Part shown: positions 1 to 64,000 of the stretch, in pieces
Layout of the letters: each line of letters starts with the position of its first letter
How positions within the stretch are numbered: position 1 is the stretch's first letter
Program-made: the position numbers and the translations under genes
NCBI GenBank assembly: GCA_020072645.1
Contig: JAIQGK010000001.1
Coordinates: 310,001-374,000 of the forward strand
DNA length: 64,000 bases
Direction: 5' to 3'
From: Terriglobia bacterium
GTDB taxonomy: Bacteria > Acidobacteriota > Terriglobia > Terriglobales > Acidobacteriaceae
Notes under the pieces: generated by a model
Seen by the model: only the letters and a program-made list of their open reading frames with translations
Told to the model about the DNA's origin: nothing
Database searches by the model: none

Positions 1-18
1 CTGCTGGACAAGAGGAGA

Positions 19-1176
19 ATGGTTTTGACTATTCTCACTCCTACACATTATTCAGATCCGAACAACCCGACTTATTTTGATCCCAAAGTCCACTACCCGG
101 ATACCGGCGGGGATTACTTGGCGGATCCGAGAGCCAAAGGCGTTGGAACAGTTTCTCCTCCCACTCCCGGCACGGCAGGTCTAACAGACGTGCTGAAGAC
201 GCAAAGCACTTCAATCTCGACGGTGCAAAAAGGAGATGAAAAGGTTCAGCCACGCGTAACCTTGACACCGCAGCCAGAGCAATCACCCGAAGTAGAACCC
301 CAGCGAAAGGCACCACAGGCCACACCACCGGTCCTTCCGGCATTGACGTGGACCGCTGCCGAAGTCCAATTATTCACCAGCTCTACTCCCATTTCAGAAT
401 CAGATTTTAGAAATACATTTGTGCACGAAGGGCAACATGTTGCGGACTTGGACTATCTTCAGACATTGGATTTTTCCGATTGGCATACGGTGTTTGCGCG
501 ATACGCCAGCGAGTTCAGGGCTTTCTGGCTACAGCCAAAAAACCAAGGTTCATGCCCCATCCCCGGCGTTTGTGTCGGAGCCGGAGGGAATTTTCCTGAT
601 CCCATTCCTATCGATCCCGCCGACAAGCAGCCCCCCATAACTTTGGGAAAGGATCAAAACTGTAAGCCATGTCCTACGCCTGCTCAAGGGAGCACGCCGC
701 CTGCCAGAAGCAGAGTCCCCCAAATGAAGAATTCCAGGCAGGATGCCATCTTTCGGACCCTGATGAGTAATTATTCCTACCAGCAGTTCGACTGCTTTTA
801 TGTATGTAACAAGAGTTTTTCTGATGCAGTAGATGCCTTCACGCTTCCCGCCGGTGAGAATGTCGCAAACTCTGTGCGCCTGATGGACCTACGCCTTGAG
901 TTGCAAAAGCTGGCGCCGACAATGAGCCTGGCCGAACTCAAACAAACTAAATTCGAGGCAGCAATCAGCGCTCTCGATGACATTGACTGGGCATTTTTGA
1001 AGGAGAGGCAGACGAAGTCCGCAAAAGGGCTCCACCTTTCCGATCCACTCTGGGACCTGCTTCGCAGCGCTGCGCCCGCACCCATCGTGGATATGATGGC
1101 AGCGGTGGTCGATAAGAAGAGTCCAAGGGATGCGGCGGTGAAAGCCCTGGAAAGCGCCTTGAAGAAAATTAAGTAA
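19..1176 (+). CDS. Hypothetical protein with HEGQH metallopeptidase-like motif
   Basis: No family is recognised with confidence. The N-terminal third (about residues 10-110) is Pro/Thr/Gln-rich and looks disordered. It is followed by an HExxH motif (HEGQH, H136, E137, H140) continuing as HVAD, and about 25 residues later by YASEFRAFW, where E165 could be the third zinc ligand of a gluzincin-like site. Several Cys pairs follow (CPIPGVC, CKPC, CFYVC). There is no clear signal peptide. The reading frame stays open to the left edge of the window and the AGGAG before the ATG is only one base away, so the true start may lie upstream and this may be the end of a longer gene. A zinc-peptidase role is inferred from the motif alone. 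Confidence 0.6.
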   Translation: MVLTILTPTHYSDPNNPTYFDPKVHYPDTGGDYLADPRAKGVGTVSPPTPGTAGLTDVLKTQSTSISTVQKGDEKVQPRVTLTPQPEQSPEVEPQRKAPQATPPVLPALTWTAAEVQLFTSSTPISESDFRNTFVHEGQHVADLDYLQTLDFSDWHTVFARYASEFRAFWLQPKNQGSCPIPGVCVGAGGNFPDPIPIDPADKQPPITLGKDQNCKPCPTPAQGSTPPARSRVPQMKNSRQDAIFRTLMSNYSYQQFDCFYVCNKSFSDAVDAFTLPAGENVANSVRLMDLRLELQKLAPTMSLAELKQTKFEAAISALDDIDWAFLKERQTKSAKGLHLSDPLWDLLRSAAPAPIVDMMAAVVDKKSPRDAAVKALESALKKIK

Positions 1177-1287
1177 AGGCCATCTGGTGGCATTATCCGC
1201 AATTTCTAAGCGGATCATCGGATCCGCGCCTCACTGGACATTCCTGTCCCAAATCGCTATAAAAGTCCGTTTCCCCAAGGAGTTTTC

Positions 1288-3633
1288 ATGTCCCGTTCTG
1301 TCCGCTTTCTTTTTGTTGTGCTCTGTCTATCCGCGGCGATTGCCGGCTTTGCCCAGGCGCAAAAGCGTTCGATCACAGAGAAAGACATCTTCCAATTCAA
1401 CTGGATTGGCGACCCGCAGATTTCGCCTGACGGCTCTCACGTGGCCTTTGTAAAGGTCACAGTCGACGAAAAGAAGACCGGATATGACACCGCCATCTGG
1501 AGCGTCAGCACGCGCGGCGACGAGCAACCGCGCCGCATGACCGATGGCAAGCATGATTCTTCTCCGCGCTGGTCGCCGGACGGCAAGTGGCTGGTGTTTG
1601 TGCGCGCGCCTGAGCCTGCTGCCGGCGCGGGTCCTGGCGGCCCCGGCGGAATGGGACGTGGACCGTTACCGCAGCTCTATTTGCTGCCGGTGAGCGGAGG
1701 CGGCGAGTCATGGAAGATTACCGATCTGCCACGCGGCGCGGGCGGGCCTGCGTGGTCGCCAGACAGCAAGATGATCGCTTTTACCAGTGACACGTCTGCG
1801 GAAGACCTGGCCAAGCAGCACAAGAAAGAAGCGGCGTCCAAAGGCAAGTCAGAAGAAAAATTCTCAGCCGATAAACCGGAAGCGGGGCCGACTGCGGCGA
1901 AATCGCCGGAAGCAGATGCCGACCATGAGAGCGATGTACGCGTGATCACGCGTTCGGTCTATCGCATCAACGGCGGCGGCTATCTGGATTACAAACACCC
2001 GCAGCATGTTTGGGTGATCGCCACGCCGCAAAGCTCTGAGGACGACGCCAAACCGAAACAGCTCACCACTGGCAAATATCAGGAAGACGGCATCATGTGG
2101 TCGCCGGATTCAAGCAGGATCTATTTCACCACCACGCAGGTGGACGATCCTTCTTACGAGCATCCGCATGCCGATGTCTACTCAGTGGCGGCAGCGGGCG
2201 GCGCGCCGGCAAAGCTGCTCACCATTAATATGGCGCCGCGCGAAATGTCACTCAGCCCAGACGGCAAGCGCCTGGCCTTCTGCGCTTCAGTGAACGAGCC
2301 GGTACAGTCTTACACCGAGCCCGATCTATGGGTAATGGACCTTGACGCCACGGCCAAGCCGCGCAACCTGACCGCGAATTACGACTTTGACGTTTGCAGC
2401 GGCGTTGGTGGCGACCAGGGCCCACCGCGCGCTGGAGGGCAGGACCACATCGTATGGACCGGCGATGGCAACAACTTGATTTTGACCACTGCGCGCGAAG
2501 GCATGGCCAATCTGATTGCGGTCGATGCGGCCTCTGGAAAAATCACCGAACTCACAAATGGGAAGCAGGCGGTGGAGCGCTTCCGGGCGACGAGCGATGC
2601 CCGGACCTTGGTCGTGCTGATCTCAACACCGACGAACATAGGCGATCTATTTGTGCTGAATCATGGGTCGACCGCCGCGCCCCACCAGATCACCCACATC
2701 AATCAAAAGCTTTTCTCCCAGCTCACCCTCACCGAGCCGGAAGAGATCTGGTACACCAGCTTTGACGGCAAAAAAATCCACGCGTGGATCCAGAAGCCGC
2801 CCGACTTCGACCCGGCGAAAAAATATCCGCTGATCCTGAACATTCATGGCGGCCCGCATACCGCCTATGGTTTCATCTTCGACCATGAATTTCAATGGAT
2901 GGCCGCCAAAGGCTACGTGGTTCTTTACCCGAACCCACGCGGCAGCACGAGCTACGGGCAACAGTTCGGCAACATCATTCAGTATCACTATCCGGGCGAC
3001 GACTTCAAAGACCTGATGATTGGCGTGGACGAAGTGATAAAGCGCGGATACATCGACCCGAAAAAACTTGGCGTGACCGGCGGCAGTGGCGGTGGACTGC
3101 TGACAGACTGGATCGTGGGCCATACAGATCGCTTTGCCGCTGCGGTGGCGCAGCGCGACATCGCAAGCTGGGCGGCGTGGTGGTACGCCGCGGACTTCAC
3201 ATTGTTCCAGCCGTCATGGTTCAAAGCACCGCCGTTCCAGGACCCGCAGGATTACGTGAACCGCTCGCCCATTACTTACATCCAGAACGTCCACACGCCG
3301 CTGATGCTGGTGCTGGGTGAAGCCGACTTTCGCACGCCGCCCGCGGCCGGCGGAGAAGAAATGTTCCGCGCGCTTAAATTCCTGAAGCGCCCGGTGGTCA
3401 TGGTGCGGTTTCCGGGCGAGTCGCACGAGCTTTCACGCTCAGGGCAGCCGTGGCACCGCGTGGAGCGGCTTGAGCACATTGTCGGCTGGTTTGATAAATA
3501 TCTTCAGGGACTACCGAAGCCGGAATATGACGGCGTGGCGAAAAGCGAGGTGAGCGTGAAGCCCAGCGATTTGCCGGGCAAGCACGATGCGAGCAAGCCA
3601 CCGGAGCCAACGCCGCCGAAGCATAAGAAATAA
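1288..3633 (+). CDS. S9 family prolyl-oligopeptidase-like secreted peptidase
   Basis: Serine peptidase of the S9 family (acylaminoacyl-peptidase/dipeptidyl-peptidase type), probably cleaving short peptides in the periplasm. The ATG follows AAGGAG at a good distance, and the first 24 residues form a signal peptide ending in AQA. Residues about 40-480 carry WD40-like TolB-type blades (repeats of SPDG and WSPD) forming a propeller. The alpha/beta-hydrolase domain holds the catalytic triad S600 (GGSGGG), D680 (GEADFRTPP) and H713 (GESHEL). The nucleophile elbow is GGSGGG rather than the usual GGSYGG. Two low-complexity insertions (Gly/Pro-rich near residue 115, Lys/Glu/Ala-rich near 175-215) interrupt the propeller. 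The C-terminal tail is Pro/Lys-rich. It is convergent with the next gene, nine bases apart. Confidence 0.9.
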   Translation: MSRSVRFLFVVLCLSAAIAGFAQAQKRSITEKDIFQFNWIGDPQISPDGSHVAFVKVTVDEKKTGYDTAIWSVSTRGDEQPRRMTDGKHDSSPRWSPDGKWLVFVRAPEPAAGAGPGGPGGMGRGPLPQLYLLPVSGGGESWKITDLPRGAGGPAWSPDSKMIAFTSDTSAEDLAKQHKKEAASKGKSEEKFSADKPEAGPTAAKSPEADADHESDVRVITRSVYRINGGGYLDYKHPQHVWVIATPQSSEDDAKPKQLTTGKYQEDGIMWSPDSSRIYFTTTQVDDPSYEHPHADVYSVAAAGGAPAKLLTINMAPREMSLSPDGKRLAFCASVNEPVQSYTEPDLWVMDLDATAKPRNLTANYDFDVCSGVGGDQGPPRAGGQDHIVWTGDGNNLILTTAREGMANLIAVDAASGKITELTNGKQAVERFRATSDARTLVVLISTPTNIGDLFVLNHGSTAAPHQITHINQKLFSQLTLTEPEEIWYTSFDGKKIHAWIQKPPDFDPAKKYPLILNIHGGPHTAYGFIFDHEFQWMAAKGYVVLYPNPRGSTSYGQQFGNIIQYHYPGDDFKDLMIGVDEVIKRGYIDPKKLGVTGGSGGGLLTDWIVGHTDRFAAAVAQRDIASWAAWWYAADFTLFQPSWFKAPPFQDPQDYVNRSPITYIQNVHTPLMLVLGEADFRTPPAAGGEEMFRALKFLKRPVVMVRFPGESHELSRSGQPWHRVERLEHIVGWFDKYLQGLPKPEYDGVAKSEVSVKPSDLPGKHDASKPPEPTPPKHKK

Positions 3634-3642
3634 ATCACGGCT

Positions 3643-4554
3643 TCACTTCTTGCGGTTGTAAGTGAAGTCGTATTCGGTCGTCCATGATTTGCCGCCATCG
3701 CTGGATTGCTGGCTGAATTGGCGTACGTGGTCGGAGTCGAGTTTAAAGAACTGAAGATGGCGGCGGATGGGCGTGCCATCCGGCTTGCGGCTCTCCGCGT
3801 AGTAGCTCATCACGCCATCTTCCAGCTTGCCTTCAAAGTGAATGCTGTTGGATCGGCTGTCGACCCAATCCTGCATCCATATTTTTCTGGAGGTATCGTA
3901 ATGGTTGAAGCTTTTGCCCGTGCCTCCTCCGCCGCCCGTCCAGTTTTCCAGCAACACACATTGATCAATGATGGGTTGAATGCTGCTGGTTCCGGCCGGA
4001 TTGTGGCCTTGCGTGGTAACAACGTCCCATTCGCCAATCCAGAAATCAAATTCGCGGTATTCAGGATGATGAACACACGGGTGTGCGATGGCATCAGCCT
4101 TCTCAATGACCGCTCTAAAACCAGGTTCATCGCGCAACGATGCCAGATCAGCATCTTGCTGAAACATGCTTGGCTGGGCCAAACCGGCATCTATGGCTTT
4201 ATCCAAAGATGCAATCGCCTCCTGGTTCCGGTTCAGTTTGGCCAGTGAAGCAGCCTCGCGATACAGCGCTGAAGACCCGACCTGCGGATCAGATTCTATG
4301 TGCTTGTAAGCCTCAACCGCCGACGCATACTGGCCCAGTTTGTGGCGGGAAACGCCCAGCCGCAACCAAGCCAGCGCATTGCCAGGCTCCGCGTGCGTAA
4401 TGGTTTCAAAAGCTGGGGCGGCGGCGCTCCAGTTTTTGGCCGAATACAGTTGATTGGCCTGGTCCATTGCAACCACATTGGTATTTGCGCCTTGCCCGTG
4501 AACAACGGCAGCTAACGCGATCACAAACATGAATCGAGAAAGAAATGCACTCAT
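3643..4554 (-). CDS. TPR protein with C-terminal DUF1579-like domain
   Basis: Probable exported protein of unknown role. The first 20 residues form a signal peptide (hydrophobic stretch ending VHGQ). Residues about 30-125 contain tetratricopeptide-like helices (ANQLYSAKNW, AWLRLGVSRHKLGQYASAVEAY, AIASLDKAI). Residues about 165-303 begin with FDFWIGEWDV, the hallmark of DUF1579-type beta-barrel domains, and end with TTEYDFTYNRKK. The combination of a TPR array with this domain is, from general knowledge, common in Acidobacteria. The gene stands alone on this strand between a convergent peptidase and a divergent membrane protein. No enzymatic motif is visible. Confidence 0.75.
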   Translation of the reverse strand: MSAFLSRFMFVIALAAVVHGQGANTNVVAMDQANQLYSAKNWSAAAPAFETITHAEPGNALAWLRLGVSRHKLGQYASAVEAYKHIESDPQVGSSALYREAASLAKLNRNQEAIASLDKAIDAGLAQPSMFQQDADLASLRDEPGFRAVIEKADAIAHPCVHHPEYREFDFWIGEWDVVTTQGHNPAGTSSIQPIIDQCVLLENWTGGGGGTGKSFNHYDTSRKIWMQDWVDSRSNSIHFEGKLEDGVMSYYAESRKPDGTPIRRHLQFFKLDSDHVRQFSQQSSDGGKSWTTEYDFTYNRKK

Positions 4555-4730
4555 TAGTTCTCTCCGCTAACCTGATGCGATCGCCGGGCGCCATGGATAG
4601 ACACCATATGCCGTCATGAATCAGCCATCACGCTGGATTGGACACGAGGGACAGGTTTTGGTGAGCAGGAGAGCACAAATTGAAACCATAAATTATGGGA
4701 TGGAGCGCTTAGACCACTTATGATCCGGCA

Positions 4731-5237
4731 ATGCCGTCTAACCAGCAGTGCTGGGATGAGGTGAACAATTTGAAGTTTGCTCTGCAAAAGAAACCGAACC
4801 AAACGTTTTTTGAGCGTCACGGACTCACGATTGTGACCAGTTGCATCCTCCTGGCCTGGATCGTGCTTTATAGCGTGAGCGACGAGAAAAGGCACATCGG
4901 CTCTTTCTTTGGCAACGCCATCGCTGATTGGAGCGGCGTTGTGGTGATGATCCTTGCCACCAAGCACTTGTATGAACGCGGATCAAGTGAGAGCAAAGAG
5001 CCGAAGAATAAACTGGCCGACCGCTTTTTGGAAACTCTGCGGGAACATTCATTAACGGTGTTTCTTCTAGTGACCGGAATTGGATGGGTTCTGCTGTACG
5101 CGCATTCTGATTCGGAATCGAAGTGGGGACAGGTTGTGGGCAACATAGTTTCTGAATGGACACAGATTCTTGGCTTGGTGCTGCTGACGAAGAAACTGAT
5201 TGAAGCAGGATCGAAAGAAAGCGATCAGAACAAGTGA
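4731..5237 (+). CDS. Small four-helix membrane protein with internal duplication
   Basis: A 168-aa integral membrane protein with two similar halves. Each half starts with an F-x-E/R-H-x-L-T box (FFERHGLTIV; LREHSLTVF), then a helix ending in a Y-S-V/A-H-S-D-S/E motif, then a second helix with W-(S/T)-x-(V/I)-(V/L)-x-(M/L) and a charged tail ending SKE. This gives four predicted membrane segments and a clear tandem duplication. No family name is recognised. It lies upstream of tRNA-Asp and is not obviously part of an operon. There is no good ribosome binding site, but the frame and hydrophobicity pattern support a real gene. Confidence 0.65.
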   Translation: MPSNQQCWDEVNNLKFALQKKPNQTFFERHGLTIVTSCILLAWIVLYSVSDEKRHIGSFFGNAIADWSGVVVMILATKHLYERGSSESKEPKNKLADRFLETLREHSLTVFLLVTGIGWVLLYAHSDSESKWGQVVGNIVSEWTQILGLVLLTKKLIEAGSKESDQNK

Positions 5238-5528
5238 TGCTGAATGACTACTAGGTCTGGAATATTGCGCTGGACGTTTTCCCACTGCTGCGTATCGGCG
5301 ACTTTGGCAATCACGGCATGGTCTGGCGTGCAGGAAATATTTATGGGAAAGTGCTGTTAGCCGTGGAAGGAGATTTATTGAAAGTGCTGTCAGCTATTTT
5401 ATGCCGGATAGAAGGTGAGCGCTGCCGACAGATGACGGCCAGCCGATCATCTGTTAGAATACTCAAGTTGTCAGGCGAGTCGTCTGCCCAATCGTCGAAG
5501 CCTGAGTCTGTAATTTCCCAACAAAGCT
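5238..5528 (+). other. Intergenic stretch before tRNA-Asp
   Basis: About 290 bases with no convincing gene. The open frames here lack homology-like features and a ribosome binding site. A promoter for the downstream tRNA is expected, but no clean -35/-10 pair was identified. Confidence 0.4.
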
Positions 5529-5605
5529 GGGGACGTAGTTCAGTTGGTTAGAACGCTGCCCTGTCACGGCAGAGGTCGCGAGTTCGAGTCTCGTCGTCCC
5601 CGCCA
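5529..5605 (+). tRNA. tRNA-Asp (GTC)
   Basis: Complete cloverleaf of 77 bases. The acceptor arm GGGGACG pairs with CGTCCCC, the D arm contains AGTTCAGTTGGTTAGA, the anticodon stem CTGCC/GGCAG encloses CTGTCAC with anticodon GTC at 5563-5565, and the T arm has the GTTCGAGTC box. The discriminator is G and the 3' CCA is encoded. This reads Asp codons GAC/GAT. The RiPP cluster begins just downstream, and a tRNA 3' end is a typical integration site, but no repeated tRNA fragment was found to show integration. Confidence 0.97.
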
Positions 5606-5764
5606 GCTTTACTTGTCAATATTTCTTCTCAAGATGTTTGGCCGGGGGCCTTCGGCTACGCTCAGAATTTCGGCAGCGGGCCTCCGCCTGGCGCTCACGC
5701 CTGTGCCTATCCGGAGATCGTATCTTTCTAATTCATGGCTTCGATGTTGGGTACTATGCAGCAA

Positions 5765-6757
5765 TTATTTCGATTGCTGCACTGCGCGCAATTTTTGTTT
5801 TGCGGGACGGGGCGGGAGAAGCAGGGACTGGATATTCGGCACAATGCCTTCAGAAATTTGTTTTTGGATCATCAGCAGGTTCTTGTCTTTGCTGTCGAAA
5901 GCAGCTGTCCAGAGGGTGAAGCCTGTGCGGGCATTCACGAGCCGCGCTCGGATCCGCACTACCTCAACCGAGTACAGCACGCTTCCCTCCAGGATCGCGT
6001 CCACGCGCAGGTGCTTCCCGATGGCACGTGCATCCTTATATTGTTGCTTGAATGTATTAGCCGAGGTCCGGGAAATCACATCCAGACCTCCCACCATCGT
6101 TAGATCGTCAATCAGGATTTCAGTAATCGCGTCAGCCAGTTTTCCGATTGAACCATCCTCGCTCAAATCGGAAAATGGCAGCACAGCGATGCGGCACCTG
6201 GCGCCTGATGATCTCGAACTCGCCGCTTTGCAGGGCAGATCGATCGGCTCACGGTGAACAATCACCGGAACATATGACCCTTTAGGAATTTCAAAACGGA
6301 TCGGGTCGTGGGCTCCTTCCGTTTTATAGTATTTCTCCAGTTTGACGCGCAGGCGATGAACTTGCACGCGCACTATAGTATCGCTGCGCGGATCGAAGCT
6401 CTCCTTGCGCTGGAACACCTCGGTTCCAAGCGAATATTCTTTGATTTGATGCTCTTGCGAGCGGACTACTTTGACCACTAGGAACCTGAGCAGCCGTTTA
6501 AGGAATTCAGACTGGCGAAAACACTTGCTCTGCGTGATTTTGTCCAGATATTCCAAAACCGGAGTGCGCCGTCGCCCAGCTAGCACTTTAAAGGGCCTGC
6601 TAGGACCTACTCCATGAGGTTGATTGATCGGCGCAGGTTCATGGGCATGCCGAAACTTTCTTTGCACAAGCACATTCCTCTTGATCGATTGGCAACTGAC
6701 GTTAACGAAAGGTTTTGTGAGTTTCCGATGAAACTGAACGGCTGGAGGCGGTGTCAC
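5765..6757 (-). CDS. CadC-like winged-helix regulator with TolB/FlgO-like domain
   Basis: Probable transcription regulator. Residues about 65-140 (HQIKEYSLGTEVF, DTIVRVQVHRLRVKLEKYY) match the winged-helix DNA-binding region of CadC/adenylate-cyclase-associated regulators that are abundant in Acidobacteria. The sequence then passes through a basic Ser/Arg linker into a periplasmic-type TolB/FlgO-like domain (about residues 188-315) with IAVLPFSDLS, ITEILIDDLTMVGGLDVISRTS and AILEGSVLYS. Unlike CadC there is no obvious membrane helix between the domains. It is divergent from the NusG-like gene that opens the RiPP cluster, so it is a reasonable candidate for its regulator (inference). The N-terminal 50 residues are poorly characterised and the start could be later. 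Confidence 0.75.
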   Translation of the reverse strand: MTPPPAVQFHRKLTKPFVNVSCQSIKRNVLVQRKFRHAHEPAPINQPHGVGPSRPFKVLAGRRRTPVLEYLDKITQSKCFRQSEFLKRLLRFLVVKVVRSQEHQIKEYSLGTEVFQRKESFDPRSDTIVRVQVHRLRVKLEKYYKTEGAHDPIRFEIPKGSYVPVIVHREPIDLPCKAASSRSSGARCRIAVLPFSDLSEDGSIGKLADAITEILIDDLTMVGGLDVISRTSANTFKQQYKDARAIGKHLRVDAILEGSVLYSVEVVRIRARLVNARTGFTLWTAAFDSKDKNLLMIQKQISEGIVPNIQSLLLPPRPAKQKLRAVQQSK

Positions 6758-7164
6758 CTTTGCTGGACGAACCAGTCTAGGCCGGCAAAACGTTTCCCTT
6801 CGTTCCGTCTCAGGTTCAGCTCTCTAACCTGAGTAGCATGACAAAAGAATTAGATGAGAGAAATGTTAAACATGAAGCCTGCCATTGCACTTTTTTCCAT
6901 GATCAGCTCTGCTCTTAATCTAATGAATAAAAATGTCTTTTCGCAGATTTTAAGTGACAAAGCGCCTATTTTCCCGGCGAAGTAGGCTGCATATGATTTA
7001 ACAAACTGTTAACCATCTTTTAACTTTCCTGTTATCGGCTCTTCACCCCCAGTAACTGTACAAGCCAATCCCGAGCGGACATAATCGACAAGTTGAAACC
7101 GACTCGCTGCTCAAAAATCCAAGACCAGTATTTTTGTATCAGCTCTATGGAGGCATCGAAAGTA
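6758..7164. promoter_or_regulatory. AT-rich divergent promoter region of the RiPP cluster
   Basis: About 400 bases between the divergent regulator and the NusG-like gene. It is visibly richer in A/T than the surrounding coding DNA, especially 6840-7030, with runs such as GTTAACCATCTTTTAAC. This composition fits a regulatory region carrying promoters in both directions. No confident -35/-10 pair or operator dyad was found. Confidence 0.45.
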
Positions 7165-7674
7165 ATGGAAATATGCCAGCAAGAGCAGTCCTGGTTTGCT
7201 ATCCAGGTAAGGCCGCGACATGAATTTGCGTCAGCCAGGATCCTGCGAAACAAGGGCTTCGAGGAATTTGTCCCCGCCTATAGCGCGAAACGTCAGTGGT
7301 CGGACCGTCAAAAGCAAATTGAAGTCCCTCTGTTTGCCGGTTATGTGTTCTGCAAGTTCCATCCGGTAAAAAAGCTTCCAATCATCAATACGGCAGGCGT
7401 GATTCGGGTCGTGGGCACTCATCAAGGTCCTGCCGCAATTGCCGACCAGGAAATTAACGCTATCCGGAAAATAGTCGAATCTGGAGAACAAATCCGGCCT
7501 CACCCATATATAGCCGTAGGTTCAAGAATCAGGATTGAAGAAGGCCCTATGGCGGGCGTTGAAGGTATTTTTATGGGAGAGAAGAAGGGATCGGAGATGA
7601 TCATCTCCATTGACCTGCTTCAGCGTTCTATTTCTCTTCAGATTAAAGGTTATGCGATTACATCTGTTAACTAA
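7165..7674 (+). CDS. LoaP/UpxY-type NusG paralogue (transcription antiterminator)
   Basis: Specialised NusG/RfaH-family elongation factor, binding RNA polymerase and probably promoting read-through of the long downstream operon. The NGN domain begins SWFAIQVRPRHEFASARIL and includes VPLFAGYVFCKFH; a KOW-type domain begins near IAVGSRIRIEEGPMAGVEGIF. The ATG at 7165 is chosen because GGAGG lies 11 bases upstream and because NusG proteins start just before the conserved W. In-frame starts at 7147 and 7093 are also possible. Known LoaP and UpxY proteins sit at the head of antibiotic or polysaccharide operons and act only on them, in LoaP's case by recognising an RNA hairpin in the leader. A hairpin follows this gene at 7823-7850. 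Confidence 0.88.
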   Translation: MEICQQEQSWFAIQVRPRHEFASARILRNKGFEEFVPAYSAKRQWSDRQKQIEVPLFAGYVFCKFHPVKKLPIINTAGVIRVVGTHQGPAAIADQEINAIRKIVESGEQIRPHPYIAVGSRIRIEEGPMAGVEGIFMGEKKGSEMIISIDLLQRSISLQIKGYAITSVN

Positions 7675-7822
7675 TAAATAGCCAGAGCCATCGTCGGCTT
7701 CCTGAGATCGATCAACCTGAAGCTTCTCTCTATACCGGAGAATGCTCAAAACTGGAAACTCATCATCTCTAACTACAGCAACTTGGTCCTCTTCTGATGT
7801 AACTCTTCATGGGACTGAGAAT

Positions 7823-7850
7823 GGCGCGAGCCTGCCTTTACCGCTGCGCC
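7823..7850 (+). promoter_or_regulatory. RNA hairpin between the NusG paralogue and the biosynthetic genes
   Basis: GGCGC(G)AGC pairs with GCTGCGCC, giving an 8-bp stem with one bulged G and an 11-base loop. It lies in the 221-base gap after the NusG-like gene and before the dehydrogenase, with no T-tract. It could be a recruitment hairpin for the antiterminator or an attenuator; this is inference from position. Confidence 0.45.
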
Positions 7851-7895
7851 TTCTGCAATCGCTGAAAGCAAATCTCCTGCGTCTTTGGAAATCGC

Positions 7896-9017
7896 TTGTA
7901 CGCCCTAGTCTCTCAATATAATCCCCGTTACCCCAAAGTTTCTCTGCCTTCCGCATGGAAAGAGTGCATCCGTGAACTCTGCCGGATTGAGGCCATTGAC
8001 GTTCGCCCTGTCTCTCCGGCACGGCTGCAGAAGAAAAATGCCGTTCAAATTCAAACTGTGTGCGGCAGCCTGAACTATAGCGACTTAAACACCGTCCATG
8101 CCGGCGCATCAGGCTGGCATGGCAGACATGCTGTATTCGGCACCGAGATTGCCGGCTGGGTCATGGAATCGGATAAACAGAGCCAATTTAAAGAAGGCGA
8201 CCTCGTGGTTACGCGGCTGTTGAGCGTATGCGGAGCTTGTAATTTATGTAAAGAAGGCAGGGGCCGTTGTACCGTGCTGGCCAGTCAGCCAAGAGCGGCC
8301 TTTCAGGAACGGGTTTGGGTTCCTGAGATCGCTATACGCAAGGTACGTCCGGGAATTTCGCCGTTGCATGCAGTGGCCCTGGAGTTTTCGGCATCGATTG
8401 CCATGGATTTATTGAAACGATGTCTTTGTTTGCGGCCAGGTGAGACTTTGCTGATTGCTGGGGCCAACAGCGCTATTGGAAGCTGCCTCACCCAGATGGC
8501 CTCTCGCAACGGGATGCGCGTGCTAAACATTCTCCGCTCACAGGAGGCCGCATCGCGTTGTTTACGCAATGGTGCGGAGGCAGTCTTTGTGGTTTCCTCT
8601 TCCGCCGAGTTGGTGGAATTGCGGGAGCGTATGCGAGATGCGGCCTCTACTGAAAGTGTGGATGCCGTAGTCGATTTTGCCGCCGATTTTTACGGGCCCA
8701 CTTGCCTTGCACTCCTGAAATCCGCGGGCACGTATTTGCCTGTTGGGCAGTCGGGAGCAAGGCAAGTTCATCCTGCCGCGGTGCGTCCAATCGCCAGTGG
8801 AGAATTTCAGGGCTCTCCCTATTTGTTTCACGATGGTTCCTATGATCCCCAGACGCTGCTGGATAATCGCTCGGTAATTCCTCCCATTGATTCGGTCTAT
8901 CCCTATAGCAAGGTGCGGCAGGCATGTGAGCGCGCATGGTGGTCGCAGGGAAAGTCAGGCAAGGTAGTGATCGCGTTCATGGACCTTCAGACATGCCAGA
9001 CAGCTTTACAGGGTTGA
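7896..9017 (+). CDS. Zinc-type medium-chain dehydrogenase/reductase (LanJ candidate)
   Basis: Member of the MDR superfamily (zinc alcohol dehydrogenase type). The four Cys of the structural zinc lobe are intact as C-x2-C-x2-C-x7-C (C112, C115, C118, C125 in CGACNLCKEGRGRC). A catalytic-type Cys lies in TVCGSLNYSDL, and the nucleotide-binding region is LLIAGANSAIGSCLTQMA. In lanthipeptide clusters MDR enzymes of the LtnJ/LanJ type reduce dehydroalanine to D-alanine, which would suit the Ser-rich cores here (inference). The only in-frame start is TTG, giving MYALVSQYN, typical of an MDR N-terminus, with a weak ribosome binding site. Its TGA overlaps the next ATG (TGATG), implying translational coupling. 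Confidence 0.82.
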   Translation: MYALVSQYNPRYPKVSLPSAWKECIRELCRIEAIDVRPVSPARLQKKNAVQIQTVCGSLNYSDLNTVHAGASGWHGRHAVFGTEIAGWVMESDKQSQFKEGDLVVTRLLSVCGACNLCKEGRGRCTVLASQPRAAFQERVWVPEIAIRKVRPGISPLHAVALEFSASIAMDLLKRCLCLRPGETLLIAGANSAIGSCLTQMASRNGMRVLNILRSQEAASRCLRNGAEAVFVVSSSAELVELRERMRDAASTESVDAVVDFAADFYGPTCLALLKSAGTYLPVGQSGARQVHPAAVRPIASGEFQGSPYLFHDGSYDPQTLLDNRSVIPPIDSVYPYSKVRQACERAWWSQGKSGKVVIAFMDLQTCQTALQG

Positions 9018-11272
9018 TGATGAACGTCTTCACAGCATTCGAGCAATCTGCGGTGGCCCGGGCATACTCCCCGGAGCCAGAAGCCAGCCTTTTTGATCTC
9101 TGCCGATTCCATCTGGCTTCTCCGCGGCAGCGCACAACACTCGGCGTGCTGCGCAAGGCATATCCATGGCCTTCTCTGCAATCGCTGCAGAGTCAAGGCG
9201 TTCGCCTTGAATTGTCCGCTCCCGGCAGCGTCGCGCGCGCGGAGGTGGCGTCTGGCAAGTTGTTTCTGGAACGACAGCTCGCTGGGATGATTCTCGGGCT
9301 CGCACCGGAACCCTGCTGGGCGCTGCTTGAATGTATCGCCCGCTGGGCGATTGCACGCATCGCATCATGCCGGGTTCAGCCCGGCCCAAACACAGCTTCA
9401 TGGACAACGGCTTTTGCTCTGCGGCCCATACTGCATTTTTATTGGAAAAATGGCTGCCTGCCCTGTGACTGGATGGAAATTTCGCCGAATCTCGAAAAAG
9501 TCTTCCAGCAAAGCTGCCGGCAGGAAAATTACCACCAGGCCCTCAACTACTTCCGCAACTCTCTATGGCTAGACAAGGATGACTCCAAGGAGTTCGAGCA
9601 GCAGCGATTTAAACATCACCGACTGCAGGTTGTAAGCTTCCGGCACACAAAAGATGGAATCGTGTTGCCGCTTTTCGGCAGCCGCAACACAACCTATATC
9701 AGTCCATACAATCCGCCGCGAGAGTCTATCCGGCAGCGCCAATGGCGGATCCATGCTTCAAATGTGATTTTGCCGCTGGAAGATTTTTCTTTGCCGCTCT
9801 CTATGGCCGAGTCGAGAAGACCATTTCATGTGCCCTTGCAATCGCTCTCTTTGGCTTCGGTGCAACACGCTTTTGCACAAGCTCCTGGTCAGAGTGTTTC
9901 GGAGCTGCTGGCAGCGGGAACGATTCCGGTCACAATGGGTCACATAGAAGGAGCCCGATGGTCAGTGCTCATGTATGGTTCTGAAATTTATGAGAACGGG
10001 GTCCAGGCCGGGTTCACTGGACGCACGGGAATTTTATTCCGTGAGGCCGCGCCTGTCATTGAGGAGCTTGGCGGAATTGAGCATCTGGTGGAGTTGAAAG
10101 GCATGGGCTGCGTTACGGGCGGGATCACCAGCGTCATGAAACGCTCTGACGGCACATGGAGCCCAACCGGCGGATTGCTGCAATCCTATGCTGTGGACGA
10201 ACATGCCGCGTTACAGGAACACAGCGGCGCAGAAATCGGCCCGAAACCGGCGGCGTTGCTCACGTTTTCCGCCGATGAGGTGCTGCCTCGACCATTCGTG
10301 ATCGGCGCGGGCAGTCCGGAGCAGGCATTCCATTTGTTGCCGGAAGAGATCCGCCACGAAATTCAGGCGCGCATGAAGAATGGCCTCGGCCTGGTGGTCC
10401 GGCTCACGCCGTCTGTGGAACGGCTATCATTTTTTGAAAAGCCTGCGGGTCCCGTGCAGAAGCCGGGCGGCATGTCTGTTCCGCAGCGTATCACCGTATA
10501 TGGCGCGGCCCTGGGTCGTCTGTTCCAAAGAGGACACATGCTCGCTCATCTTTCCGCGCACCTGGAAAATATAGTGGCAGGCGAATTCGGTTTTTTTTGG
10601 CAGGATTTTGCCGATATCGTTCCTCTTTATATCTCGCGAGCGCACCAGAAGAAGCCGGAGTATTTCTCCCGGAAGAAGCTCACCATGGACATCCTGAACC
10701 AGGTTTTCTTTTATGTAGCCAGAACGGCCCAGGTTTTCCACGAATATTTTTCGGTTCCCTATACGGAGTTTTCACAGCGGTTCTATGGGGCGTTTCTCCG
10801 TGAGCTACAAAACAGTTGGGACCTCGCGCCCTCCACTTGCGCCGCGCTTTTGGCGGCGCGAGAGCCGCTGCGCATCCAGGGAGAAGGCATCACGCAATTC
10901 TTATGGAAAGCGTTCATCGCCTCGGATAATTTTCACTGGTGTCTTGATAATTACGATCTGCCGGCCCTTCTTTTCGGAAATCCCGCCGCGCCGCGCTCTG
11001 GAAATGAAATTGTGGCAGCTGATTCCGCCCGGATATTTCTTGAGAGCGAAAAAGAGTTTTTGCAGAATGCCTTTGAGGATCCTCAGTTGCTCCTGAATCA
11101 AGAGATGACTGCATCCAGGTCCCTGCTTAAGGCGAGCCTGCACGCGGTTCGGCGCCTTCTGGGCCGACTGAAAGCCGAAAACGCCCTGCGGTTGGCGGAT
11201 TGCAAGCTCCCATATCTTTCCGAATCGGAAAAGGGATTTTTACCAAGGAAAATTGAATCATGGCCAAAGTAG
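9017..11272 (+). CDS. Large protein with kinase-like catalytic loop, candidate RiPP-modifying enzyme
   Basis: No family is recognised with certainty. The start at 9017 is chosen because ATG overlaps the preceding TGA (751 aa); an earlier ATG at 8936 is possible. The C-terminal half has kinase-like features in order: LVELKGMG with K361, D378 in SDGTW, E395 in VDEHAAL, VVRLTPSVERLSFFE around R462, then H511-L-S-A-H515-L-E-N518 and Q-D530-F-A-D, twelve residues after the Asn. This layout resembles the HGDLHxxN...D loop of aminoglycoside kinases with Ser at the catalytic Asp, the HxENIIA loop of LanM dehydratase domains, and the LKGxG/HGxxNxDN/DYG layout of SelO AMPylases. It overlaps the next gene by 13 bases, so it belongs to the modification operon. 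Function is unassigned. Confidence 0.7.
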   Translation: MMNVFTAFEQSAVARAYSPEPEASLFDLCRFHLASPRQRTTLGVLRKAYPWPSLQSLQSQGVRLELSAPGSVARAEVASGKLFLERQLAGMILGLAPEPCWALLECIARWAIARIASCRVQPGPNTASWTTAFALRPILHFYWKNGCLPCDWMEISPNLEKVFQQSCRQENYHQALNYFRNSLWLDKDDSKEFEQQRFKHHRLQVVSFRHTKDGIVLPLFGSRNTTYISPYNPPRESIRQRQWRIHASNVILPLEDFSLPLSMAESRRPFHVPLQSLSLASVQHAFAQAPGQSVSELLAAGTIPVTMGHIEGARWSVLMYGSEIYENGVQAGFTGRTGILFREAAPVIEELGGIEHLVELKGMGCVTGGITSVMKRSDGTWSPTGGLLQSYAVDEHAALQEHSGAEIGPKPAALLTFSADEVLPRPFVIGAGSPEQAFHLLPEEIRHEIQARMKNGLGLVVRLTPSVERLSFFEKPAGPVQKPGGMSVPQRITVYGAALGRLFQRGHMLAHLSAHLENIVAGEFGFFWQDFADIVPLYISRAHQKKPEYFSRKKLTMDILNQVFFYVARTAQVFHEYFSVPYTEFSQRFYGAFLRELQNSWDLAPSTCAALLAAREPLRIQGEGITQFLWKAFIASDNFHWCLDNYDLPALLFGNPAAPRSGNEIVAADSARIFLESEKEFLQNAFEDPQLLLNQEMTASRSLLKASLHAVRRLLGRLKAENALRLADCKLPYLSESEKGFLPRKIESWPK

Positions 11273-12261
11273 AACCATTTTCTAAAAGTTTTCCTGATCC
11301 GGTGGTTACGGCGAACGTGTATTGCCATGGCCATCTCGATGCTGTACTGCTGGGCGCGATCAAGCCATTTCTCCAGGAGGTGATCGAGGCATCAAAACGG
11401 GATTGGCGGCTGTGGATCATGCGCTACCGCCGCGGCGGCGAGCACATCAAAATCCGACTTCATGGCGATTCCTCAGATGCCGCAGCGATGAAGCGGGAGC
11501 TGGAAACATATCTGGATGAAACGCTTTCGCAAATCCTGTGGCAGGAGGCTGGAGGCCCGGCAAAATTGACCGGCGCCCATGATCCCACGATTGATATGGA
11601 AGATTCCACCATAGCCGACTATTCGCCCGGCACTCTCATTTGGACCAGCTATAAGCGCAGCCATGTAACCTTTGGGGGCGAGCCTTACCTTGGGAACGAC
11701 GAATACGTGGCTCTGTTTGCGGCATGCTTGAGCGCCGGGTTGAGGCATTTCCTCTCGAACGCCGCGATGATCGACGGTGCCGTGCTGCACGCGGTCCGCA
11801 TAGTGGTTGTGGCCGAACTCGTTGAGGCGGCTCTGCGCATTCTTGAGCTCGAGGACTCCTGCGAGTATTTGAGTTATCACCGTGATTGGCTGGTGCGGTT
11901 CGTCCTTTTGAAGACGGCGCATACGCCACAAGAACATCAAGGCGTGCTTGCCGTTTTCGATAAGCGGCTCTTACATTCCGCGAGCTTCTGGGAACAGGCG
12001 CGTGAACAGATCACCGGTGCGATTGCGCAACCCGCGATTACGCTTCGCGAATGGCAATCTGCAATCCTCAATCTTATGGAATACGTAAACGAACTCTGCC
12101 GGCGTGAGCAGGTCCAGATCGATCCATTCGCGCTGCATTCCAGCCACTCGGCATTGTTCAAAGCGCTCCATGGAGTATCCAACCAGGCGGGGTTCGCACT
12201 TCTGGACGAAGCCCTTGTCTACCACGCGCTGCGCCCTCAAGTGCCGGCGCTCGTGGGATAA
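11260..12261 (+). CDS. Stand-alone SpaB_C / thiopeptide-type bacteriocin biosynthesis protein (copy 1)
   Basis: A 333-aa protein matching the small C-terminal domain of LanB dehydratases (SpaB_C), which catalyses glutamate elimination in lanthipeptide LanB or [4+2] cyclisation in thiopeptides when stand-alone. Typical features are the N-terminal strand ANVYCHGHLDAVLLGAIKPFL, the W-x-x-x-R-Y-R-R-G-G-E-H-I-K-I-R-L motif near residue 50, and YGGIF-like geometry around DEYVALFAACLSAG. It precedes the split LanB gene, which lacks this domain, so the pair may act as a two-protein dehydratase. The ribosome binding site is AAGGAAAA inside the previous gene. Two further copies of this family occur in the cluster. 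Confidence 0.8.
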   Translation: MAKVEPFSKSFPDPVVTANVYCHGHLDAVLLGAIKPFLQEVIEASKRDWRLWIMRYRRGGEHIKIRLHGDSSDAAAMKRELETYLDETLSQILWQEAGGPAKLTGAHDPTIDMEDSTIADYSPGTLIWTSYKRSHVTFGGEPYLGNDEYVALFAACLSAGLRHFLSNAAMIDGAVLHAVRIVVVAELVEAALRILELEDSCEYLSYHRDWLVRFVLLKTAHTPQEHQGVLAVFDKRLLHSASFWEQAREQITGAIAQPAITLREWQSAILNLMEYVNELCRREQVQIDPFALHSSHSALFKALHGVSNQAGFALLDEALVYHALRPQVPALVG

Positions 12262-12352
12262 ACCGGCGCAATCGCGATCGGCGCGTAACCAGACAAACCA
12301 TCTCGTCATAAACCAAGCCAACCATCTCGTAATAAAAAGGATTTTCTGACTC

Positions 12353-15067
12353 ATGGCCTTACCCGCGATTTTTCGAGTCGCTGCTCTGCCTGTATCGCAC
12401 CTGGAGCCATTTAGAAATTCCGCGCTGCCGGAGATCGTAAGCCGGAGCGCTGAAGTGGAGGTGCTTCTGCAACAATCTCGGCAGGACCTTGTCGCCGCTC
12501 TTTATAAACAGATCGCGGCGACACATGGTCCCACGGAAAAGCAGGCGCTGCTCAACCTCAAGCGTGTGTGTTCAGCGGGAAAGCAGCTTTCCCATAGCGA
12601 CCTGGAACTTCCTCTGGCGGCCGGCGAGGCCCTGGCCGGCAAAATGGCAAACGTGCGGAATGCTGAACTGCAGCTCGAAAAACTAGGCCGCGAGTTTTCC
12701 ACTTTGTATGAGAGCCATCATGCGGCGGAGTGCTCGGCCCTCCACGGTTCCTTCAACATCCCCGAGCTTCTGTGTGGTGTTTCCTTTTCCAGCGCAAGCA
12801 TTGTCGATCAGGTACGCCGGTTCAGAGCGGATGGAAGCTCTGAGCCGCGAAAACGACGCCGCATGGAACTGGCATGGCTCTCCTACCTCACCCGCACGGC
12901 CCTCAAGCCCTCGCCCTTTTCCACCTTGACGTGGGTCGGCATTGGCCTCCTCGATGATTCTTCCCATCCCGGCTTTTCATTTGACAGTCTGAAGCGGCAC
13001 TCCATGGTGCGCATCAAGAGATACATTGTCGACCAATGCTTTCAGCAACTGCTCGCCTACCAGCCATTCCTTGAAGAGCTGGAAATCGAGCTGAATTACA
13101 CGCTGGCCCGCGCAGTTGACGGCGGATATAGCTTCCTCGCGCCTGGAAAATGGCGACCCAACAGCTCCGCTCAATACGAATTCAAGCTGGAGTCTCTCGC
13201 AAATATCAGGCTGCCAGAGCAGCTGGCGGAATTTCTTCAGGCATGGTTTGCCCGTGGCCCGCGCGGCTACCGGCCCACGGCAACGGCCCTTTGGCGCGAT
13301 CTGCAAATGGAAAGCCGCGACGATGCCGTATGTCTGCTGGGACAACTGATCGACTCCGGTCTTCTGCTTCCTAATACGGAGTGGTTTACTAATGCAGCCC
13401 GATTAGAAGCCGAATTGGCCACGCATTTGCAATCGCTGCACGATGAGCGTCTGCTTCCCGTTATCGCCCAGTTCCTGGATCTCTGCGCGCTTGAGCAGAG
13501 TTGCGCAGCCGAGCCGCAGCATGCACCTAGCCTGGTGAAAAAAATCCACCAGAAAATCGACGACGTATGGGCTTCCATCCAGGCATTGCTGCCGGAAGAC
13601 AAAAAGGCCAGATTCACGATCACGTACAATCCAGCCAAGCATGACCTGTTCGTCACCTCAGAAAAGACGTCCTTCGGAGAAATCATTTCCTGTCCGCGGG
13701 AAAGCGTGGAGGAGCTTTACCGCAAGACGGCCCCGCTCTCGGAGATCTCCAGCGTTTTTTGGTCAGGCTATGATTTTCTGCATACGCTTGCGGCGCTTCT
13801 GCGCGTTGACTTCGTGTCACAATGCGCCGAAAGCAACCCTGTGCCGCTGGTCGAAGTGCTGAACCGAGCGCGGCCGGTGTGGAAGGAGTTTACTGGATAC
13901 GTCCTCAAGGGCCGCCATGAGCCGTTCTACAGGGCGCCTTTCAACCCGGAAGGCCTTGAGTCCATCGAGCGGCTGCATGAGATCCGCGGCTGGCTCTGGC
14001 AAGCAATCACGGAGTGCCAGGAACTCAATGCCGCGGGCGAATATGAAATCAACGTTGCAAAACTGGAACGGGTCGCCGCGGAGCTGATTCCGGAATACTA
14101 CCGCAGCCATTTTCCCCCGTGCTTTTTTGTCCAGCCAGCCGGCCCCAGCATGGAACGCTGGGTCTTCAATCAATGCGCGGACGGCTCAGGACGCATGACC
14201 AGCCGTTTTGCCTGGCTGATGCCGGAAGAGCTCCGGAGCAGGTACGTGGAGCACGTGCGGGTCTGCAGCCGGCGCAGGCAGGGGAGCCGGCAGATTGAAT
14301 TTCTCGATGTCAGCACTATCAATGGCGAGATGCTGAACGTCCATCCGCTCCAGTGCCGCTACGTGCTCCGGTTCCCTGGCGATCACTTTGACGCGCCTGC
14401 CGAAGCCCAACTTCAGTTGGAAGACCTCAAAGTCGTGCTCGATTCCGAATCAGGCTTACCCCGGCTGATCGGTCCCCGCGGGGAATGGATCCTGCCGGTC
14501 CAACTCGGAGGCGTGGGGCATGATTTTATTTCTTCAGCCACGGTCCGCCAGCTTTGCGTCTTTGGGCCGGCGCAGCGTTTGCCGTTCATTCCTGAGGTCC
14601 AAAAACAGCAGCACGGCAAACTGTTCTTCGCGCCACGGCTGGTGATGGGCAATCTGATTTTACGAAGGATGAGCTGGACCGTGGCAGCGGCAGATTTGCC
14701 GCGCTCCGTTTCCACCGGCGAAGACCCCACCTTCTATGCACAGATGAACCGGTGGCGGCTCGCGGCCGGGATTCCCGTCCGCTGTTATGCGCGGCTCCAG
14801 GTGCAGTTTGATCCCAGCTTCAGCCGCCATAAGCCTCAGTTCATCGATTTCAGCTCTCCGCTGTTCCTGCGCCTGCTGGCATCGATGTTGCAGAACTTCC
14901 AGGGGCAAATCAGCTTTGAGGAGGCGCTGCCTTCACCCGAATCCTGTCGTGAAGGCGGGCACATTTATGAATTGCTCGCTGACCCGCTGCTTCTGCGCCA
15001 TGATTTTCCCGCGCCGGAGGAGCCCGAAGAAGTTTCGCGCAGCCCCCTGCAAACTGCGTGCGTGTAG
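12353..15067 (+). CDS. Split LanB N-terminal (lantibiotic dehydratase glutamylation) protein
   Basis: A 904-aa protein with the LanB N-terminal fold (Lant_dehydr_N). It starts FRVAALPVSHLEPF, has the conserved RTALKPSPFSTLTWVGIG (equivalent to R-T-x-x-(T/S)-P-F-(G/S) of LanB) near residue 185, and ends with the typical W-R-x-x-x-G-I-P and FIDFSSPLF region. LanB proteins of this type use glutamyl-tRNA to glutamylate core Ser/Thr. It lacks the fused SpaB_C elimination domain, as in thiopeptide clusters and in PEARL enzymes, which instead add an amino acid to a peptide C-terminus. With five Ser/Thr/Cys-rich precursors immediately downstream, dehydration is the favoured role, but PEARL activity is not excluded. 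AAGGA lies 10 bases before the ATG. Confidence 0.87.
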   Translation: MALPAIFRVAALPVSHLEPFRNSALPEIVSRSAEVEVLLQQSRQDLVAALYKQIAATHGPTEKQALLNLKRVCSAGKQLSHSDLELPLAAGEALAGKMANVRNAELQLEKLGREFSTLYESHHAAECSALHGSFNIPELLCGVSFSSASIVDQVRRFRADGSSEPRKRRRMELAWLSYLTRTALKPSPFSTLTWVGIGLLDDSSHPGFSFDSLKRHSMVRIKRYIVDQCFQQLLAYQPFLEELEIELNYTLARAVDGGYSFLAPGKWRPNSSAQYEFKLESLANIRLPEQLAEFLQAWFARGPRGYRPTATALWRDLQMESRDDAVCLLGQLIDSGLLLPNTEWFTNAARLEAELATHLQSLHDERLLPVIAQFLDLCALEQSCAAEPQHAPSLVKKIHQKIDDVWASIQALLPEDKKARFTITYNPAKHDLFVTSEKTSFGEIISCPRESVEELYRKTAPLSEISSVFWSGYDFLHTLAALLRVDFVSQCAESNPVPLVEVLNRARPVWKEFTGYVLKGRHEPFYRAPFNPEGLESIERLHEIRGWLWQAITECQELNAAGEYEINVAKLERVAAELIPEYYRSHFPPCFFVQPAGPSMERWVFNQCADGSGRMTSRFAWLMPEELRSRYVEHVRVCSRRRQGSRQIEFLDVSTINGEMLNVHPLQCRYVLRFPGDHFDAPAEAQLQLEDLKVVLDSESGLPRLIGPRGEWILPVQLGGVGHDFISSATVRQLCVFGPAQRLPFIPEVQKQQHGKLFFAPRLVMGNLILRRMSWTVAAADLPRSVSTGEDPTFYAQMNRWRLAAGIPVRCYARLQVQFDPSFSRHKPQFIDFSSPLFLRLLASMLQNFQGQISFEEALPSPESCREGGHIYELLADPLLLRHDFPAPEEPEEVSRSPLQTACV

Positions 15068-15077
15068 CGCCAAGTTT

Positions 15078-15103
15078 GGCCCTGAGAAAACCAGATCAGG
15101 GCC
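15078..15103 (+). promoter_or_regulatory. Perfect 8-bp RNA hairpin between lanB and the precursor array
   Basis: GGCCCTGA and TCAGGGCC form a perfect stem around a 10-base loop, just after the LanB stop and just before an ideal ribosome binding site (AAAGGAGG, 15115-15122) for the first precursor. It probably insulates or stabilises the precursor part of the transcript, or serves as a pause site; role inferred. Confidence 0.6.
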
Positions 15104-15130
15104 TGATCCCGAAGAAAGGAGGAACCCCGC

Positions 15131-15274
15131 ATGAACAAGCTCAATCTTGATCTGCAGATCGAACCGATCACAGACGAAATTCTGGAATCGGTTCTCGGCG
15201 GCATTGGCGACGAAGACGGCATCAGCAACAGCTGTTCGACCAAAGACTGCTCCAACAGCACCCAAACTGCCTAA
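15131..15274 (+). CDS. RiPP precursor peptide 1
   Basis: A 47-aa precursor. The leader is MNKLNLDLQIEPITDEILES followed by VLGG; the N-L-D-L box corresponds to the FNLD-type motif recognised by LanB enzymes, and LGG is a C39 double-glycine cleavage site. The predicted core starts IGDEDGISNSC and ends STKDCSNSTQTA, with two Cys in C-x4-C spacing and nine Ser/Thr. It is the most divergent of the five paralogues at the N-terminus (L instead of F in the box). AAAGGAGG lies 8 bases upstream, the strongest ribosome binding site in the array. Confidence 0.9.
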   Translation: MNKLNLDLQIEPITDEILESVLGGIGDEDGISNSCSTKDCSNSTQTA

Positions 15275-15299
15275 TCCAAATCTAAAAGGAGAAAACAAA

Positions 15300-15449
15300 A
15301 TGGAAAAGAAGAATTTCGCACTCGACCTGCACATTGAACCGGTTACCGACGAAATCCTGGAAGCGGTTCTTGGCGGCATCGGCGATGAAGACGGCATCAG
15401 CAACAGCTGCTCCACCAGCGGCTGTTCCAACAGCACCAAAACTACCTAA
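15300..15449 (+). CDS. RiPP precursor peptide 2
   Basis: A 49-aa precursor with the F-A-L-D leader box (MEKKNFALDLHIEPVTDEIL), AVLGG cleavage site, and core IGDEDGISNSC then STSGCSNSTKTT. GGAG lies 8 bases before the ATG. The core differs from its neighbours only between the two Cys and at the C-terminus. The His in the leader (LHIEP) is unique to this copy. Confidence 0.92.
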   Translation: MEKKNFALDLHIEPVTDEILEAVLGGIGDEDGISNSCSTSGCSNSTKTT

Positions 15450-15472
15450 TCAAATTGCAAAGGAAAAGAAAA

Positions 15473-15622
15473 ATGGAAAAAAAGAACTTCTCTCTCGACC
15501 TTCAGATGGAACCAGTCACTGACGAGATCCTGCAATCCGTTCTCGGCGGCATCGGTGATGAAGACGGAATCAGCAACAGCTGCTCCAGCACTAACTGCTC
15601 GAACTCAACCAAGACAACCTAA
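15473..15622 (+). CDS. RiPP precursor peptide 3
   Basis: A 49-aa precursor with leader box F-S-L-D (MEKKNFSLDLQMEPVTDEIL), QSVLGG cleavage site and core IGDEDGISNSC then SSTNCSNSTKTT. AGGA lies 8 bases before the ATG. The two residues before the second Cys are Thr-Asn here. Confidence 0.92.
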   Translation: MEKKNFSLDLQMEPVTDEILQSVLGGIGDEDGISNSCSSTNCSNSTKTT

Positions 15623-15657
15623 CCCATCCAGCCCTGCTGGATAAGAGGAGCAACAAA

Positions 15658-15804
15658 ATGAAAAAGAACTTTGCCCTTGATCTGCAGCTTGAGCCAGTTA
15701 CCGACGAGATCCTGGAAGCAGTCCTCGGCGGCATTGGCGATGAAGATGGAATCAGCAACAGCTGCTCCACCAACACCTGCTCCAATTCAACCAAGACCAC
15801 CTAA
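15658..15804 (+). CDS. RiPP precursor peptide 4
   Basis: A 48-aa precursor, one Lys shorter at the N-terminus (MKKNFALDLQLEPVTDEILE), then AVLGG and core IGDEDGISNSC followed by STNTCSNSTKTT. GAGGAG lies 7 bases before the ATG. The residue before the second Cys is Thr, so this copy has the most hydroxyl residues between the Cys. Confidence 0.92.
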   Translation: MKKNFALDLQLEPVTDEILEAVLGGIGDEDGISNSCSTNTCSNSTKTT

Positions 15805-15826
15805 CGATCCCAATAGGAGAAATCAA

Positions 15827-15979
15827 ATGAACAAGAAGGACTTCCAACTTGATCTCCAGATTTCGCCGGTAAGCGACGAAATCCTGGAAAACATCCTTGG
15901 CGGAATCGGCGACGAAGACGGAATCAGCAATAGTTGCTCCAGCAGCGGCTGCTCGAATTCCACCCAGCCGACCAACTAG
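15827..15979 (+). CDS. RiPP precursor peptide 5
   Basis: A 50-aa precursor, the most divergent in the leader (MNKKDFQLDLQISPVSDEIL, then ENILGG), with core IGDEDGISNSC followed by SSSGCSNSTQPTN. Its C-terminus ends Pro-Thr-Asn instead of Thr-Thr or Thr-Ala. AGGAG lies 7 bases before the ATG. The core start is unchanged although the leader has drifted, indicating selection on the core. Confidence 0.92.
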   Translation: MNKKDFQLDLQISPVSDEILENILGGIGDEDGISNSCSSSGCSNSTQPTN

Positions 15980-15981
15980 GA

Positions 15982-16015
15982 GGGGCGCGGGAAGCCGTTT
16001 CCGGCTCCCGTCCCC
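15982..16015 (+). promoter_or_regulatory. Strong GC-rich hairpin after the precursor array
   Basis: GGGG pairs with CCCC, and CGGGA(A)GCCG pairs with CGGCTCCCG around a TTTC loop, with a single bulged A and a short internal mismatch. It immediately follows the stop of precursor 5 and precedes the exporter. There is no T-tract, so it is not a classical terminator. It may partly attenuate transcription or protect the precursor mRNA end, giving an excess of precursor over enzymes. Confidence 0.6.
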
Positions 16016-16096
16016 ACCCTTTCATCAGGGCGCGTTATCTCACGGGCAGCTTTTCAACGCAGTCGCCCGTGAGCGCGCGCTCTGAATTCTTCTCTT

Positions 16097-17938
16097 ATGC
16101 TTCTGAAATCAAAAATCGCTCCGCGTCCCGGCTGCTGGCAAGCAGTCAAAGCCGTGGTCTGGCCCCTGTTTGCGGCAAACGGCTGGACGGCTGCGTGGCT
16201 CGCCACGCTCGGCCTCATTCATATTGTATCTCTCCTGTGGATACCCAGAGTCGTACAAAGCCTGTTTGAACAGGCCACGCAGTCCCGCCTGCTAGGCGAA
16301 CTTGCCTGGAGCGGCATCCAGCTTGTGCTGGCCGCTGCCGTGGTGTCAGCTTCCTCGGCCATGCTGGAGACCAGCGCCGCCCGTGCCCTCTATCGTGATC
16401 TGCAGCAGCTTGAGCTCCGGCTGTTCGAAAAGATTCTTTCGCTACCTGTTTCAGAATGCGAGCATCTGGGGGTCGGCAAACTGTATTCCCGCCTTCGCGA
16501 CGACATTCCCCAGCTCTCGCCTTTCCTGATCGGCGACGCAGCGCCTTACCTGATTATTGGATTGCAACTGGCGGCGGTCATCGCGCTGCTGTTCTCCATT
16601 GACTGGACACTGGCGCTCACCAGCATTCTGGTTGCGATGGTCATCGCTGGAGCTAATTCAGCATTTACCCCGCATCTGCGCAGGATCGCACGCCACTCCC
16701 AGGAAGAAGTTGCACTATTGAGCAGCTACCTGGCGGAAGTACTGGCACACATCAGCACCATCAAGGCTTGCAATGCGGAGGCCGGCGAGCAAATCCGGTT
16801 TGCAGACGCTGATCGCGCCGTAAACCGGGAAAGATGCAGGTTACAGGTGGTCTCCCGCCTGCTGGGCGAAGCTAACTCCGGCCTGGGAAGGCTGGGATTT
16901 CTGGCCATTGCTATCGTGGGTGCGTGGCGCATCCATTCTGGGGCCCTGACCGCGCCTCTTTTCATGTCGAGCATTGTGTATATCAACGTTCTGCTTTATT
17001 CCAGCCGGTCGCTGATCAACTTTACGCCACGGCTGGCCACCGGACTTGAGGCTGCCGTGCGCATTGCAGAGATGATGCAGAGTACCGCTGAAGCCAGCCA
17101 CTTCGGCGCGCTACGGCCCGCGGCAGCGGAAGGCAGCCTGCAGTTGCGTAACCTCAGCTTTGCTTACGATGGCGGCAAACCAGTGTTGAAAGGCGTGGAT
17201 TTGGAAGTTCCCGAAGGCGCGAAGGTTGCTATTGTCGGCCCCAGTGGTGCAGGCAAGACCACTTTAATGAAACTAATGTTGGGCTTCGCCCACCCCGGCG
17301 AGGGCGAGGTATTACTGGGCGGTTATCACCTGCGCGATCTGGATTTGAAATTCGTGCGCAACCATGTCGGGTACGTCCCGCAGGGGAGCGCATGCGTTCT
17401 CCGCCGCGCTGTCACAGAAAATATTGCGCTGGGCTCGCCCAATCCAAGCCTAGAGGCAGTCCACCAGTCCGCGGTTGCAGCGCAGGCGGATGGGTTCATT
17501 GCCGGACTGCCGCGTGGATATGACTCGGTCGTCGGCGCCGACCAGGGAGCTTTCTCCGGAGGCCAGGCGCAAAGAATTGCGCTGGCCCGGGAACTGTTGC
17601 GCCGGCCGAGAATCCTGATTATGGATGAAGCCACCTCACAACTGGATCTGCCTACGGAGCGCCAGATCATCGATACGCTCCTGAACGTCTTCCATGACAC
17701 TACCTGCATCGTCGTGTCGCACCGGCTGGCCTCGGTACGCGACTTTGACTTGATCGTTGTCATGGACGAGGGCAGGGTGGTCGCCACTGGATCGCATACC
17801 GAACTGCTGGAACAAAGCGAACTGTATGCAGCCCTGTTTTCGCTTCAGGACGCGCCTTCCGACAGAACGAATGGCAGTCCAGGAAAAAGCGGGAATTTAT
17901 GGAGAGAGGAGGCGGTGAATGTCCACGCCAGAATTTGA
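16097..17938 (+). CDS. ABC exporter, fused membrane and ATPase domains (LanT-like without peptidase)
   Basis: Full half-transporter of the MsbA/HlyB type, 613 aa. About residues 20-310 form a six-helix membrane domain. The ATPase domain has Walker A GPSGAGKTT, signature FSGGQAQRIALARE, Walker B ILIMDEATSQLD and an H-loop SHRLASVRD. It lacks the N-terminal C39 peptidase found in peptidase-containing exporters; a separate C39 protein is encoded about 1.6 kb downstream. It probably exports the mature peptides. The start has no clear ribosome binding site. Its 3' end overlaps the next gene by 20 bases. Confidence 0.9.
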   Translation: MLLKSKIAPRPGCWQAVKAVVWPLFAANGWTAAWLATLGLIHIVSLLWIPRVVQSLFEQATQSRLLGELAWSGIQLVLAAAVVSASSAMLETSAARALYRDLQQLELRLFEKILSLPVSECEHLGVGKLYSRLRDDIPQLSPFLIGDAAPYLIIGLQLAAVIALLFSIDWTLALTSILVAMVIAGANSAFTPHLRRIARHSQEEVALLSSYLAEVLAHISTIKACNAEAGEQIRFADADRAVNRERCRLQVVSRLLGEANSGLGRLGFLAIAIVGAWRIHSGALTAPLFMSSIVYINVLLYSSRSLINFTPRLATGLEAAVRIAEMMQSTAEASHFGALRPAAAEGSLQLRNLSFAYDGGKPVLKGVDLEVPEGAKVAIVGPSGAGKTTLMKLMLGFAHPGEGEVLLGGYHLRDLDLKFVRNHVGYVPQGSACVLRRAVTENIALGSPNPSLEAVHQSAVAAQADGFIAGLPRGYDSVVGADQGAFSGGQAQRIALARELLRRPRILIMDEATSQLDLPTERQIIDTLLNVFHDTTCIVVSHRLASVRDFDLIVVMDEGRVVATGSHTELLEQSELYAALFSLQDAPSDRTNGSPGKSGNLWREEAVNVHARI

Positions 17939-18611
17939 TGAATTCCATTTCATCCGTAAATATTCGCCGGAAGCCAACGCATGGGTCGAGGAATTCCGCC
18001 GCGCTGTCCCGCAAGAGCGTTCCACACGGGCCCTGCGCCTCTTACAGAGCGCGCAGTTCGCGCCGGGGCTGCGCGAACTACGGTCCTACCGAAAATCCAT
18101 CAGTTCCAGCAATGCCATTGGCAGCGTGAAGCTAGCGGGGCTCAGGTGGTATCACAGCGTGTTGGCGTATTACTTTTATTGCACCGCGCGGTATCTGCGC
18201 GCTTCAGAAGAGATGGACCTTGCGGAACAGACCGTCCGGCGGGCCGTAGAACTTTGCCCTTTTCTTCTGCCCATGCTGACGATTTGCGAAGAATGTCTCA
18301 TTCAGAAGGCGCGGATCGAGCGCAAGCAAAACCACTGGATGGCCATGAAGCGGCATTTGGGGGCGGCTGAGCTCATGGACATCGGCCAAGCGCCGCTCTG
18401 TTATCTGAACCAGCGTCCGGTCATGCAAGACGACATTCATGCATACTTCCTCAACTTACCAAGCTTGAACGACATGGAGTTCGCTTCCTCCACCCTGCGC
18501 ATGGTGCTTGACGGTGACTATCGCCGCAAAAAGATCAGCGCAACTCTGGCTTCAGTCTATCTGGTGCCGGGCTTTGTGATTCCTTATGGGCTCGGTCCGG
18601 TGCAAGCATGA
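17919..18611 (+). CDS. Unknown helical protein in the RiPP operon
   Basis: A 230-aa protein of no recognised family. GGAGG precedes the ATG, which lies inside the end of the exporter gene; the stop overlaps the next start (ATGA), so it is translationally coupled on both sides. The sequence looks mostly alpha-helical (RALRLLQSAQFAPGLREL, LAEQTVRRAVELCPFLLPML), possibly with TPR-like helices, and has a hydrophobic end (LASVYLVPGFVIPYGLG). No LanC zinc motif (CHG), YcaO or protease motif is present. An accessory or leader-binding role is possible but not shown. Confidence 0.6.
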   Translation: MSTPEFDEFHFIRKYSPEANAWVEEFRRAVPQERSTRALRLLQSAQFAPGLRELRSYRKSISSSNAIGSVKLAGLRWYHSVLAYYFYCTARYLRASEEMDLAEQTVRRAVELCPFLLPMLTICEECLIQKARIERKQNHWMAMKRHLGAAELMDIGQAPLCYLNQRPVMQDDIHAYFLNLPSLNDMEFASSTLRMVLDGDYRRKKISATLASVYLVPGFVIPYGLGPVQA

Positions 18612-19561
18612 AGAATGGCGCGGTGCATGAAATCGTCACGTTCGGCCTGAACGCCTACTACTGGGGAGACCCGGAGCAGGATTTTCTGCTGGCGGAAGGC
18701 CTCGGACCCATCCTGCGGGAAGCCGACCTGCGATGGGATCTGGCCAGGATCTGGTATGACCGCGGCACCATGCGCGGTCCCCACATTTTCTGCCTGCTAA
18801 CGTCCCGCTCTGATCAGGCCGCCGCGGCCATGGAATTCCTGCGGGCGAAGATAGCAGTTTTCATCCAGCGGCATCCTTCCAACTGTCCGCTGACCGCGGA
18901 CCAACTCGCCGCCCTGCACCGGGACGCAAGCGGAAAGGCGTTTTGCATGGCTGACCTCGCTGAAGGAATGGCCGGCAATAATGAGTTGCTGGTTTTCTTC
19001 CAGGAAAATGCGGAGCAACATTACCCCTTCCGGCTCTGCAGTGACTCGCGCGCCGAAGCAGTTTGGCGGGCGTGGAAAAAAGCGGCATTCTGGATCTTGC
19101 GGCAGATAGAATCGGCGGAATCGCTGGAAGCATCGGCAGTCTGGTTTCTGCTGGCCTGCGACCATCTATTTTTCAAAACCGCGGACGCAAGAAAAGAATA
19201 TTGGGGACGCCATATCGGCACCCTCATTCCCAATCTCGACCGCCACCGCTTGTCCGGTGAACATGTGCAAGCCATGGCCTGCCGCCTGGTTTCACCGCAA
19301 AGCATGGAGCGCATCGCCGCATGGCGCGAGCAGATCTCTTCCGCAGACCGTCCTCCGCAGGCAGAAGAGCTGCTCGCGATCATAAGCCAGTTGCAATCGC
19401 AAATAGCACAGCCGCTGGGACGCGACCAGGCGCTGCTACGCGAATTGATCCACGTGAGCCTAAAACAGCTCGGAATTCATGTGGTGCGGCAGATTCCAAT
19501 GATCTTCACCGTGGCGGCCTTGAGCTGGCCGCAATCGAAAATACAAGCGGGCGTCTCTTGA
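18608..19561 (+). CDS. SpaB_C-like thiopeptide-type biosynthesis protein (copy 2, divergent)
   Basis: A 317-aa protein resembling the SpaB_C family. It starts with a strand containing NAYYWGDPEQDFLLAEGLGPIL and then has W-x-x-x-R-I-W-Y-D-R-G-x-x-R-G-P-H-I, equivalent to the W...RY...GPH(I/V)R(L/I)R motif of copies 1 and 3, but the final Arg residues are replaced (FCLLTSR). It may therefore be a divergent or specialised member. The ATG overlaps the upstream TGA (ATGA). Its end overlaps the C39 gene start (TTGA). Confidence 0.68.
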   Translation: MKNGAVHEIVTFGLNAYYWGDPEQDFLLAEGLGPILREADLRWDLARIWYDRGTMRGPHIFCLLTSRSDQAAAAMEFLRAKIAVFIQRHPSNCPLTADQLAALHRDASGKAFCMADLAEGMAGNNELLVFFQENAEQHYPFRLCSDSRAEAVWRAWKKAAFWILRQIESAESLEASAVWFLLACDHLFFKTADARKEYWGRHIGTLIPNLDRHRLSGEHVQAMACRLVSPQSMERIAAWREQISSADRPPQAEELLAIISQLQSQIAQPLGRDQALLRELIHVSLKQLGIHVVRQIPMIFTVAALSWPQSKIQAGVS

Positions 19562-20847
19562 AACCGATCCTGCAAAAATCTCTGAACGACTGCGGCCTTG
19601 CCTGCCTGGCTATGATTGCGGCCCATCATTCTCTTCCATTCGACTACGAAGCTCTGGTAGAGCTCGCGCCTGCGGATGTATGGAGCCGGGGGCTTTCCAT
19701 GCGCGTGCTGCGCGATTTGGGGGAGCAGATGGGCATGGCTGTGGAGGCGGTGCGCTGTCCGGCGAAGCAGGTGAAAACGTTGCCGCTTCCGGTGATCGTT
19801 CATACCACAGACAACCACTATTTGCTGGTGGAAAAAGTTGTCTCTGGCGGCTGGATGATTGTCGATCCTCGCTATGGCCGCGGCCGGTTGAGCACGGAGG
19901 AATTCGCCGGCATGTACTCGGAACTATGCCTGTGTTTTTCTCCGGTCGGTCCGCTATGGGCCGGGTCCCGAGTTGAATATCGCCGCGCGGATGCCTGGGT
20001 GCATGAGATCCGTAAAGTTTTCCTGCGCTGGGCAATGGTCCTGCTCGCCCTGGGCGCTTTGCATGTGGGTCTGTTGGTCATTGGTTTTGCTGTGGGTGCG
20101 GCCTTCCTTCCGCGCACCGCACTCGCAGCCTGGGGACTGCTTGTCCCGCTCTTCGGCGCGGAGGCGCTCTTTCTCGGCCGCGCCACCCAGCCTTTGGCCC
20201 TGCGGGCCTATGCCGTCAATATCCGGCAGATTGTGGAGTTGTGCTCGCCGCGGGTATGGCTGCAGGAAATTCCCGGCGGATACCAGTTGCGGGAGCGGGT
20301 CCGCTGGATGGGTGAGCAGCTTTATCAATCGAGAGCGCCTTTGTTCAACATGGCGGCATTCTTTTGTGGCGCGGCAGCTACGGCTCTCTACGGATGGATG
20401 ACCGGGGATACACTTCTCGGCCTTTTCACAACAATCATCGGAGTGGCGGCCTTGATTGCGGCTCTGGCCGGCTTCGGCGGGCTGGAGCTTTCGAAAGCGG
20501 AAAGTTCGGAGCGGCGATTCATTGAGGCGGCGCTGAAACAACTCTCGAGCGGCGATGCAAGGGATCTGCCGGCTCTGCGGCCAAGCGGAACCAGCGAATT
20601 GGTTCGGAACCACACCGTACCTTTTGTGGGCGTGGTTCTTTTCAGCTTCTATTGGGTCTGCGCTCCCCACCCTTTTTCTGCGGCACATTTACTGCTGGCA
20701 GCCTCAATGCAGATCAAGCTTACGGAGTGGTGGAGCGGCGCCACTCCGGCCTATAGCTCCTGGCGCATTATCCGCCACTGTTATGAGCATCTGGAGTGCA
20801 TGCGGCTGGCCGCAAAGGCGCACCATCCCACACCCGCAAAGAACTAA
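19558..20847 (+). CDS. C39 peptidase fused to membrane segments, no ATPase domain
   Basis: Bacteriocin-type leader peptidase. With a TTG start overlapping the previous TGA (TTGA), the protein begins MKPILQKSLNDCGLACLAM: Q6 is the oxyanion-hole Gln, C12 the nucleophile, H87 (DNHYLLVEKV) and D103 (WMIVDPRYG) complete the triad. Residues about 165-400 contain hydrophobic helices resembling a degenerate exporter membrane domain, but the Walker motifs and ATP-binding cassette are absent. It would cleave the precursors after LGG and probably works with the separate exporter upstream. A longer in-frame extension upstream of 19558 overlaps the previous gene and is not supported. Confidence 0.85.
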   Translation: MKPILQKSLNDCGLACLAMIAAHHSLPFDYEALVELAPADVWSRGLSMRVLRDLGEQMGMAVEAVRCPAKQVKTLPLPVIVHTTDNHYLLVEKVVSGGWMIVDPRYGRGRLSTEEFAGMYSELCLCFSPVGPLWAGSRVEYRRADAWVHEIRKVFLRWAMVLLALGALHVGLLVIGFAVGAAFLPRTALAAWGLLVPLFGAEALFLGRATQPLALRAYAVNIRQIVELCSPRVWLQEIPGGYQLRERVRWMGEQLYQSRAPLFNMAAFFCGAAATALYGWMTGDTLLGLFTTIIGVAALIAALAGFGGLELSKAESSERRFIEAALKQLSSGDARDLPALRPSGTSELVRNHTVPFVGVVLFSFYWVCAPHPFSAAHLLLAASMQIKLTEWWSGATPAYSSWRIIRHCYEHLECMRLAAKAHHPTPAKN

Positions 20848-20857
20848 TTACACGAAT

Positions 20858-21823
20858 ATGCATCACTGGTTGAATTTTCATATTTACTACCATGCGGATC
20901 GGGATCGCCTGTTGCGAGAGGCCATCTCGCCTCTGCTGGCGGAGCTCTACAAAGAAGGACTGCTGGAACGGTTCTACTTTGTCCGTTATTCCCTGGGAGG
21001 CCCCCATGTCCGCCTGCGGCTGGAGACCGAACGTCACACGGCTTCGCTGGTGTGCAATACCGTGGAGGCATACTTGCAGCATTACCTGCATGCCGCTCCG
21101 TCGCTGCAACCGCTGAATCGGGAGGAGATCGCCAGGACAACGCGCATGTTGATCGCCACCGACCCGAACGAGCACGATGCAAATATCTATCCCGATAACA
21201 GCATCCTGCAATTTCCTTTCGCGCCGGAGGTCAATCGTTATGGCGGCGCGGAGCTGTTGTCCTGCTCCCTGGACCTGTTCTGCTTTACTTCCGTGGAAGC
21301 CCTAACGCTTATCCACGAGCGTTCCAGTCAAAGCAGGAGCAAGATGTTTTCGAGAAGCGTGCGAGTACTACTTCGTCTTTTTCTTTCGTTGGCGGAAGAT
21401 CGCGCTGCGCTACAGGATTTCTGGTGGACAGCAAGCCCGGCTTCTCCTGTTTCCCAGCCGGAATTGCAGGCGCGGTTCCGCCTGATCCAGCTTCTGCGGG
21501 AAGAGTCCACAAAGACGCCCGAGGATGAAGAATGGAAACTTTGGTCGGCGGCGGGAACCAGCCTGCGGCAAAAGCTTTCAGCCATGGACAAGGTGGCCGG
21601 ACGTGGGATCATTCGCAGCCATCTTCACATGTTCGCCAACCGGCTGGACATCAGCAATGCGGTGGAAAACGGCCTGGGCGCCCTGCTGAGCGGGATTTTC
21701 GACGAGCCCGCTTCCATCTGGACCATCCCCCAACCGACCGCGGGCCTGGCTGACTGGCTGGCTGAATCGCGCCGCCGGACGCTTTGGCTAAACCCTCTCG
21801 CTCCGGCCGTTCTACTTCGCTAA
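20858..21823 (+). CDS. SpaB_C / thiopeptide-type bacteriocin biosynthesis protein (copy 3)
   Basis: A 321-aa stand-alone member of the LanB small-domain family. It opens WLNFHIYYHADRDRLLREAISPLL, and has FYFVRYSLGGPHVRLRLETE, the best-conserved copy of the family's R-Y-x-x-x-G-P-H-V-R-L-R motif in this cluster. A middle motif YGGAELLSCSLDLF follows near residue 128. The ATG at 20858 is chosen because the family motif begins right after it; sequence further upstream belongs to the end of the C39 gene in another frame. There is no strong ribosome binding site. Function may be glutamate elimination or cyclisation. Confidence 0.85.
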   Translation: MHHWLNFHIYYHADRDRLLREAISPLLAELYKEGLLERFYFVRYSLGGPHVRLRLETERHTASLVCNTVEAYLQHYLHAAPSLQPLNREEIARTTRMLIATDPNEHDANIYPDNSILQFPFAPEVNRYGGAELLSCSLDLFCFTSVEALTLIHERSSQSRSKMFSRSVRVLLRLFLSLAEDRAALQDFWWTASPASPVSQPELQARFRLIQLLREESTKTPEDEEWKLWSAAGTSLRQKLSAMDKVAGRGIIRSHLHMFANRLDISNAVENGLGALLSGIFDEPASIWTIPQPTAGLADWLAESRRRTLWLNPLAPAVLLR

Positions 21824-21870
21824 ACCAAAACCCGGGTTATTGAAGCCCTCTCGACGGAAGCAGCACAAAG

Positions 21871-23169
21871 ATGAACCTAGTGAATTCGAAGATCGAAACT
21901 GCCCGGGTCACGGCACGGCATGAATTGCGGAGGAAGCTTCGTGACCGCGGCGTGCTCCTGGCCCTTCTTGTATTTTGCTGTGCGTATGCGGTCTCTCTCT
22001 GGATCTCGGTGGCGCATTACCGGCAGCAGACGGCTGCAACAGCGGAAGCTCACCATGGTTCGCGGTTGACAGTGGCTGCGGTGCAACCTGAGCCCGTTTC
22101 CATCCTGAGTTCGAATCTGACCGACGTGCTGTACGTTCCCTACGACGTGGGTTTTCCTGTTTATTCCATACGCACGCTCGGCAATGACGGCTCCAGCAAT
22201 CTCCTGGTGGGCGCATACCAGCGGCCTGATCCGTCCTTTACAATCGCCGTCCTGGGCAGCATTTTTGCCCTGTTCGTGGCCTGTGATTCGTTTGCCGTGG
22301 AAAGAGAGACCCGCCGGCTCTCTTTGCTGCTCTCCTATTGCGGGCATCGTCAAGGCCTGCTCTGGGGCAAGATGTTTGGAGCCTGGATCGTGGTGGCCAT
22401 TGCATTGGCGGTGTGCGGGCTGATTTCCGTGGCGGTCTTCGCATGGACGATTCCCCACGCGCACGTGCTGCTTCCCTTGACCGAGTTTTTTATTTTGTCG
22501 GCTATTTACATGGCAATTTTCGTAGCTGCGGGAACCTGCATTTCGGCGCGCAGCAACGGCATGCTCGACTGTGCCGGCCTGTGCCTGGCCTTGTGGATCA
22601 TCCTGGTGGTGCTGCTTCCGCTGCTTGGGTCGGGGGTCACGCAACAGATTTATTCCGCGTCTTCACCGCAGCAAGTGGAGGCCGACCTGGCGCGCGAGCG
22701 CACCCAGAACCAAAACCTTGCGAGCTTTGCCGCAGCCAAGCTGCCGCCTCAAGATGAACGCGCTTTCGCGCGTCTCTATGAATACTACGAAGGGCTGACC
22801 AACAGCTATATTTATGACCGCGAAACGCGCTATCAGGAAGAGTCTGGGCGCGAACTGCGGGTAGCAACGATGGTGGAGCGCCTTTCCCCATCTTCCTGCT
22901 TCCGGCTGGCGGCCATGCAGATCAGTCATACCGGTTTTGCCGACCTGCTCGCCGCGCGGCAAGACATTCTCCGCTTCAAGCGAAGCATTGACGGGCACGT
23001 TCTGCACCGGCGGGCGGCTTCGCAGAGCCTTGCTCCCGGCGCGCCGGTTTTTATCTTGGCGACCATCGTGCACAGAACGCTGCTGCCTGAACTCTTTGTA
23101 TTGCTGGCCTATGGCCTGCTGAGCGTAGGTCTGGCCCAACGGTATGTCCGCCGCCTCACGGTGGATTGA
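21871..23169 (+). CDS. ABC-2 type permease (DUF3526-like), first immunity/export subunit
   Basis: A 432-aa membrane protein. It starts with basic residues and a helix (LLALLVFCCAYAVSLWI), followed by a large extracytoplasmic segment (about 45-110), a core of ABC-2 helices (ERETRRLSLLLSYCGHRQGLLWGKMFG is the coupling region), a second long soluble segment (about 265-380) typical of DUF3526 permeases, and a last helix. Together with the next two genes it forms an ATPase-plus-two-permease transporter like LanFEG immunity pumps, which remove the producer's own peptide from the membrane (inference from context). Confidence 0.8.
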   Translation: MNLVNSKIETARVTARHELRRKLRDRGVLLALLVFCCAYAVSLWISVAHYRQQTAATAEAHHGSRLTVAAVQPEPVSILSSNLTDVLYVPYDVGFPVYSIRTLGNDGSSNLLVGAYQRPDPSFTIAVLGSIFALFVACDSFAVERETRRLSLLLSYCGHRQGLLWGKMFGAWIVVAIALAVCGLISVAVFAWTIPHAHVLLPLTEFFILSAIYMAIFVAAGTCISARSNGMLDCAGLCLALWIILVVLLPLLGSGVTQQIYSASSPQQVEADLARERTQNQNLASFAAAKLPPQDERAFARLYEYYEGLTNSYIYDRETRYQEESGRELRVATMVERLSPSSCFRLAAMQISHTGFADLLAARQDILRFKRSIDGHVLHRRAASQSLAPGAPVFILATIVHRTLLPELFVLLAYGLLSVGLAQRYVRRLTVD

Positions 23170-23182
23170 GCATCTAGAAAAA

Positions 23183-24661
23183 ATGAATACTTTTATCATT
23201 CTCTTTACCCATGAACTGCGGCGGCTGTTCCGCGATCCCCGGCTCCTGCTGGCTACGGTGGCTGTTGCGGCGCTTGCCGCAACGGGAACATGGCTGCGCG
23301 CTGCCGACTACAGCACCCTGTCCCATGAATACCGGGCCGAGATGAGCAAGAATGAGGCGGAGATCCTGCACACAGGAGAGCTGAACCGTCTTTATGACAT
23401 GACGCCGCCGCAGGTCCCGCCGGAACCCATGGCCGTCTTTCATGAAGGCATTCCGCTAGTGGCCCGCAACGTGGGAACCACGGAAGCCTCCGTGCATGAA
23501 GCCGCTTTCAACGCAAACCCGCTGTCGCAGATGTTTCCGTCACTTGACCTGACGACGGTTGTGATCTGGGTAATCGGCCTTGTCACCTTGCTGATGGCCG
23601 CCGTGGCTCTCTCCGGTGAACGAGAAAGCGGAACCTTTGAGTTGCTTGTGACCGCTGGAGCATCATCGTGCCACTTGGTCCTTGCTAAATGGCTGGCCAT
23701 CACCGTTTGCTCCGGAGCGATCCTGGCCTGCTGTATGACAACGGCATGGCTGGCAGCGGTCTTGTCCGGGCTGTCCTTTGATCACGCCCGGATCTCCGAG
23801 TTCCTGCTTTCCTCGTTCGCTTCGCTCCTGTACCTGGGATCTCTCGCCGGACTGGGCGTGGCCCTTTCGTCCAAGGCTTGCTCCCGCGCACGAGTCATGA
23901 TGAGCTGTGCTGGGTTATGGATGCTGATCAGCACCATTCTCCCTTCAGCGGTGGCCCATCTCCTGGGAGAAGCCACCAGGATTCCCGGTTTTGCCCAGAA
24001 GCGCCAGCAGATTGAACACATTCTGACAAATGAGAGAGAGCAGCACCTGAACGGGCAGATTGCCACCGTTTACCACGATGACAATGCGCAACTGGAACGC
24101 TATCTCAAACCCGCGGGCTACAACGCGGCCAAGTTCCGCGCCTTGCCCGATCAACAGATTGACCAGGTGGCAGGCCATTTGAGCGCCGAGGACGCCGGAT
24201 TTCGATCTTTGTGGGATCAGGAGCAAAGCAGGGTGCTGGACGTGATCCAGTCCGTGTGGACGGATTACCAGGGCCGCGCCGACTCAATGGAAGAACAGCT
24301 TCGCGCCCAGACCGCCCGGCAGACCCGCTTTGTGCTGGCCGCGACGGCATTCTTGCCGGCCGTGGCTTATAAAGAAACGGTTTCACGCCTGCTGGGTATG
24401 TCCTACCTGGACTTGGCGCATGCTGAGCGGTCGCAAAAGGACTACAAGATACGGACAGTCGACTACATTTTTACTAAAGCGCGCATGATCGGCGGCCGCG
24501 ATCCCTTCAACGCGCACGTAAGCCTAGACGACAGGCCGCGTTTCCTGTTCCAGCAGCGCGGTGCGGCAAGGCGCTTGCTGGATGCTTCGCCATTTCTCCT
24601 GGTCCTGCTGGCATGGACCGCCGGCCTGCTGCTCTTCGCGGTGAAGGCCACATCTCGGTAA
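23183..24661 (+). CDS. ABC-2 type permease (DUF3526), second subunit
   Basis: A 492-aa permease from the ATG at 23183 (MNTFIILFTHELRRLFRDPRLLLATVAVAAL). A start at 23144 would overlap the previous gene and is less likely. It has the same architecture as the preceding gene: N-terminal helix, exposed region, coupling segment SGERESGTFELLVTAGASSCHLVLAKW, several helices, a long soluble domain (about 270-400) and a final helix. The two permeases are similar in design but differ in sequence, so they probably form a heterodimer driven by the ATPase of the next gene. Confidence 0.82.
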   Translation: MNTFIILFTHELRRLFRDPRLLLATVAVAALAATGTWLRAADYSTLSHEYRAEMSKNEAEILHTGELNRLYDMTPPQVPPEPMAVFHEGIPLVARNVGTTEASVHEAAFNANPLSQMFPSLDLTTVVIWVIGLVTLLMAAVALSGERESGTFELLVTAGASSCHLVLAKWLAITVCSGAILACCMTTAWLAAVLSGLSFDHARISEFLLSSFASLLYLGSLAGLGVALSSKACSRARVMMSCAGLWMLISTILPSAVAHLLGEATRIPGFAQKRQQIEHILTNEREQHLNGQIATVYHDDNAQLERYLKPAGYNAAKFRALPDQQIDQVAGHLSAEDAGFRSLWDQEQSRVLDVIQSVWTDYQGRADSMEEQLRAQTARQTRFVLAATAFLPAVAYKETVSRLLGMSYLDLAHAERSQKDYKIRTVDYIFTKARMIGGRDPFNAHVSLDDRPRFLFQQRGAARRLLDASPFLLVLLAWTAGLLLFAVKATSR

Positions 24662-24688
24662 CTGATTATTCCCAAGAAAGGTTTTTCT

Positions 24689-25417
24689 GTGCATCACGGA
24701 ATCGTTATTCAAAACCTCAGCAAGTCTTACAGCAACGGAAAAGCGGCGGTCAGCAACTTGTCGCTGGACGTCCGTCCCGGGCAGGTTTATTGCCTGCTCG
24801 GCCACAATGGCGCAGGTAAAAGCACCACGCTCAAGGTCCTGCTCGGCCTGCTGCTTCCTACCTCCGGCAAAGCCTGGGTGGGGACGCACGAAGTCTCGAG
24901 CGCACCGGCGCTGGCGCGCCAGGCGATTGCGTATTTGCCGGAAAGCGTCTCACTGTATGGTGATCTTTCTGCCCGCGAGAACCTGGAATTCTTCAGCCGT
25001 CTTGGCGGCCAGAACCACCTAGAAAGAAGCGATTATTACGCCATTTTGAACCAGGCAGGCCTGCCCGGCGGTTCGGAAGAGCTTCGGGTCAGCAGCTTCA
25101 GCAAAGGCATGCGGCAGAAACTGGCTCTCGCCATTGCGGTCAGCCGCAAGAGCAAAATCCTGATTCTGGATGAGCCCATGTCCGGCCTCGATCCGGCGAC
25201 GGCGGAAGAAATTGTCCAGGTGATTCAGCGTGAGCGCAATCACGGCAGGGCGATCCTGATGGTGACCCACGACCTGAACTCGGTGGAGCAGATCGCCGAT
25301 ATCGCGGGGTTCATGCGCGAGGGGAAACTCGCAGCGGAATTTTCGCGGCAGGAACTCGAGGGGCGCGATCTTAATCAGCTGTATAAATCTTTGCAGCACT
25401 CCACGGTGGCCGCATGA
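24689..25417 (+). CDS. ABC transporter ATPase subunit
   Basis: A 242-aa ATPase partner of the two upstream permeases. It has Walker A GHNGAGKST, Q-loop region LPESVSLYG, signature-like VSSFSKGMRQKLALA, Walker B ILILDEPMSGLDP and H-loop MVTHD. The GTG start follows AAGAAAGG. It ends overlapping the next gene's start by four bases (ATGA). With the permeases it most likely gives self-protection or secondary export of the cluster's peptides. Confidence 0.9.
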   Translation: MHHGIVIQNLSKSYSNGKAAVSNLSLDVRPGQVYCLLGHNGAGKSTTLKVLLGLLLPTSGKAWVGTHEVSSAPALARQAIAYLPESVSLYGDLSARENLEFFSRLGGQNHLERSDYYAILNQAGLPGGSEELRVSSFSKGMRQKLALAIAVSRKSKILILDEPMSGLDPATAEEIVQVIQRERNHGRAILMVTHDLNSVEQIADIAGFMREGKLAAEFSRQELEGRDLNQLYKSLQHSTVAA

Positions 25418-26730
25418 TGTCGAAATCCCTGTTCAGCCTTATCCTTGTCCTTGCTCTCCCAGCTCTTGCGCAAAACGCTTTTGTGCAAAACAATGCGCGT
25501 CTTGACCAGCGCCTGGAAAATGGCATGCGAGTGATCCTGGTGGAAGACCATCATGCGCCGGTTGCGTCTTACGTGCTGCTCTATAAATTTGGATCGGCGG
25601 ATGATCCGCCTCATCGCACCGGCCTGGCGCATTTTTGCGAACACCTGGTGCTCACCCGATCAGGAGAGGCGTCTGTCCGCTACGCGGCGCTAATCCAGTC
25701 CCGCGGAGGGACTTTCAACGCCACCACCGGGCGCGATAGTACCCGGTTCTACGCCACGGTGCCTTCCACCGCTTTGCTGCCCGCGCTTGCCTATGAGGCC
25801 CAGCGGATGAAGGGCCGCGAGTTCACCCCGGAAGGATTCAAACTGGAATCCGGGGTTGTGGAAAATGAGCGCGTCCAACACCACGAAGACCAACCTTATG
25901 GAGCGGCCGAAGATTACCTGGATGAGTTGGCCGCCTCCACCACGGCGTACCAGCATCCCGTGATAGGTTACGTGCCCGACCTGCGGCAGATTACCTTACA
26001 GGAAGCCAGGGAATTCATTGCTACGCATTATTGGCCGCAAAATGCGGTGTTAACCATTGTGGGAGACTTCTCCGCCCCGCAACTTCTGAAGAGCGTTCAC
26101 GCCATCTTCGGCGGCGGCAGCCAGCCGAGCGATCTTGCCGCCGTGCCGCGTCAAGTGGAGCCGCACTCGCACGATGGACAGTTTGAAACCACGGACAAGC
26201 AGGCTCGCGCCGCCCGCCTTTACTTTGCCTATCCGGCACCGAGCCTGGGAGATAAGGCCGCTTCAGACTTGCTGCTGCTGGATGTCATTCTGACGAAGAG
26301 CCAGCATGCCCGCCTGAAGCAGGCCCTGGTCGATTCCAGAATCGCCAGCTCCGTGAAAAGTGACATGGAATTCCGTAAAGATGGCGGCCTTTACTACCTG
26401 ATCGTCACGCTGGCGCGGCCCGACGCCGCGGAAAAGGCCAGCGCCGCCATAGACGCCGCTCTGCGGAGCATCCGCGAAACCGGAATTACTGCCGCGGAAT
26501 TGCGCCGGGCACAACTGATCCTGGAAGGCGAGCAGGCGGAAAAAGACGAGAGCTCTCGCTATCGCGCTACGCAGATTGCCACAGGCGCTGCGCTTTTCAA
26601 CGCTCCCGATATTCTTGAAAGCACCAACGATCAACTCCGCCATGCAACCGGCAGCCAGATTGCCGGCGTGGCCGGCCATTACCTGCTCGGCAAAGAGCAC
26701 GTAAGTCTTCTCGTTAAACCCAATAAATGA
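25414..26730 (+). CDS. M16 family zinc peptidase, catalytic subunit
   Basis: Insulinase/pitrilysin-type metallopeptidase, 438 aa, with a signal peptide (about residues 1-20, ending ALAQ), so it probably acts in the periplasm. The inverted zinc motif H73-F-C-E76-H77 is intact, and E152 in VVENERVQ is the expected third ligand. In RiPP pathways M16 peptidases remove leaders or trim N-termini, as PqqF-like enzymes do; here it may trim residues left after C39 cleavage (inference). It is translationally coupled to the ATPase gene and followed 20 bases later by its partner. Confidence 0.88.
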   Translation: MMSKSLFSLILVLALPALAQNAFVQNNARLDQRLENGMRVILVEDHHAPVASYVLLYKFGSADDPPHRTGLAHFCEHLVLTRSGEASVRYAALIQSRGGTFNATTGRDSTRFYATVPSTALLPALAYEAQRMKGREFTPEGFKLESGVVENERVQHHEDQPYGAAEDYLDELAASTTAYQHPVIGYVPDLRQITLQEAREFIATHYWPQNAVLTIVGDFSAPQLLKSVHAIFGGGSQPSDLAAVPRQVEPHSHDGQFETTDKQARAARLYFAYPAPSLGDKAASDLLLLDVILTKSQHARLKQALVDSRIASSVKSDMEFRKDGGLYYLIVTLARPDAAEKASAAIDAALRSIRETGITAAELRRAQLILEGEQAEKDESSRYRATQIATGAALFNAPDILESTNDQLRHATGSQIAGVAGHYLLGKEHVSLLVKPNK

Positions 26731-26750
26731 GCTATCCAAGAACTTAATTT

Positions 26751-28178
26751 ATGTTGCGAAAAATCTTAGGCATATTTCTCTGCGCCTTCTCGTTGCCGCT
26801 CTTTGCGGGGCAGGTGCCGTCCAGGATCGAAAGAACCGGGCCTTCAGAAAATTTAGGGGGAATGCCCCGGTTTCACTTTCCGCCCAGCCGCTTGCGCAAG
26901 CTGAGGAATGGAATTTCCCTCGTTACGATGCAAAGCGCGGGTATGTCCCATTTCATTCTGCATGTGCGTGTGCTTGCCAGCAGCGTAAACGATTCTCCCG
27001 GGCTTCCCGGCGTTGCCGAGGCGACAGCGAAACTACTTGTCGGGGACAATGATGCCCTAAAACAAGACTTGGAAGACTACGGGGCCACGCTCGAAACTTC
27101 CGTTTCTTACGGTTCTTATACTACGGAATTCAGTGTCAGCGGCCCGGTGGAAGCGTTTGATTATGCGGCCGGCAAGCTGTTCCATGCGCTGACCCGGCCT
27201 GCATTCACCGCGAAGAACCTGGCGGAGTGGAAGCTCCGCCGCACGGCCAAGCTGCAAGACCAGAAGAGCTCGCCGAATTACCTGGCTGATTCCGTGCTGG
27301 CGCACCTCCTCTATGAAGATGCACGCGAAAATACCGGGCCTGACGATGAGAGCCTGCAGCGGATGACCGTGGCCGACCTCCAGAAGTTTTATCAGACTTA
27401 CTACAGCCCCTGCCGGACATCAGCAGGAGTGATCAGTCCAGTGCCTGCCTCCGGCGTGGAGTCCAGGCTGCAGAAGTTGTTCTCTTCCTGGAAAGGTTGT
27501 GCTGCCGCGGACGCGGTGAAGACGGTCGACCGCCCGCTGGCGGGAAAGTCGGTCCACTTGGTGGACGATCCCCAAATGAAACAGGCTTACCTCGTGTTGG
27601 GCAAGCCTGCTGTCTCGCGTCTGAGCCTTGACTACGCCGCATGCCTTGTTCTGAACCGGATTCTGGGAGAAGGGCCCGGCTCACGGTTGTGGCCGATCCG
27701 CCAGACCAAAGGATATACCTACGATATACACAGCTCATTGACCGCTCTGAAATACCTGCACCACATTTCAATTACGGCGGCCCTGGCTCCGGAGCGCGTC
27801 CACGATGTGCTTGGATTGATTACGGCCGAAGTAGAAGCGCTTCGCACCAGTGGGCCCACGAGAGAAGAAGTGGAGGCAGCCAAAGAAGCCATCGTTGGCG
27901 GCCTTGCTCTCGACCTGGAAAACCGGGATGTGATCCTGGGAACGGTCATGAATCAGTATCTTTACGGCTGGGCAGCCGGTCACGAGCAGCAATATGTGCT
28001 TGAATTATTGGCGATTAACCCCCGAAGGGTGCAGCAGGCGGCACAGAAGTACCTGGATACCAATCAGATGCAGATCATCGTGATTGGCAATAAGAAAGTC
28101 CTGGGACCGCTGCTGGGTAGGGGCAGCTCGCTTCCTGTGAATGCTCTTTTCACAAAAAGGGCGAATGAAATTAAGTAA
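26751..28178 (+). CDS. M16-like peptidase, probable non-catalytic partner
   Basis: A 475-aa M16-fold protein with signal peptide (ending FAGQV). The zinc site is lost: where HxxEH is expected the sequence reads GVAEATAKLL. The C-terminal domain retains the Arg/Tyr substrate-binding pair (GSRLWPIRQTKGYTYDIHSSL). Such active/inactive pairs are the usual M16B arrangement, with the inactive subunit binding substrate. It directly follows the catalytic subunit in the operon and is the last gene before an AT-rich gap. Confidence 0.85.
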   Translation: MLRKILGIFLCAFSLPLFAGQVPSRIERTGPSENLGGMPRFHFPPSRLRKLRNGISLVTMQSAGMSHFILHVRVLASSVNDSPGLPGVAEATAKLLVGDNDALKQDLEDYGATLETSVSYGSYTTEFSVSGPVEAFDYAAGKLFHALTRPAFTAKNLAEWKLRRTAKLQDQKSSPNYLADSVLAHLLYEDARENTGPDDESLQRMTVADLQKFYQTYYSPCRTSAGVISPVPASGVESRLQKLFSSWKGCAAADAVKTVDRPLAGKSVHLVDDPQMKQAYLVLGKPAVSRLSLDYAACLVLNRILGEGPGSRLWPIRQTKGYTYDIHSSLTALKYLHHISITAALAPERVHDVLGLITAEVEALRTSGPTREEVEAAKEAIVGGLALDLENRDVILGTVMNQYLYGWAAGHEQQYVLELLAINPRRVQQAAQKYLDTNQMQIIVIGNKKVLGPLLGRGSSLPVNALFTKRANEIK

Positions 28179-28290
28179 ATTTTATATATACGAACGAATT
28201 AAAAGTTTATACAATAGTTAATAATCCAATCATAAAACAACAAGCCATCATTCTATCAGCATCCCATTAAAGATAACTATAAGGTAAACA
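28179..28290 (+). promoter_or_regulatory. AT-rich promoter-like gap before the ADOP permease gene
   Basis: About 110 bases of strikingly A/T-rich sequence between GC-rich genes, with a -10-like TACAAT at 28210-28215 and TATATATA at 28183-28190, and AAGG ahead of the next ATG. It probably carries a separate promoter. No convincing -35 hexamer was found. Confidence 0.45.
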
Positions 28291-30702
28291 ATGAGTTGGA
28301 AAGTGATTAGACAGGATTTTCGAAGGATCAGGCGCACATGGAAAGAAAGCCTGATGATAGCGCTGACGCTGGGTATAGGCGTGGCGGCAAGTACACTTCT
28401 GTTCGCGCTTTTATACCGAATGGTGATACGCCCGCTGCCGTATTCTCACTCCGAACAGCTGGTTTATATTTCAGAAACCAATTCCGGCGGGGCTTCCATA
28501 CCAGCCGCTTCACCGGACGTGGCCGACTGGCAAGCCATGAGCCACGGCTTGGAATCCCTGGCAAGCTACGGCGGCCAGCCCATCACCGTTTTGGGAGGCA
28601 GCTATCCGGTGCGAGTAGAAGGCACCGGCGTTTCCCGGGACTTCTTCCACGTACTGCAGGTGCAGCCTGCCATGGGACGTACATACTCTGCGGAAGAGCA
28701 GCAGTTGCATGGTTCCCCGGTCGTGCTGGTCAGCGATCGCTTCTGGAAAGACCAACTCGGGGGACGACCCGAGGCCATCGGCAAGAGCCTGCGCATCCTC
28801 GACATGGACTTCACCGTCATCGGCGTAATGCCTCCTGCATTCGAATTTCCAGGCAAGACACAGATCTGGATCTCGCGCGAGATATTTCCCAGCTCAACAG
28901 ATCGCAGCGCCCATAACGATTTCGTGATCGGACGGCTCAAGCCGGGCGCTTCCGTCACTGAAGCCGGGTCGGAGCTGCAAGGAATCGCCCGCGAATTGCA
29001 GGCCAAATACCCCACTACCAATCATGGAGTTGGAGTACGAGTGGAGACGCTCCAGGAACACTTGTTGGGTGAACAAAAGACCGCTTTGTTGCTGGCCTTC
29101 GGAGTGGGGCTGTGCGTCCTGATCATTGCCGGGGCGAACCTAGCCAATCTTTTCCTGAGTCGGGTGCTCACGCGGCAGAACGAACTGCTGATCCGCGAAG
29201 CTTTTGGCGCCACTCGCAACATGATCGTTAAAGATCTTTTACGAGAAGCTGTATTGCTTGCCGTGGCTGGCGGAAGCGTGGGACTGTTGGGAACCTATGT
29301 GTCCATCCGGATTCTGCGGCAATGGTCGCTCTCGTGGTCGTCTGTGGGAGCGCTGGGCATTGACGGCGCAGTCAGCGCGTACGCGTTCGTCATCGCCGTG
29401 CTGGCAGCGTGCCTCGCTGTGATCGCGGCCGCGTTCAACCACCGTCGCAGTAACCCTGCCGCGGTGGTCAGGGGTGCGCCTATGACTTCTACCACAAACC
29501 GGCAGCAATCCTGGCTGCGCACCACCCTGGTTTCCGCTGAAGTGGGAATCGCATTTGCAGTTTGCCTGAGCGCCGGCTTGCTGCTTCACAGCTGGGACAA
29601 GGTCGCTTCGCAGCCTTCCGGCCTGCGTGACGCCAACATGCTGGTGGCAAACTTGTCATTGCCGGCCGTCCCGGGCTCTGAAGAAGCTGCGGCCCAACAT
29701 ACTGTCACGTTTTATCAATCCCTGCTGCAACAGGTTTCCGGCATTGCCGGAGTGCGTTCGGCGGCCGTGGTGAATGATGTGCCTTTTTCCGGCAACGATC
29801 ATAACGGAAATTTCATCATCGAAGGCTCGGGAGAAAGCGGAGGAGGACAGGAGAACGGAGCTAACTTCCGCGTGGTGAGCTCTGAGTATTTCAATACCAT
29901 GGGGATTCCTGTGCTGGAAGGGCGCGGCCTCAGCGACTCCGACAACTCCGGCGCAACGGCCGTTGCCGTGATAGACGCCGAGACGAGAAAACAGTATTTC
30001 CGCGACCATGATCCCATCGGCAGGCGCATCAAGCTGACCGGCCTCGACCCCAAGGCGGATTGGGCCACCGTAGTAGGCGTTTGCGGCACTGTTCGTGATA
30101 TGCAACTGAACGCCGCGACTTCGCCCCACATTTATGTTCCGTTGAGCCAGCATCCGGGCGCGGTGATGGACGCGGGCATCATCCTGCGCACCGAAGCTAC
30201 TCCCACCAGCCTCATTGGTCCGGTCCGCAATCTGGTTGCGGGCTTGCAGCCCGGCGGGGTAGTGGAGTTCACTACGACTTCCGACCTCTTGGCAAATTCC
30301 CTGAAGAATTTTCGCCTCCGCGCGTCGCTGGTGCTGGCGCTGTCTCTGATCGCGCTGGCGCTATCAATGATCGGCATCTATGCGCTGGCCAGCACGATGG
30401 TCCGCGAGAGACGAAAGGAAATCGCCATACGCATTGCTGTAGGCGCGGACTTGAAGCAGATTGTCAGGTTCGTCCTCTTTAAAGGATTGCTGCCGGTGCT
30501 GTACGGGGCCGCCGCCGGCTTGGCCCTTTCCTACAGCGTGGCTTTTCTGTGGAGGAAATTCCTGTTTGGCGTTTCCGTCTGGGACCCGGCCACCTTTATC
30601 GCGGTTCCGGCGTTACTGATAGGCGCCGGGCTGCTGGCCAATGTCGTCCCCGCGTTTTTTTCCGTCAAAATCAATACCCAGCAAATGCTTAAGGAACAAT
30701 AA
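28291..30702 (+). CDS. ADOP-family MacB/FtsX-type permease
   Basis: An 803-aa permease of the Acidobacterial duplicated orphan permease (ADOP) type: an N-terminal helix (SLMIALTLGIGVAASTLLFALLYRMVI), a MacB_PCD periplasmic domain (about 45-240), three helices, a second periplasmic domain (about 415-630) and a final FtsX-like block with the ERRKEIAIRIAVGA coupling motif. It has no own ATPase. ADOPs occur in large numbers in Acidobacteria, often next to unrelated genes. It may take part in peptide efflux or resistance here, or merely be a neighbour. Confidence 0.88.
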   Translation: MSWKVIRQDFRRIRRTWKESLMIALTLGIGVAASTLLFALLYRMVIRPLPYSHSEQLVYISETNSGGASIPAASPDVADWQAMSHGLESLASYGGQPITVLGGSYPVRVEGTGVSRDFFHVLQVQPAMGRTYSAEEQQLHGSPVVLVSDRFWKDQLGGRPEAIGKSLRILDMDFTVIGVMPPAFEFPGKTQIWISREIFPSSTDRSAHNDFVIGRLKPGASVTEAGSELQGIARELQAKYPTTNHGVGVRVETLQEHLLGEQKTALLLAFGVGLCVLIIAGANLANLFLSRVLTRQNELLIREAFGATRNMIVKDLLREAVLLAVAGGSVGLLGTYVSIRILRQWSLSWSSVGALGIDGAVSAYAFVIAVLAACLAVIAAAFNHRRSNPAAVVRGAPMTSTTNRQQSWLRTTLVSAEVGIAFAVCLSAGLLLHSWDKVASQPSGLRDANMLVANLSLPAVPGSEEAAAQHTVTFYQSLLQQVSGIAGVRSAAVVNDVPFSGNDHNGNFIIEGSGESGGGQENGANFRVVSSEYFNTMGIPVLEGRGLSDSDNSGATAVAVIDAETRKQYFRDHDPIGRRIKLTGLDPKADWATVVGVCGTVRDMQLNAATSPHIYVPLSQHPGAVMDAGIILRTEATPTSLIGPVRNLVAGLQPGGVVEFTTTSDLLANSLKNFRLRASLVLALSLIALALSMIGIYALASTMVRERRKEIAIRIAVGADLKQIVRFVLFKGLLPVLYGAAAGLALSYSVAFLWRKFLFGVSVWDPATFIAVPALLIGAGLLANVVPAFFSVKINTQQMLKEQ

Positions 30703-30707
30703 CCCTG

Positions 30708-30731
30708 ATGCCTCGCCCCGCGGTGAGGCAT
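30708..30731 (+). terminator. Hairpin terminator after the ADOP permease
   Basis: ATGCCTCGCC and GGTGAGGCAT form a 10-bp stem with one G-T pair around a CCGC loop, five bases after the permease stop codon, followed by a pyrimidine-rich TTCCTCCTT. Position and shape fit an intrinsic terminator, though the T-run is weak. Confidence 0.65.
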
Positions 30732-30905
30732 TCCTCCTTGAAAATTCAGGTTAGCCTCTGCTCCATCCCAGATTGTGCAAAACGGCTCAATCCGGGAGCT
30801 CTGGTGGGCCGTGCCACACGGTCTATAGCAAACCTAAAACGGCTTTTGAGGGCGCGGCGGCGTTGCTCCGCTTAGTTTGCCCGATCTCTCTTGGAGTTTC
30901 TATTC

Positions 30906-32843
30906 ATGCACAACCTTGCAAATATTACGAATTTCTCCGTCCCGTCCGGTACTATACCAGCTTCCGGAGCAGTTGCTCTGGTCTATACCCCCTGGGGATC
31001 TTTCACTCGTGGGTCGATTGCTCTTGGCATTTTGAAAGAATGCGTCCGCAGCACCGGATGCAGCGCAGATGTGCATTACCTGAACATCGATTTTGCGCAG
31101 AAGATCGGTCTGAAGCGGTATGACCATATCGCGCGAAATTCCGTGCTGAGCGCGGAATGGTTCTTCTCCAGAGCGCTGTCGGCTTCGGTAGGACAAGAAT
31201 TCAAGAATGACTGGCACGCATTGAAGTCCACGCCGGAAGGCCGCCGGCTGGCCGATGAATTGACAAACCTGATGGGCGGCTCGGAAGAGCTATGCATCCG
31301 GCTGGCCGAACAGACCGTCCCTGAATTCCTTGAGGAATCGCTGGTAGGCGTTCCGTGGGAAAAATACGATGTGATCGGGTTCTCCGTCACATTTGCCCAG
31401 ACGCAGGCATCATTGCTTCTGGCACAGCGTCTTAAACAGAAGTATCCAGAAAAAACAATCGTGTTCGGCGGGGCCAACGTGGATGCTGGTATGGGATTGC
31501 AACTGCTTCGCGCCTTTCCCTGGATCGATTATGTGGTGCACGGAGAGGCGGAAGAATCGTTTCCGGAGCTCCTGAGGAACCTGCTTGCGGGCAAGCGGTT
31601 CGTGCCTGTAAATGGCGTCTCCTTCCGCGAGGGCGGCCAGATTGTCGCCGGAGACCATAACGCTCAACCGCTCTCACGGATGGATGACTCGCCCGTTCCC
31701 GATTACAGCGACTATATAACTGCAGTGAAAAAAGCAGGCATTCCGGCAAAGTTCCAAGTCAAACTCCCGTTTGAATCCTCGCGTGGATGCTGGTGGGGAG
31801 CGAAGCATCATTGCGCATTCTGCGGCCTGAACCGCGATTCCATGGCGTTCCGCAAGAAATCGCCGGCGCGCGTTTATGATGAACTCCTGCACCTTTCGCG
31901 CGAGTACGAGTGCAACAATTTCTACGCCGTAGACAATATCCTGGACATGCTTTACTTCACGGAATTACTGCCCCGCCTGGCGGAGCGCAACCTGGACCTC
32001 TCCATTTTCTATGAAATCAAGGCGAACCTCTCGCGCGAGCAGGTGCGCATGCTAGCTGCTTCAGGAATCAGGGCAATCCAGCCGGGAATCGAAAGTTTCA
32101 ACTCCGAGCTGCTGCGCGAGATGAATAAGGGCGTGACGGCGATCCAGAATATTCAGTTATTGAAATGGTGCCGCGAAGAGGGGATTGACGTGGTTTGGAA
32201 CATTCTTTATAGCTTTCCCGGCGAACAAGCCAGGCATTATGCCGGAATGCCGGAGCTGCTGCGCTCCATTGCGCACCTGCAGCCGCCGCTTTCGGTTTCG
32301 CCTGTGATCGTGGAGCGGTTCAGCCCTTACCATTCGCAACGCGAAAAATATAAGCTGAAACTCAAGGCCGCGGAAGTTTATTCCCTTCTTTATCCATCTG
32401 AAAAAATGGACCTGGAGAGCTTTGCTTATTATTTCGATACCATCTCCGATGAAGCAGCAGGTTCCAGCGGTGACTACATTTCACCCATGATCGCTGCCTG
32501 CAACGAGTGGAAGGCGGCTCCGGCAACCTTCGTCTATGAAAAAGGAGAAGGGTTCAGCGTGCTCTACGACAACCGGCCGCTGATCCCCGGCACGCCCGTA
32601 GCCACGCGGCGAATCGTGCTGCGAGACGTCCAAGCCGATATTTATGACTTCTGTGACAAGCATCGCTCTTTCAAAAGCATCCTTGAATGGTGCAACAAGA
32701 ATGGAAAATCCATGGATGAGTCTCGCCTGCGCAGCTTGCTACAGACTTTGAGTGCCAACAAGCTCATGTTTGAAGAGAATGACCACTACTTGGCGCTGGC
32801 TGTTCGCAAGCCCCGCTTGAAAGCATTCAGGCTTACCGGTTGA
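30906..32843 (+). CDS. B12-binding radical SAM RiPP maturase (RiPP maturation radical SAM protein 1 type)
   Basis: A 645-aa radical SAM enzyme. The N-terminal 200 residues form a cobalamin-binding-like Rossmann region (IVFGGANVDAGMGLQLL, DYVVHGEAEESFPEL). The [4Fe-4S] ligands lie in ESSRGCWWGAKHHCAFCGL: C295, C303, C306, the C-x7-C-x2-C spacing of this RiPP-linked group rather than classical Cx3Cx2C. The C-terminus has a winged-helix-like region (about 560-640). Members accompany unusual RiPP precursors and several B12 radical SAM enzymes methylate unactivated carbons. The ATG at 30906 has GGAG 9 bases upstream; an in-frame TTG at 30891 overlaps this site and is rejected. It follows a terminator, so it probably has its own promoter. 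Confidence 0.88.
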   Translation: MHNLANITNFSVPSGTIPASGAVALVYTPWGSFTRGSIALGILKECVRSTGCSADVHYLNIDFAQKIGLKRYDHIARNSVLSAEWFFSRALSASVGQEFKNDWHALKSTPEGRRLADELTNLMGGSEELCIRLAEQTVPEFLEESLVGVPWEKYDVIGFSVTFAQTQASLLLAQRLKQKYPEKTIVFGGANVDAGMGLQLLRAFPWIDYVVHGEAEESFPELLRNLLAGKRFVPVNGVSFREGGQIVAGDHNAQPLSRMDDSPVPDYSDYITAVKKAGIPAKFQVKLPFESSRGCWWGAKHHCAFCGLNRDSMAFRKKSPARVYDELLHLSREYECNNFYAVDNILDMLYFTELLPRLAERNLDLSIFYEIKANLSREQVRMLAASGIRAIQPGIESFNSELLREMNKGVTAIQNIQLLKWCREEGIDVVWNILYSFPGEQARHYAGMPELLRSIAHLQPPLSVSPVIVERFSPYHSQREKYKLKLKAAEVYSLLYPSEKMDLESFAYYFDTISDEAAGSSGDYISPMIAACNEWKAAPATFVYEKGEGFSVLYDNRPLIPGTPVATRRIVLRDVQADIYDFCDKHRSFKSILEWCNKNGKSMDESRLRSLLQTLSANKLMFEENDHYLALAVRKPRLKAFRLTG

Positions 32844-33175
32844 TGCGTCGCGATGCGTCAGCCCGCTTTCAAGTATTCAACGGTAGTGCCAAATTATGCC
32901 TACGGAGTTTTGTTATGTGATGTTCATCTGGGAATCGATTGGCATCATCGACGACAATCGCTGGTGAACATTACAGGCGAAGCTTGGTCAGAAATCCGAC
33001 AACAGTCATTAAGAATCTCAGTGGGTGAGTCGCAGCGCTCCGCACCCGGTCCTGACTTGCCCGGCAAACCCGAAAAATCCCAACCTACAATTCAACCCAC
33101 AGACTACGATGTCTTGCGCGACTTACGCGTACTTTGGTAGTCCCCGCGTAAGACTTACACAGGCAAAATGTGATC
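32844..33175. other. Intergenic boundary of the RiPP cluster
   Basis: About 330 bases between the radical SAM gene and a convergent minus-strand cassette. Short open frames exist but show no conserved features or ribosome binding site. No clear terminator was found. Confidence 0.4.
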
Positions 33176-33514
33176 TTACGATGGTCCCGTTTCGCTTTCT
33201 GCGAGCCTGAAATACCGCGTATTCAGAAGGGAAGCAGCGTCACGGGCATCGACGGTTTGAACAGGTTGCGACGAGGTAAATTCGTAGCTGCGTCCTGTAA
33301 AGAGACCACGAACCCGAATAGGCGATGCCTCCACAGAGCGGATCTTTACAGAAGAGCCGGTTGTTGTTTGCGAATTGCCAGGAGAGTTCGGCGTTGCTGC
33401 CGCCGCAACTGGGCGGACGCTGCTTTTCCCGCGCTCCGTCAGTGTAGGTCTCTGGATGCTGCGCGTTGGCGCCTGGCTGCTTTGCCATTCTGATCGTCTA
33501 TGACCGCAACACAT
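33176..33514 (-). CDS. Small hypothetical protein beginning MCCG
   Basis: A 112-aa protein with ATG at 33514 preceded by AGGAG at a good spacing; it overlaps the end of the upstream membrane-protein gene. The N-terminus MCCGHRRSEW is followed by a low-complexity Ser/Thr/Pro stretch (about 15-65), and the C-terminal part is IRVRGLFTGRSYEFTSSQPVQTVDARDAASLL. That last pattern (V/R-G-x-x-T-G-R-x-Y-x-F...V-D-x-R-D-A) resembles small proteins seen in other genomes, but no function is known to me. It is the third gene of a minus-strand operon with the DUF1360-like and Cys-repeat proteins. Confidence 0.6.
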   Translation of the reverse strand: MCCGHRRSEWQSSQAPTRSIQRPTLTERGKSSVRPVAAAATPNSPGNSQTTTGSSVKIRSVEASPIRVRGLFTGRSYEFTSSQPVQTVDARDAASLLNTRYFRLAESETGPS

Positions 33515-33830
33515 CGTGGGTAGCTCCTTCCGTGGATTGAGAAATTGGTTCAATGATCACCGGCTCCGTCCCGATGCGCTCCAACATGCAGGCACAACCA
33601 GAAAGAGCCAGCCAGACGAATAACCACTCCACTAGGTGGCGTGAAATGTAGAGCGCTGCCGGGGCCGCAATCCAGAGGCTGAGGCACTTGAAGCAATCCA
33701 TCAGCTCACCGGCAAGGCCGCGGCCCAAGAGGGCGCGAAGTCGGTAAATCAGTCCGGCTGGACCGTCTTCGCGCGCCAGCAGGTGCGTGACCCGCCAGGT
33801 TGCGAAGACGGCCAGGACAAAGTGAAACAT
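33498..33830 (-). CDS. DUF1360-like small membrane protein
   Basis: A 110-aa membrane protein. The N-terminus FHFVLAVFATWRVTHLLAREDGP, then a Cys pair-like CFKCLSLWIAAPAALY segment, matches the DUF1360 pattern: a short helix, a THLL-x-x-E-D-G-P turn and an F-x-C-x-x-C-x-S/x-W segment. At least three hydrophobic helices are visible. The start codon lies one base from the preceding stop, implying translational coupling with the 669-aa Cys-repeat protein. Function is unknown. Confidence 0.68.
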   Translation of the reverse strand: MFHFVLAVFATWRVTHLLAREDGPAGLIYRLRALLGRGLAGELMDCFKCLSLWIAAPAALYISRHLVEWLFVWLALSGCACMLERIGTEPVIIEPISQSTEGATHDVLRS

Positions 33831-33831
33831 C

Positions 33832-35841
33832 TCAGTGTCCGCAGATCGCGAAGGTCAGTGGGATGCTCTGACCTTCATTATCACGCAGGCCGGTAGTGAG
33901 GCCAGCGCGGACGCCAAGGTCAACAGTGTAGGAACAGTTTGACCAGCTGGTAGTGTCTTCCACAATTGTGCCTGAGCCGCCGCGAGCACTCACCGTAACT
34001 CCCGGACCTGACGTAGTAGGAGTGATGTTGCCCGGAGCAGACGGACTGCAACTGGTGATGGAGAGTCCCCAGGAACCGGAATCCATCTCTTCATGATCAA
34101 CGGTGAACTGCACGGAGAGTTTCTTGTCGATGGGCGTGCAGCACCCGGTGACGAACTCAGCGAAATTCAATTCAATGACCTCCAACCAGTTGTTGATGTG
34201 GATCTTGTCGAGCGAGTTGGAGAAGTCTGCGGTCGAAGCGCCCAGCCGCGCGGCTTCAAAGGTGATAGAGAGATCCTGGCCCGCCCTCTGCGCGGCCGCA
34301 GGCACGGCAGTTCCGGCCGGCACGCCAGGAAGCGGCGGCCCTCCGGGAACCACTTGCGCAGTGTCAAAGCCAAGCAGGGTCTTGAACCCACCGCCTATAA
34401 CGCTCGGATCTACCTCGATCCATCCGGTTGTGGGATCCGGCGCGATGTAATGCTTCGGCGCTACCCAGGTATGGCCAACCGCTGGCGGAGTCGGGTCAGG
34501 CGGCAGCGGGCTCGATTGGATAATGATATCCTGGAAAATCGTCACAAAAGTTCCAGTGGCATTGCCTGCGCCATCTATCGTCGGCCACAAGATTTGCCGC
34601 TCACCCGCCTTGACCGGGCTGACCAAGTTTCCGGTGATGGGCTTGTCGCCGGAGCCGTCGTTATAAAGAAAGCGATACTTCATCTTCTCTCCGGGCGTGG
34701 TCGGAGAGTCGATGGGGCAGAAGCCGCCCAATTGCAGCGCTCCATAGAAAGCATAGTTGGGCCCGCCTCCGGTCCCCAAAGAGGGGAAAGGCAGACTCTT
34801 GTTCGTCTTGCCGGTTCCAGGATTGATGTCCCCGGAAATATCGAAATAACCCACCGATGTGAACCAGGGGTGTGTTCCTGGCGGCGGGCAGACGCAGAAG
34901 CAGAATTCGTGGCACGAAACCGTGCAGATCCAGGAGCAGACCTGCCAGCAGTATGGACCAAAGCCGAAGCGGGCGACGATTTCGCGGTACGCCTCCACGT
35001 TGCCGGTCTGTACGGCGTTCACCAAGTCATACAACTCGCGCGGATGGCCTGCCAGTTGCCGGGCCGCCAGGGCGAAGTTCTGCGCCTCTTCGATAGCCAG
35101 AGCGCCCCGAAGGACCGCGATCGGAAAGACCTCGCAAAATTCGCGGCAGACGCGCACACAGCGATGCGTGCAAATCAGGCGGCAGATGACCTCGCAGCCG
35201 CGGATGAAGCCGGCCCGGGTGATCGCGGAGCGCAGCACTTCGCAGTTGCCGGCGAGTGCGGCTTTTTCAATCGCGCTGAATGCTTTTTCATTGGCAACCA
35301 GCTCGCCCAGGGCCCTTCCCGCTGCGCGAATCTCGTGGACAGGATCGACAAAGATCGGCGGCTGCACCCTGCATACGACCTCGCAGATGCGGCGGTAGCC
35401 GATGGCGCAAATCCAGTGGCATAGAAGCTGGCAGAATTCCCCCAGCTTGAGTTCCGCCAGAATCGCATGGTAGGCGCTTCCATCGCCGCAGGCGACTGCG
35501 TCCACCAGGCGGCGCAATGATTCTTCTTTTGCAGACAGGTCCGCAACTGCGCGGGCAAAATGCTGCAGGCTGGGCAGCTTGGTTGTCTTCTCCGGCAGCG
35601 GGCGGCATATTTCGGCGCAACGCAGCGCGCACAGCTTGATTCGCACCCATTCGCAAATCAGCTCGCAGTAAGGCAGCATCTCCTGCCGCTCCAATACCCA
35701 GCGAAAAGCGTTGGCATCTTTGGACTCGAAGGCTGCCACGGTCGCGGCAAACGCGCCGCTATCCTGGGCCAGTCGTCCCATTGCATCGGCCTGTGCGGCC
35801 AATCGGCTGATGATGCTTTCTGTTGAACTCACGTTACTCAT
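33832..35841 (-). CDS. Large protein with four Cys-rich helical repeats
   Basis: A 669-aa protein of unknown family. The N-terminal half has four repeats of about 75 residues (roughly 15-85, 88-165, 166-242, 243-322). Each is a helical stretch (for example VADLSAKEESLRRLVDAVACGDGS, ARQLAGHPRELYDLVNAVQTGN) followed by a Cys block such as YCELICEWVRIKLCALRCAEIC or YCWQVCSWICTVSCHEFC. The C-terminal half (about 330-669) looks beta-rich and Pro/Gly-containing, with few Cys and the ending LTFAICGH. No signal peptide is evident. It heads a three-gene minus-strand operon. A metal-binding or disulphide-scaffold structural role is conceivable but unproven. Confidence 0.72.
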   Translation of the reverse strand: MSNVSSTESIISRLAAQADAMGRLAQDSGAFAATVAAFESKDANAFRWVLERQEMLPYCELICEWVRIKLCALRCAEICRPLPEKTTKLPSLQHFARAVADLSAKEESLRRLVDAVACGDGSAYHAILAELKLGEFCQLLCHWICAIGYRRICEVVCRVQPPIFVDPVHEIRAAGRALGELVANEKAFSAIEKAALAGNCEVLRSAITRAGFIRGCEVICRLICTHRCVRVCREFCEVFPIAVLRGALAIEEAQNFALAARQLAGHPRELYDLVNAVQTGNVEAYREIVARFGFGPYCWQVCSWICTVSCHEFCFCVCPPPGTHPWFTSVGYFDISGDINPGTGKTNKSLPFPSLGTGGGPNYAFYGALQLGGFCPIDSPTTPGEKMKYRFLYNDGSGDKPITGNLVSPVKAGERQILWPTIDGAGNATGTFVTIFQDIIIQSSPLPPDPTPPAVGHTWVAPKHYIAPDPTTGWIEVDPSVIGGGFKTLLGFDTAQVVPGGPPLPGVPAGTAVPAAAQRAGQDLSITFEAARLGASTADFSNSLDKIHINNWLEVIELNFAEFVTGCCTPIDKKLSVQFTVDHEEMDSGSWGLSITSCSPSAPGNITPTTSGPGVTVSARGGSGTIVEDTTSWSNCSYTVDLGVRAGLTTGLRDNEGQSIPLTFAICGH

Positions 35842-36351
35842 CTTTTCTGTTTCCTCCGGTCACATAGTCCATACACTCATGTTCCTTTTCTGTTCCTGGG
35901 CTAAGAACTGTGTGTACTTGTGAAAGAGAAACGCAGCAGAAGCAATTTTCCCTAAACTGGAAGTGAGCAATTTTTAGGGCCCGCACCAGCGGTGCAAGCC
36001 GCCGAATCAGATGGATAGTTGCAGGTGAGCAACATTGTGGACTTGGTAAGTGCCTAATCGATTACGCAAAGAACGCAGAAGCTCCGCAAAGCTGTTCCCC
36101 CCTCGAAGTAGTTGAGCCATTTGTCATCGACGTAGAGAATTGGGAACATCGCATTCATCAAGTTTGAAGGTATGAGAAAGATCGCACCTTCGGACTGCTC
36201 GTCAGCCATGACTAAAGCTTGACTACCTACTGCTTGCTATCTGACAGCCTATTCTCCAATTAAAGATATTTTAATAATCCAGCCACGCTTGCCTGGTTCA
36301 CCAAAGCTGTAAACCCGCCTGTATAAGGAAATATAAGCGGCTGATCGTTTC
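35842..36351. other. Intergenic region between the Cys-repeat operon and the sigma-like gene
   Basis: About 510 bases, moderately A/T-rich, with no gene that can be supported. It must hold the promoters of two divergent operons. It contains a fragment reading AAGAACGCAGAAGCTCCGC that resembles short degenerate repeats common in soil bacterial genomes. Confidence 0.4.
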
Positions 36352-37014
36352 GTGAGATACAATCTCGCCGAACAATATTCGCCCGAGATGAACTGGCAAG
36401 AGCTCCCAGACCGCGAGTTGGTTGAATTGTGTCTTCAGGGAAACGAGGATGCGTGGAAAGAATTTCTGCGGCGCTTCCATCGTCTTCTTGCCGGGGTTGT
36501 GGCCAAGACTATCCGCCGTTCTCCTTTGACAACGCATGCGACAATTTCGCTCCCGAACCTGATTGAGGATGGGGAGCAGGACGCACTGACGCGAATTTGT
36601 ACGAACAATTACAGAGCGTTGCGCGAGTTGGAATGGCGGCACGATGGAGCATTGCGCGGACTATTGCAGGTCACAGCCTTGACTGCGGCCCAAGATATTG
36701 TTCGCAAGCACCTGTCAGAAAAATGGAACGCCGGCCAGGAAGTTCCGCTGGACAAGCCGGGCCCACCCCTTCCCAATCTGGATCATACCGAGAAAAAGAT
36801 ACTGCACAATGTTTTTCGCGAGCAGGTAACCCGATGCCTGGCAAAACTCACCCGTGACGAGTCGGACTCTACTCGTAACATCGCCATGTTCCTGCTCTTC
36901 TTCAGTTTCAAAGTCACGGCTGCGGACCTGGCCCGCGTGTATCAGATGAACGTCAGAAAGGTGGAGAACACTCTGGCTAAGCTGTCCCGCCTGGTACGGG
37001 AGAAATGCCTTTAA
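36352..37014 (+). CDS. Sigma-70-like (ECF-type) RNA polymerase sigma factor
   Basis: A 220-aa helical protein with ECF sigma architecture. Region 2 resembles LPDRELVELCLQGNEDAWKEFLRRFHRLLAGVV (about 15-50), and a C-terminal region-4-like helix-turn-helix reads VTAADLARVYQMNVRKVENTLAKLSRLVREK (about 187-218). The middle is longer than usual. The start is GTG at 36352, with an alternative ATG at 36388. It precedes a protein with two zinc-finger anti-sigma motifs, so the pair likely forms a sigma/anti-sigma switch. Confidence 0.75.
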   Translation: MRYNLAEQYSPEMNWQELPDRELVELCLQGNEDAWKEFLRRFHRLLAGVVAKTIRRSPLTTHATISLPNLIEDGEQDALTRICTNNYRALRELEWRHDGALRGLLQVTALTAAQDIVRKHLSEKWNAGQEVPLDKPGPPLPNLDHTEKKILHNVFREQVTRCLAKLTRDESDSTRNIAMFLLFFSFKVTAADLARVYQMNVRKVENTLAKLSRLVREKCL

Positions 37015-37079
37015 AACAATAAGATACGATATTTGTAGGGCGAAATGGTTTGGTTACGTTTATCGGATGTGAGGCAAGA

Positions 37080-40000
37080 GTGAATCAGCAGTCGGGACAT
37101 CTAAGCGAGCAGCAGATACGAGAATGCGCGGGCACCGCCCCTGGCAGCGGCCCCGAGGACGTTGAGGCACATCTTTCCCAGTGTGAATCCTGTCTGGAGC
37201 GGTTGCTGGAATGGCAACGGACCCAGTTCAGAATTGGGGAGGCAGACGCCATGAGGCCAAAGCCAAACGCCGACTGCGAGAAAGAAAGGGATTTGCAGGA
37301 AGTGGCCGCACAGATGGCCTCTCCTGAAACTTCCACCCGCGTTCTGCAACATGCATCGCAGTGCGATTACTGTGGCTCCCTCCTGAAACAGTACCTGGAA
37401 GATTTTTCCGAGGAACTTTCACCCGAGATTGAGATGATCATCGCTCAGATGCCTTCGGCGCAGCCGCAATGGCAGCAGAAAAAAGCGACGGATCTCGCCG
37501 CCAGCGTCCGCCCCCTCTGGAGAAAGATACTTGTACGGGTGTTTCCTCCCAGAGAAGACGGCAAGCCTTCTTTCTTTCCCATACGCGCCACCGCGGGAGC
37601 CTTGGCCACCTTGCTTGTGGGGATCGGGATCACGCGCGGGCCGGCGATTATGAATTGGTGGCAACTCTGGCAGGCCAAGGGGACGATCTCCGCTGCTTAC
37701 GCGCAAAAGCGGACGATCCCGGGGCGATTGACCGGAGTGAAGGCTGGTCCACTCGATCAAGGCGTCCAAACGATGGGTTCCGGAGAAGTGGAGGACCTGG
37801 GCTGGAAGCTGAACAAAGCCGTAGCCATGCTTCCCTCCAGTTTGGCTTCCGGTGACAAAGTAGACCCGCGATGGTTACAGATCGAAGGACGCATTCTCCT
37901 GCTGAAGTATCCCCATAATCCGGAAAAGGCGGAGCAGTCCTTCCTGCGGGCGCAGTCCATGGGGATGAAGGATTTCAGCCTGGACATCGACCTGGCTGTC
38001 ACTCACTTCGAAGAAGAAAAACTGCGTGCGGAGCAGGACCCCAAAAAGCACAAGCCGGACTTCAGGAAGACCACCGACGAACTGGAGAAAGTTCTTGCGA
38101 GCACCAATCCAGCGCCGACGCCAGAAGAAAGAAAGACAGCGTTGTATAACCTTGCGCTGACTTACCAAACAGAGAACAAGTTGGATTTGGCGATCCCCAA
38201 ATGGGAAGAGTATCTGAAAGCTGATCCCGCGGGGGCCTGGGCGGACGATGTCCGGCGCCATCTGGAAGACGACAACAAGAAGAAAGCTCCCCCGCATGCG
38301 GTCTACCTGAATCTCTTCGACTATAACCAGCATGTCCGCGAGCCGGCAGTAAGCCGCGATGTGGAGCAGTATTTGCCGATCGGGTTCGAGCGGGGTTGGC
38401 TGCGGCAGGCATTCGAGGGCCCCGCGAGCGAAGCGGGAAAGGCCGCGCGCAACATCGCGGAGAATCTCAGGCAGCAGCATTCCGATCCCATGCTGGCGGA
38501 TTTATTGAGTTCCGTGGGACAGGGCCGGCTTCCCAAAGTGCGGGCGTTGAACGCCGCTTTTGCCTCAAACAGCAAGCAGACAGAGGCCTTCGATTGCCCT
38601 GGCAAAAATGGGGAAGATGAGCGGCTGGCAGCCATTCGGGCGTTAAGCGCCGCTTTTGCGGACAATAAAAACGATAAGCAAACAGAGGCCATCGGCTGCT
38701 CACGGAAAGCTGCCGAACTCTTCCGCAGGAGTGGAAATCCTGCCGGTGAGTTGCTGGCGCAGTATCAGGAAATTTACGCATTGCAGAGGGAGCTGAATAG
38801 CGCCAAATGTCTGGAGCAAGTAGAAAAGGTCTTGCCCAGAGTCGACGCCACGCCCTACCATTGGCTGCGCGGGCAGCTCGCGCTGGAGAAAGCCATATGC
38901 GCTACCCGCGAGTTCAAGAGTAAGTCCGCCCAAGATGGCCTTGACGCCAGCAGCATCCAGGCCGAGAAATTTCCCGAACTCAGCCTTCGAATCATAGGAG
39001 CGGAAGCGGGATTAGACCGGCTGAACCATTATTATCTGCAGGCCTGGAGAACGGCGAGCGAGGGGCTGGCCCAATGCTGGAAGGACTCGTGTTCTCCCGA
39101 ACGCTACTACCAGTTTTACGCCGTGATGCGGTTAATCGCCGCAGATTCCGGTTATCTGCACGCGTCTGAGGCGTATCTGCGCAAATCCATCGAGATCTTC
39201 GAGACCTCGGTTGGGCCAGATGATTTCAGGTTCCAGGCGCTCCTTTATACGGCGCTGGCGAACCTGCAGTGGGAGCTGGGCGAGGACGCTGCTGCGGAAG
39301 CCACGAGCCGGCACGCGCGGGAACTGATCGAAAGAGCTAAGGACGGGAAAGCCGCGATCCCTGTTTTTCTCGAGGTGCCGGCCATCGAACTGGCGGACTT
39401 TGAGTTGCGCCGCCACCAGTGGTCGCAGGCGCTCTCTACGCTGCAGCAGCTTGGCAACAAGCCACAAACCCAGGACAGTTTCGTCCAGCTGGATTTCTAC
39501 CGTGTCCGGGGCGATGCCAAGCTACAGTCAGGCGGGTTTAACGAAGCCACCGAGGATTACCAGCACGGACTTGACGTGGCTCAGGAATTTTTCAAACACT
39601 CCACGGACGAAGACACGCGCTTAAGGTGGGTGCTCGCAACCAACAAAATCTATGCCGGCATTGTCCAGATTCTGCTGAAGAAAGGTCAAAGCGAGAAGGC
39701 CCTGGCCGTGTGGGAATGGTCAAAGAGCCGGCTTCTGGATCGGGAGAACCGCCACCTGCTGGGCATTGAGGAAGCGGGGTCGCTCTCACTCCCCCCGACC
39801 GCTTACCCGCATATCGTCTATGCAAGCTTTGAAGACCAGATGCAAATCTGGCTGGTTAAGAACGGACGCACGGTGGGAGAATCCGTTCACCTGAAGCAGG
39901 TCGAACTGCTGGGTAGCATCCGCGACTTCAATATGAATTGCCGCAATAGGAACTCGCTGGAAAGCGAAGTGGAAAGACAGGGAGCAGAGCTCTATAAGCT

Positions 40001-40769
40001 GTTTTTGCGGCCCGTGATCGCAGACCTGCCTGCTTCCGGTACAGTAGCGATAGAATTCGACGATGCATTCCCTTCCTTTGCCATTGACGCGCTGAAAACC
40101 CCCGCCGGCAGTGACTTTGGAGACGGCCGCGTCGTATTACACTCGCCCGGAATTCTGGCCGAGATATTCCTGCGCGAATCCGGGCCGTTGAAGCCGAAGG
40201 AAAAATTTCTGGTGGCGGACGCCTCACCGACCGGAGATGAGGCCTTACGCGGACACGCGCTGCCAGCGGGAGCAATCAGCCAGACCTATTCCAACGAAGT
40301 TCTTATGGGCACCGATCTGACTCCGCAGAAGCTGGACCAAAAGATGCAAACTAGCGCTGCCCTGCTGGTCGTGAGCCATGGCATGCTGGGCGACGAAGGA
40401 ATAGGACTGAAAATGTCAGAGGATTGGTCATTGCAGGCAAAAGATTTCACTCCGCAGCGCCTGCACAAGATGAGTCTGGTGGTATTGGCGGCCTGTTCCA
40501 GCGGCTTTTCCGAAAACGGTCTTGGAGGGCCGGACAGCCTGGTGCGCTCATTGCTGGCTGGCGGCGTTCCCAATGTAATCGCCAGCCGCTGGGACGTCGA
40601 TTCCCAAAGCACGGGCGAGCTTTTTGAGAGCTTTTACACCTTCCTGGCCCAGGGAGAAACACCGGCCCGGGCGCTTCAGCACGCTCGCCGCGCGTTTCGC
40701 AAGGCCCACCCTGAACGTACCCATCCTTATTACTGGGCCGGCTTCTACCTGACCGGCAAAGCCAATTAA
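37080..40769 (+). CDS. Anti-sigma zinc finger, TPR and CHAT-protease fusion protein
   Basis: A 1229-aa protein. Two H-x3-C-x2-C anti-sigma (ZAS) motifs lie in the first 110 residues (VEAHLSQCESCLERL; VLQHASQCDYCGSLL). A membrane helix follows at about 165-186 (ATAGALATLLVGIGI), then a long TPR region, and a C-terminal CHAT caspase-like domain with H1100 (VVSHGM) and C1139 (AACSSG). The GTG at 37080 with GAGG 6 bases upstream is preferred over a TTG at 37050. Residues about 480-545 contain an imperfect duplication (RALNAAFASN...KQTEA and RALSAAFADN...KQTEA). It likely senses a periplasmic signal, restrains the neighbouring sigma factor and has proteolytic activity; activity is inferred. Confidence 0.82.
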   Translation: MNQQSGHLSEQQIRECAGTAPGSGPEDVEAHLSQCESCLERLLEWQRTQFRIGEADAMRPKPNADCEKERDLQEVAAQMASPETSTRVLQHASQCDYCGSLLKQYLEDFSEELSPEIEMIIAQMPSAQPQWQQKKATDLAASVRPLWRKILVRVFPPREDGKPSFFPIRATAGALATLLVGIGITRGPAIMNWWQLWQAKGTISAAYAQKRTIPGRLTGVKAGPLDQGVQTMGSGEVEDLGWKLNKAVAMLPSSLASGDKVDPRWLQIEGRILLLKYPHNPEKAEQSFLRAQSMGMKDFSLDIDLAVTHFEEEKLRAEQDPKKHKPDFRKTTDELEKVLASTNPAPTPEERKTALYNLALTYQTENKLDLAIPKWEEYLKADPAGAWADDVRRHLEDDNKKKAPPHAVYLNLFDYNQHVREPAVSRDVEQYLPIGFERGWLRQAFEGPASEAGKAARNIAENLRQQHSDPMLADLLSSVGQGRLPKVRALNAAFASNSKQTEAFDCPGKNGEDERLAAIRALSAAFADNKNDKQTEAIGCSRKAAELFRRSGNPAGELLAQYQEIYALQRELNSAKCLEQVEKVLPRVDATPYHWLRGQLALEKAICATREFKSKSAQDGLDASSIQAEKFPELSLRIIGAEAGLDRLNHYYLQAWRTASEGLAQCWKDSCSPERYYQFYAVMRLIAADSGYLHASEAYLRKSIEIFETSVGPDDFRFQALLYTALANLQWELGEDAAAEATSRHARELIERAKDGKAAIPVFLEVPAIELADFELRRHQWSQALSTLQQLGNKPQTQDSFVQLDFYRVRGDAKLQSGGFNEATEDYQHGLDVAQEFFKHSTDEDTRLRWVLATNKIYAGIVQILLKKGQSEKALAVWEWSKSRLLDRENRHLLGIEEAGSLSLPPTAYPHIVYASFEDQMQIWLVKNGRTVGESVHLKQVELLGSIRDFNMNCRNRNSLESEVERQGAELYKLFLRPVIADLPASGTVAIEFDDAFPSFAIDALKTPAGSDFGDGRVVLHSPGILAEIFLRESGPLKPKEKFLVADASPTGDEALRGHALPAGAISQTYSNEVLMGTDLTPQKLDQKMQTSAALLVVSHGMLGDEGIGLKMSEDWSLQAKDFTPQRLHKMSLVVLAACSSGFSENGLGGPDSLVRSLLAGGVPNVIASRWDVDSQSTGELFESFYTFLAQGETPARALQHARRAFRKAHPERTHPYYWAGFYLTGKAN

Positions 40770-40880
40770 GAAAAATCTTTCCGCCGCCGTGCCGTTTGCG
40801 TTTAGGGAAAACCACTTTCTTGCCGTTCTACTCTGCATAGCTTTTCATCGCGCATGAGTTTTCATGGTACAGGAGAGGTT

Positions 40881-41945
40881 ATGAACAGACGCCGCTTGAT
40901 AAAAGCCATGCTCAGCGTGCCGGTAGCCGGCGCGCTTGGCTGCCGCCATGAGCATTCGAACCATCCTTTTTTCCCTTCTTCGCGAGGCGGAACCCTAAAA
41001 GTGATCCTGCAGGGCCCCTTTGCCGTGGTGATCGACACAAAAAACCACTACAGGATCAAAGCATTCGTGCCCTATAGCGACAGCAACGAACACGAATTTC
41101 GTTATCCGAACCGCTCCGACCATGGCAACAAGAACATCTTCCCCGAGAGCGTGAATGGTACGCGCAACCAGTACCAGTTCACCCTGGACGAGAACAACCT
41201 GGAGGTAAGCGAACGGATGCCGCATATCGACGCGGGCTTCGCGGACTTCACGCTGCAAGTCAGCGGGTGGCAGCCCAGACCGAACGATTATTTCGTCTCT
41301 CTGGACCTTCCGGCGCCGGACTTGATCAGCTTTCGCATTCCGGCAGAGCCGGCATTGCTGGCCGGAGACACGTTGACTCTGATGCCGACCAGCCACGTTC
41401 TGCAATACCGGGTCCGTGACTTCGATGACCTGAAGAAGGTCAAGGTGCACTCATCCCAGTTGGGCGAGAGGCATCCGTTCTCCTGCGCCGACATGTTTAC
41501 CTGGACTCAGGAGCAAATAAAAGGTTCCGACCAGGGGCAAGGATCCGTTTCCAGAGAGGCTGATGGCAAGCCGGCTGATCGCGAACAGAAAGAGCGCATT
41601 ATGGAGCACATAAAGGCAGAGTTCCAGTGTTCCAATGATCCCATCAGCGAGTTGTTCTTTGGCGTTGGCCTTCCGTACCCGCAACGCGACGGTGACCCTC
41701 ATGTGCCCGCGCACGGCTTGGACTTTTTCAACAACAAATTGCTTGGGGCGTTTTCTGGTAACGCTCGCGATTTAGAAAAGCACCGGCTGTTGCAGGTAGA
41801 TGTGAAGGCTTGCGGAACGGGAGCAGGCGGAAATTCGATGTTTATCTCTGCCGTGCAGCGCTACTCGATGCCCCAACCTCGCCTTGTTCCCGTCACTTCA
41901 TTGACGGATTGCAGGGCAGGCGCGATCAATGCGATCAACCAATGA
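40881..41945 (+). CDS. Putative exported lipoprotein of unknown function
   Basis: A 354-aa protein from the ATG at 40881, which has AGGAGAGG just upstream; an earlier ATG at 40854 lacks a site. The N-terminus MNRRRLIKAMLSVPVAGALGC has basic residues, a hydrophobic stretch and a lipobox-like AGALGC, so it is probably a lipoprotein. The rest is polar with beta-strand character (VILQGPFAVVIDTKNHYRIKAFVPYS, FTLQVSGWQPRPNDYFVSLDLP) and no recognised motif. It follows the CHAT gene on the same strand with a gap of 111 bases and may belong to the same operon. Confidence 0.6.
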   Translation: MNRRRLIKAMLSVPVAGALGCRHEHSNHPFFPSSRGGTLKVILQGPFAVVIDTKNHYRIKAFVPYSDSNEHEFRYPNRSDHGNKNIFPESVNGTRNQYQFTLDENNLEVSERMPHIDAGFADFTLQVSGWQPRPNDYFVSLDLPAPDLISFRIPAEPALLAGDTLTLMPTSHVLQYRVRDFDDLKKVKVHSSQLGERHPFSCADMFTWTQEQIKGSDQGQGSVSREADGKPADREQKERIMEHIKAEFQCSNDPISELFFGVGLPYPQRDGDPHVPAHGLDFFNNKLLGAFSGNARDLEKHRLLQVDVKACGTGAGGNSMFISAVQRYSMPQPRLVPVTSLTDCRAGAINAINQ

Positions 41946-42131
41946 CGCGTGGAGGAGATGCGGTCCTGCCGTATCTCCACTACACGGGGCAGGTGGGAAA
42001 ACAATTTTTCGAGGATTGGGGAATAACGGGCCACTGCCGTTTTTCATAACAGGTCTTTACCCCATTCACACGCGGGAGTGGGTTGAGCGCCGGAGGAATG
42101 GAGCCTCCGCCAGCTCCCAGGGGTCAATTTT

Positions 42132-42734
42132 ATGTCTGCGGGCGACATACTGAAAGTTCTTACGGAATGCAGTTCAGACAACTTATTTGTGCTCACCGGG
42201 CTCGCTTTCATGGCGCTGGCAGTGGTCGGGGACATATGGTTGATCCGGCCCGGAAAGGCGGGAAGAATCGGCGCGGCGGTGCTCGGCCCGGTTCTGCTGT
42301 TTTCCGGGCTGTGGATGCATACGCACCAGCACATCGCGCAAATGAAGGTAATGCGAGTGGATTTTCACGCGGCCAGCACCGTGTATGACGGGCCTTGTCC
42401 CTTCAAATTTGAATTTCCCGGGCATATCGAGGCCAGTGGGCCTGGCACGGTCTTCTATGAAGTTGAATTCAGCAACGGATCCAAGACGAATGCTGTGCCG
42501 CTTGAATTCGCCGGCCCCGAAACCCAGGAGATCAAGGCAGTGTGGCGGATCCAGCAGTCACACACAGACGCATGGGCCAAGCTGCGGATCCTTGCTCCCG
42601 GCAACAGCGAATCGGAGAAGGCATCTTTCACCGTGACGTGCCAGGACTCTGATCCGGCCAAGCCCCGCCGGGCCAGGGATGAAAATACGTCGAAGCCCCC
42701 CGCGGAGGTTGCTATGGCTAAAAAGAAACCCTAA
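42132..42734 (+). CDS. Membrane-anchored protein of unknown function
   Basis: A 200-aa protein. Two N-terminal hydrophobic helices (LFVLTGLAFMALAVVGDIWLI; IGAAVLGPVLLFSGLWM) separated by a basic turn are followed by an extracytoplasmic beta-rich domain (about 70-170) and a Lys/Pro-rich tail. It has no recognised motif. It lies downstream of the putative lipoprotein on the same strand, and the CHAT neighbourhood suggests envelope-associated sensing or signalling. Confidence 0.55.
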   Translation: MSAGDILKVLTECSSDNLFVLTGLAFMALAVVGDIWLIRPGKAGRIGAAVLGPVLLFSGLWMHTHQHIAQMKVMRVDFHAASTVYDGPCPFKFEFPGHIEASGPGTVFYEVEFSNGSKTNAVPLEFAGPETQEIKAVWRIQQSHTDAWAKLRILAPGNSESEKASFTVTCQDSDPAKPRRARDENTSKPPAEVAMAKKKP

Positions 42735-43112
42735 GAGGTTCGATTGCCCTCGCCGCGACTAATGTTTCCGGTTTGCCTTCAGCCATCTCGCAGCGTGCTT
42801 TTTCTTGAGTACTCATTATGGCTCTGCGATTAAGCATTTGAGCGCGATTCAGATTGGGTTCCATGATCCCTTGGGTTGGACCCCGGCGAAGTCCGGATCC
42901 TGCGGAACATCGCCTTTGGCAGCGGTTCAGGCGTCCCCGCCAGCTTTTTAATCACCTGCTGGAACAAGGGTCATAAGGAATGTATTCAGCAATCCAACCT
43001 TTGGGATGGGTTTCTCGATTTGGATTCTTTGGTACTCCTGGCATCGATGGCAATTTCCTTGTTTTCCACACACTTACGCAGAAGCACACAGCCGCATAGC
43101 TCGCTATAATTG
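42735..43112. other. Intergenic region upstream of dnaE
   Basis: About 380 bases with no supported gene. Just before dnaE a sequence reading TTACGCAGAAGCACACAGCCGC resembles a short degenerate repeat also seen at 36060-36090. No clear promoter was identified. Confidence 0.4.
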
Positions 43113-46100
43113 ATGGCAGAGTCCATGTCTGAATTCGTCCATCTTCACCTTCATACTGATTACTCCCTGCTGGATGGGGCCTGCGGCGTCCCAGGCCTGA
43201 TTAAGCGTGTGAAGGATGTCGGGCAGACCGCTGTGGCCATGACCGACCACGGAAATATTTATGGCACGGTGGAGTTTGTAGACGAGGCGACCAAAGCCGG
43301 CATCAAGCCGATCGTCGGGTGCGAGCTCTATGTCTGCAAGAAAGACGACCATCGGGCGCCGCCTGAAGGCGATACCTATAACCATCTGCTGGTGCTGGCG
43401 GAAAACGAAGAGGGCTATCGCAACCTGATCAAGATCACGTCGGAAGCCAGCATGCACGGCTTCTATTACAAGCCGCGCATCAGCAAAAAGTTTCTGGCGG
43501 AACACTCCAAAGGCCTCATTGGTTTGAGCGGCTGCCTGGCCGGCGAGGTCTGTGAAAACCTGCTGGAAGGGAAGTACGACGCCGCTCGCGGCGCTGCCAG
43601 CTTCTATCGTGAGATCTTCGGCAAAGACAATTTCTTCATGGAAATTCAGGACCAGGGCCTGCCCGAAGAGCACCGCATCCATGCCGACCTGATGCGCATA
43701 GAAAAAGAGCTCGGCATTCCCATGGTGGCCACCAATGACAGCCATTATCTCTGTGAAGACGATGCCCACGCGCAGGACGTGCTGGTCTGCGTCCAGACCG
43801 GCAAGTCGGTCAATGATACGAACCGGCTGAAGTTCCACGGCAACCAATTCTTTGTGAAGACCGCCGATGAGATGAAGCAGCTCTTCAACGGCCGGGAAGA
43901 CGTGCTGAAGCAATCGCTGGCCATTGCCGAGCGCTGCAACTTCAAGCTGAACAAGGTCAAGAATCCTTTCCCCGAATTTACGGTTCCTGATAGTTACACG
44001 TTGGACAGCTACTTTGAGCACGTTGCGCGCGAAGGTTTTGCCCGGCGATGGGAAAGCCTGGGCGTGATTGAAGCCGCGGGCCGTTTGAAGAAGTCGCGCA
44101 CTGACTATGACCAGCGCCTGGCGCGCGAAATCGCGATCATCCAGCAGATGAAGTTCTCAGGATACTTTCTGATCGTCTGGGACTTCATCCGCTACGCGCG
44201 TGAGCATTCCATTCCTGTCGGCCCAGGCCGCGGATCGGCTGCAGGAGCGCTCGTCGCTTACGCCATGGGCATCACGGATATTGATCCGCTCCAGCATGAG
44301 CTGCTGTTTGAGCGATTCCTGAATCCCGAGCGAGTGTCGCTGCCTGATATCGATATCGACTTCTGCATGAATCGCCGCGGAGAGGTCATCAACTACGTCA
44401 CGCAGAAATACGGGCGTGAAAACGTGGCCCAGATCATCACCTTTGGCACCATGGCGGCCAAAGCGGCCATTAAAGACGTGGGCCGCGCCATGGATATTCC
44501 TTATGCGGACGTGGATCGCATTGCCAAAATGGTGCCCAACACCATCGGGATTACGCTGCCGCAGGTGCTCGATGACCCCGGCCCGCTTCAAGAAGCCTAC
44601 GAGAAAGAAATTCAGGTACGTGAGCTGATTGATACCGCTCTCAAGTTGGAAGGGCTGGTACGAAACTCCGGCGTGCACGCCGCGGGCGTGGTGATCTCTC
44701 CCAAGCCGCTCACGGAACTGGTTCCGCTGCACAAAACGAAGAACGACGAAATCGTGACCGCCTATGACATGAAGGCGATCGAGAAGATGGGCCTGCTCAA
44801 GATGGACTTCCTGGGGCTCACCACGCTCACGATCCTCGATGATGCTCTCAAACTGATTGCGCAGCGCGGCGCGGCCATTGATCTGGAAAAGATTCCGCTC
44901 GACGATCCCAAGACTTACGAAAGCGTTTTTCACACCGGACTGACCTCCGGCATCTTCCAGTTTGAATCCGGCGGCATGACGGACGTGCTGCGGCGTTACA
45001 AGCCCAACTCGATTGACGACCTCACCGCGCTCAACGCGCTCTATCGTCCCGGCCCGATCCAGGGCGGCATGATTGATGATTTTATTGACCGCAAGTGGGG
45101 ACGCAAGAAGGTCGAGTACGAGCTGCCGCAGCTGGAACAACTGCTGAGAGAGACGCTCGGCGTTATCGTCTATCAGGAACAGGTCATGCAGATTGCCAAC
45201 GTACTGGCCGGATATTCACTGGGTGAGGCCGATCTGCTGCGTCGAGCGATGGGCAAGAAGAATATCGACGAAATGACAGCGCAACGCCAGCGTTTTGTAA
45301 AAGGCGCGGTGGAGCGGGGCTTCCCGGAAAAGAAGATTGTCAAAATCTTTGACCTGATGGAGCAGTTCGCCGGGTACGGATTCAACAAGTCGCATTCCGC
45401 GGCTTACGCTCTGCTGGCTTATCAGACGGCATATCTCAAGACGCATTATCCAGTGGAGTTCATGGCGGCGCTGCTGACATCGCAGATGGGCAACACGGAC
45501 AACGTGGTTAAGTACATCAATGAATGCCGCGAGATGGAAATTCCCGTTGAGCCGCCCAACATCAACGTGAGCGACGCTTATTTCACGCCGCACGATAACG
45601 CCATCCGTTTTGGACTTGCGGCAGTCAAGAACGTTGGACGTAACGCGATTGAATCGATCACCTCGGCACGCAAAGAGCTTGGACGGTTCAGCTCGATCTT
45701 TGAATTTTGCGAGAAAGTCGATCTCCGCCTGCTGAACAAGCGCGTATTGGAATCTCTGAACAAGGCTGGCGCACTGGATGACTTTGGCTATCGCGCACAA
45801 ATCATGGCCGTATTGGACAAAGCCATGGAGCGGGCGCAGAAGACGCAACGCGACGCGGAAATGGGCCAGCATGGTTTGTTTGGCGTGTTTCAGGAAGAAG
45901 AGTCGAACGGCACAGGCGAGAAGCTGCCCAACGTTCCTGAATGGGATGAGCATCAGCGCCTTGCCAATGAAAAAGAAGTGCTCGGCTTCTTCATCACCGG
46001 TCACCCTCTGGAGAAGTATAAAGACAAACTGGAAGATTTTCGTGCCCTATCGGTCGAAACCATCAGCGCCATGACCAAGGGAACGGACCGCGACGAGATC

Positions 46101-46592
46101 AACACCGCCGGTATGGTTTCCAACGTGCGCGTGCTGAAATCGCGCAAGGGCGATCTTTACGCGCAAGCCGTTCTGGAAGACATGACCGGGACCATTGAAG
46201 CCGTGGTCTTCCCCGACGCCTATAAACGGCTGGCAACCATCCTGAAGCAGGAAATTCCCATGCTGGTGCGCGCAAGCGTGCGCGTGGAAGAAGGCTCAAA
46301 TCCCAAGGTCATCATCACCGGGCTTACCCCGCTGGAAGAAGCCAAGCCCAAGCTGCCGCGCTCTATACGCATCCGCGTGCCGCTGGATACCGCTACGGAA
46401 GCCACCGTGGACGCCCTGCATGCCATTTGTGATGAGCGCAAAGGCGAGGCCAAGGTGTTGTTTGACGTGGAACGTACCGGCGACTTCATGGTAGTGATGG
46501 AAGCGGAAAGATATAATATTTGTCCAGACCGCAGTTTTATTGCGCGCGTGGAAGAATTGATAGGTCGCGGCGCGGTCAGGGTCATTGATTAG
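43113..46592 (+). CDS. dnaE: DNA polymerase III alpha subunit
   Basis: Replicative DNA polymerase catalytic subunit, 1159 aa, usual length for DnaE1. The N-terminal PHP domain starts FVHLHLHTDYSLLDGA. The polymerase core has GPGRGSAAGALVAYAMGITDIDP and the catalytic acidic motif PDIDIDFCMNRRGEVI. GYGFNKSHSAAYALLAYQTAYLKTHYP is the typical fingers/thumb signature. An OB-fold follows near the C-terminus (VRASVRVEEGSNPKVIITGL). The ATG at 43113 is chosen; the ATG at 43125 is equally plausible and no strong ribosome binding site is present. It is followed by accA, 13 bases away. Confidence 0.97.
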   Translation: MAESMSEFVHLHLHTDYSLLDGACGVPGLIKRVKDVGQTAVAMTDHGNIYGTVEFVDEATKAGIKPIVGCELYVCKKDDHRAPPEGDTYNHLLVLAENEEGYRNLIKITSEASMHGFYYKPRISKKFLAEHSKGLIGLSGCLAGEVCENLLEGKYDAARGAASFYREIFGKDNFFMEIQDQGLPEEHRIHADLMRIEKELGIPMVATNDSHYLCEDDAHAQDVLVCVQTGKSVNDTNRLKFHGNQFFVKTADEMKQLFNGREDVLKQSLAIAERCNFKLNKVKNPFPEFTVPDSYTLDSYFEHVAREGFARRWESLGVIEAAGRLKKSRTDYDQRLAREIAIIQQMKFSGYFLIVWDFIRYAREHSIPVGPGRGSAAGALVAYAMGITDIDPLQHELLFERFLNPERVSLPDIDIDFCMNRRGEVINYVTQKYGRENVAQIITFGTMAAKAAIKDVGRAMDIPYADVDRIAKMVPNTIGITLPQVLDDPGPLQEAYEKEIQVRELIDTALKLEGLVRNSGVHAAGVVISPKPLTELVPLHKTKNDEIVTAYDMKAIEKMGLLKMDFLGLTTLTILDDALKLIAQRGAAIDLEKIPLDDPKTYESVFHTGLTSGIFQFESGGMTDVLRRYKPNSIDDLTALNALYRPGPIQGGMIDDFIDRKWGRKKVEYELPQLEQLLRETLGVIVYQEQVMQIANVLAGYSLGEADLLRRAMGKKNIDEMTAQRQRFVKGAVERGFPEKKIVKIFDLMEQFAGYGFNKSHSAAYALLAYQTAYLKTHYPVEFMAALLTSQMGNTDNVVKYINECREMEIPVEPPNINVSDAYFTPHDNAIRFGLAAVKNVGRNAIESITSARKELGRFSSIFEFCEKVDLRLLNKRVLESLNKAGALDDFGYRAQIMAVLDKAMERAQKTQRDAEMGQHGLFGVFQEEESNGTGEKLPNVPEWDEHQRLANEKEVLGFFITGHPLEKYKDKLEDFRALSVETISAMTKGTDRDEINTAGMVSNVRVLKSRKGDLYAQAVLEDMTGTIEAVVFPDAYKRLATILKQEIPMLVRASVRVEEGSNPKVIITGLTPLEEAKPKLPRSIRIRVPLDTATEATVDALHAICDERKGEAKVLFDVERTGDFMVVMEAERYNICPDRSFIARVEELIGRGAVRVID

Positions 46593-46605
46593 CCAGGAGT
46601 CTTCG

Positions 46606-47559
46606 TTGGATCCAGCAGTGAAAGCGCAGCGCCAGTTAGAGGTCATTGAAGGGCAGGTTGCCCAGTTAGAAACGCGCGCCGGCGCTGACCATGAAGCCCG
46701 CCTGCAATTGAAGCACCTGCAACACCAGATCAATTTTCTGCGCGAACAGATACGCCTTCACGTAAATGCCTGGCAAAAGACAGAGCTGGCCCGGCACTCT
46801 CAGCGTCCCTTCACCATGGACTACGTGGACCGCCTTTTCACCGACTGGAGTGAGATCCACGGTGATCGCGGTTTTGGCGACGACGTGGCAATCATGTGCG
46901 GCATGGCACGTTATCGCGGCGAAAACGTAATGGTCATTGGCCATCAGAAAGGCCGTGATACCAAGCAGCGCGTTTACCGCAATTTCGGACAGGCCAATCC
47001 GGAAGGTTATCGCAAGGCGCTGCGCTGCATGAAGATGGCCGAAAAATTTGGCCGTCCTATCTTTACGTTTGTCGATACTCCTGGCGCATATCCCGGTCTG
47101 GGAGCAGAAGAGCGCGGCCAGGCGGAAGCTATTGCGCGCAACCTGCGGGAGATGGCGCGAATTGAAGTGCCAATCATCACCACCATCACAGGCGAAGGAG
47201 GCAGCGGCGGCGCGCTGGCCATTGCCGTGGCGGACCGCGTCTTCATGATGGAGAACTCGGTTTATTCCGTTATTTCGCCTGAAGGTTGCGCTTCCATCAT
47301 GTGGCGCGATGCGTCCAAGAAGGAGATCGCGGCGCAGGCGTTGCGTATTACGGCCCCTGATCTGAAGGAAATGGCAATCATCGACGAGATCATTCCCGAG
47401 CCCGACGGCGGCGCGCACCTGGACCATGACGCCGCAGCCGCCCTGGTGGATGAAGTCCTTTTCAAGCATTTTAACGAGCTGAAACACCAGCCGGTGCAGC
47501 AGCTCCTTGACGGCCGTTACAAAAAGTTCCGCCAGATGGCCCAGTTTTATACGGAATAA
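46606..47559 (+). CDS. accA: Acetyl-CoA carboxylase carboxyltransferase alpha subunit
   Basis: Alpha subunit of acetyl-CoA carboxylase, first step of fatty acid synthesis, 317 aa. It has the coiled N-terminus, then FTDWSEIHGDRGFGDD, VIGHQKGRDTKQRVYRNFG, FVDTPGAYPGLGAEERGQAEAIARNL and ITGEGGSGGALAIAVADRV, with ENSVYSVISPEGCASIMWRD at the oxyanion region. The TTG start at 46606 has GGAG 6 bases upstream and is preferred to the in-frame TTG at 46585, which overlaps dnaE. It is followed almost directly by the GHMP kinase gene. Confidence 0.96.
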   Translation: MDPAVKAQRQLEVIEGQVAQLETRAGADHEARLQLKHLQHQINFLREQIRLHVNAWQKTELARHSQRPFTMDYVDRLFTDWSEIHGDRGFGDDVAIMCGMARYRGENVMVIGHQKGRDTKQRVYRNFGQANPEGYRKALRCMKMAEKFGRPIFTFVDTPGAYPGLGAEERGQAEAIARNLREMARIEVPIITTITGEGGSGGALAIAVADRVFMMENSVYSVISPEGCASIMWRDASKKEIAAQALRITAPDLKEMAIIDEIIPEPDGGAHLDHDAAAALVDEVLFKHFNELKHQPVQQLLDGRYKKFRQMAQFYTE

Positions 47560-47561
47560 AT

Positions 47562-48593
47562 TTGCCTCCTCCCGGTACGATCGTCGCGCATGCGCCCTGC
47601 CGGGTTGACCTGGCAGGCGGCACGCTTGACCTTTGGCCGCTCTACCTTTTTCATCCCGGCGCGGTCACGGTAAATTTTGCCGTAAACATCCTCACGCGCT
47701 GCAAAGTGACCCGCCTCACTGACGACAAAATCCGCTTGAAATCGCTGGACACGAAAGTAGAAGAGGAATTCCGCAACTTTGGCGAGCTGTGCGCCGCACA
47801 TAGGTTCAAACATCCTCTCGCCGGATACTTGGCGCGTTTTTTTGCCCCCGATGGCGGGTTTGAAATCGAGACGCACTCGGAATCTCCGGCGGGAGCAGGC
47901 ATTTCCGGCTCTTCCGCGTTGATGATCGCCACCACGGCGGCGCTGGCCAAGTACACCGGCAAAAAGCTCGACCGCGAACAGATGCGAGTCATCGCACAAA
48001 ACGTTGAAGCGCAGCTCATCAAAGTCCCCACCGGATGCCAGGATTACTATCCCGCTTTGTATGGTGGGGTGAGCGCAATTCATCTTGATCCCGATGGCAT
48101 TCATCACACCGCGGTGCGCGTTGCCCCGGAAGAGCTGGACCGCCGCTTTGTGCTGGTCTATACGGGAGCGCCGCGCAAATCGGGGATCAACAATTGGGAA
48201 GTATTCAAAGCGCACATCAATGGCGACAAGAAAATCTTCCACAACTTTGAGCGGATCGGCGAAATCGCGCGCGCCATGCATCACGCGCTTTCCATGGCCG
48301 ACTGGAAACAGGTGGCCAAGCTGATCCGCGAAGAGTGGAAGCTGCGCAAGACGAACGCTCCAAAGATCACCACTCCCATGATTGAAAAACTTATTGCCGT
48401 GGCCCTTCGGCAGGGGGCGCTGGCGGCCAAGGTATGCGGCGCGGGCGGCGGCGGGTGTGTGGTCTTTCTCACGGAACCGGAGAACCGCGAGCATATCTCG
48501 GCGGCCATCCGGAGTTATGGAGGCCATGTGCTGCCCGCCATGGTGGCCAGGGACGGATTGACCGTGAGCGGCCGGTCGCTCGGGGCAGAGTAA
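47562..48593 (+). CDS. GHMP-family sugar kinase (heptose/galactose kinase-like)
   Basis: A 343-aa small-molecule kinase. Residues about 10-24 (APCRVDLAGGTLDLWPLYL) resemble the sugar-binding N-terminus of D-glycero-D-manno-heptose 7-phosphate kinase. The ATP loop is SPAGAGISGSSALMIATTAALA, and the C-terminal motif KVCGAGGGGCVVFLT is the GHMP motif 3. The start is TTG (47562), two bases after the accA stop, so the genes are translationally coupled. The exact substrate cannot be read from sequence; heptose or another sugar phosphate is likely. Confidence 0.88.
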   Translation: MPPPGTIVAHAPCRVDLAGGTLDLWPLYLFHPGAVTVNFAVNILTRCKVTRLTDDKIRLKSLDTKVEEEFRNFGELCAAHRFKHPLAGYLARFFAPDGGFEIETHSESPAGAGISGSSALMIATTAALAKYTGKKLDREQMRVIAQNVEAQLIKVPTGCQDYYPALYGGVSAIHLDPDGIHHTAVRVAPEELDRRFVLVYTGAPRKSGINNWEVFKAHINGDKKIFHNFERIGEIARAMHHALSMADWKQVAKLIREEWKLRKTNAPKITTPMIEKLIAVALRQGALAAKVCGAGGGGCVVFLTEPENREHISAAIRSYGGHVLPAMVARDGLTVSGRSLGAE

Positions 48594-48621
48594 CTCCGCA
48601 CGGCCCCTCCCCCCTCCCCGG

Positions 48622-48838
48622 TCATCCCAGATTGGCGTAGACTTGCGAGGGGTGTATCCCAGATCATCCCAGATTGGCGTGGACTTCAGAGATTCTGCCT
48701 CAATTGGCGTGGAGTTCCACGGGTTTGCTTTTCCGATGTCGCGCGATGTCGGCGTTGTCGGCGATCTTGCCTTACCTCTCCCCCTCCCCGGGTCATCCCA
48801 GATTGGCGTAGGTTTGAAAGGGGTCATCCCAAGTCATC
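48622..48838 (+). repeat. Array of short CCCAGATTGGCGT repeats (left part)
   Basis: Copies of TCATCCCAGATTGGCGT followed by AGACTT, GGACTT or AGGTTT occur at 48622-48644, 48664-48686 and 48793-48815, with a degenerate copy at 48701-48718 and a truncated start at 48823-48838. On the minus strand they read STPIWDD(L), which explains an apparent long open frame there. The array continues across the mobile element at 51437. Confidence 0.85.
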
Positions 48839-48861
48839 GGCAATAACATACTTGACTCATG
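48839..48861 (+). repeat. Left terminal inverted repeat of the IS1595-like element
   Basis: Starts GGCAATAAC and ends ATACTTGACTCATG. It matches the complement of the right end at 19 of 23 positions, with the inner 14 bases identical. Confidence 0.85.
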
Positions 48862-48886
48862 CGAACAAACCTGCTATTCTTTTTTC

Positions 48887-49879
48887 ATGACAAGCGAGAT
48901 CAAAGAACCTAAAACGCTCCAAGAGGCAATCACATATTTCAGCAACATCGACAACTGCCTTGCGTATCTGGCTAAGAAACGCTGGCCTGATGGTGTTGTG
49001 ATCTGTCCGACTTGTGGCGGCAAAGAAGTTCATTTCCTCAAAACGCGCCGTCTTTGGCAGTGTGTCAATGAACACGTACGGCGGCAATTCAGTATCAAGG
49101 TTGGAACCATCATGGAAGAGAGCGCAATCGGGCTGGACAAATGGCTCTGCGCTATTTGGATGATCTGTAACGACAAGAACGGAATCAGCAGCTACGAGAT
49201 TCATCGCGCTATTGGAGTCACGCAAAAATCCGCATGGTTTCTTGGACATCGTATCCGCTTGGCTCTCCAGAATGGCTCTTTGGCAAAATTTCAAGGGCAC
49301 GTCGAAGTAGATGAAACCTACATAGGCGGTAAGGCCCGTTTCATGCACAAAAAGCAACGCGCCAAAATGACTCAGCCGGGAATGCCAAAAGGCGGTGCTA
49401 ATAAAGTTATAGTCGGCGGAATCTTGGAGCGTGGCGGCAAAGTGAGAACTCAGATTCTTGAGAATAGAGAGCGTCAAACTTTGCACGCACTTGTTAGGGA
49501 TAACGTCGAATCCGGCTCTCAGCTCTCTACGGATGATTGCCACTCTTATTGGGGACTGGACAAGGAATACGCTCATGGAATCGTTGACCATGCCAAAGAG
49601 TACGTGAACGGGCAAGTGCATACGAACGGACTGGAAAACTTCTGGAGTCTCGTAAAGCGCGGATTGAAAGGCACCTATATTTCCGTTGAACCGTTCCATC
49701 TTTTCCGTTACCTCGATGAGCAAGTATTTCGTTACAACAATCGTGCGACCAAAAAACATTTTGTTGGCGATGGCGACCGTTTCCGGTTAGCCATCTCGCA
49801 ACTGTTAGGCAAGCGAATCACTTATCAGGAACTCACTGGTAAGGGTATGGAGCGGCCCTACCAAGACATACCGTTCTAA
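48887..49879 (+). CDS. IS1595-family (ISXO2-like) transposase
   Basis: A 330-aa DDE transposase. An N-terminal zinc ribbon (CPTCGGKEVHF, W-Q-C) is followed by the ISXO2-type catalytic domain with GHVEVDETYIGGK, a second acidic position near LSTDDCHSYWGL, and NGLENFWSLVKRGLKGTYI close to the third catalytic Glu. Length and motifs are complete, so it may be functional. The start at 48887 lies 26 bases inside the left inverted repeat. Confidence 0.93.
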   Translation: MTSEIKEPKTLQEAITYFSNIDNCLAYLAKKRWPDGVVICPTCGGKEVHFLKTRRLWQCVNEHVRRQFSIKVGTIMEESAIGLDKWLCAIWMICNDKNGISSYEIHRAIGVTQKSAWFLGHRIRLALQNGSLAKFQGHVEVDETYIGGKARFMHKKQRAKMTQPGMPKGGANKVIVGGILERGGKVRTQILENRERQTLHALVRDNVESGSQLSTDDCHSYWGLDKEYAHGIVDHAKEYVNGQVHTNGLENFWSLVKRGLKGTYISVEPFHLFRYLDEQVFRYNNRATKKHFVGDGDRFRLAISQLLGKRITYQELTGKGMERPYQDIPF

Positions 49880-49893
49880 GAGATTTAACAAGC

Positions 49894-50091
49894 CTATGCA
49901 GAATCGCGGGAAGGGCCGGATTCGCTGGCTTTAGATTTCTTCTTGCGCTTTTTGTGTCTCTTGATTTTGCGCTGCAATTCATCGGCGGGGACCGCCAGCA
50001 GCTTTGTCATTGCACGGTCAAACGTGCCGAATTCATCAGTGTTTTTCGGCTCGTATTTTTCAGGAATTTTCATTGCTGTTATACCTTCCAT
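49894..50091 (-). CDS. Passenger small protein, Lys-rich C-terminus
   Basis: A 65-aa protein from ATG at 50091, which has AAAGGA upstream; a longer frame from 50160 lacks a site. It reads MEGITAMKIPEKYEPKNTD, then ADELQRKIKRHKKRKKKSK. No function is known. A basic tail suggests nucleic-acid contact. It lies between the transposase and the next minus-strand gene inside the element. Confidence 0.6.
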   Translation of the reverse strand: MEGITAMKIPEKYEPKNTDEFGTFDRAMTKLLAVPADELQRKIKRHKKRKKKSKASESGPSRDSA

Positions 50092-50116
50092 GATATTCCT
50101 TTCTGACCACTCTCTT

Positions 50117-50899
50117 CTATAGTGGACGATAAGCACAGCGCCCAAGATCATCTTCATCATAAAAAACAGTTATGACGAGAGGATTCATAGGTGTCCATGC
50201 GGGGGAAGAAATAGACACTTCGGACATGTGTCCTTGCTGGATAGGCCCCCCGGTTCCCATCTGTATTCCGCTTGGCCCTGCTGATATAACGGGGTCAATT
50301 TCTTTTATTTCCCCTTCGCACGCGAATATCCCACGGACGGGACTGATCGTACGATTACTCATGAGTACTACGGTATTGATGTGCTTCCCTGGTTGCTGAG
50401 GCAGATTGCGATCTGCTCTGAACATTAGGAATGTTGTTTTTGCAGGCTCGGGCGTATTTGCCTTTCCAAGTGCAACTACACAGCTATTCATTGCTACTTG
50501 CTGTGAGTCCATCGTCTGTTGCTGCCCCGACAATGTACGTAATTGGCTGCTGAAATTATTCTGCGCTGAATGGAGTTGCCCATCTAGCAACTCTGCTCGC
50601 CCGATCTCGGCTTTCAAGTCTCCCTTACACACGTCCCACTCTCTGGTATCCTGCGCATCTTTTGTTTTGGCGACATCGAGGTTATGGTCGGCATCATGCC
50701 ATGCGGCAAATGTGGCAAAGAACCAGAACGTACAAAAAAGTATCAGAATGTTGGTACGCAGCTTCATAGGCGTACCCTTGATACGTTCGTAATAATTAGC
50801 GGCCCACAGGAAAAGGCCCACAACTCCTGTTCCAGTGACCCACGTAGCCCAATGGTCAATAAACGCAGTCCACAGGAAACGCAGCAAGTCACGCAGCAT
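50117..50899 (-). CDS. Passenger membrane protein of unknown function
   Basis: A 260-aa protein with two membrane helices near the N-terminus (WVTGTGVVGLFLWAANYY; LILFCTFWFFATFAAW), a predicted coiled coil (about 85-130, LLDGQLHSAQNNFSSQLRTLSGQQQTMDS) and a C-terminal beta-rich domain. GAGGTGG precedes the ATG. No family is recognised. It lies fully inside the mobile element and may be a cargo gene. Confidence 0.6.
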   Translation of the reverse strand: MLRDLLRFLWTAFIDHWATWVTGTGVVGLFLWAANYYERIKGTPMKLRTNILILFCTFWFFATFAAWHDADHNLDVAKTKDAQDTREWDVCKGDLKAEIGRAELLDGQLHSAQNNFSSQLRTLSGQQQTMDSQQVAMNSCVVALGKANTPEPAKTTFLMFRADRNLPQQPGKHINTVVLMSNRTISPVRGIFACEGEIKEIDPVISAGPSGIQMGTGGPIQQGHMSEVSISSPAWTPMNPLVITVFYDEDDLGRCAYRPL

Positions 50900-50998
50900 C
50901 GTTCACCACCTCTCGTCCTCCATTGTCCTATTGCCGTCCCGGCACTACAAGACAAAACCCGCATCTCTGCGGGTTCCGGTTTGAGGTTGGAGAAATTG

Positions 50999-51250
50999 TT
51001 ATTCGGTGCGGAGAGGTGGCCAGCGTTTGATGCGTTTGTAGTTGTGAGTTTTCCAATCGGAAAAATCGGGAGTGATGCGAAGGAACGGCTCAATATCGAA
51101 ACTGAGATAGGTTCTGTCTTTGAACATAATCCCGATTGAGCAATCGTCGTCCATTGTTGAAACTTCGATTCGTTCAACGACCTTGCCACGGACAACGGCA
51201 AAGGGGTCTGGTTTGCGTCTCTTGCGGGGACGTATACTTTTTGCAGCCAT
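50999..51250 (-). CDS. Passenger small protein
   Basis: An 83-aa protein: a basic N-terminus (MAAKSIRPRKRRKPDPF), then VVRGKVVERIEVSTMDDDCSIGIMFKDRTYLSFDIEP and a C-terminal basic stretch (KTHNYKRIKRWPPL). AAAGGCG lies before the ATG. The strand-turn pattern suggests a compact beta fold. Function is unknown; it sits between the membrane-protein gene and the right end of the element. Confidence 0.55.
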   Translation of the reverse strand: MAAKSIRPRKRRKPDPFAVVRGKVVERIEVSTMDDDCSIGIMFKDRTYLSFDIEPFLRITPDFSDWKTHNYKRIKRWPPLRTE

Positions 51251-51409
51251 GATTCGCCTTTCGAGAAAAGGTGATTTGTGGTCAGGGCGCGTTCGTGCGA
51301 GAACACGAGCGCGTCCGTCTTTATCCTTTTAGCGAAAGCACAGGCTGATAGCAACAAAAAAACAGCGAAAAACCCCATCACGGCCCATATAGTATGCGGG
51401 TATACTCGA

Positions 51410-51432
51410 CATGAGTCAAGTATATTGTCACC
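51410..51432 (-). repeat. Right terminal inverted repeat of the IS1595-like element
   Basis: Read on the minus strand it starts GGTGACAAT and ends ATACTTGACTCATG, mirroring the left end with four mismatches in the outer nine bases. Confidence 0.85.
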
Positions 51433-51926
51433 CAAGTCATCCCAGATTGGCGTGGACTTGAGCGATGTACCCACAGATTGGCGTAGGGTTGGCCTTAGTG
51501 TGGCACAGAGGCCCACGGATGTTGGGGACTTTGGGGTTGTTTTTTTCTGGCTAGGAGCTAGCGGCTAGTAGCTAGAAGCTTCTGTTTTCAAAGATCGTCC
51601 ACGGCACAACTTCTCCGCTCTGGAGCGAATTTCTAAATTTACCATTTGTTCGCCTTAATGTCAAGCAAAAAACGCGTTTCCATCACCTTTTCCTGCTAGC
51701 AAAGTTGTGGTTCTCACGACGATGTCGGCAATGACGCGCTATCCCCGCCAAAATTTTCTCGCGAACGCAAAATTACTGCCGCGTAATGAGCGCAGGAGAA
51801 GAAGTGCCTGCGGTTGTGCTTTCACGAACGCCGAGCATCAGCGTCAACCAACATGGAGTTCGCTGGGCCCTTAAATAAGGAGAGCGACATCCACTTTGCT
51901 ATCATTAGCAGCTTGGGCGACGAGAG
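51433..51926 (+). repeat. Right part of the short-repeat array and non-coding region
   Basis: Includes a full repeat copy at 51437-51459, a degenerate one at 51471-51490, and a tandem run of GCTAG-containing units at 51549-51580 (GGCTAG, AGCTAG, GGCTAG, AGCTAG). No gene is supported up to 51926. It presumably contains the promoter of the next gene. Confidence 0.7.
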
Positions 51927-53114
51927 ATGATCATTCGGGTAAACAGCCGGGCCAACATTGCAAATACAGAGAAGCTGCTGCATGAAATCCAGACCGCTGC
52001 AGAACCTGTTGACCTTTTGCTTCCGACAAATGTGGAAGGCGATCTGCTAGGCGGCACAGTCGCTTTAATACAAGTGCTCGCAACGTGGTCAGCTCGGAAT
52101 CCAGAGGGCCGGCTCATCACTTACATAACGAATCAAGATGAAGCCAATACGCAGCTAACGAATCTAATAGCCCACGATCACGGTCTCGTTGCAGTGCTCG
52201 GTTCAGCCGATGTTTTAGCCAGAGATAAAAAATCCTCTTTGCGCAGTTTGGCTCTCACTATCGCTAAGAGCAGAATTGAGTCTATGGAATCTGGTCTTGA
52301 GAAGGCCAGTCACGGACCAAAGGTGTTCCTGCTTTGTGCGGATCACACCAGCAAAGCATTTTTGCCATGCTTTTACTTCCAGACTGATACTCCTGACAAA
52401 GACGTCAAGGGGATCGAAGATTTCCGCAACTTATCTAAACAACTGCTAAATCGAACGGCTGAGATCAACACCACTTCGGAACGCATTCCGTTCCGTAACG
52501 TAATGCAAATGGGAATTATCCTGCACGAAATCTTCGAAAACACTCATTTATGGGCGCGGACAGATTGTTCTGGAAAACGCATTAAGCGTTCATTGCGTGG
52601 CCTTAGATTCGCATTTCATAACATCCCCAGACATGGTCTCAACAAAAGCTTGGGGAATTCGCCGCCCCTCAGTAATTATTTTTCCCATTCAGGGCCTGAA
52701 TTTGCGCGCGACCGTCAACGCCTCGTCGAAATATCTATTTTTGATAGTGGCCCTGGATTAGCGCAGCGTATTCTGCAGCGTTGCCTTGCACCTTCCGATC
52801 CTCTCAGCTTGGAGTACCAGGCTGTCATGAAGTGTCTTCGCTTACATTCGAGCAGTAGCCTTCAGACTAATCGAGGAGTGGGTTTACATACTGTGATGCA
52901 ACTGCTTACTGAATTGAGAGGATTCTTACGGGTTAGAACAGGTCGGCTCAACCTGTTTAGGGATTTTGTTGAAAACCCATATGAGTCATCTCAGGCTGAC
53001 TCTGAGCCGTTTCTACTGGACTGGCAAACTGGAACGATGGAAACTTCCGAGCTTTCGAGGATGGACGGGACTCTATTTACGATATTTGTTCCGATTAGTC
53101 TCCGCTGCGACTGA
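51927..53114 (+). CDS. GHKL-type ATPase-like protein of a putative two-gene module
   Basis: A 395-aa protein. The C-terminal half carries GHKL ATP-binding boxes: N box ILHEIFENTHLW (about residue 199), G1 box EISIFDSGPGLAQR (about 272) and G2 box NRGVGLHTVMQLL (about 314). This resembles histidine-kinase-like ATPases, but the dimerisation and phospho-acceptor His helices are missing. The N-terminal half is a distinct domain without recognised motifs. The composition is less GC-rich than the flanks. It is followed two bases later by the phosphoribosyltransferase-like gene, suggesting obligatory co-expression. Function unknown; defence or signalling is an inference. Confidence 0.75.
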   Translation: MIIRVNSRANIANTEKLLHEIQTAAEPVDLLLPTNVEGDLLGGTVALIQVLATWSARNPEGRLITYITNQDEANTQLTNLIAHDHGLVAVLGSADVLARDKKSSLRSLALTIAKSRIESMESGLEKASHGPKVFLLCADHTSKAFLPCFYFQTDTPDKDVKGIEDFRNLSKQLLNRTAEINTTSERIPFRNVMQMGIILHEIFENTHLWARTDCSGKRIKRSLRGLRFAFHNIPRHGLNKSLGNSPPLSNYFSHSGPEFARDRQRLVEISIFDSGPGLAQRILQRCLAPSDPLSLEYQAVMKCLRLHSSSSLQTNRGVGLHTVMQLLTELRGFLRVRTGRLNLFRDFVENPYESSQADSEPFLLDWQTGTMETSELSRMDGTLFTIFVPISLRCD

Positions 53115-53116
53115 AT

Positions 53117-55366
53117 ATGTACGAATTCTTTGTGTACGATTACGCCCACCAGGACAAGACGCGGGGAAAGCCGCAACGTATTTGCGCCGTTTTTTGTGCT
53201 TCTGCCCAGCTGACGGACGATGCTCTTGAAGCAAGGCTGAAAGCTCATTTCTCCACGGCGATTCCCCCTGATGCAATTCTGCTCATTGGCACTGCCGGCA
53301 ATGCTACTGCTATCTCTCAACTGGCGAAATCGCCAAGAGTCATATTGGCACTCCCAGCAATGACGAGATATGTCGGTCCACCCGCTCTCAATGCTCTCTG
53401 GATTACCAAGGAGGGAAAATTTACTGGAATAGGAGACAACATCAATGAATACACGTCCGCTCACTTTTTAGCCCGTTTGTTCCAAGAGGGCCTCATGCGC
53501 ATATTCAAAGATCGGGAGGGTATGTTGGATAGCCTGGGGCAATATCACTACGTGAAGCCCTCTGGTAAGCATTCTGACAAATTCATCAGAACTGCCAATG
53601 TGCTAATGCGCGGAGCAGAAGTAAGCTTCATAGCCTTTAGCCTGCTACCTTACATGCTCCACAGAAACATTACACACATATATACCGATACTGCGGCAAT
53701 CAACGCCGTTGCGTATGCTCTGGTTGCGCTGCGGCAGAGTTTTGATACCACTTTTGAAATGCCCATGATCGATAGCTTTAGCTCTTACAGTAAGCTTAAA
53801 TCGTTTCGCTTTGAGGGAACAGAAGAATCGCTGGTGCTGATTTCTGCTTCAACGTCTCACGAGTTGGAACTTGAACTGATGAAATTGCATCAGATTCCTC
53901 AAGAACAGATCGTCACGATATATTATCTGGGCAGGCGACAACCGACTAGCCAAGTGGTATGCGATCTGACCAAGAGCCCTGCGACCAATCCAGAGGGTTT
54001 TGATCCGATCATTAGTTTTCCTCACGATGATTGCGGCCTATGTAAGCAGGGGCTGCTTGCAATTCGGATCGCGGGCGACCAGTTTCTCCCGGAGAATCCC
54101 AAGGTTATCTCGCAGACATTACAAAGAACCGATGCGCCTGAATGGCTTAGTGAGTTCATGGAGACATTTGTGGGCAAAGGGGTAATCTCGTGTCACCGGC
54201 CAGGGCGTACAAGTACTCCTGGCCGAGAGCATGAGCTTTATCTTGATTTGAAAAGCATCCTGGACGCAAAAGTTCCGGAAACTGACTTTCACAACAAAAT
54301 GAGCTATTTACTGAGACAAGCTACCCCAGCATCGCTTCAGAGAGTCATTTATTTAGATGATCCGGCTTCGAAAATGCTAGCGGGAAAACTGACGGATTTT
54401 TATCGACAATGCGGGAAGATGGAGGAACCGAAAGTAGTCAGTGCAACCGATGTAAATTCCAACCTTCCAGGACATATTTTGTCCGATGGAACTACGGTTG
54501 TTGTGGGCTCCTGCATAGTATCAGGTCGAAGTCTACTCGCTATTAGCCAAGCACTTCGCCAGATTCAGACGAACAATTCGATTCAATACTTGGTAGGAGT
54601 TGCACGTACGAACAGTAACCGGCGCATGGACGAGATTCGTCGAAATGTGCAATATGGACAGTACGGAGCGCGAGATCATCGGTTCGACATAGTGTCTGTT
54701 ATCTATCTGCCAGATGAAAGACCTTCCCCTTGGGCTGAGGAAAGGGCATTTCTTCTTCGATTACGCGACGCATTTGGGAATGAGCCAAATTCGCTTCGAG
54801 TCATTGACGAGCGGATTGAGGAACTCGATTCCGGAGGAACTGACGGTCTCCAAAACGGGTTGTTTTGGCGGACGGTTGCCGGCGATTCACTTAAATTGAG
54901 TCCGAATTTCGCCTTTTGGGAATTTGACTATGACGATCTTCCTTTTACACAGGCAGAGGTGTATCTAACGATTTCTGCAGTTCTACATCAATTCAGATCA
55001 GCTCATGGCAAGGCATCTCAAGGAACGCAGGTCGATTATCACCGCGTCATCTTGTCGCCTCGTAATTTTGACAGATTTAATGATGGGGTCATACAAGCAT
55101 CCTTGCTGCGAGCCGCCATTCCTTGGGAACTGGATTACAGCATTGAGAAAGAATCGAGCGGTGACATGAAAAGGATCCTTGAATCTATTTTGCACAATCG
55201 CAACAATCAGAGAGGCGAAGCGCTTCTGGAGTTCTTGCTAGCCTTGGCGAGCGGGAAATTGAGACTAACGAAAGAAGATGAGCGGGGCTTTGTAAGCCAA
55301 CTGAGAGCTGCAGACCCCAAGACGCTAAAACTGTTTGCCGCTATGATTGAGAACCGCGTGGCATAG
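53117..55366 (+). CDS. Large protein with phosphoribosyltransferase-like domains
   Basis: A 749-aa protein of no assigned family. Near residue 145-215 it reads YHYVKPSGKHSDKFI followed by a Rossmann-like strand (HIYTDTAAINAVAYALVAL), similar to orotate phosphoribosyltransferase. Near 460-485 it reads VVVGSCIVSGRSLLAISQALRQI, which resembles the PRPP-binding loop (V-V-x-D-D-x-x-x-x-G-x-(S/T)) but without the two acidic residues. The remaining C-terminal part is unassigned. The start is two bases after the GHKL gene. The lower GC content and the location beside a mobile element suggest acquisition by transfer. Confidence 0.7.
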   Translation: MYEFFVYDYAHQDKTRGKPQRICAVFCASAQLTDDALEARLKAHFSTAIPPDAILLIGTAGNATAISQLAKSPRVILALPAMTRYVGPPALNALWITKEGKFTGIGDNINEYTSAHFLARLFQEGLMRIFKDREGMLDSLGQYHYVKPSGKHSDKFIRTANVLMRGAEVSFIAFSLLPYMLHRNITHIYTDTAAINAVAYALVALRQSFDTTFEMPMIDSFSSYSKLKSFRFEGTEESLVLISASTSHELELELMKLHQIPQEQIVTIYYLGRRQPTSQVVCDLTKSPATNPEGFDPIISFPHDDCGLCKQGLLAIRIAGDQFLPENPKVISQTLQRTDAPEWLSEFMETFVGKGVISCHRPGRTSTPGREHELYLDLKSILDAKVPETDFHNKMSYLLRQATPASLQRVIYLDDPASKMLAGKLTDFYRQCGKMEEPKVVSATDVNSNLPGHILSDGTTVVVGSCIVSGRSLLAISQALRQIQTNNSIQYLVGVARTNSNRRMDEIRRNVQYGQYGARDHRFDIVSVIYLPDERPSPWAEERAFLLRLRDAFGNEPNSLRVIDERIEELDSGGTDGLQNGLFWRTVAGDSLKLSPNFAFWEFDYDDLPFTQAEVYLTISAVLHQFRSAHGKASQGTQVDYHRVILSPRNFDRFNDGVIQASLLRAAIPWELDYSIEKESSGDMKRILESILHNRNNQRGEALLEFLLALASGKLRLTKEDERGFVSQLRAADPKTLKLFAAMIENRVA

Positions 55367-55661
55367 TGCCCGAACGGGACCTTGTGATCCGGCGGGTGCC
55401 CCATCCTTTCGCCGCTTTTGCGAAGGGTGGGAAGAGCCTCATCGCTTCTTTCGTTCTTCTGGGTTTCAAAAATGTTGCTGTTCTCCGTGCCTCCGCCTCC
55501 GTGGTGAAGATTCCGGCTTCGCTGCCACTCTGGGACGAAATGCACGGCAAGTTGCACGCTTTTCCCCACTTTGGCATCTAATTTGGAGAGCTGCTAATTG
55601 TGTTGAAAATTCCCCCGGTTTGGAGAATAGTTAAAGGAGACAGCAGCCCCCAGGTGCTCCC
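55367..55661. other. Intergenic region with interspersed hairpin repeat
   Basis: About 295 bases without a supported gene. Includes the hairpin at 55400-55431 and a degenerate stretch reading CTCCGTGCCTCCGCCTCCGTGG that resembles repeats common in many soil bacteria. Confidence 0.45.
55400..55431 (+). repeat. Palindromic hairpin repeat
   Basis: CCCATCCTTTCGC and GCGAAGGGTGGG are imperfect inverted repeats around a 7-base loop. This looks like an interspersed palindromic element or terminator of the preceding operon, 30 bases after its stop. Confidence 0.6.
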
Positions 55662-56891
55662 ATGCTACGCGGTACCATACTCTCTTTTTCCCTGATTGCA
55701 ACTGCCTGCAGCCTCGCGGTGTGCCAGTCGTCCCCGATTACCGTTACCCCCGGCAACTCATTGGATTCACACATTCCTAAGCCTGACGCTCAGCCGCCAT
55801 CGGCGCCGGATACCACGCCTCACTTAAAGCCAATGGATCTGGACGGCAGGCAAAATCTGAATGACGGCACCAAAATGCAGCTCATTCGGGTCATTGACGC
55901 TGAGTTTGTTCACGTACGCAAGAATTTACCGGTCGGCGAAAAGGACCTTGTCATCGCGCCGGATGGCATGGTGAAACCGGGGGATGCGCAACTCTACAGG
56001 ATGGCGCAGACTTATGGCGCCGCAGCCAAGGTCGGTGATCGTGTTCAGATTACCAACATCGTTTTCAAGGAGAAGTCGATTTACCTGGAGATTAATGGCG
56101 GCCCAAAAAAGAAAACCAAGTGGTACCAGCATATTGAGATTTCCGGGATGGGCGGCAGCACCGGAGGCGTCGATCCCAACCAGGCCCAGCCGACCGGCGC
56201 AGCCGTAACGCTGGAATTCAAGAAGCATGTTCCGGAAATGACAGGCGCGGAATTGAAGCAGATGCTTACTCCCGTGCTGGACTTTTCCGTCAAGACCGCC
56301 GCAGAAGTTTTTGTCGATACGCTGCCGCCCAAGATTCGCGAAGCCGTGAAGCGGCATGAAGTTCTTGTCGGGATGAATCATGACATGGTCGTAATGGCCA
56401 AAGATCGCCCGCCGCAAAAAGTCCGCGAAAAAGACGATAAGGGTAAAGAGTACGAAGAATGGATTTACGGCGCGCCTCCGCAGGACGTGGTTTTTGTGCG
56501 CTTTGTTGGCGATGAAGTAGTCCAGGTGAAGACCGCGAAAGTTGGGGGACAGATCACTGTAAAGACCGAGAAAGAAGTTGACGTAAAAGATGGTGTCCCC
56601 ACGCTGGCCGCGCTGAAGTCAAGCAACAACCCGCAAGACGTGAGCGGTGTGCCCCAGCAGGATCAACCTACTCATAAGCCGACCTTGAAGAGGCCGGACG
56701 AGCAGCCAGATCCTATGACGCAGCAGGCTGGAGGCGCTTCACCAGCCAAGCCGTTACCGCCGCCGACGCCCCAGGACGAGCCGCAGTGGGGCACCAACGG
56801 CAAGCAAACAGGCTCCGGCAGCACTGATCAGCAGCCGGCGGAAAGCCAGGAGAAGACCCCGCAAGATCCAGTGAAGACGCCTCCGCTGTGA
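55662..56891 (+). CDS. Secreted hypothetical protein with Pro/Gln-rich tail
   Basis: A 409-aa protein with an N-terminal signal peptide (about 1-22, ATACSLAVCQS). A central conserved part (about 65-310) is mixed alpha/beta and includes PKKKTKWYQHIEISGMGG and EVLVGMNHDMVVMAKDRPP followed by a charged segment (VREKDDKGKEYEEWIYG). The C-terminal 85 residues are Pro/Gln/Lys-rich and probably disordered. No family is recognised. It sits upstream of nadE with a gap of 40 bases and may share its transcript. Confidence 0.65.
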   Translation: MLRGTILSFSLIATACSLAVCQSSPITVTPGNSLDSHIPKPDAQPPSAPDTTPHLKPMDLDGRQNLNDGTKMQLIRVIDAEFVHVRKNLPVGEKDLVIAPDGMVKPGDAQLYRMAQTYGAAAKVGDRVQITNIVFKEKSIYLEINGGPKKKTKWYQHIEISGMGGSTGGVDPNQAQPTGAAVTLEFKKHVPEMTGAELKQMLTPVLDFSVKTAAEVFVDTLPPKIREAVKRHEVLVGMNHDMVVMAKDRPPQKVREKDDKGKEYEEWIYGAPPQDVVFVRFVGDEVVQVKTAKVGGQITVKTEKEVDVKDGVPTLAALKSSNNPQDVSGVPQQDQPTHKPTLKRPDEQPDPMTQQAGGASPAKPLPPPTPQDEPQWGTNGKQTGSGSTDQQPAESQEKTPQDPVKTPPL

Positions 56892-56931
56892 GAGGGCTGA
56901 CGCAAACCAAAGCAGCGGTTAAACTAGAAGG

Positions 56932-58572
56932 GTGAAGATTGCTCTCGGGCAGATCAACCCAACGATAGGTGATTTCACCGGTAATTCCAAAAAGATCATA
57001 GAGTCTTCGCGCCAGGCCCTTGCGCTGGGCGCGGAGATGGTCCTCTTTCCTGAACTGGCTGTCTGTGGCTATCCCCCGCGCGACCTCCTGGAAAAACCCG
57101 CGTTTGTCGAGCGCAACCAGAAGGTGATCAATGAGATTGCGCAAGCCGTTCCGCAAATCACCATCGTCTGTGGTTTTGTGTCGCCCGCAAAGGTGGAAAC
57201 CGGCAAGTCTGTGATGAATTCCGCAGCGGTGCTGCGGCAGGGCGCGGTGCAATTTGTCCAGTCGAAAATGCTGCTGCCCACCTACGATGTTTTCGACGAG
57301 ATGCGTTACTTTGATCCCGCTGAATCGCAAAAACTGCTTCCACTGGCGGGCAAGGAATTCGCGCTCACCATCTGTGAAGATGCGTGGAATGACAAGCACT
57401 TCTGGCCTCGCCGCCTGTACCGTGTAGATCCGGTGGACGAACTTCTCCACGCCGGAGGCAACATGGTGCTGAACATTTCCGCGTCGCCTTTCCATCTGGG
57501 AAAACGAGAGCTGCGCCGCCAGATGCTGGCCACCATCGCGCGCGACAACAAAGTGCCGGTCCTGTTCGTGAATCAGATTGGAGGGAATGACAGCCTGATC
57601 TTTGATGGATCCAGCATGGCCATCGCGCCGAATGGCGAAATTGTGGCTCAGGCAAAATCCTTTGAGGAAGATCTGGTTATCTTCGATTCTGAAACCATGC
57701 AGGGCGACATGCATGAGCAGACCACCGTGGGCATTCCGAGCGCCTACGCTGCTCTTGCCCTTGGGACACGAGATTACGTCCGCAAGTGCGGCTTCAGCAA
57801 AGTTGTGATTGGCTTGAGCGGAGGCATTGATTCAGCTCTTACGGCGGCGATTGCGGTGGATGCTCTGGGCAAAGAGAATGTGACTGGCATTGCGATGCCC
57901 AGCCAGTACTCTTCCGAGCACAGCATCAAGGATGCGCGTGAGCTGGCGTGCAAGCTGGGAATCCGTTTTGAGGTAATTGCCATTGGTGACATTTTTGATG
58001 GCTACCGCAAGGCCCTGACGCCGTTATTTGCCGGCATGCGGGAAGATGTTGCGGAAGAGAACCTCCAATCGCGCATCCGCGGCAACATCCTCATGGCGTT
58101 TTCCAACAAGTTCGGCGCACTGGTGCTCACGACCGGAAACAAATCAGAAGTTGGAGTAGGCTATTGCACGTTGTATGGAGATATGGTGGGTGGACTCGGT
58201 GTGATTTCGGATGTTCCCAAGACCATGGTTTACGAACTGAGCCGCTACGTGAACTCGCTTAGGCCGGTCATTCCGCAATCGACGATTGATAAACCTCCGT
58301 CCGCCGAACTACGCCCCGGGCAGAAGGACTCTGATACACTGCCGCCGTACGAAGTTCTGGACAATATTCTTGAGGATTACGTTGAGGATTACCGCACTGC
58401 GGAACAGATCGCTGCGGACCGCGGCTACGATGTTCGGCTGGTTCGTGACGTGATCCGCATGATCGAGCGCAGTGAATACAAGCGCCAGCAGGCGGCGCCG
58501 GGACTAAAAATTACGCCGAAGGCCTTTGGCCTTGGCCGCCGTTTTCCAATCGCACAAAAATCGGAAGTGTAA
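56932..58572 (+). CDS. nadE: Glutamine-dependent NAD+ synthase
   Basis: Final step of NAD+ synthesis, amidation of deamido-NAD+, 546 aa. The N-terminal nitrilase-type glutaminase domain has the catalytic triad E41 (FPELAVCG), K112 (QSKMLLPTYDVFDE) and C148 (LTICEDAW). The C-terminal synthetase domain contains the ATP-pyrophosphatase loop GLSGGIDSAL and the LTTGNKSEVGVGY and PKTMVYELSRYVN motifs. The start is GTG at 56932. It is complete and typical for the long, ammonia-transferring form. Confidence 0.96.
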   Translation: MKIALGQINPTIGDFTGNSKKIIESSRQALALGAEMVLFPELAVCGYPPRDLLEKPAFVERNQKVINEIAQAVPQITIVCGFVSPAKVETGKSVMNSAAVLRQGAVQFVQSKMLLPTYDVFDEMRYFDPAESQKLLPLAGKEFALTICEDAWNDKHFWPRRLYRVDPVDELLHAGGNMVLNISASPFHLGKRELRRQMLATIARDNKVPVLFVNQIGGNDSLIFDGSSMAIAPNGEIVAQAKSFEEDLVIFDSETMQGDMHEQTTVGIPSAYAALALGTRDYVRKCGFSKVVIGLSGGIDSALTAAIAVDALGKENVTGIAMPSQYSSEHSIKDARELACKLGIRFEVIAIGDIFDGYRKALTPLFAGMREDVAEENLQSRIRGNILMAFSNKFGALVLTTGNKSEVGVGYCTLYGDMVGGLGVISDVPKTMVYELSRYVNSLRPVIPQSTIDKPPSAELRPGQKDSDTLPPYEVLDNILEDYVEDYRTAEQIAADRGYDVRLVRDVIRMIERSEYKRQQAAPGLKITPKAFGLGRRFPIAQKSEV

Positions 58573-58581
58573 AAAATCACG

Positions 58582-59538
58582 ATGAAATCCATGACCAAAT
58601 TAATGACCACAGCTCTCTTAACCTTCATTCTTCTCGCTTTCGGCGGGGCGAACGCTCAAACCGCTCCCGCGAAAAAGCAAACCGCTTCGCCCAAAAAATC
58701 GGCAACCCAGACCGCTAGCGCCGCTGCGTCGCCACAAAGCACGCAAAAGAAAGCAGCCCTGCCCACCATGGAGGAGGTAGAAGCCTCCATGAAACGGAGC
58801 TTCGGCTATGATCCGGGCGTTAGCTGGCAAATATTTGATATCCGCGAATCAAGCATTCCAGGGCTTGCGGAAATTCTGGTGTCCATGAACAAGCAACCGC
58901 CGGTGCATCTCTATCTGGCTCCGGGATCCCAGACCGCGATTGCCGGACAGATGATTCCTTTTGGCCCCGACCCGTTTGCCGCGGCGCGCGCCAATCTTAA
59001 AGGCGCGTTTGGCCCCAGCCGCGGCGGCCAGAATCCGCCGATTGAGATCATTGAGTTCAGTGACCTGGAGTGCCCGCATTGCAAAGTGGCGCAGCCCGTT
59101 CTGGCAAAACTTTTTGCGGATTTCCCCCAGGTGCGGTTCATCTTCCAGCAGTTTCCTTTGCCCGCCAGCTTGCATCCGTGGGCGTTGAAAGCCGCGCAGT
59201 ACGCCGACTGCGCGGGACAAATGGACAAGGATGCATTCTGGAAATACGTGGATTCCATCTTCGAAAACCAGGGCGGGATTGCGCTGGCCACGGCCGATGA
59301 CAAATTGAAGGAACTTGCCATTGCGGCCGGCTACGATGCACAGAAAATCTCTACCTGTGCAGCTTCGCCGGAAACGGATGCCCGCATCAAGAAATCACAG
59401 GCGCTGGGCGCGACCCTGGACGTTAATGAGACGCCTACGGTTTTCATCAATGGCCGCAGGGTCCCGGGCATCGCCAACATTCCGTATGAGAATCTGAAAC
59501 AGCTTGTGCAGTTTGAAATCGATCACGCAGGGAAGTAA
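58582..59538 (+). CDS. DsbA-like thioredoxin-fold protein
   Basis: A 318-aa periplasmic protein: a signal peptide (about 1-27, ending ANAQ), an Ala/Lys/Ser-rich linker (28-60), an N-terminal domain (60-140) of unknown fold, and a thioredoxin-fold DSBA domain with C164-P-H-C167 (FSDLECPHCKVAQPVLAKLF) and a cis-Pro region near ETPTVFINGRRVPG. It is likely to oxidise or reduce disulphides of secreted proteins. It follows nadE by nine bases. Confidence 0.85.
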   Translation: MKSMTKLMTTALLTFILLAFGGANAQTAPAKKQTASPKKSATQTASAAASPQSTQKKAALPTMEEVEASMKRSFGYDPGVSWQIFDIRESSIPGLAEILVSMNKQPPVHLYLAPGSQTAIAGQMIPFGPDPFAAARANLKGAFGPSRGGQNPPIEIIEFSDLECPHCKVAQPVLAKLFADFPQVRFIFQQFPLPASLHPWALKAAQYADCAGQMDKDAFWKYVDSIFENQGGIALATADDKLKELAIAAGYDAQKISTCAASPETDARIKKSQALGATLDVNETPTVFINGRRVPGIANIPYENLKQLVQFEIDHAGK

Positions 59539-59550
59539 GCATGGCGGGTC

Positions 59551-59566
59551 GAGGTCAAAAGACCTC
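59551..59566. terminator. Short hairpin between convergent genes
   Basis: GAGGTC and GACCTC form a perfect 6-bp stem around AAAA, in the 96-base gap between the DsbA-like gene and the convergent secretin gene. It lacks a T-run, so it is a weak candidate bidirectional terminator. Confidence 0.35.
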
Positions 59567-59634
59567 AAGAGATCCTTAGGAAAAAGTTTTCCGTATCACT
59601 GTCATCAGTGCGAGTCAGTGGTAAGCATGTTCTT

Positions 59635-61413
59635 CTACGGTCCTACGTTCCAGAAGACGCTGCTGCCGCGATCATGAAACGGCTTACGCACCACGTGCGG
59701 CGTAATAATAATCAGTATTTCATTGTGGATGCGCTCTTTTGAGGTTGAACTTAACACATTTTTCAACACGGGAAGGTTGCTGAGAATGGGGAAGCCCTGA
59801 ACGGACCGCAGCTCCTGCTCACTCATCAATCCCATAATTACGGATGGCTCGCCATCATGCACAGTGATGGTTCCAACATAAGAACGGCTGGTAATGTCCG
59901 GAATGCTGTTGATCTGTAGCGTTCCCAGGCCTTGAATTTTAAGGTCTGTCACCAGCGTTATATCGCCGTTCGAGTGGTAGTGCGGAGTTACTTTCAGGGT
60001 TATTCCCAGATCTTCATAGGTGAACTGCGGCGTGTTTCCTACCTGTATCTGACCGCGTGTGCTGAGCGCTACATTGCTGAATGTGCTGTTTACGATAGGA
60101 AATTTTGTGCCGACGCGAAATGTGGCGGCCTCACCGTCAATGGCTCGTAGCGTCATCGCCTCCAGATTGGTAGCGATGGAGGAATTAAAGGACAGCTTCG
60201 CAGTGATCGGAGGAGCGGTGACCCCCGTCAATCCCTTGCCTTTGCCGAAAACCAGAAACGGCCCCAGCAGAGGAGAGCCTGCCAGATTTGCCAGCGCTGA
60301 TGGCGAAATGGTGCTGGGATCAATGGTTCCGGTGCGGTTCAGCTGATCGATGACGCTTTGCGCGTCTGAGCCCAGCACTCGCCGGATTTCTGAAGGGATG
60401 TTGAATACCTGAAAGCTGGTCGGCAGGTTCAGGCCCATGTCCCGCAGACCGTCGGTATCGATTTCATATTCCGTCACCTCAAGCGACATCTCAGGCTTGG
60501 CGTCCATCAAGTTATCAAGCAGGCTCGCCGCTTCTTCCACCTGTTCCCGGGGTGCGCGCACAGTGATGGTATTTTGGCTCGGCTGAATGCTGACCAGCTT
60601 CATGTCCAGGATGGTGCGCATCACATTGACAAGATCGTTCAGGTCCGTCTGCGCAGATACATTGCCGACGTAAAAAGTACGCAACGCCAGCCGCTCATAT
60701 TGCTTTCTGGTCTCGACCGTGTCGCTGGCCACCATGGCGTCATGGCTGGAAATGGGAGACCAGAAAGACTTTGTCATTTTGCCCGCAATGTCAGTTGCTG
60801 TGTAGAAATCTACGTTATCCAGGTCAAAGCGAATGACCCGGCTGGCCAGGTTCTGGTCAAATTGCATGGAGATGCCAAAAGCGGCGCCAATCTGGGTATA
60901 GAGCTGCCGGGTATCGCCCTGGAGATGAAAACTCTTTCTTCCCGGCTGAGGTTGCAGGTTGATCTGGTCCACCGAGGCGAGCAATTGCAGCACGTGTTTG
61001 TGTTCGGCGTCGCCATCTGGCGGCTCCACGTCACGCAAGCGCTGGGCAGCATAAGCATTCTGCGGGTCAATAGCCAGCGCCATGCGAAAGCGCTGTGCAG
61101 CGCCCGCGGGGTCGCCCGCCGCGGCCAGATGGTTTCCCGCTTCCATGTGATCGCCGACGATCTGCTGCCGCAGCATTTCGCCCATGGTCATAAATTCCAC
61201 GTTGCCAGGCATGAGCTCCTGGGCTTTAAGTACTGCTATGAGAGCGTCGTCGGGCTTGCCTGCCCGCTGCAAGTCCTGCGCATTCTTGAATTCTTTTTCC
61301 GCATTTTTTTTGTCTTCTTTGGAAACCAGGGGAGTCCCGACGGACTTGGGTTTATCCGCGGCCATGCAGGCGATGCAGATAAACAGCGACAAGATGGCGA
61401 ACAAGGTTTTCAT
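59635..61413 (-). CDS. TPR-secretin family outer-membrane protein
   Basis: A 592-aa secretin-type protein: a signal peptide (about 1-18, CIACMAA), a TPR-like region (about 35-130), N-domain strands (about 165-305, FHLQGDTRQLYTQIGAAFGISMQFDQNL and LNDLVNVMRTILDM), and a C-terminal secretin domain (about 320-575) with VGTKFPIVNST, GITLKVTPHYHSNGDITL and the VVRKP end. Secretins form outer-membrane pores of type II secretion or type IV pili. There are no neighbouring secretion genes in the window, so the system served is unknown. Confidence 0.85.
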   Translation of the reverse strand: MKTLFAILSLFICIACMAADKPKSVGTPLVSKEDKKNAEKEFKNAQDLQRAGKPDDALIAVLKAQELMPGNVEFMTMGEMLRQQIVGDHMEAGNHLAAAGDPAGAAQRFRMALAIDPQNAYAAQRLRDVEPPDGDAEHKHVLQLLASVDQINLQPQPGRKSFHLQGDTRQLYTQIGAAFGISMQFDQNLASRVIRFDLDNVDFYTATDIAGKMTKSFWSPISSHDAMVASDTVETRKQYERLALRTFYVGNVSAQTDLNDLVNVMRTILDMKLVSIQPSQNTITVRAPREQVEEAASLLDNLMDAKPEMSLEVTEYEIDTDGLRDMGLNLPTSFQVFNIPSEIRRVLGSDAQSVIDQLNRTGTIDPSTISPSALANLAGSPLLGPFLVFGKGKGLTGVTAPPITAKLSFNSSIATNLEAMTLRAIDGEAATFRVGTKFPIVNSTFSNVALSTRGQIQVGNTPQFTYEDLGITLKVTPHYHSNGDITLVTDLKIQGLGTLQINSIPDITSRSYVGTITVHDGEPSVIMGLMSEQELRSVQGFPILSNLPVLKNVLSSTSKERIHNEILIIITPHVVRKPFHDRGSSVFWNVGP

Positions 61414-61493
61414 GCGGGAAACATCATTGTATCGTCATTAAGAACGATTCATGGCAGGAATATTGCGACCAATTACTGAAGTTTGTGAAGCAT

Positions 61494-62225
61494 TCAACCG
61501 GTAAATGCCAGCAAATCAGTGCCGCAGGCAAAGCATGCGTCGGGATTATGGGCCTGAAGCTGGGCAAAAGAGTAAATGCCGGTCGCGATCGCAATCACCG
61601 GTACGCCCACTTTCCGTGCCGCCTCAATATCGGACGGCGTATCCCCTACTACAGTCACAGATGCTTGCTCGCTCAGGCGCTGACGTGCCAGATCAATTCC
61701 GTGCTGGAAGATTTCTGCACGCATCTCTCGCGGAAAGGAAAATGACCCAAATGCGAATGAGGGCCTCAATTTGGCTTTTTCCAGCTTGAGCCAGCCCACC
61801 GTTTCCAGATTTCCTGAAGCCGCTCCCAACAGCTTGCCCTGGTCTTGAAGATATTTGATCAGTTCCAGAACTGATGGGCAAAGCTCAGGATTCAGATGCT
61901 CGTGGTTTTGCTGCACTTCGGCGGACATCCGGGCCACAATCTGCGGCATGTGCTTATCAATGGCACGGTCGCGCAGGCCTGCACGTTGCAATACGGCGCG
62001 CAGGATACCTACGTCGGTGTTTCCGTGAACGGGCACGCCCTCAATACTGGCTTCAATCCCAAGGACTTCGCGTATGGCCGTGCGGAAGGCAAAATAGTGG
62101 ACCGCGTCCCGGCTGTTAAGCAGCGTGCCGTCAATATCGAAGAGAAAAGCATCGGAGCTGTCCCAGCGGAATCCGGGACGCACGAACGCTCTTCCTCCAT
62201 CAGTATCTGGAGCCAGGTTTGACAC
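61494..62225 (-). CDS. HAD-superfamily hydrolase (phosphoglycolate phosphatase-like)
   Basis: A 243-aa HAD hydrolase. Motif I is FDIDGTLLNS (catalytic Asp pair), motif II/III are around LLGAASGN and K-x-R-P, and motif IV is VTVVGDTPSDIEAARKVG. It has a cap domain between motif I and II. The start is GTG. The substrate cannot be read from the sequence; phosphoglycolate or a sugar phosphate is likely. Confidence 0.85.
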   Translation of the reverse strand: MSNLAPDTDGGRAFVRPGFRWDSSDAFLFDIDGTLLNSRDAVHYFAFRTAIREVLGIEASIEGVPVHGNTDVGILRAVLQRAGLRDRAIDKHMPQIVARMSAEVQQNHEHLNPELCPSVLELIKYLQDQGKLLGAASGNLETVGWLKLEKAKLRPSFAFGSFSFPREMRAEIFQHGIDLARQRLSEQASVTVVGDTPSDIEAARKVGVPVIAIATGIYSFAQLQAHNPDACFACGTDLLAFTG

Positions 62226-62260
62226 GTTAAATTGGATTCAATTTCAGGGAGAGCCGCGTG

Positions 62261-62542
62261 CTAGCGAACCAGCTTTTGTTTGTCCAGCAGCGCCGGCTTT
62301 TCGCTCCGTACAGGCCGCCTTCCACCATCGCGGAGCTGGCGCACATCCAGCTTCAACTCAGTGATCGTCCGGCTGAGTGTGTTACGGTGCATGCCCAATT
62401 CACGGGCGGCTTTGCACTGGTTTCCCCGGTTCTGCTGCAGGACGTTCATGATGAAGCGCTTCTTAAATTCCCGCACGGCTTCAGAGTAGAGAATGCCGCT
62501 GCTATACATTTGCGCTACGAGTGCTTCGAGCTGGTCCTTCAC
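62261..62542 (-). CDS. Fis-type helix-turn-helix protein
   Basis: A 93-aa protein whose C-terminal half of the core (NVLQQNRGNQCKAARELGMHRNTLSRTITEL) is a Fis-family helix-turn-helix, the same fold as the DNA-binding end of NtrC-type activators. GTG start with GAGGAG upstream. It may bind DNA as a small nucleoid-type or regulatory protein. It lies between the CvpA-like and HAD genes on the same strand. Confidence 0.82.
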   Translation of the reverse strand: MKDQLEALVAQMYSSGILYSEAVREFKKRFIMNVLQQNRGNQCKAARELGMHRNTLSRTITELKLDVRQLRDGGRRPVRSEKPALLDKQKLVR

Positions 62543-62643
62543 AGAGTCTCCTCACTTTCCAGATGCGCCAATCTTTTGTTTGTGTCGCTTCGCCTCAAAC
62601 CACCAACAGCTTTCTTGGCATGGTGTTCGGCCTCGCGACTTAT

Positions 62644-63177
62644 TCACTTCTTTGTCGCTCCCGGACTGGGCCCACCGCGGAGTTTGATGATTCCAGCGCG
62701 AAACTTCTCGCGGACATCGGACGGCGCCAGCCAGCTTGCGCCACGTCCCGCCACCAGAAAGTATCCTGCCAGTTGTGAGCCAGACAGCTGTTTCGACTCA
62801 GGTACAAAAGCCGTAATCGCCATTAACCCGGCAGTCACGATCACCATGCCGCGAACAAAACCAAACGCCGCTCCCAGCGCGCGATCAACGGATCGGAGTC
62901 CTGCTTCGTGCACCATCCAGCGGGCTATCCTTGCAAGAGCGCCCGCCAGCAGGACCACCGACACAAAAATCGTAAGAAAGCCCGCCAAGTCCGCAAATGC
63001 GGGCAACTTGACGTACTGCAAATACCACGGGGAAAGCTTGCCGTACCCCCACGCCGCCAGCAAATACCCCACCACTGCACCTGCCAGGCAGATAACTTCA
63101 AAAAAGAACCCCTGGGCCGCTGCCAGAAGGGCCGATAAGAGCATGATCACGAGGATGATCCAATCAAGCGCATTCAT
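62644..63177 (-). CDS. CvpA-family membrane protein
   Basis: A 177-aa protein with four hydrophobic segments (WIILVIMLLSALLAAAQGFFFEVI, AGAVVGYLLAAWGYG, LAGFLTIFVSVVLLAGALARIARWM, GFVRGMVIVTAGLMAITAFV) in the CvpA arrangement (colicin V production family). It lies 12 bases after purC, a common pairing of CvpA with purine genes. The C-terminal tail is short and polar. Confidence 0.82.
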   Translation of the reverse strand: MNALDWIILVIMLLSALLAAAQGFFFEVICLAGAVVGYLLAAWGYGKLSPWYLQYVKLPAFADLAGFLTIFVSVVLLAGALARIARWMVHEAGLRSVDRALGAAFGFVRGMVIVTAGLMAITAFVPESKQLSGSQLAGYFLVAGRGASWLAPSDVREKFRAGIIKLRGGPSPGATKK

Positions 63178-63189
63178 GCCATCGGCTTC

Positions 63190-64000
63190 TCAACCTGCGG
63201 GCAGCTCGCGTCCCGCTAAAATCCTGTATGCCTCTATGTACTTCTCGCTGGTCTTCCGCGCAACATCTTCCGGCAATGAAGGCGCAGGAGGCTGCTTGTT
63301 CCACTTGATTGCCTCCAGATAATCGCGAACAAACTGCTTGTCAAAGGATTCCTGCGCTTTGCCTGGCGCATATTTATCGGCCGGCCAGAAACGCGATGAG
63401 TCCGGTGTAAGGACTTCATCCGCCAGGATGAGGCCCTGAGACGTCTGCCCGAACTCGAATTTGGTATCCGCGATTATGATGCCGCGACCGGCTGCATAGT
63501 CGGCTGCCGTCTTATAAATCTTTAACGTTAAATCGCGCAACTTCTCTGCCATCTCTTTTCCCGTGCGCTTGGCCATTTCCTCGATCGAGATATTTTCATC
63601 GTGGCCGCTCAGCGCCTTGGTGGCAGGCGTAAAGATCGGTTCAGGCAGCTTGTCAGATTCTTTAAGGCCTGCCGGGAGCTTAATGCCGCAGACCGCGCCG
63701 GTCTGCTGGTACTCTTTCCAACCCGACCCGGAAAGATATCCGCGCGCCACGCATTCAATGTCAATCATCTGCGCTTTGGTTACCAGCATGGAGCGGCCGC
63801 GCAGGTCATCGGCATATTTCTTTAGCGGAGCAGGATACTGGTCAACGCTGGCCGTGACCAGATGGTTCTTGACCACATCTTTCAGGAAATCAAACCAGAA
63901 AAGCGAGAGCTGCGTGAGCACGCGCCCTTTTTCCGGGATACCTGTGGCCAGAACATAATCGAACGCTGAGATGCGATCGGTGGCGACGAACAGAAGTTGT
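63190..64000 (-). CDS. purC: Phosphoribosylaminoimidazole-succinocarboxamide synthase (partial at window edge)
   Basis: SAICAR synthetase of de novo purine synthesis. The frame continues to the window end; the visible N-terminal part reads [33 protein letters not shown], typical of PurC near residue 30-60, so about 25-35 N-terminal residues lie outside. Later motifs include [30 protein letters not shown] and [11 protein letters not shown]. An internal GTG at 63921 is not the true start. It is followed by the CvpA-like gene. Confidence 0.95.

Follow-up and report, generated by a model that had tools for sequence, protein, structure and literature searches.

A stretch of DNA from a Terriglobia bacterium encodes a RiPP pathway in which a split LanB and its glutamate lyase appear to be present and the usual cyclase is missing, and we tentatively favour the explanation that a descendant of the glutamate lyase, the protein here called b, has taken over ring closure from LanC in what would be an uncommon family of split-LanB RiPPs. 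The window, that is the whole 64,000-nt stretch analysed (assembly GCA_020072645.1, contig JAIQGK010000001.1, 310,001-374,000 of the forward strand), is numbered from its first letter, and the operon-like cluster occupies 7165-32843, with all listed genes on the plus strand (Table 1). The module is rare and recurring, not unique to this genome, being found in three further genomes of the phylum (G423, G577, and G576).

Table 1. Genes of the RiPP cluster in window coordinates, with the supporting family matches (E-values or bit scores in brackets)
Feature	Position	Strand	Family match or other support
UpxY/RfaH-type transcription antiterminator, 169 aa	7165..7674	+	NF033644 (2.2e-32; 112.3 bits, cut-off 100)
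MDR oxidoreductase	7896..9017	+	ADH_N (5.1e-13)
Orphan protein, 750 aa	9020..11272	+	
SpaB_C protein a, 333 aa	11260..12261	+	PF14028 (7.1e-13)
LanB glutamylation protein, 904 aa, thiopeptide/goadsporin-like	12353..15067	+	PF04738 (4.6e-22)
Precursor 1, leader ...SVLGG, core IGDEDGISNSCSTKDCSNSTQTA	15131..15274	+	
Precursor 2, core IGDEDGISNSCSTSGCSNSTKTT	15300..15449	+	
Precursor 3, core IGDEDGISNSCSSTNCSNSTKTT	15473..15622	+	
Precursor 4, core IGDEDGISNSCSTNTCSNSTKTT	15658..15804	+	
Precursor 5, core IGDEDGISNSCSSSGCSNSTQPTN	15827..15979	+	
ABC exporter, membrane and ATPase domains	16097..17938	+	PF00664 (1.5e-27), PF00005 (2.2e-30)
Orphan protein, 230 aa	17919..18611	+	Homologs in related loci
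SpaB_C protein b, 317 aa	18608..19561	+	TbtD/PbtD model (weak), homolog
C39 leader peptidase ORF	19321..20847	+	PF03412 (6e-26)
SpaB_C protein c, 321 aa	20858..21823	+	PF14028 (2.1e-34), TIGR03891 (2.2e-29)
ABC-2 type permease	21871..23169	+	PF12679 (2.4e-18)
ABC-2 type permease	23144..24661	+	PF12679 (1.2e-17)
ABC ATPase	24689..25417	+	PF00005 (5.4e-30)
M16 peptidase, HFCEH active-site motif	25414..26730	+	PF00675 (5.5e-19), PF05193 (1.9e-23)
M16 partner	26751..28178	+	PF05193 (1.4e-27)
ADOP-family duplicated permease	28291..30702	+	TIGR03434 (659.4 bits, cut-off 622.3)
B12 radical SAM, RiPP maturation C-methyltransferase family	30891..32843	+	TIGR03975 (2e-199; 664 bits, curated cut-off 281.85)

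The LanB protein matches Lant_dehydr_N with no C-terminal domain match, and it is therefore a split LanB, as the original prediction had it. Its matches in the PDB are 6ec7, “Lantibiotic dehydratase domain protein” (1.7e-22), which we take to be TbtB, and 9jhq, “Goadsporin biosynthetic protein” (1.5e-9), and it retains six of the seven polar residues that are conserved in at least nine of ten reference LanBs, R618 included. Together with the LanBs of G423, G577, and G576 it forms one clade (100/100 support) in a tree that contains only one of G001's two hits and does not contain the LanBs of G373, G328, and G285 contig 1, and in which 16 rows were flagged for unusual composition. From these family matches, PDB sequence matches, and conserved residues, both halves of a class I dehydratase, LanB_N and the canonical lyase c, appear to be present. 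PEARLs are LanB_N proteins without a fused lyase domain, which is also the architecture seen here, and such an enzyme would add amino acids to a peptide end via aminoacyl-tRNA rather than act in dehydration. By the title of PMC11212132, one such PEARL is a LanB-like enzyme encoded in an NRPS-PKS cluster. We regard this identity as highly improbable for the present protein, given the canonical lyase c in the same cluster, the match to TbtB-like structures, a position in the tree apart from four NRPS-associated LanBs, and R618, absent from all three of these NRPS-associated relatives examined. A same-genus search for LanB homologs matched five of 200 genomes, own included; these homologs, which have NRPS/PKS-like neighbours (judged by eye) and belong to a different clade, were rejected. 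Scanning the genome-contig collection with the LanB protein gave four stretches that fit the pattern and no confirmed relative.

Three stand-alone SpaB_C proteins had been predicted, and three are found, forming three separate clades in the SpaB_C tree (built without G576b, G373_C40_1, G373_C40_3, G312_C20, and LanB_G290). Protein c, whose domain starts at about 20858 in an ORF of 20555-21823, retains the glutamate-lyase residues as in NisB and is probably a canonical lyase: PHxRLR, RYGG, and HMxxNRL are kept in all four clade-c members, and the LanB structures that the clade-c profile matches include 5ehk, “Lantibiotic dehydratase” (8.9e-7), and NisB (3e-5). Protein a also matches PF14028 directly, with a divergent lyase domain (HIKIR, LHGVSN, no RYGG), and its clade (100/99) comprises the window, G577 (two copies), and G576. 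Protein b has no PF14028 match of its own and is counted as a SpaB_C protein because its 30% identical homolog in G423 matches this family (6.5e-8). It has lost the lyase Arg pair (RGPHIF), RxR being missing from all four b proteins, and its clade has 99/99 support. A search with the clade-b profile brings up PbtD (E 0.005) and TbtD (E 0.05), with LanB proteins absent even at a limit of E 10, and clade b and PbtD have the motif W[FY]xRxxxRGPHLxL in common. The match to PbtD is weak, covering 59 of 314 profile positions, and TbtD stands no better in the clade-b list than the unrelated sperm-associated antigen 6 (0.056). Resemblance to TbtD is not peculiar to b, since TbtD is also found by the clade-c profile (0.0013) and by the window's c alone (0.0008). 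On the TbtD/PbtD model b scores 6.2e-6 and 25.6 bits, far under the cut-off of 325, and the b proteins (21.5-35.7 bits) score lower than the c proteins (40.7-73.4). In the SpaB_C tree, which warns of long branches, b does not group with the pyridine synthases. A tblastn search of plasmids with b gave no match, and the genome-contig collection scanned with the b alignment and two short patterns gave 36 fitting stretches and no confirmed relative.

LanB, b, c, and the 230-aa protein are constant in all four loci and a is present in three, and LanC adjoins the module in one (G576). The absence of LanC and YcaO from the cluster holds for the ORFs scanned against Pfam, so that the locus is, as predicted, neither a standard class I lanthipeptide pathway, for want of LanC, nor a thiopeptide pathway, for want of YcaO. 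In the source genome the one YcaO lies on contig 36 and the sole LanC domain is inside a LanM on contig 12; the genome-wide search for a LanC pairing with the cluster, proposed with the original prediction, yielded this LanM and no sign of pairing. A mixed lanthipeptide whose rings are closed in trans by this LanM is very unlikely in our estimate. The enzyme has the LanC motifs GFAHG, WCHG, and CHG, its neighbourhood, read by eye from a filtered list, showed no clear precursor, and G576 shows that the module is able to coexist with LanC; against this, the LanM is on another contig, and G423 has the module, b included, with no LanC match in a genome that is 99% complete.

The five precursors were also part of the original prediction, and their pN/pS of 0.20 (leader) and 0.16 (core) indicates purifying selection and hence real genes. 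Each of the five window cores holds 8-10 Ser/Thr and two Cys, with a C(x4)C spacing. The motif [S/T]xxxCS is found in all four core types (window, G423, G577, and G576), and in shuffled cores it arises in 11-18% of cases for the window, 16.5% for G576, 3.9% for G577, and 2.8% for G423. S-x4-S is found in the window, G577, and G423 cores and not in G576, which has Thr at position i. As for the leaders, class I lanthipeptides carry an FNLD box, and [FL]xLD is present in all five window leaders vs. none of three sister precursors. Likeness of the leader to that of MroA1 was rejected as evidence for a pyritide, being not clearly better than the likeness to other LanB-type leaders.

These cores bring in a serious rival to closure by b, namely a LanC-free lanthipeptide in which LanB and c dehydrate, Cys adds to the Dha four residues upstream with no enzyme or sped up only by the dehydratase, S[ST]xxC preorganises the ring, and a and b do something else. 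This reading is possible, though we think it rather doubtful. It draws on S[ST]xxC in all five window cores, on the small-ring spacing [S/T]xxxC in all four loci, on the FNLD-like leaders, and on a second LanC-free split-LanB family of the phylum, in which all eight cores found have TSxxC. As described in parts of PMC12291118, (Dhx)2-Xxx-Xxx-Cys is closed enzyme-free in rosin, and a number of peptides of classes II and Va show comparable closure under substrate control. However, [ST][ST]xxC is frequent by shuffling (19-31% for the window, 34-61% for the second family), and the corresponding sequences of G577 (SWRRC) and G423 (SWWCC), with no LanC beside the module, do not offer two dehydratable residues, whereas LanC-bearing G576 has TTGAC. 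Nor does spontaneous closure account for the invariant Ser that follows Cys or for the constant pair of b and the 230-aa protein, and the preference of the motif is overridden by some enzymes, according to a portion of PMC13343206. A further reading, which we consider unlikely, is a dehydrated, non-macrocyclised peptide with Dha/Dhb and D-amino acids (through the MDR reductase), the two Cys being free or in a disulfide and no thioether or C-C ring being formed. In keeping with it are the lack of LanC and YcaO in the cluster, the C(x4)C spacing, and the MDR enzyme, whose top-scoring models, all under threshold, are of enzymes that reduce C=C bonds; but a Ser/Thr conserved at four positions ahead of Cys and a b clade that is always present point to an additional joining step, and a free Cys beside Dha would, from general chemistry, tend to react.

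The C39 peptidase, MDR enzyme, M16 pair, and B12 radical SAM enzyme of the original prediction are all present. The MDR enzyme retains the four-Cys stretch CGACNLCKEGRGRC, and its highest-scoring models are those of quinone reductase and acryloyl-CoA reductase, with every score far under the cut-off. Zinc alcohol dehydrogenases carry a GHE motif, at the position of which this protein has GTE. It is a candidate Dha/Dhb reductase with a LanJ-like role. The C39 match lies at residues 81-208 with the Cys motif QKSLNDC; the start of the ORF is uncertain, its domain begins at about 19561, and the remainder looks membrane-bound by eye. The HxxEH motif was searched for in the M16 partner and is absent there, and the radical SAM enzyme carries CX7CX2C. 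Beyond the genes listed in the original prediction, the cluster holds the UpxY antiterminator, the 750-aa and 230-aa orphans, the ABC exporter (with no C39 match in Pfam), two ABC-2 permeases with an ATPase, and the ADOP permease. The antiterminator is a probable regulator of the operon. A scan of 6400-9100 gave one promoter and one terminator, both below shuffled counts, and Rfam at its gathering threshold found one tRNA.

The 750-aa orphan has no Pfam family above its cut-off (best E 0.12), matches only itself in 396 genomes, has no match among plasmids, and finds chance-level PDB matches (E 1.9 and 3); the 353- and 360-aa neighbours in G576 and G577 do not match it. SelO-like and kinase-like stretches were seen by eye only. 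A hidden LanM, LanC, or SelO-like protein was rejected, with hhalign probabilities of 0.1-0.2% each (positive control, LanC: 99.9%) and a SelO score of 14.8, under 17 of 20 shuffled controls (13.8-26.0). The 230-aa orphan has homologs of 24-29% identity in G423, G577, and G576, no Pfam family at E 1, and no PDB match better than E 0.17.

Among the known systems compared, pinensin reportedly has a LanC. The layout here, with split dehydratase and an extra SpaB_C, is that of thiopeptides (TbtB/TbtC/TbtD; micrococcin-type plasmid clusters), the side on which the LanB protein has its nearest solved relative by sequence; unlike thiopeptides, the cluster has no YcaO, and its LanB and SpaB_C proteins form separate clades. 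The pyritide genes mroBCD of Micromonospora rosaria likewise comprise a split LanB, a separate lyase, and a further lyase-family protein, without azole genes (PMC9247985). There the split LanB dehydrates Ser1 and Ser6 of MroA1, and closure is by MroD, which shares its InterPro family with the lyase; this i/i+5 Ser pair corresponds to the S-x4-S of the window, G577, and G423 cores. Unlike mroBCD, the present cluster has Cys cores, a third SpaB_C, a C39 peptidase, the two orphans, a reductase, and a radical SAM enzyme, its b is weakly related to pyridine synthases, and the G576 core lacks S-x4-S. Pinensin and SapT (PMC7268733, PMC9011353) resemble it in placing glutamylation and elimination on separate proteins and in their Ser/Thr/Cys cores; SapT differs by its LanC (SptC), and the cluster here has two extra SpaB_C proteins. 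The coi pathway, with a second glutamyl lyase (the CoiSA elimination domain), also has more than one SpaB_C domain, one of them having an altered active site, and differs in its full-length LanB, LanC, and methyltransferase fusion (portions of PMC9011353 and PMC9486935). The class Va lanthipeptides rosin and lexapeptide form lanthionine without LanC; unlike the present cluster, they dehydrate with LanK/LanY, as excerpted from PMC12291118, and neither LanK (PF01636) nor LanY (PF17914) is among the Pfam matches of the scanned cluster ORFs.

Returning to closure by b, the pathway would run as follows. LanB would glutamylate core Ser/Thr with Glu-tRNA and c would remove the glutamate to give Dha/Dhb, two steps well supported by homology. 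Protein b, which lacks the Arg pair that would hold the glutamyl group and there resembles the pyridine synthase PbtD, may then close the ring at [S/T]xxxCS with its constant 230-aa partner, joining two dehydrated residues, i and i+5, in the manner of Ser1/Ser6 of MroA1, or alternatively bonding Cys to one of them. Protein a could be another lyase, in altered form, or have a helper role. By family, the MDR enzyme would reduce a dehydro residue, the radical SAM enzyme would C-methylate, the C39 peptidase would cut after GG, and the ABC exporter would export the product. That b substitutes for LanC is suggested by the constancy of LanB, b, c, and the 230-aa protein against a LanC beside one locus in four, and by G423, which has b and no LanC match. 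Against it stand the weak PbtD match and higher c scores, G576 with its LanC and without S-x4-S, a leader-eliminating [4+2] that would not need a C39 peptidase, and pyritide precursors, which are without Cys (PMC9247985), when all cores here have it. In addition, lyase activity can outlast the loss of lyase residues, as part of PMC9011353 reports for SptBb, though SptBb retains the Arg pair missing from b.

The original prediction offered three guesses on cyclisation, of which closure by a SpaB_C protein and non-enzymatic closure are now the leading explanations and absent cyclisation is not. Its proposal of a new RiPP class stays tentative, as split LanBs and additional SpaB_C domains have been described before (PMC7268733, PMC9011353, and PMC9486935) and G576 has LanC beside the module, though a new class is possible. 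In its boldest form, to which we give limited credence, b and its 230-aa partner are a new macrocyclase that replaces LanC by joining two Dha, or Cys and Dha, at [S/T]xxxCS in Cys-containing, azole-free peptides, a new class scattered through the phylum, with a adding a third activity from the same fold. Walker et al. named a non-elimination role of extra LanB elimination-domain proteins an intriguing possibility (in a passage of PMC7268733). Here one cluster holds three such proteins from three clades, c with intact lyase residues and b without, and the usual cyclase is missing, which makes it a good place to seek a new route to ring-shaped peptides. If ring closure is the work of b, this protein would offer a new tool for macrocyclisation; should the rings form spontaneously, LanC-free closure would extend to LanB-type lanthipeptides.

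The window covers positions 310001-374000 of contig 1 in a genome of 6.4 Mb that is 99.14% complete. The genes of the cluster follow one another on the + strand, from a UpxY-type antiterminator to a B12 radical SAM enzyme. All genes that the original prediction had listed, among them a split LanB, three SpaB_C proteins, a C39 peptidase, an M16 pair and an MDR dehydrogenase, were recovered by family search, SpaB_C-b being recognised as a SpaB_C protein only through the model of the thiopeptide pyridine synthases TbtD/PbtD and through its own homolog. At the sequence level, the C39 peptidase carries its Cys motif and the radical SAM enzyme is of a RiPP family. Since most neighbouring genes overlap or lie close together (the widest gaps being 222, 189, 118 and 113 bases), the whole cluster is likely to form one long operon, presumably under antiterminator control. 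Its ADOP-family permease indicates an origin in the Acidobacteriota. The reported absence of LanC and YcaO from the cluster was borne out: a genome-wide search for the LanC family gave a single match, within a 979-aa LanM on contig 12, and the one YcaO match of the genome is on contig 36. This LanM has the LanC motifs GFAHG, WCHG and CHG, and no clear precursor was seen nearby in a filtered list inspected by eye; it adjoins an AMP-binding enzyme. Elsewhere in the window, antisense ORFs contain multiple copies of the string STPIWDD, suggesting a dispersed repeat.

Positions of the features discussed, in the window unless a fetched stretch of a locus (L) is named
Feature	Location	Remarks
Cluster	7165-32843	UpxY-type gene at 7165; radical SAM gene ends at 32843
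750-aa orphan	9020-11272	
SpaB_C-a	11260-12261	
LanB protein	12353-15067	
Precursors 1-5	15131-15979	
230-aa orphan	17919-18611	
SpaB_C-b	18608-19561	
SpaB_C-c	20858-21823	
ADOP-family permease		TIGR03434, 659 bits
ORFs with STPIWDD	47547-48827, 50764-51516	- strand
Contig-12 LanM	L016:9837-12776	
Same-genus LanB-like proteins	L008, L009, L011, L014	
Module, G423	L029/L030	
Module, G577	L077	
Module, G576	L079 + L080	two contigs
LanCs flanking G576 module	L079:8214-9509, L080:71-1165	zinc site CCG in both, not CHG
B12-binding radical SAM gene, G577	L077:4387-5796	
JmjC-domain protein, G423	L030:1851-3086	
333-aa protein, G576	L080:1253-2251	
353/360-aa protein pair	L077:10691-11773 / L079:6269-7330	
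Second split-LanB family	L059, L060, L063, L066, L034, L036	genomes G373, G470, G266, G312, G285

Against the PDB, the LanB protein matched 6ec7, which we take to be TbtB, and a goadsporin protein. It keeps six of the seven polar columns conserved in at least nine of ten reference LanBs chosen by annotation or context, with N660 lost, and its R618 is kept in all four LanBs of the module described below and lost in three of three NRPS-associated LanBs. Our reading is that it would be the glutamylating half of a dehydratase, and not a PEARL, a LanB-like enzyme that adds amino acids to a peptide end. Four loci of the same genus encode LanB-like proteins of ~830-880 aa with NRPS/PKS-like neighbours, as judged by eye; the three examined have no Arg equivalent to R618, and these proteins are possibly PEARLs.

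The LanB protein, SpaB_C-b, SpaB_C-c and the 230-aa protein constitute a module, accompanied in most loci by SpaB_C-a, that occurs in the window and in three other genomes of the phylum (G423, G577 and G576). Matches to the LanB protein were found in 7 of 396 genomes sampled across the phylum and in 5 of the 200 nearest relatives (own genome included in both), most of these matches falling in other LanB clades, and the SpaB_C-b profile matched 2 of the 396 (own included) and 3 of 72 genomes of the order of G423, two samples that overlap. LanB, SpaB_C-c and the 230-aa protein are present in all four loci, as is SpaB_C-b, fragmented in G576; SpaB_C-a is present in three, G577 having it twice, and was not seen as a separate gene in G423. 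The four module LanBs form one clade (support 100/100) in a tree of 22 rows, 16 of them of unusual composition, apart from the thiopeptide, NRPS-associated, LanC-linked and one further clade. SpaB_C-a, b and c likewise form three clades (100/99, 99/99 and 99/96) in a tree of 31 rows built without the G576 SpaB_C-b, and these paralogs have therefore been long maintained side by side.

Around the module, the MDR, M16, ABC-2, ADOP, radical SAM, UpxY and 750-aa proteins gave no match in the fetched stretches of the three sister loci (tblastn, 1e-3), where the sole matches were ABC and C39, adjoining the G577 module. G577 has a different B12-binding radical SAM gene ~5 kb before the module, to which the window enzyme gave no match at 1e-3. 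In G423, a JmjC-domain protein is encoded inside the module directly after SpaB_C-c, which suggests that tailoring in this cluster includes hydroxylation. An uncharacterised 333-aa protein adjoins the G576 module, and a pair of 353- and 360-aa proteins with the C-terminus LSH[IV]K[LV]V...AK[AT]Y is found by the sister modules of G577 and G576.

NisB contains the motifs PHIRLR, ERYGG and IHVHNNRL, to which we assign the residues of glutamate removal. Two paired Arg, one more Arg and a His have this role (PMC9011353). All NisB-type lyase residues are kept in the four members of SpaB_C-c. In SpaB_C-a, the second Arg is kept in four of four, the first is replaced by Lys (three) or Gln (one), and RYGG is missing; its profile gave no PDB match at E values of up to 10. 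The SpaB_C-c profile matched 5ehk ("Lantibiotic dehydratase", presumably MibB), 9g04 and NisB; TbtD was matched too, with an E value of 0.0013. SpaB_C-b lacks both Arg in all four loci (GPHIFCL, GPHLFLL, GPHVFFV, GPHLMLL), and the G577 copy is also without the His. Its profile matched PbtD (E 0.005) and TbtD (0.05), followed by an unrelated chain at 0.056, with no LanB among the PDB matches; it shares W[FY]xRxxxRGPHLxL with PbtD and has 22 invariant columns, including the stretch H....GKxxCxxD. Because the lyase residues are lost and PbtD is nearest at that very place, SpaB_C-b, present in all four loci, would be the likeliest substitute for LanC. We offer this as a hypothesis, since the PbtD match is weak, the score on the TbtD/PbtD model is far below the curated cut-off, and SpaB_C-c outscores SpaB_C-b both on this model and against TbtD.

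The explanation we place first, though tentatively and at somewhat below an even chance, is that LanB and SpaB_C-c dehydrate the precursor core and SpaB_C-b closes the ring in place of LanC. SpaB_C-a may then serve as a second lyase or a helper, the MDR enzyme may reduce Dha/Dhb, the radical SAM enzyme may C-methylate, and the leader would be cut after GG. The bolder version, in which SpaB_C-b and its 230-aa partner are a new macrocyclase replacing LanC and define a new RiPP class, appears rather unlikely. The window has five tandem precursor genes for peptides of 47-50 aa, with leaders [FL]xLD...LGG and cores IGDEDGISNSCSxxxCSNST..., and the copies differ, per site, mainly by synonymous changes (pN/pS 0.20 in the leader and 0.16 in the core, as uncorrected proportions over ten pairwise comparisons of related copies). 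Variable positions include the three that separate CS from the second Cys, the first of them being Ser/Thr in all five. Every window core contains S[ST]xxC. This element resembles a (Dhx)2-Xxx-Xxx-Cys ring reported to close non-enzymatically (PMC12291118), and the main rival is accordingly that the lanthionine ring closes spontaneously, without any cyclase; we rate this somewhat below the first explanation. Such an element is missing from the G577 and G423 cores but is present in G576, which has LanC.

The sister precursors, picked by eye from small ORFs adjoining the module, are ...AVAGG RGDDCSCTYTTGACSSSETEGPSEV in G576, which window precursors also matched by tblastn (1e-5 to 8e-5), ...VAGG WCSWRRCSNAPEEDSTPEEQ in G577 and ...VSGG AEIDEGDCDSWWCCSNTNA in G423. 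Common to all core types is [S/T]xxxCS, found in 11-18% (window), 16.5% (G576), 3.9% (G577) and 2.8% (G423) of composition shuffles; the product with the window counted once is ~3e-5, for a motif picked post hoc from the data. S-x4-S occurs in the cores of the window, G577 and G423, and not in G576. As for LanC, G423 (99% complete) has no match anywhere in its genome, and G577 has two, neither of them on the contig of the module; one adjoins a split LanB of its own. In G576 (86% complete, 5% contamination), one LanC lies immediately upstream of SpaB_C-a and a second is close to SpaB_C-c. LanC thus adjoins one of four modules and therefore lies outside the common core, yet is compatible with the module.

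No description of this gene set was recognised in the open literature among the matches listed, judged by title and the start of the abstract. A second split-LanB clade is found elsewhere in the phylum, in G285, G312, G470 and G266 by the LanB tree, with loci in G373 and G328 by tblastn. Its precursors have leaders L[DN]LE[IV][ED]EIE and strongly conserved cores [ST]SS[ST]TSxxCTCxC; TSxxC occurs in all eight cores found, and GG precedes the core in four of them. Genome-wide, three of the four genomes searched gave no LanC match (G266, G373 and G328; not G470), and G285 and G312 have one each, on other contigs. LanC-free split-LanB clusters thus look recurrent in the phylum, and this recurrence makes the window cluster more interesting, but not unique in lacking LanC.
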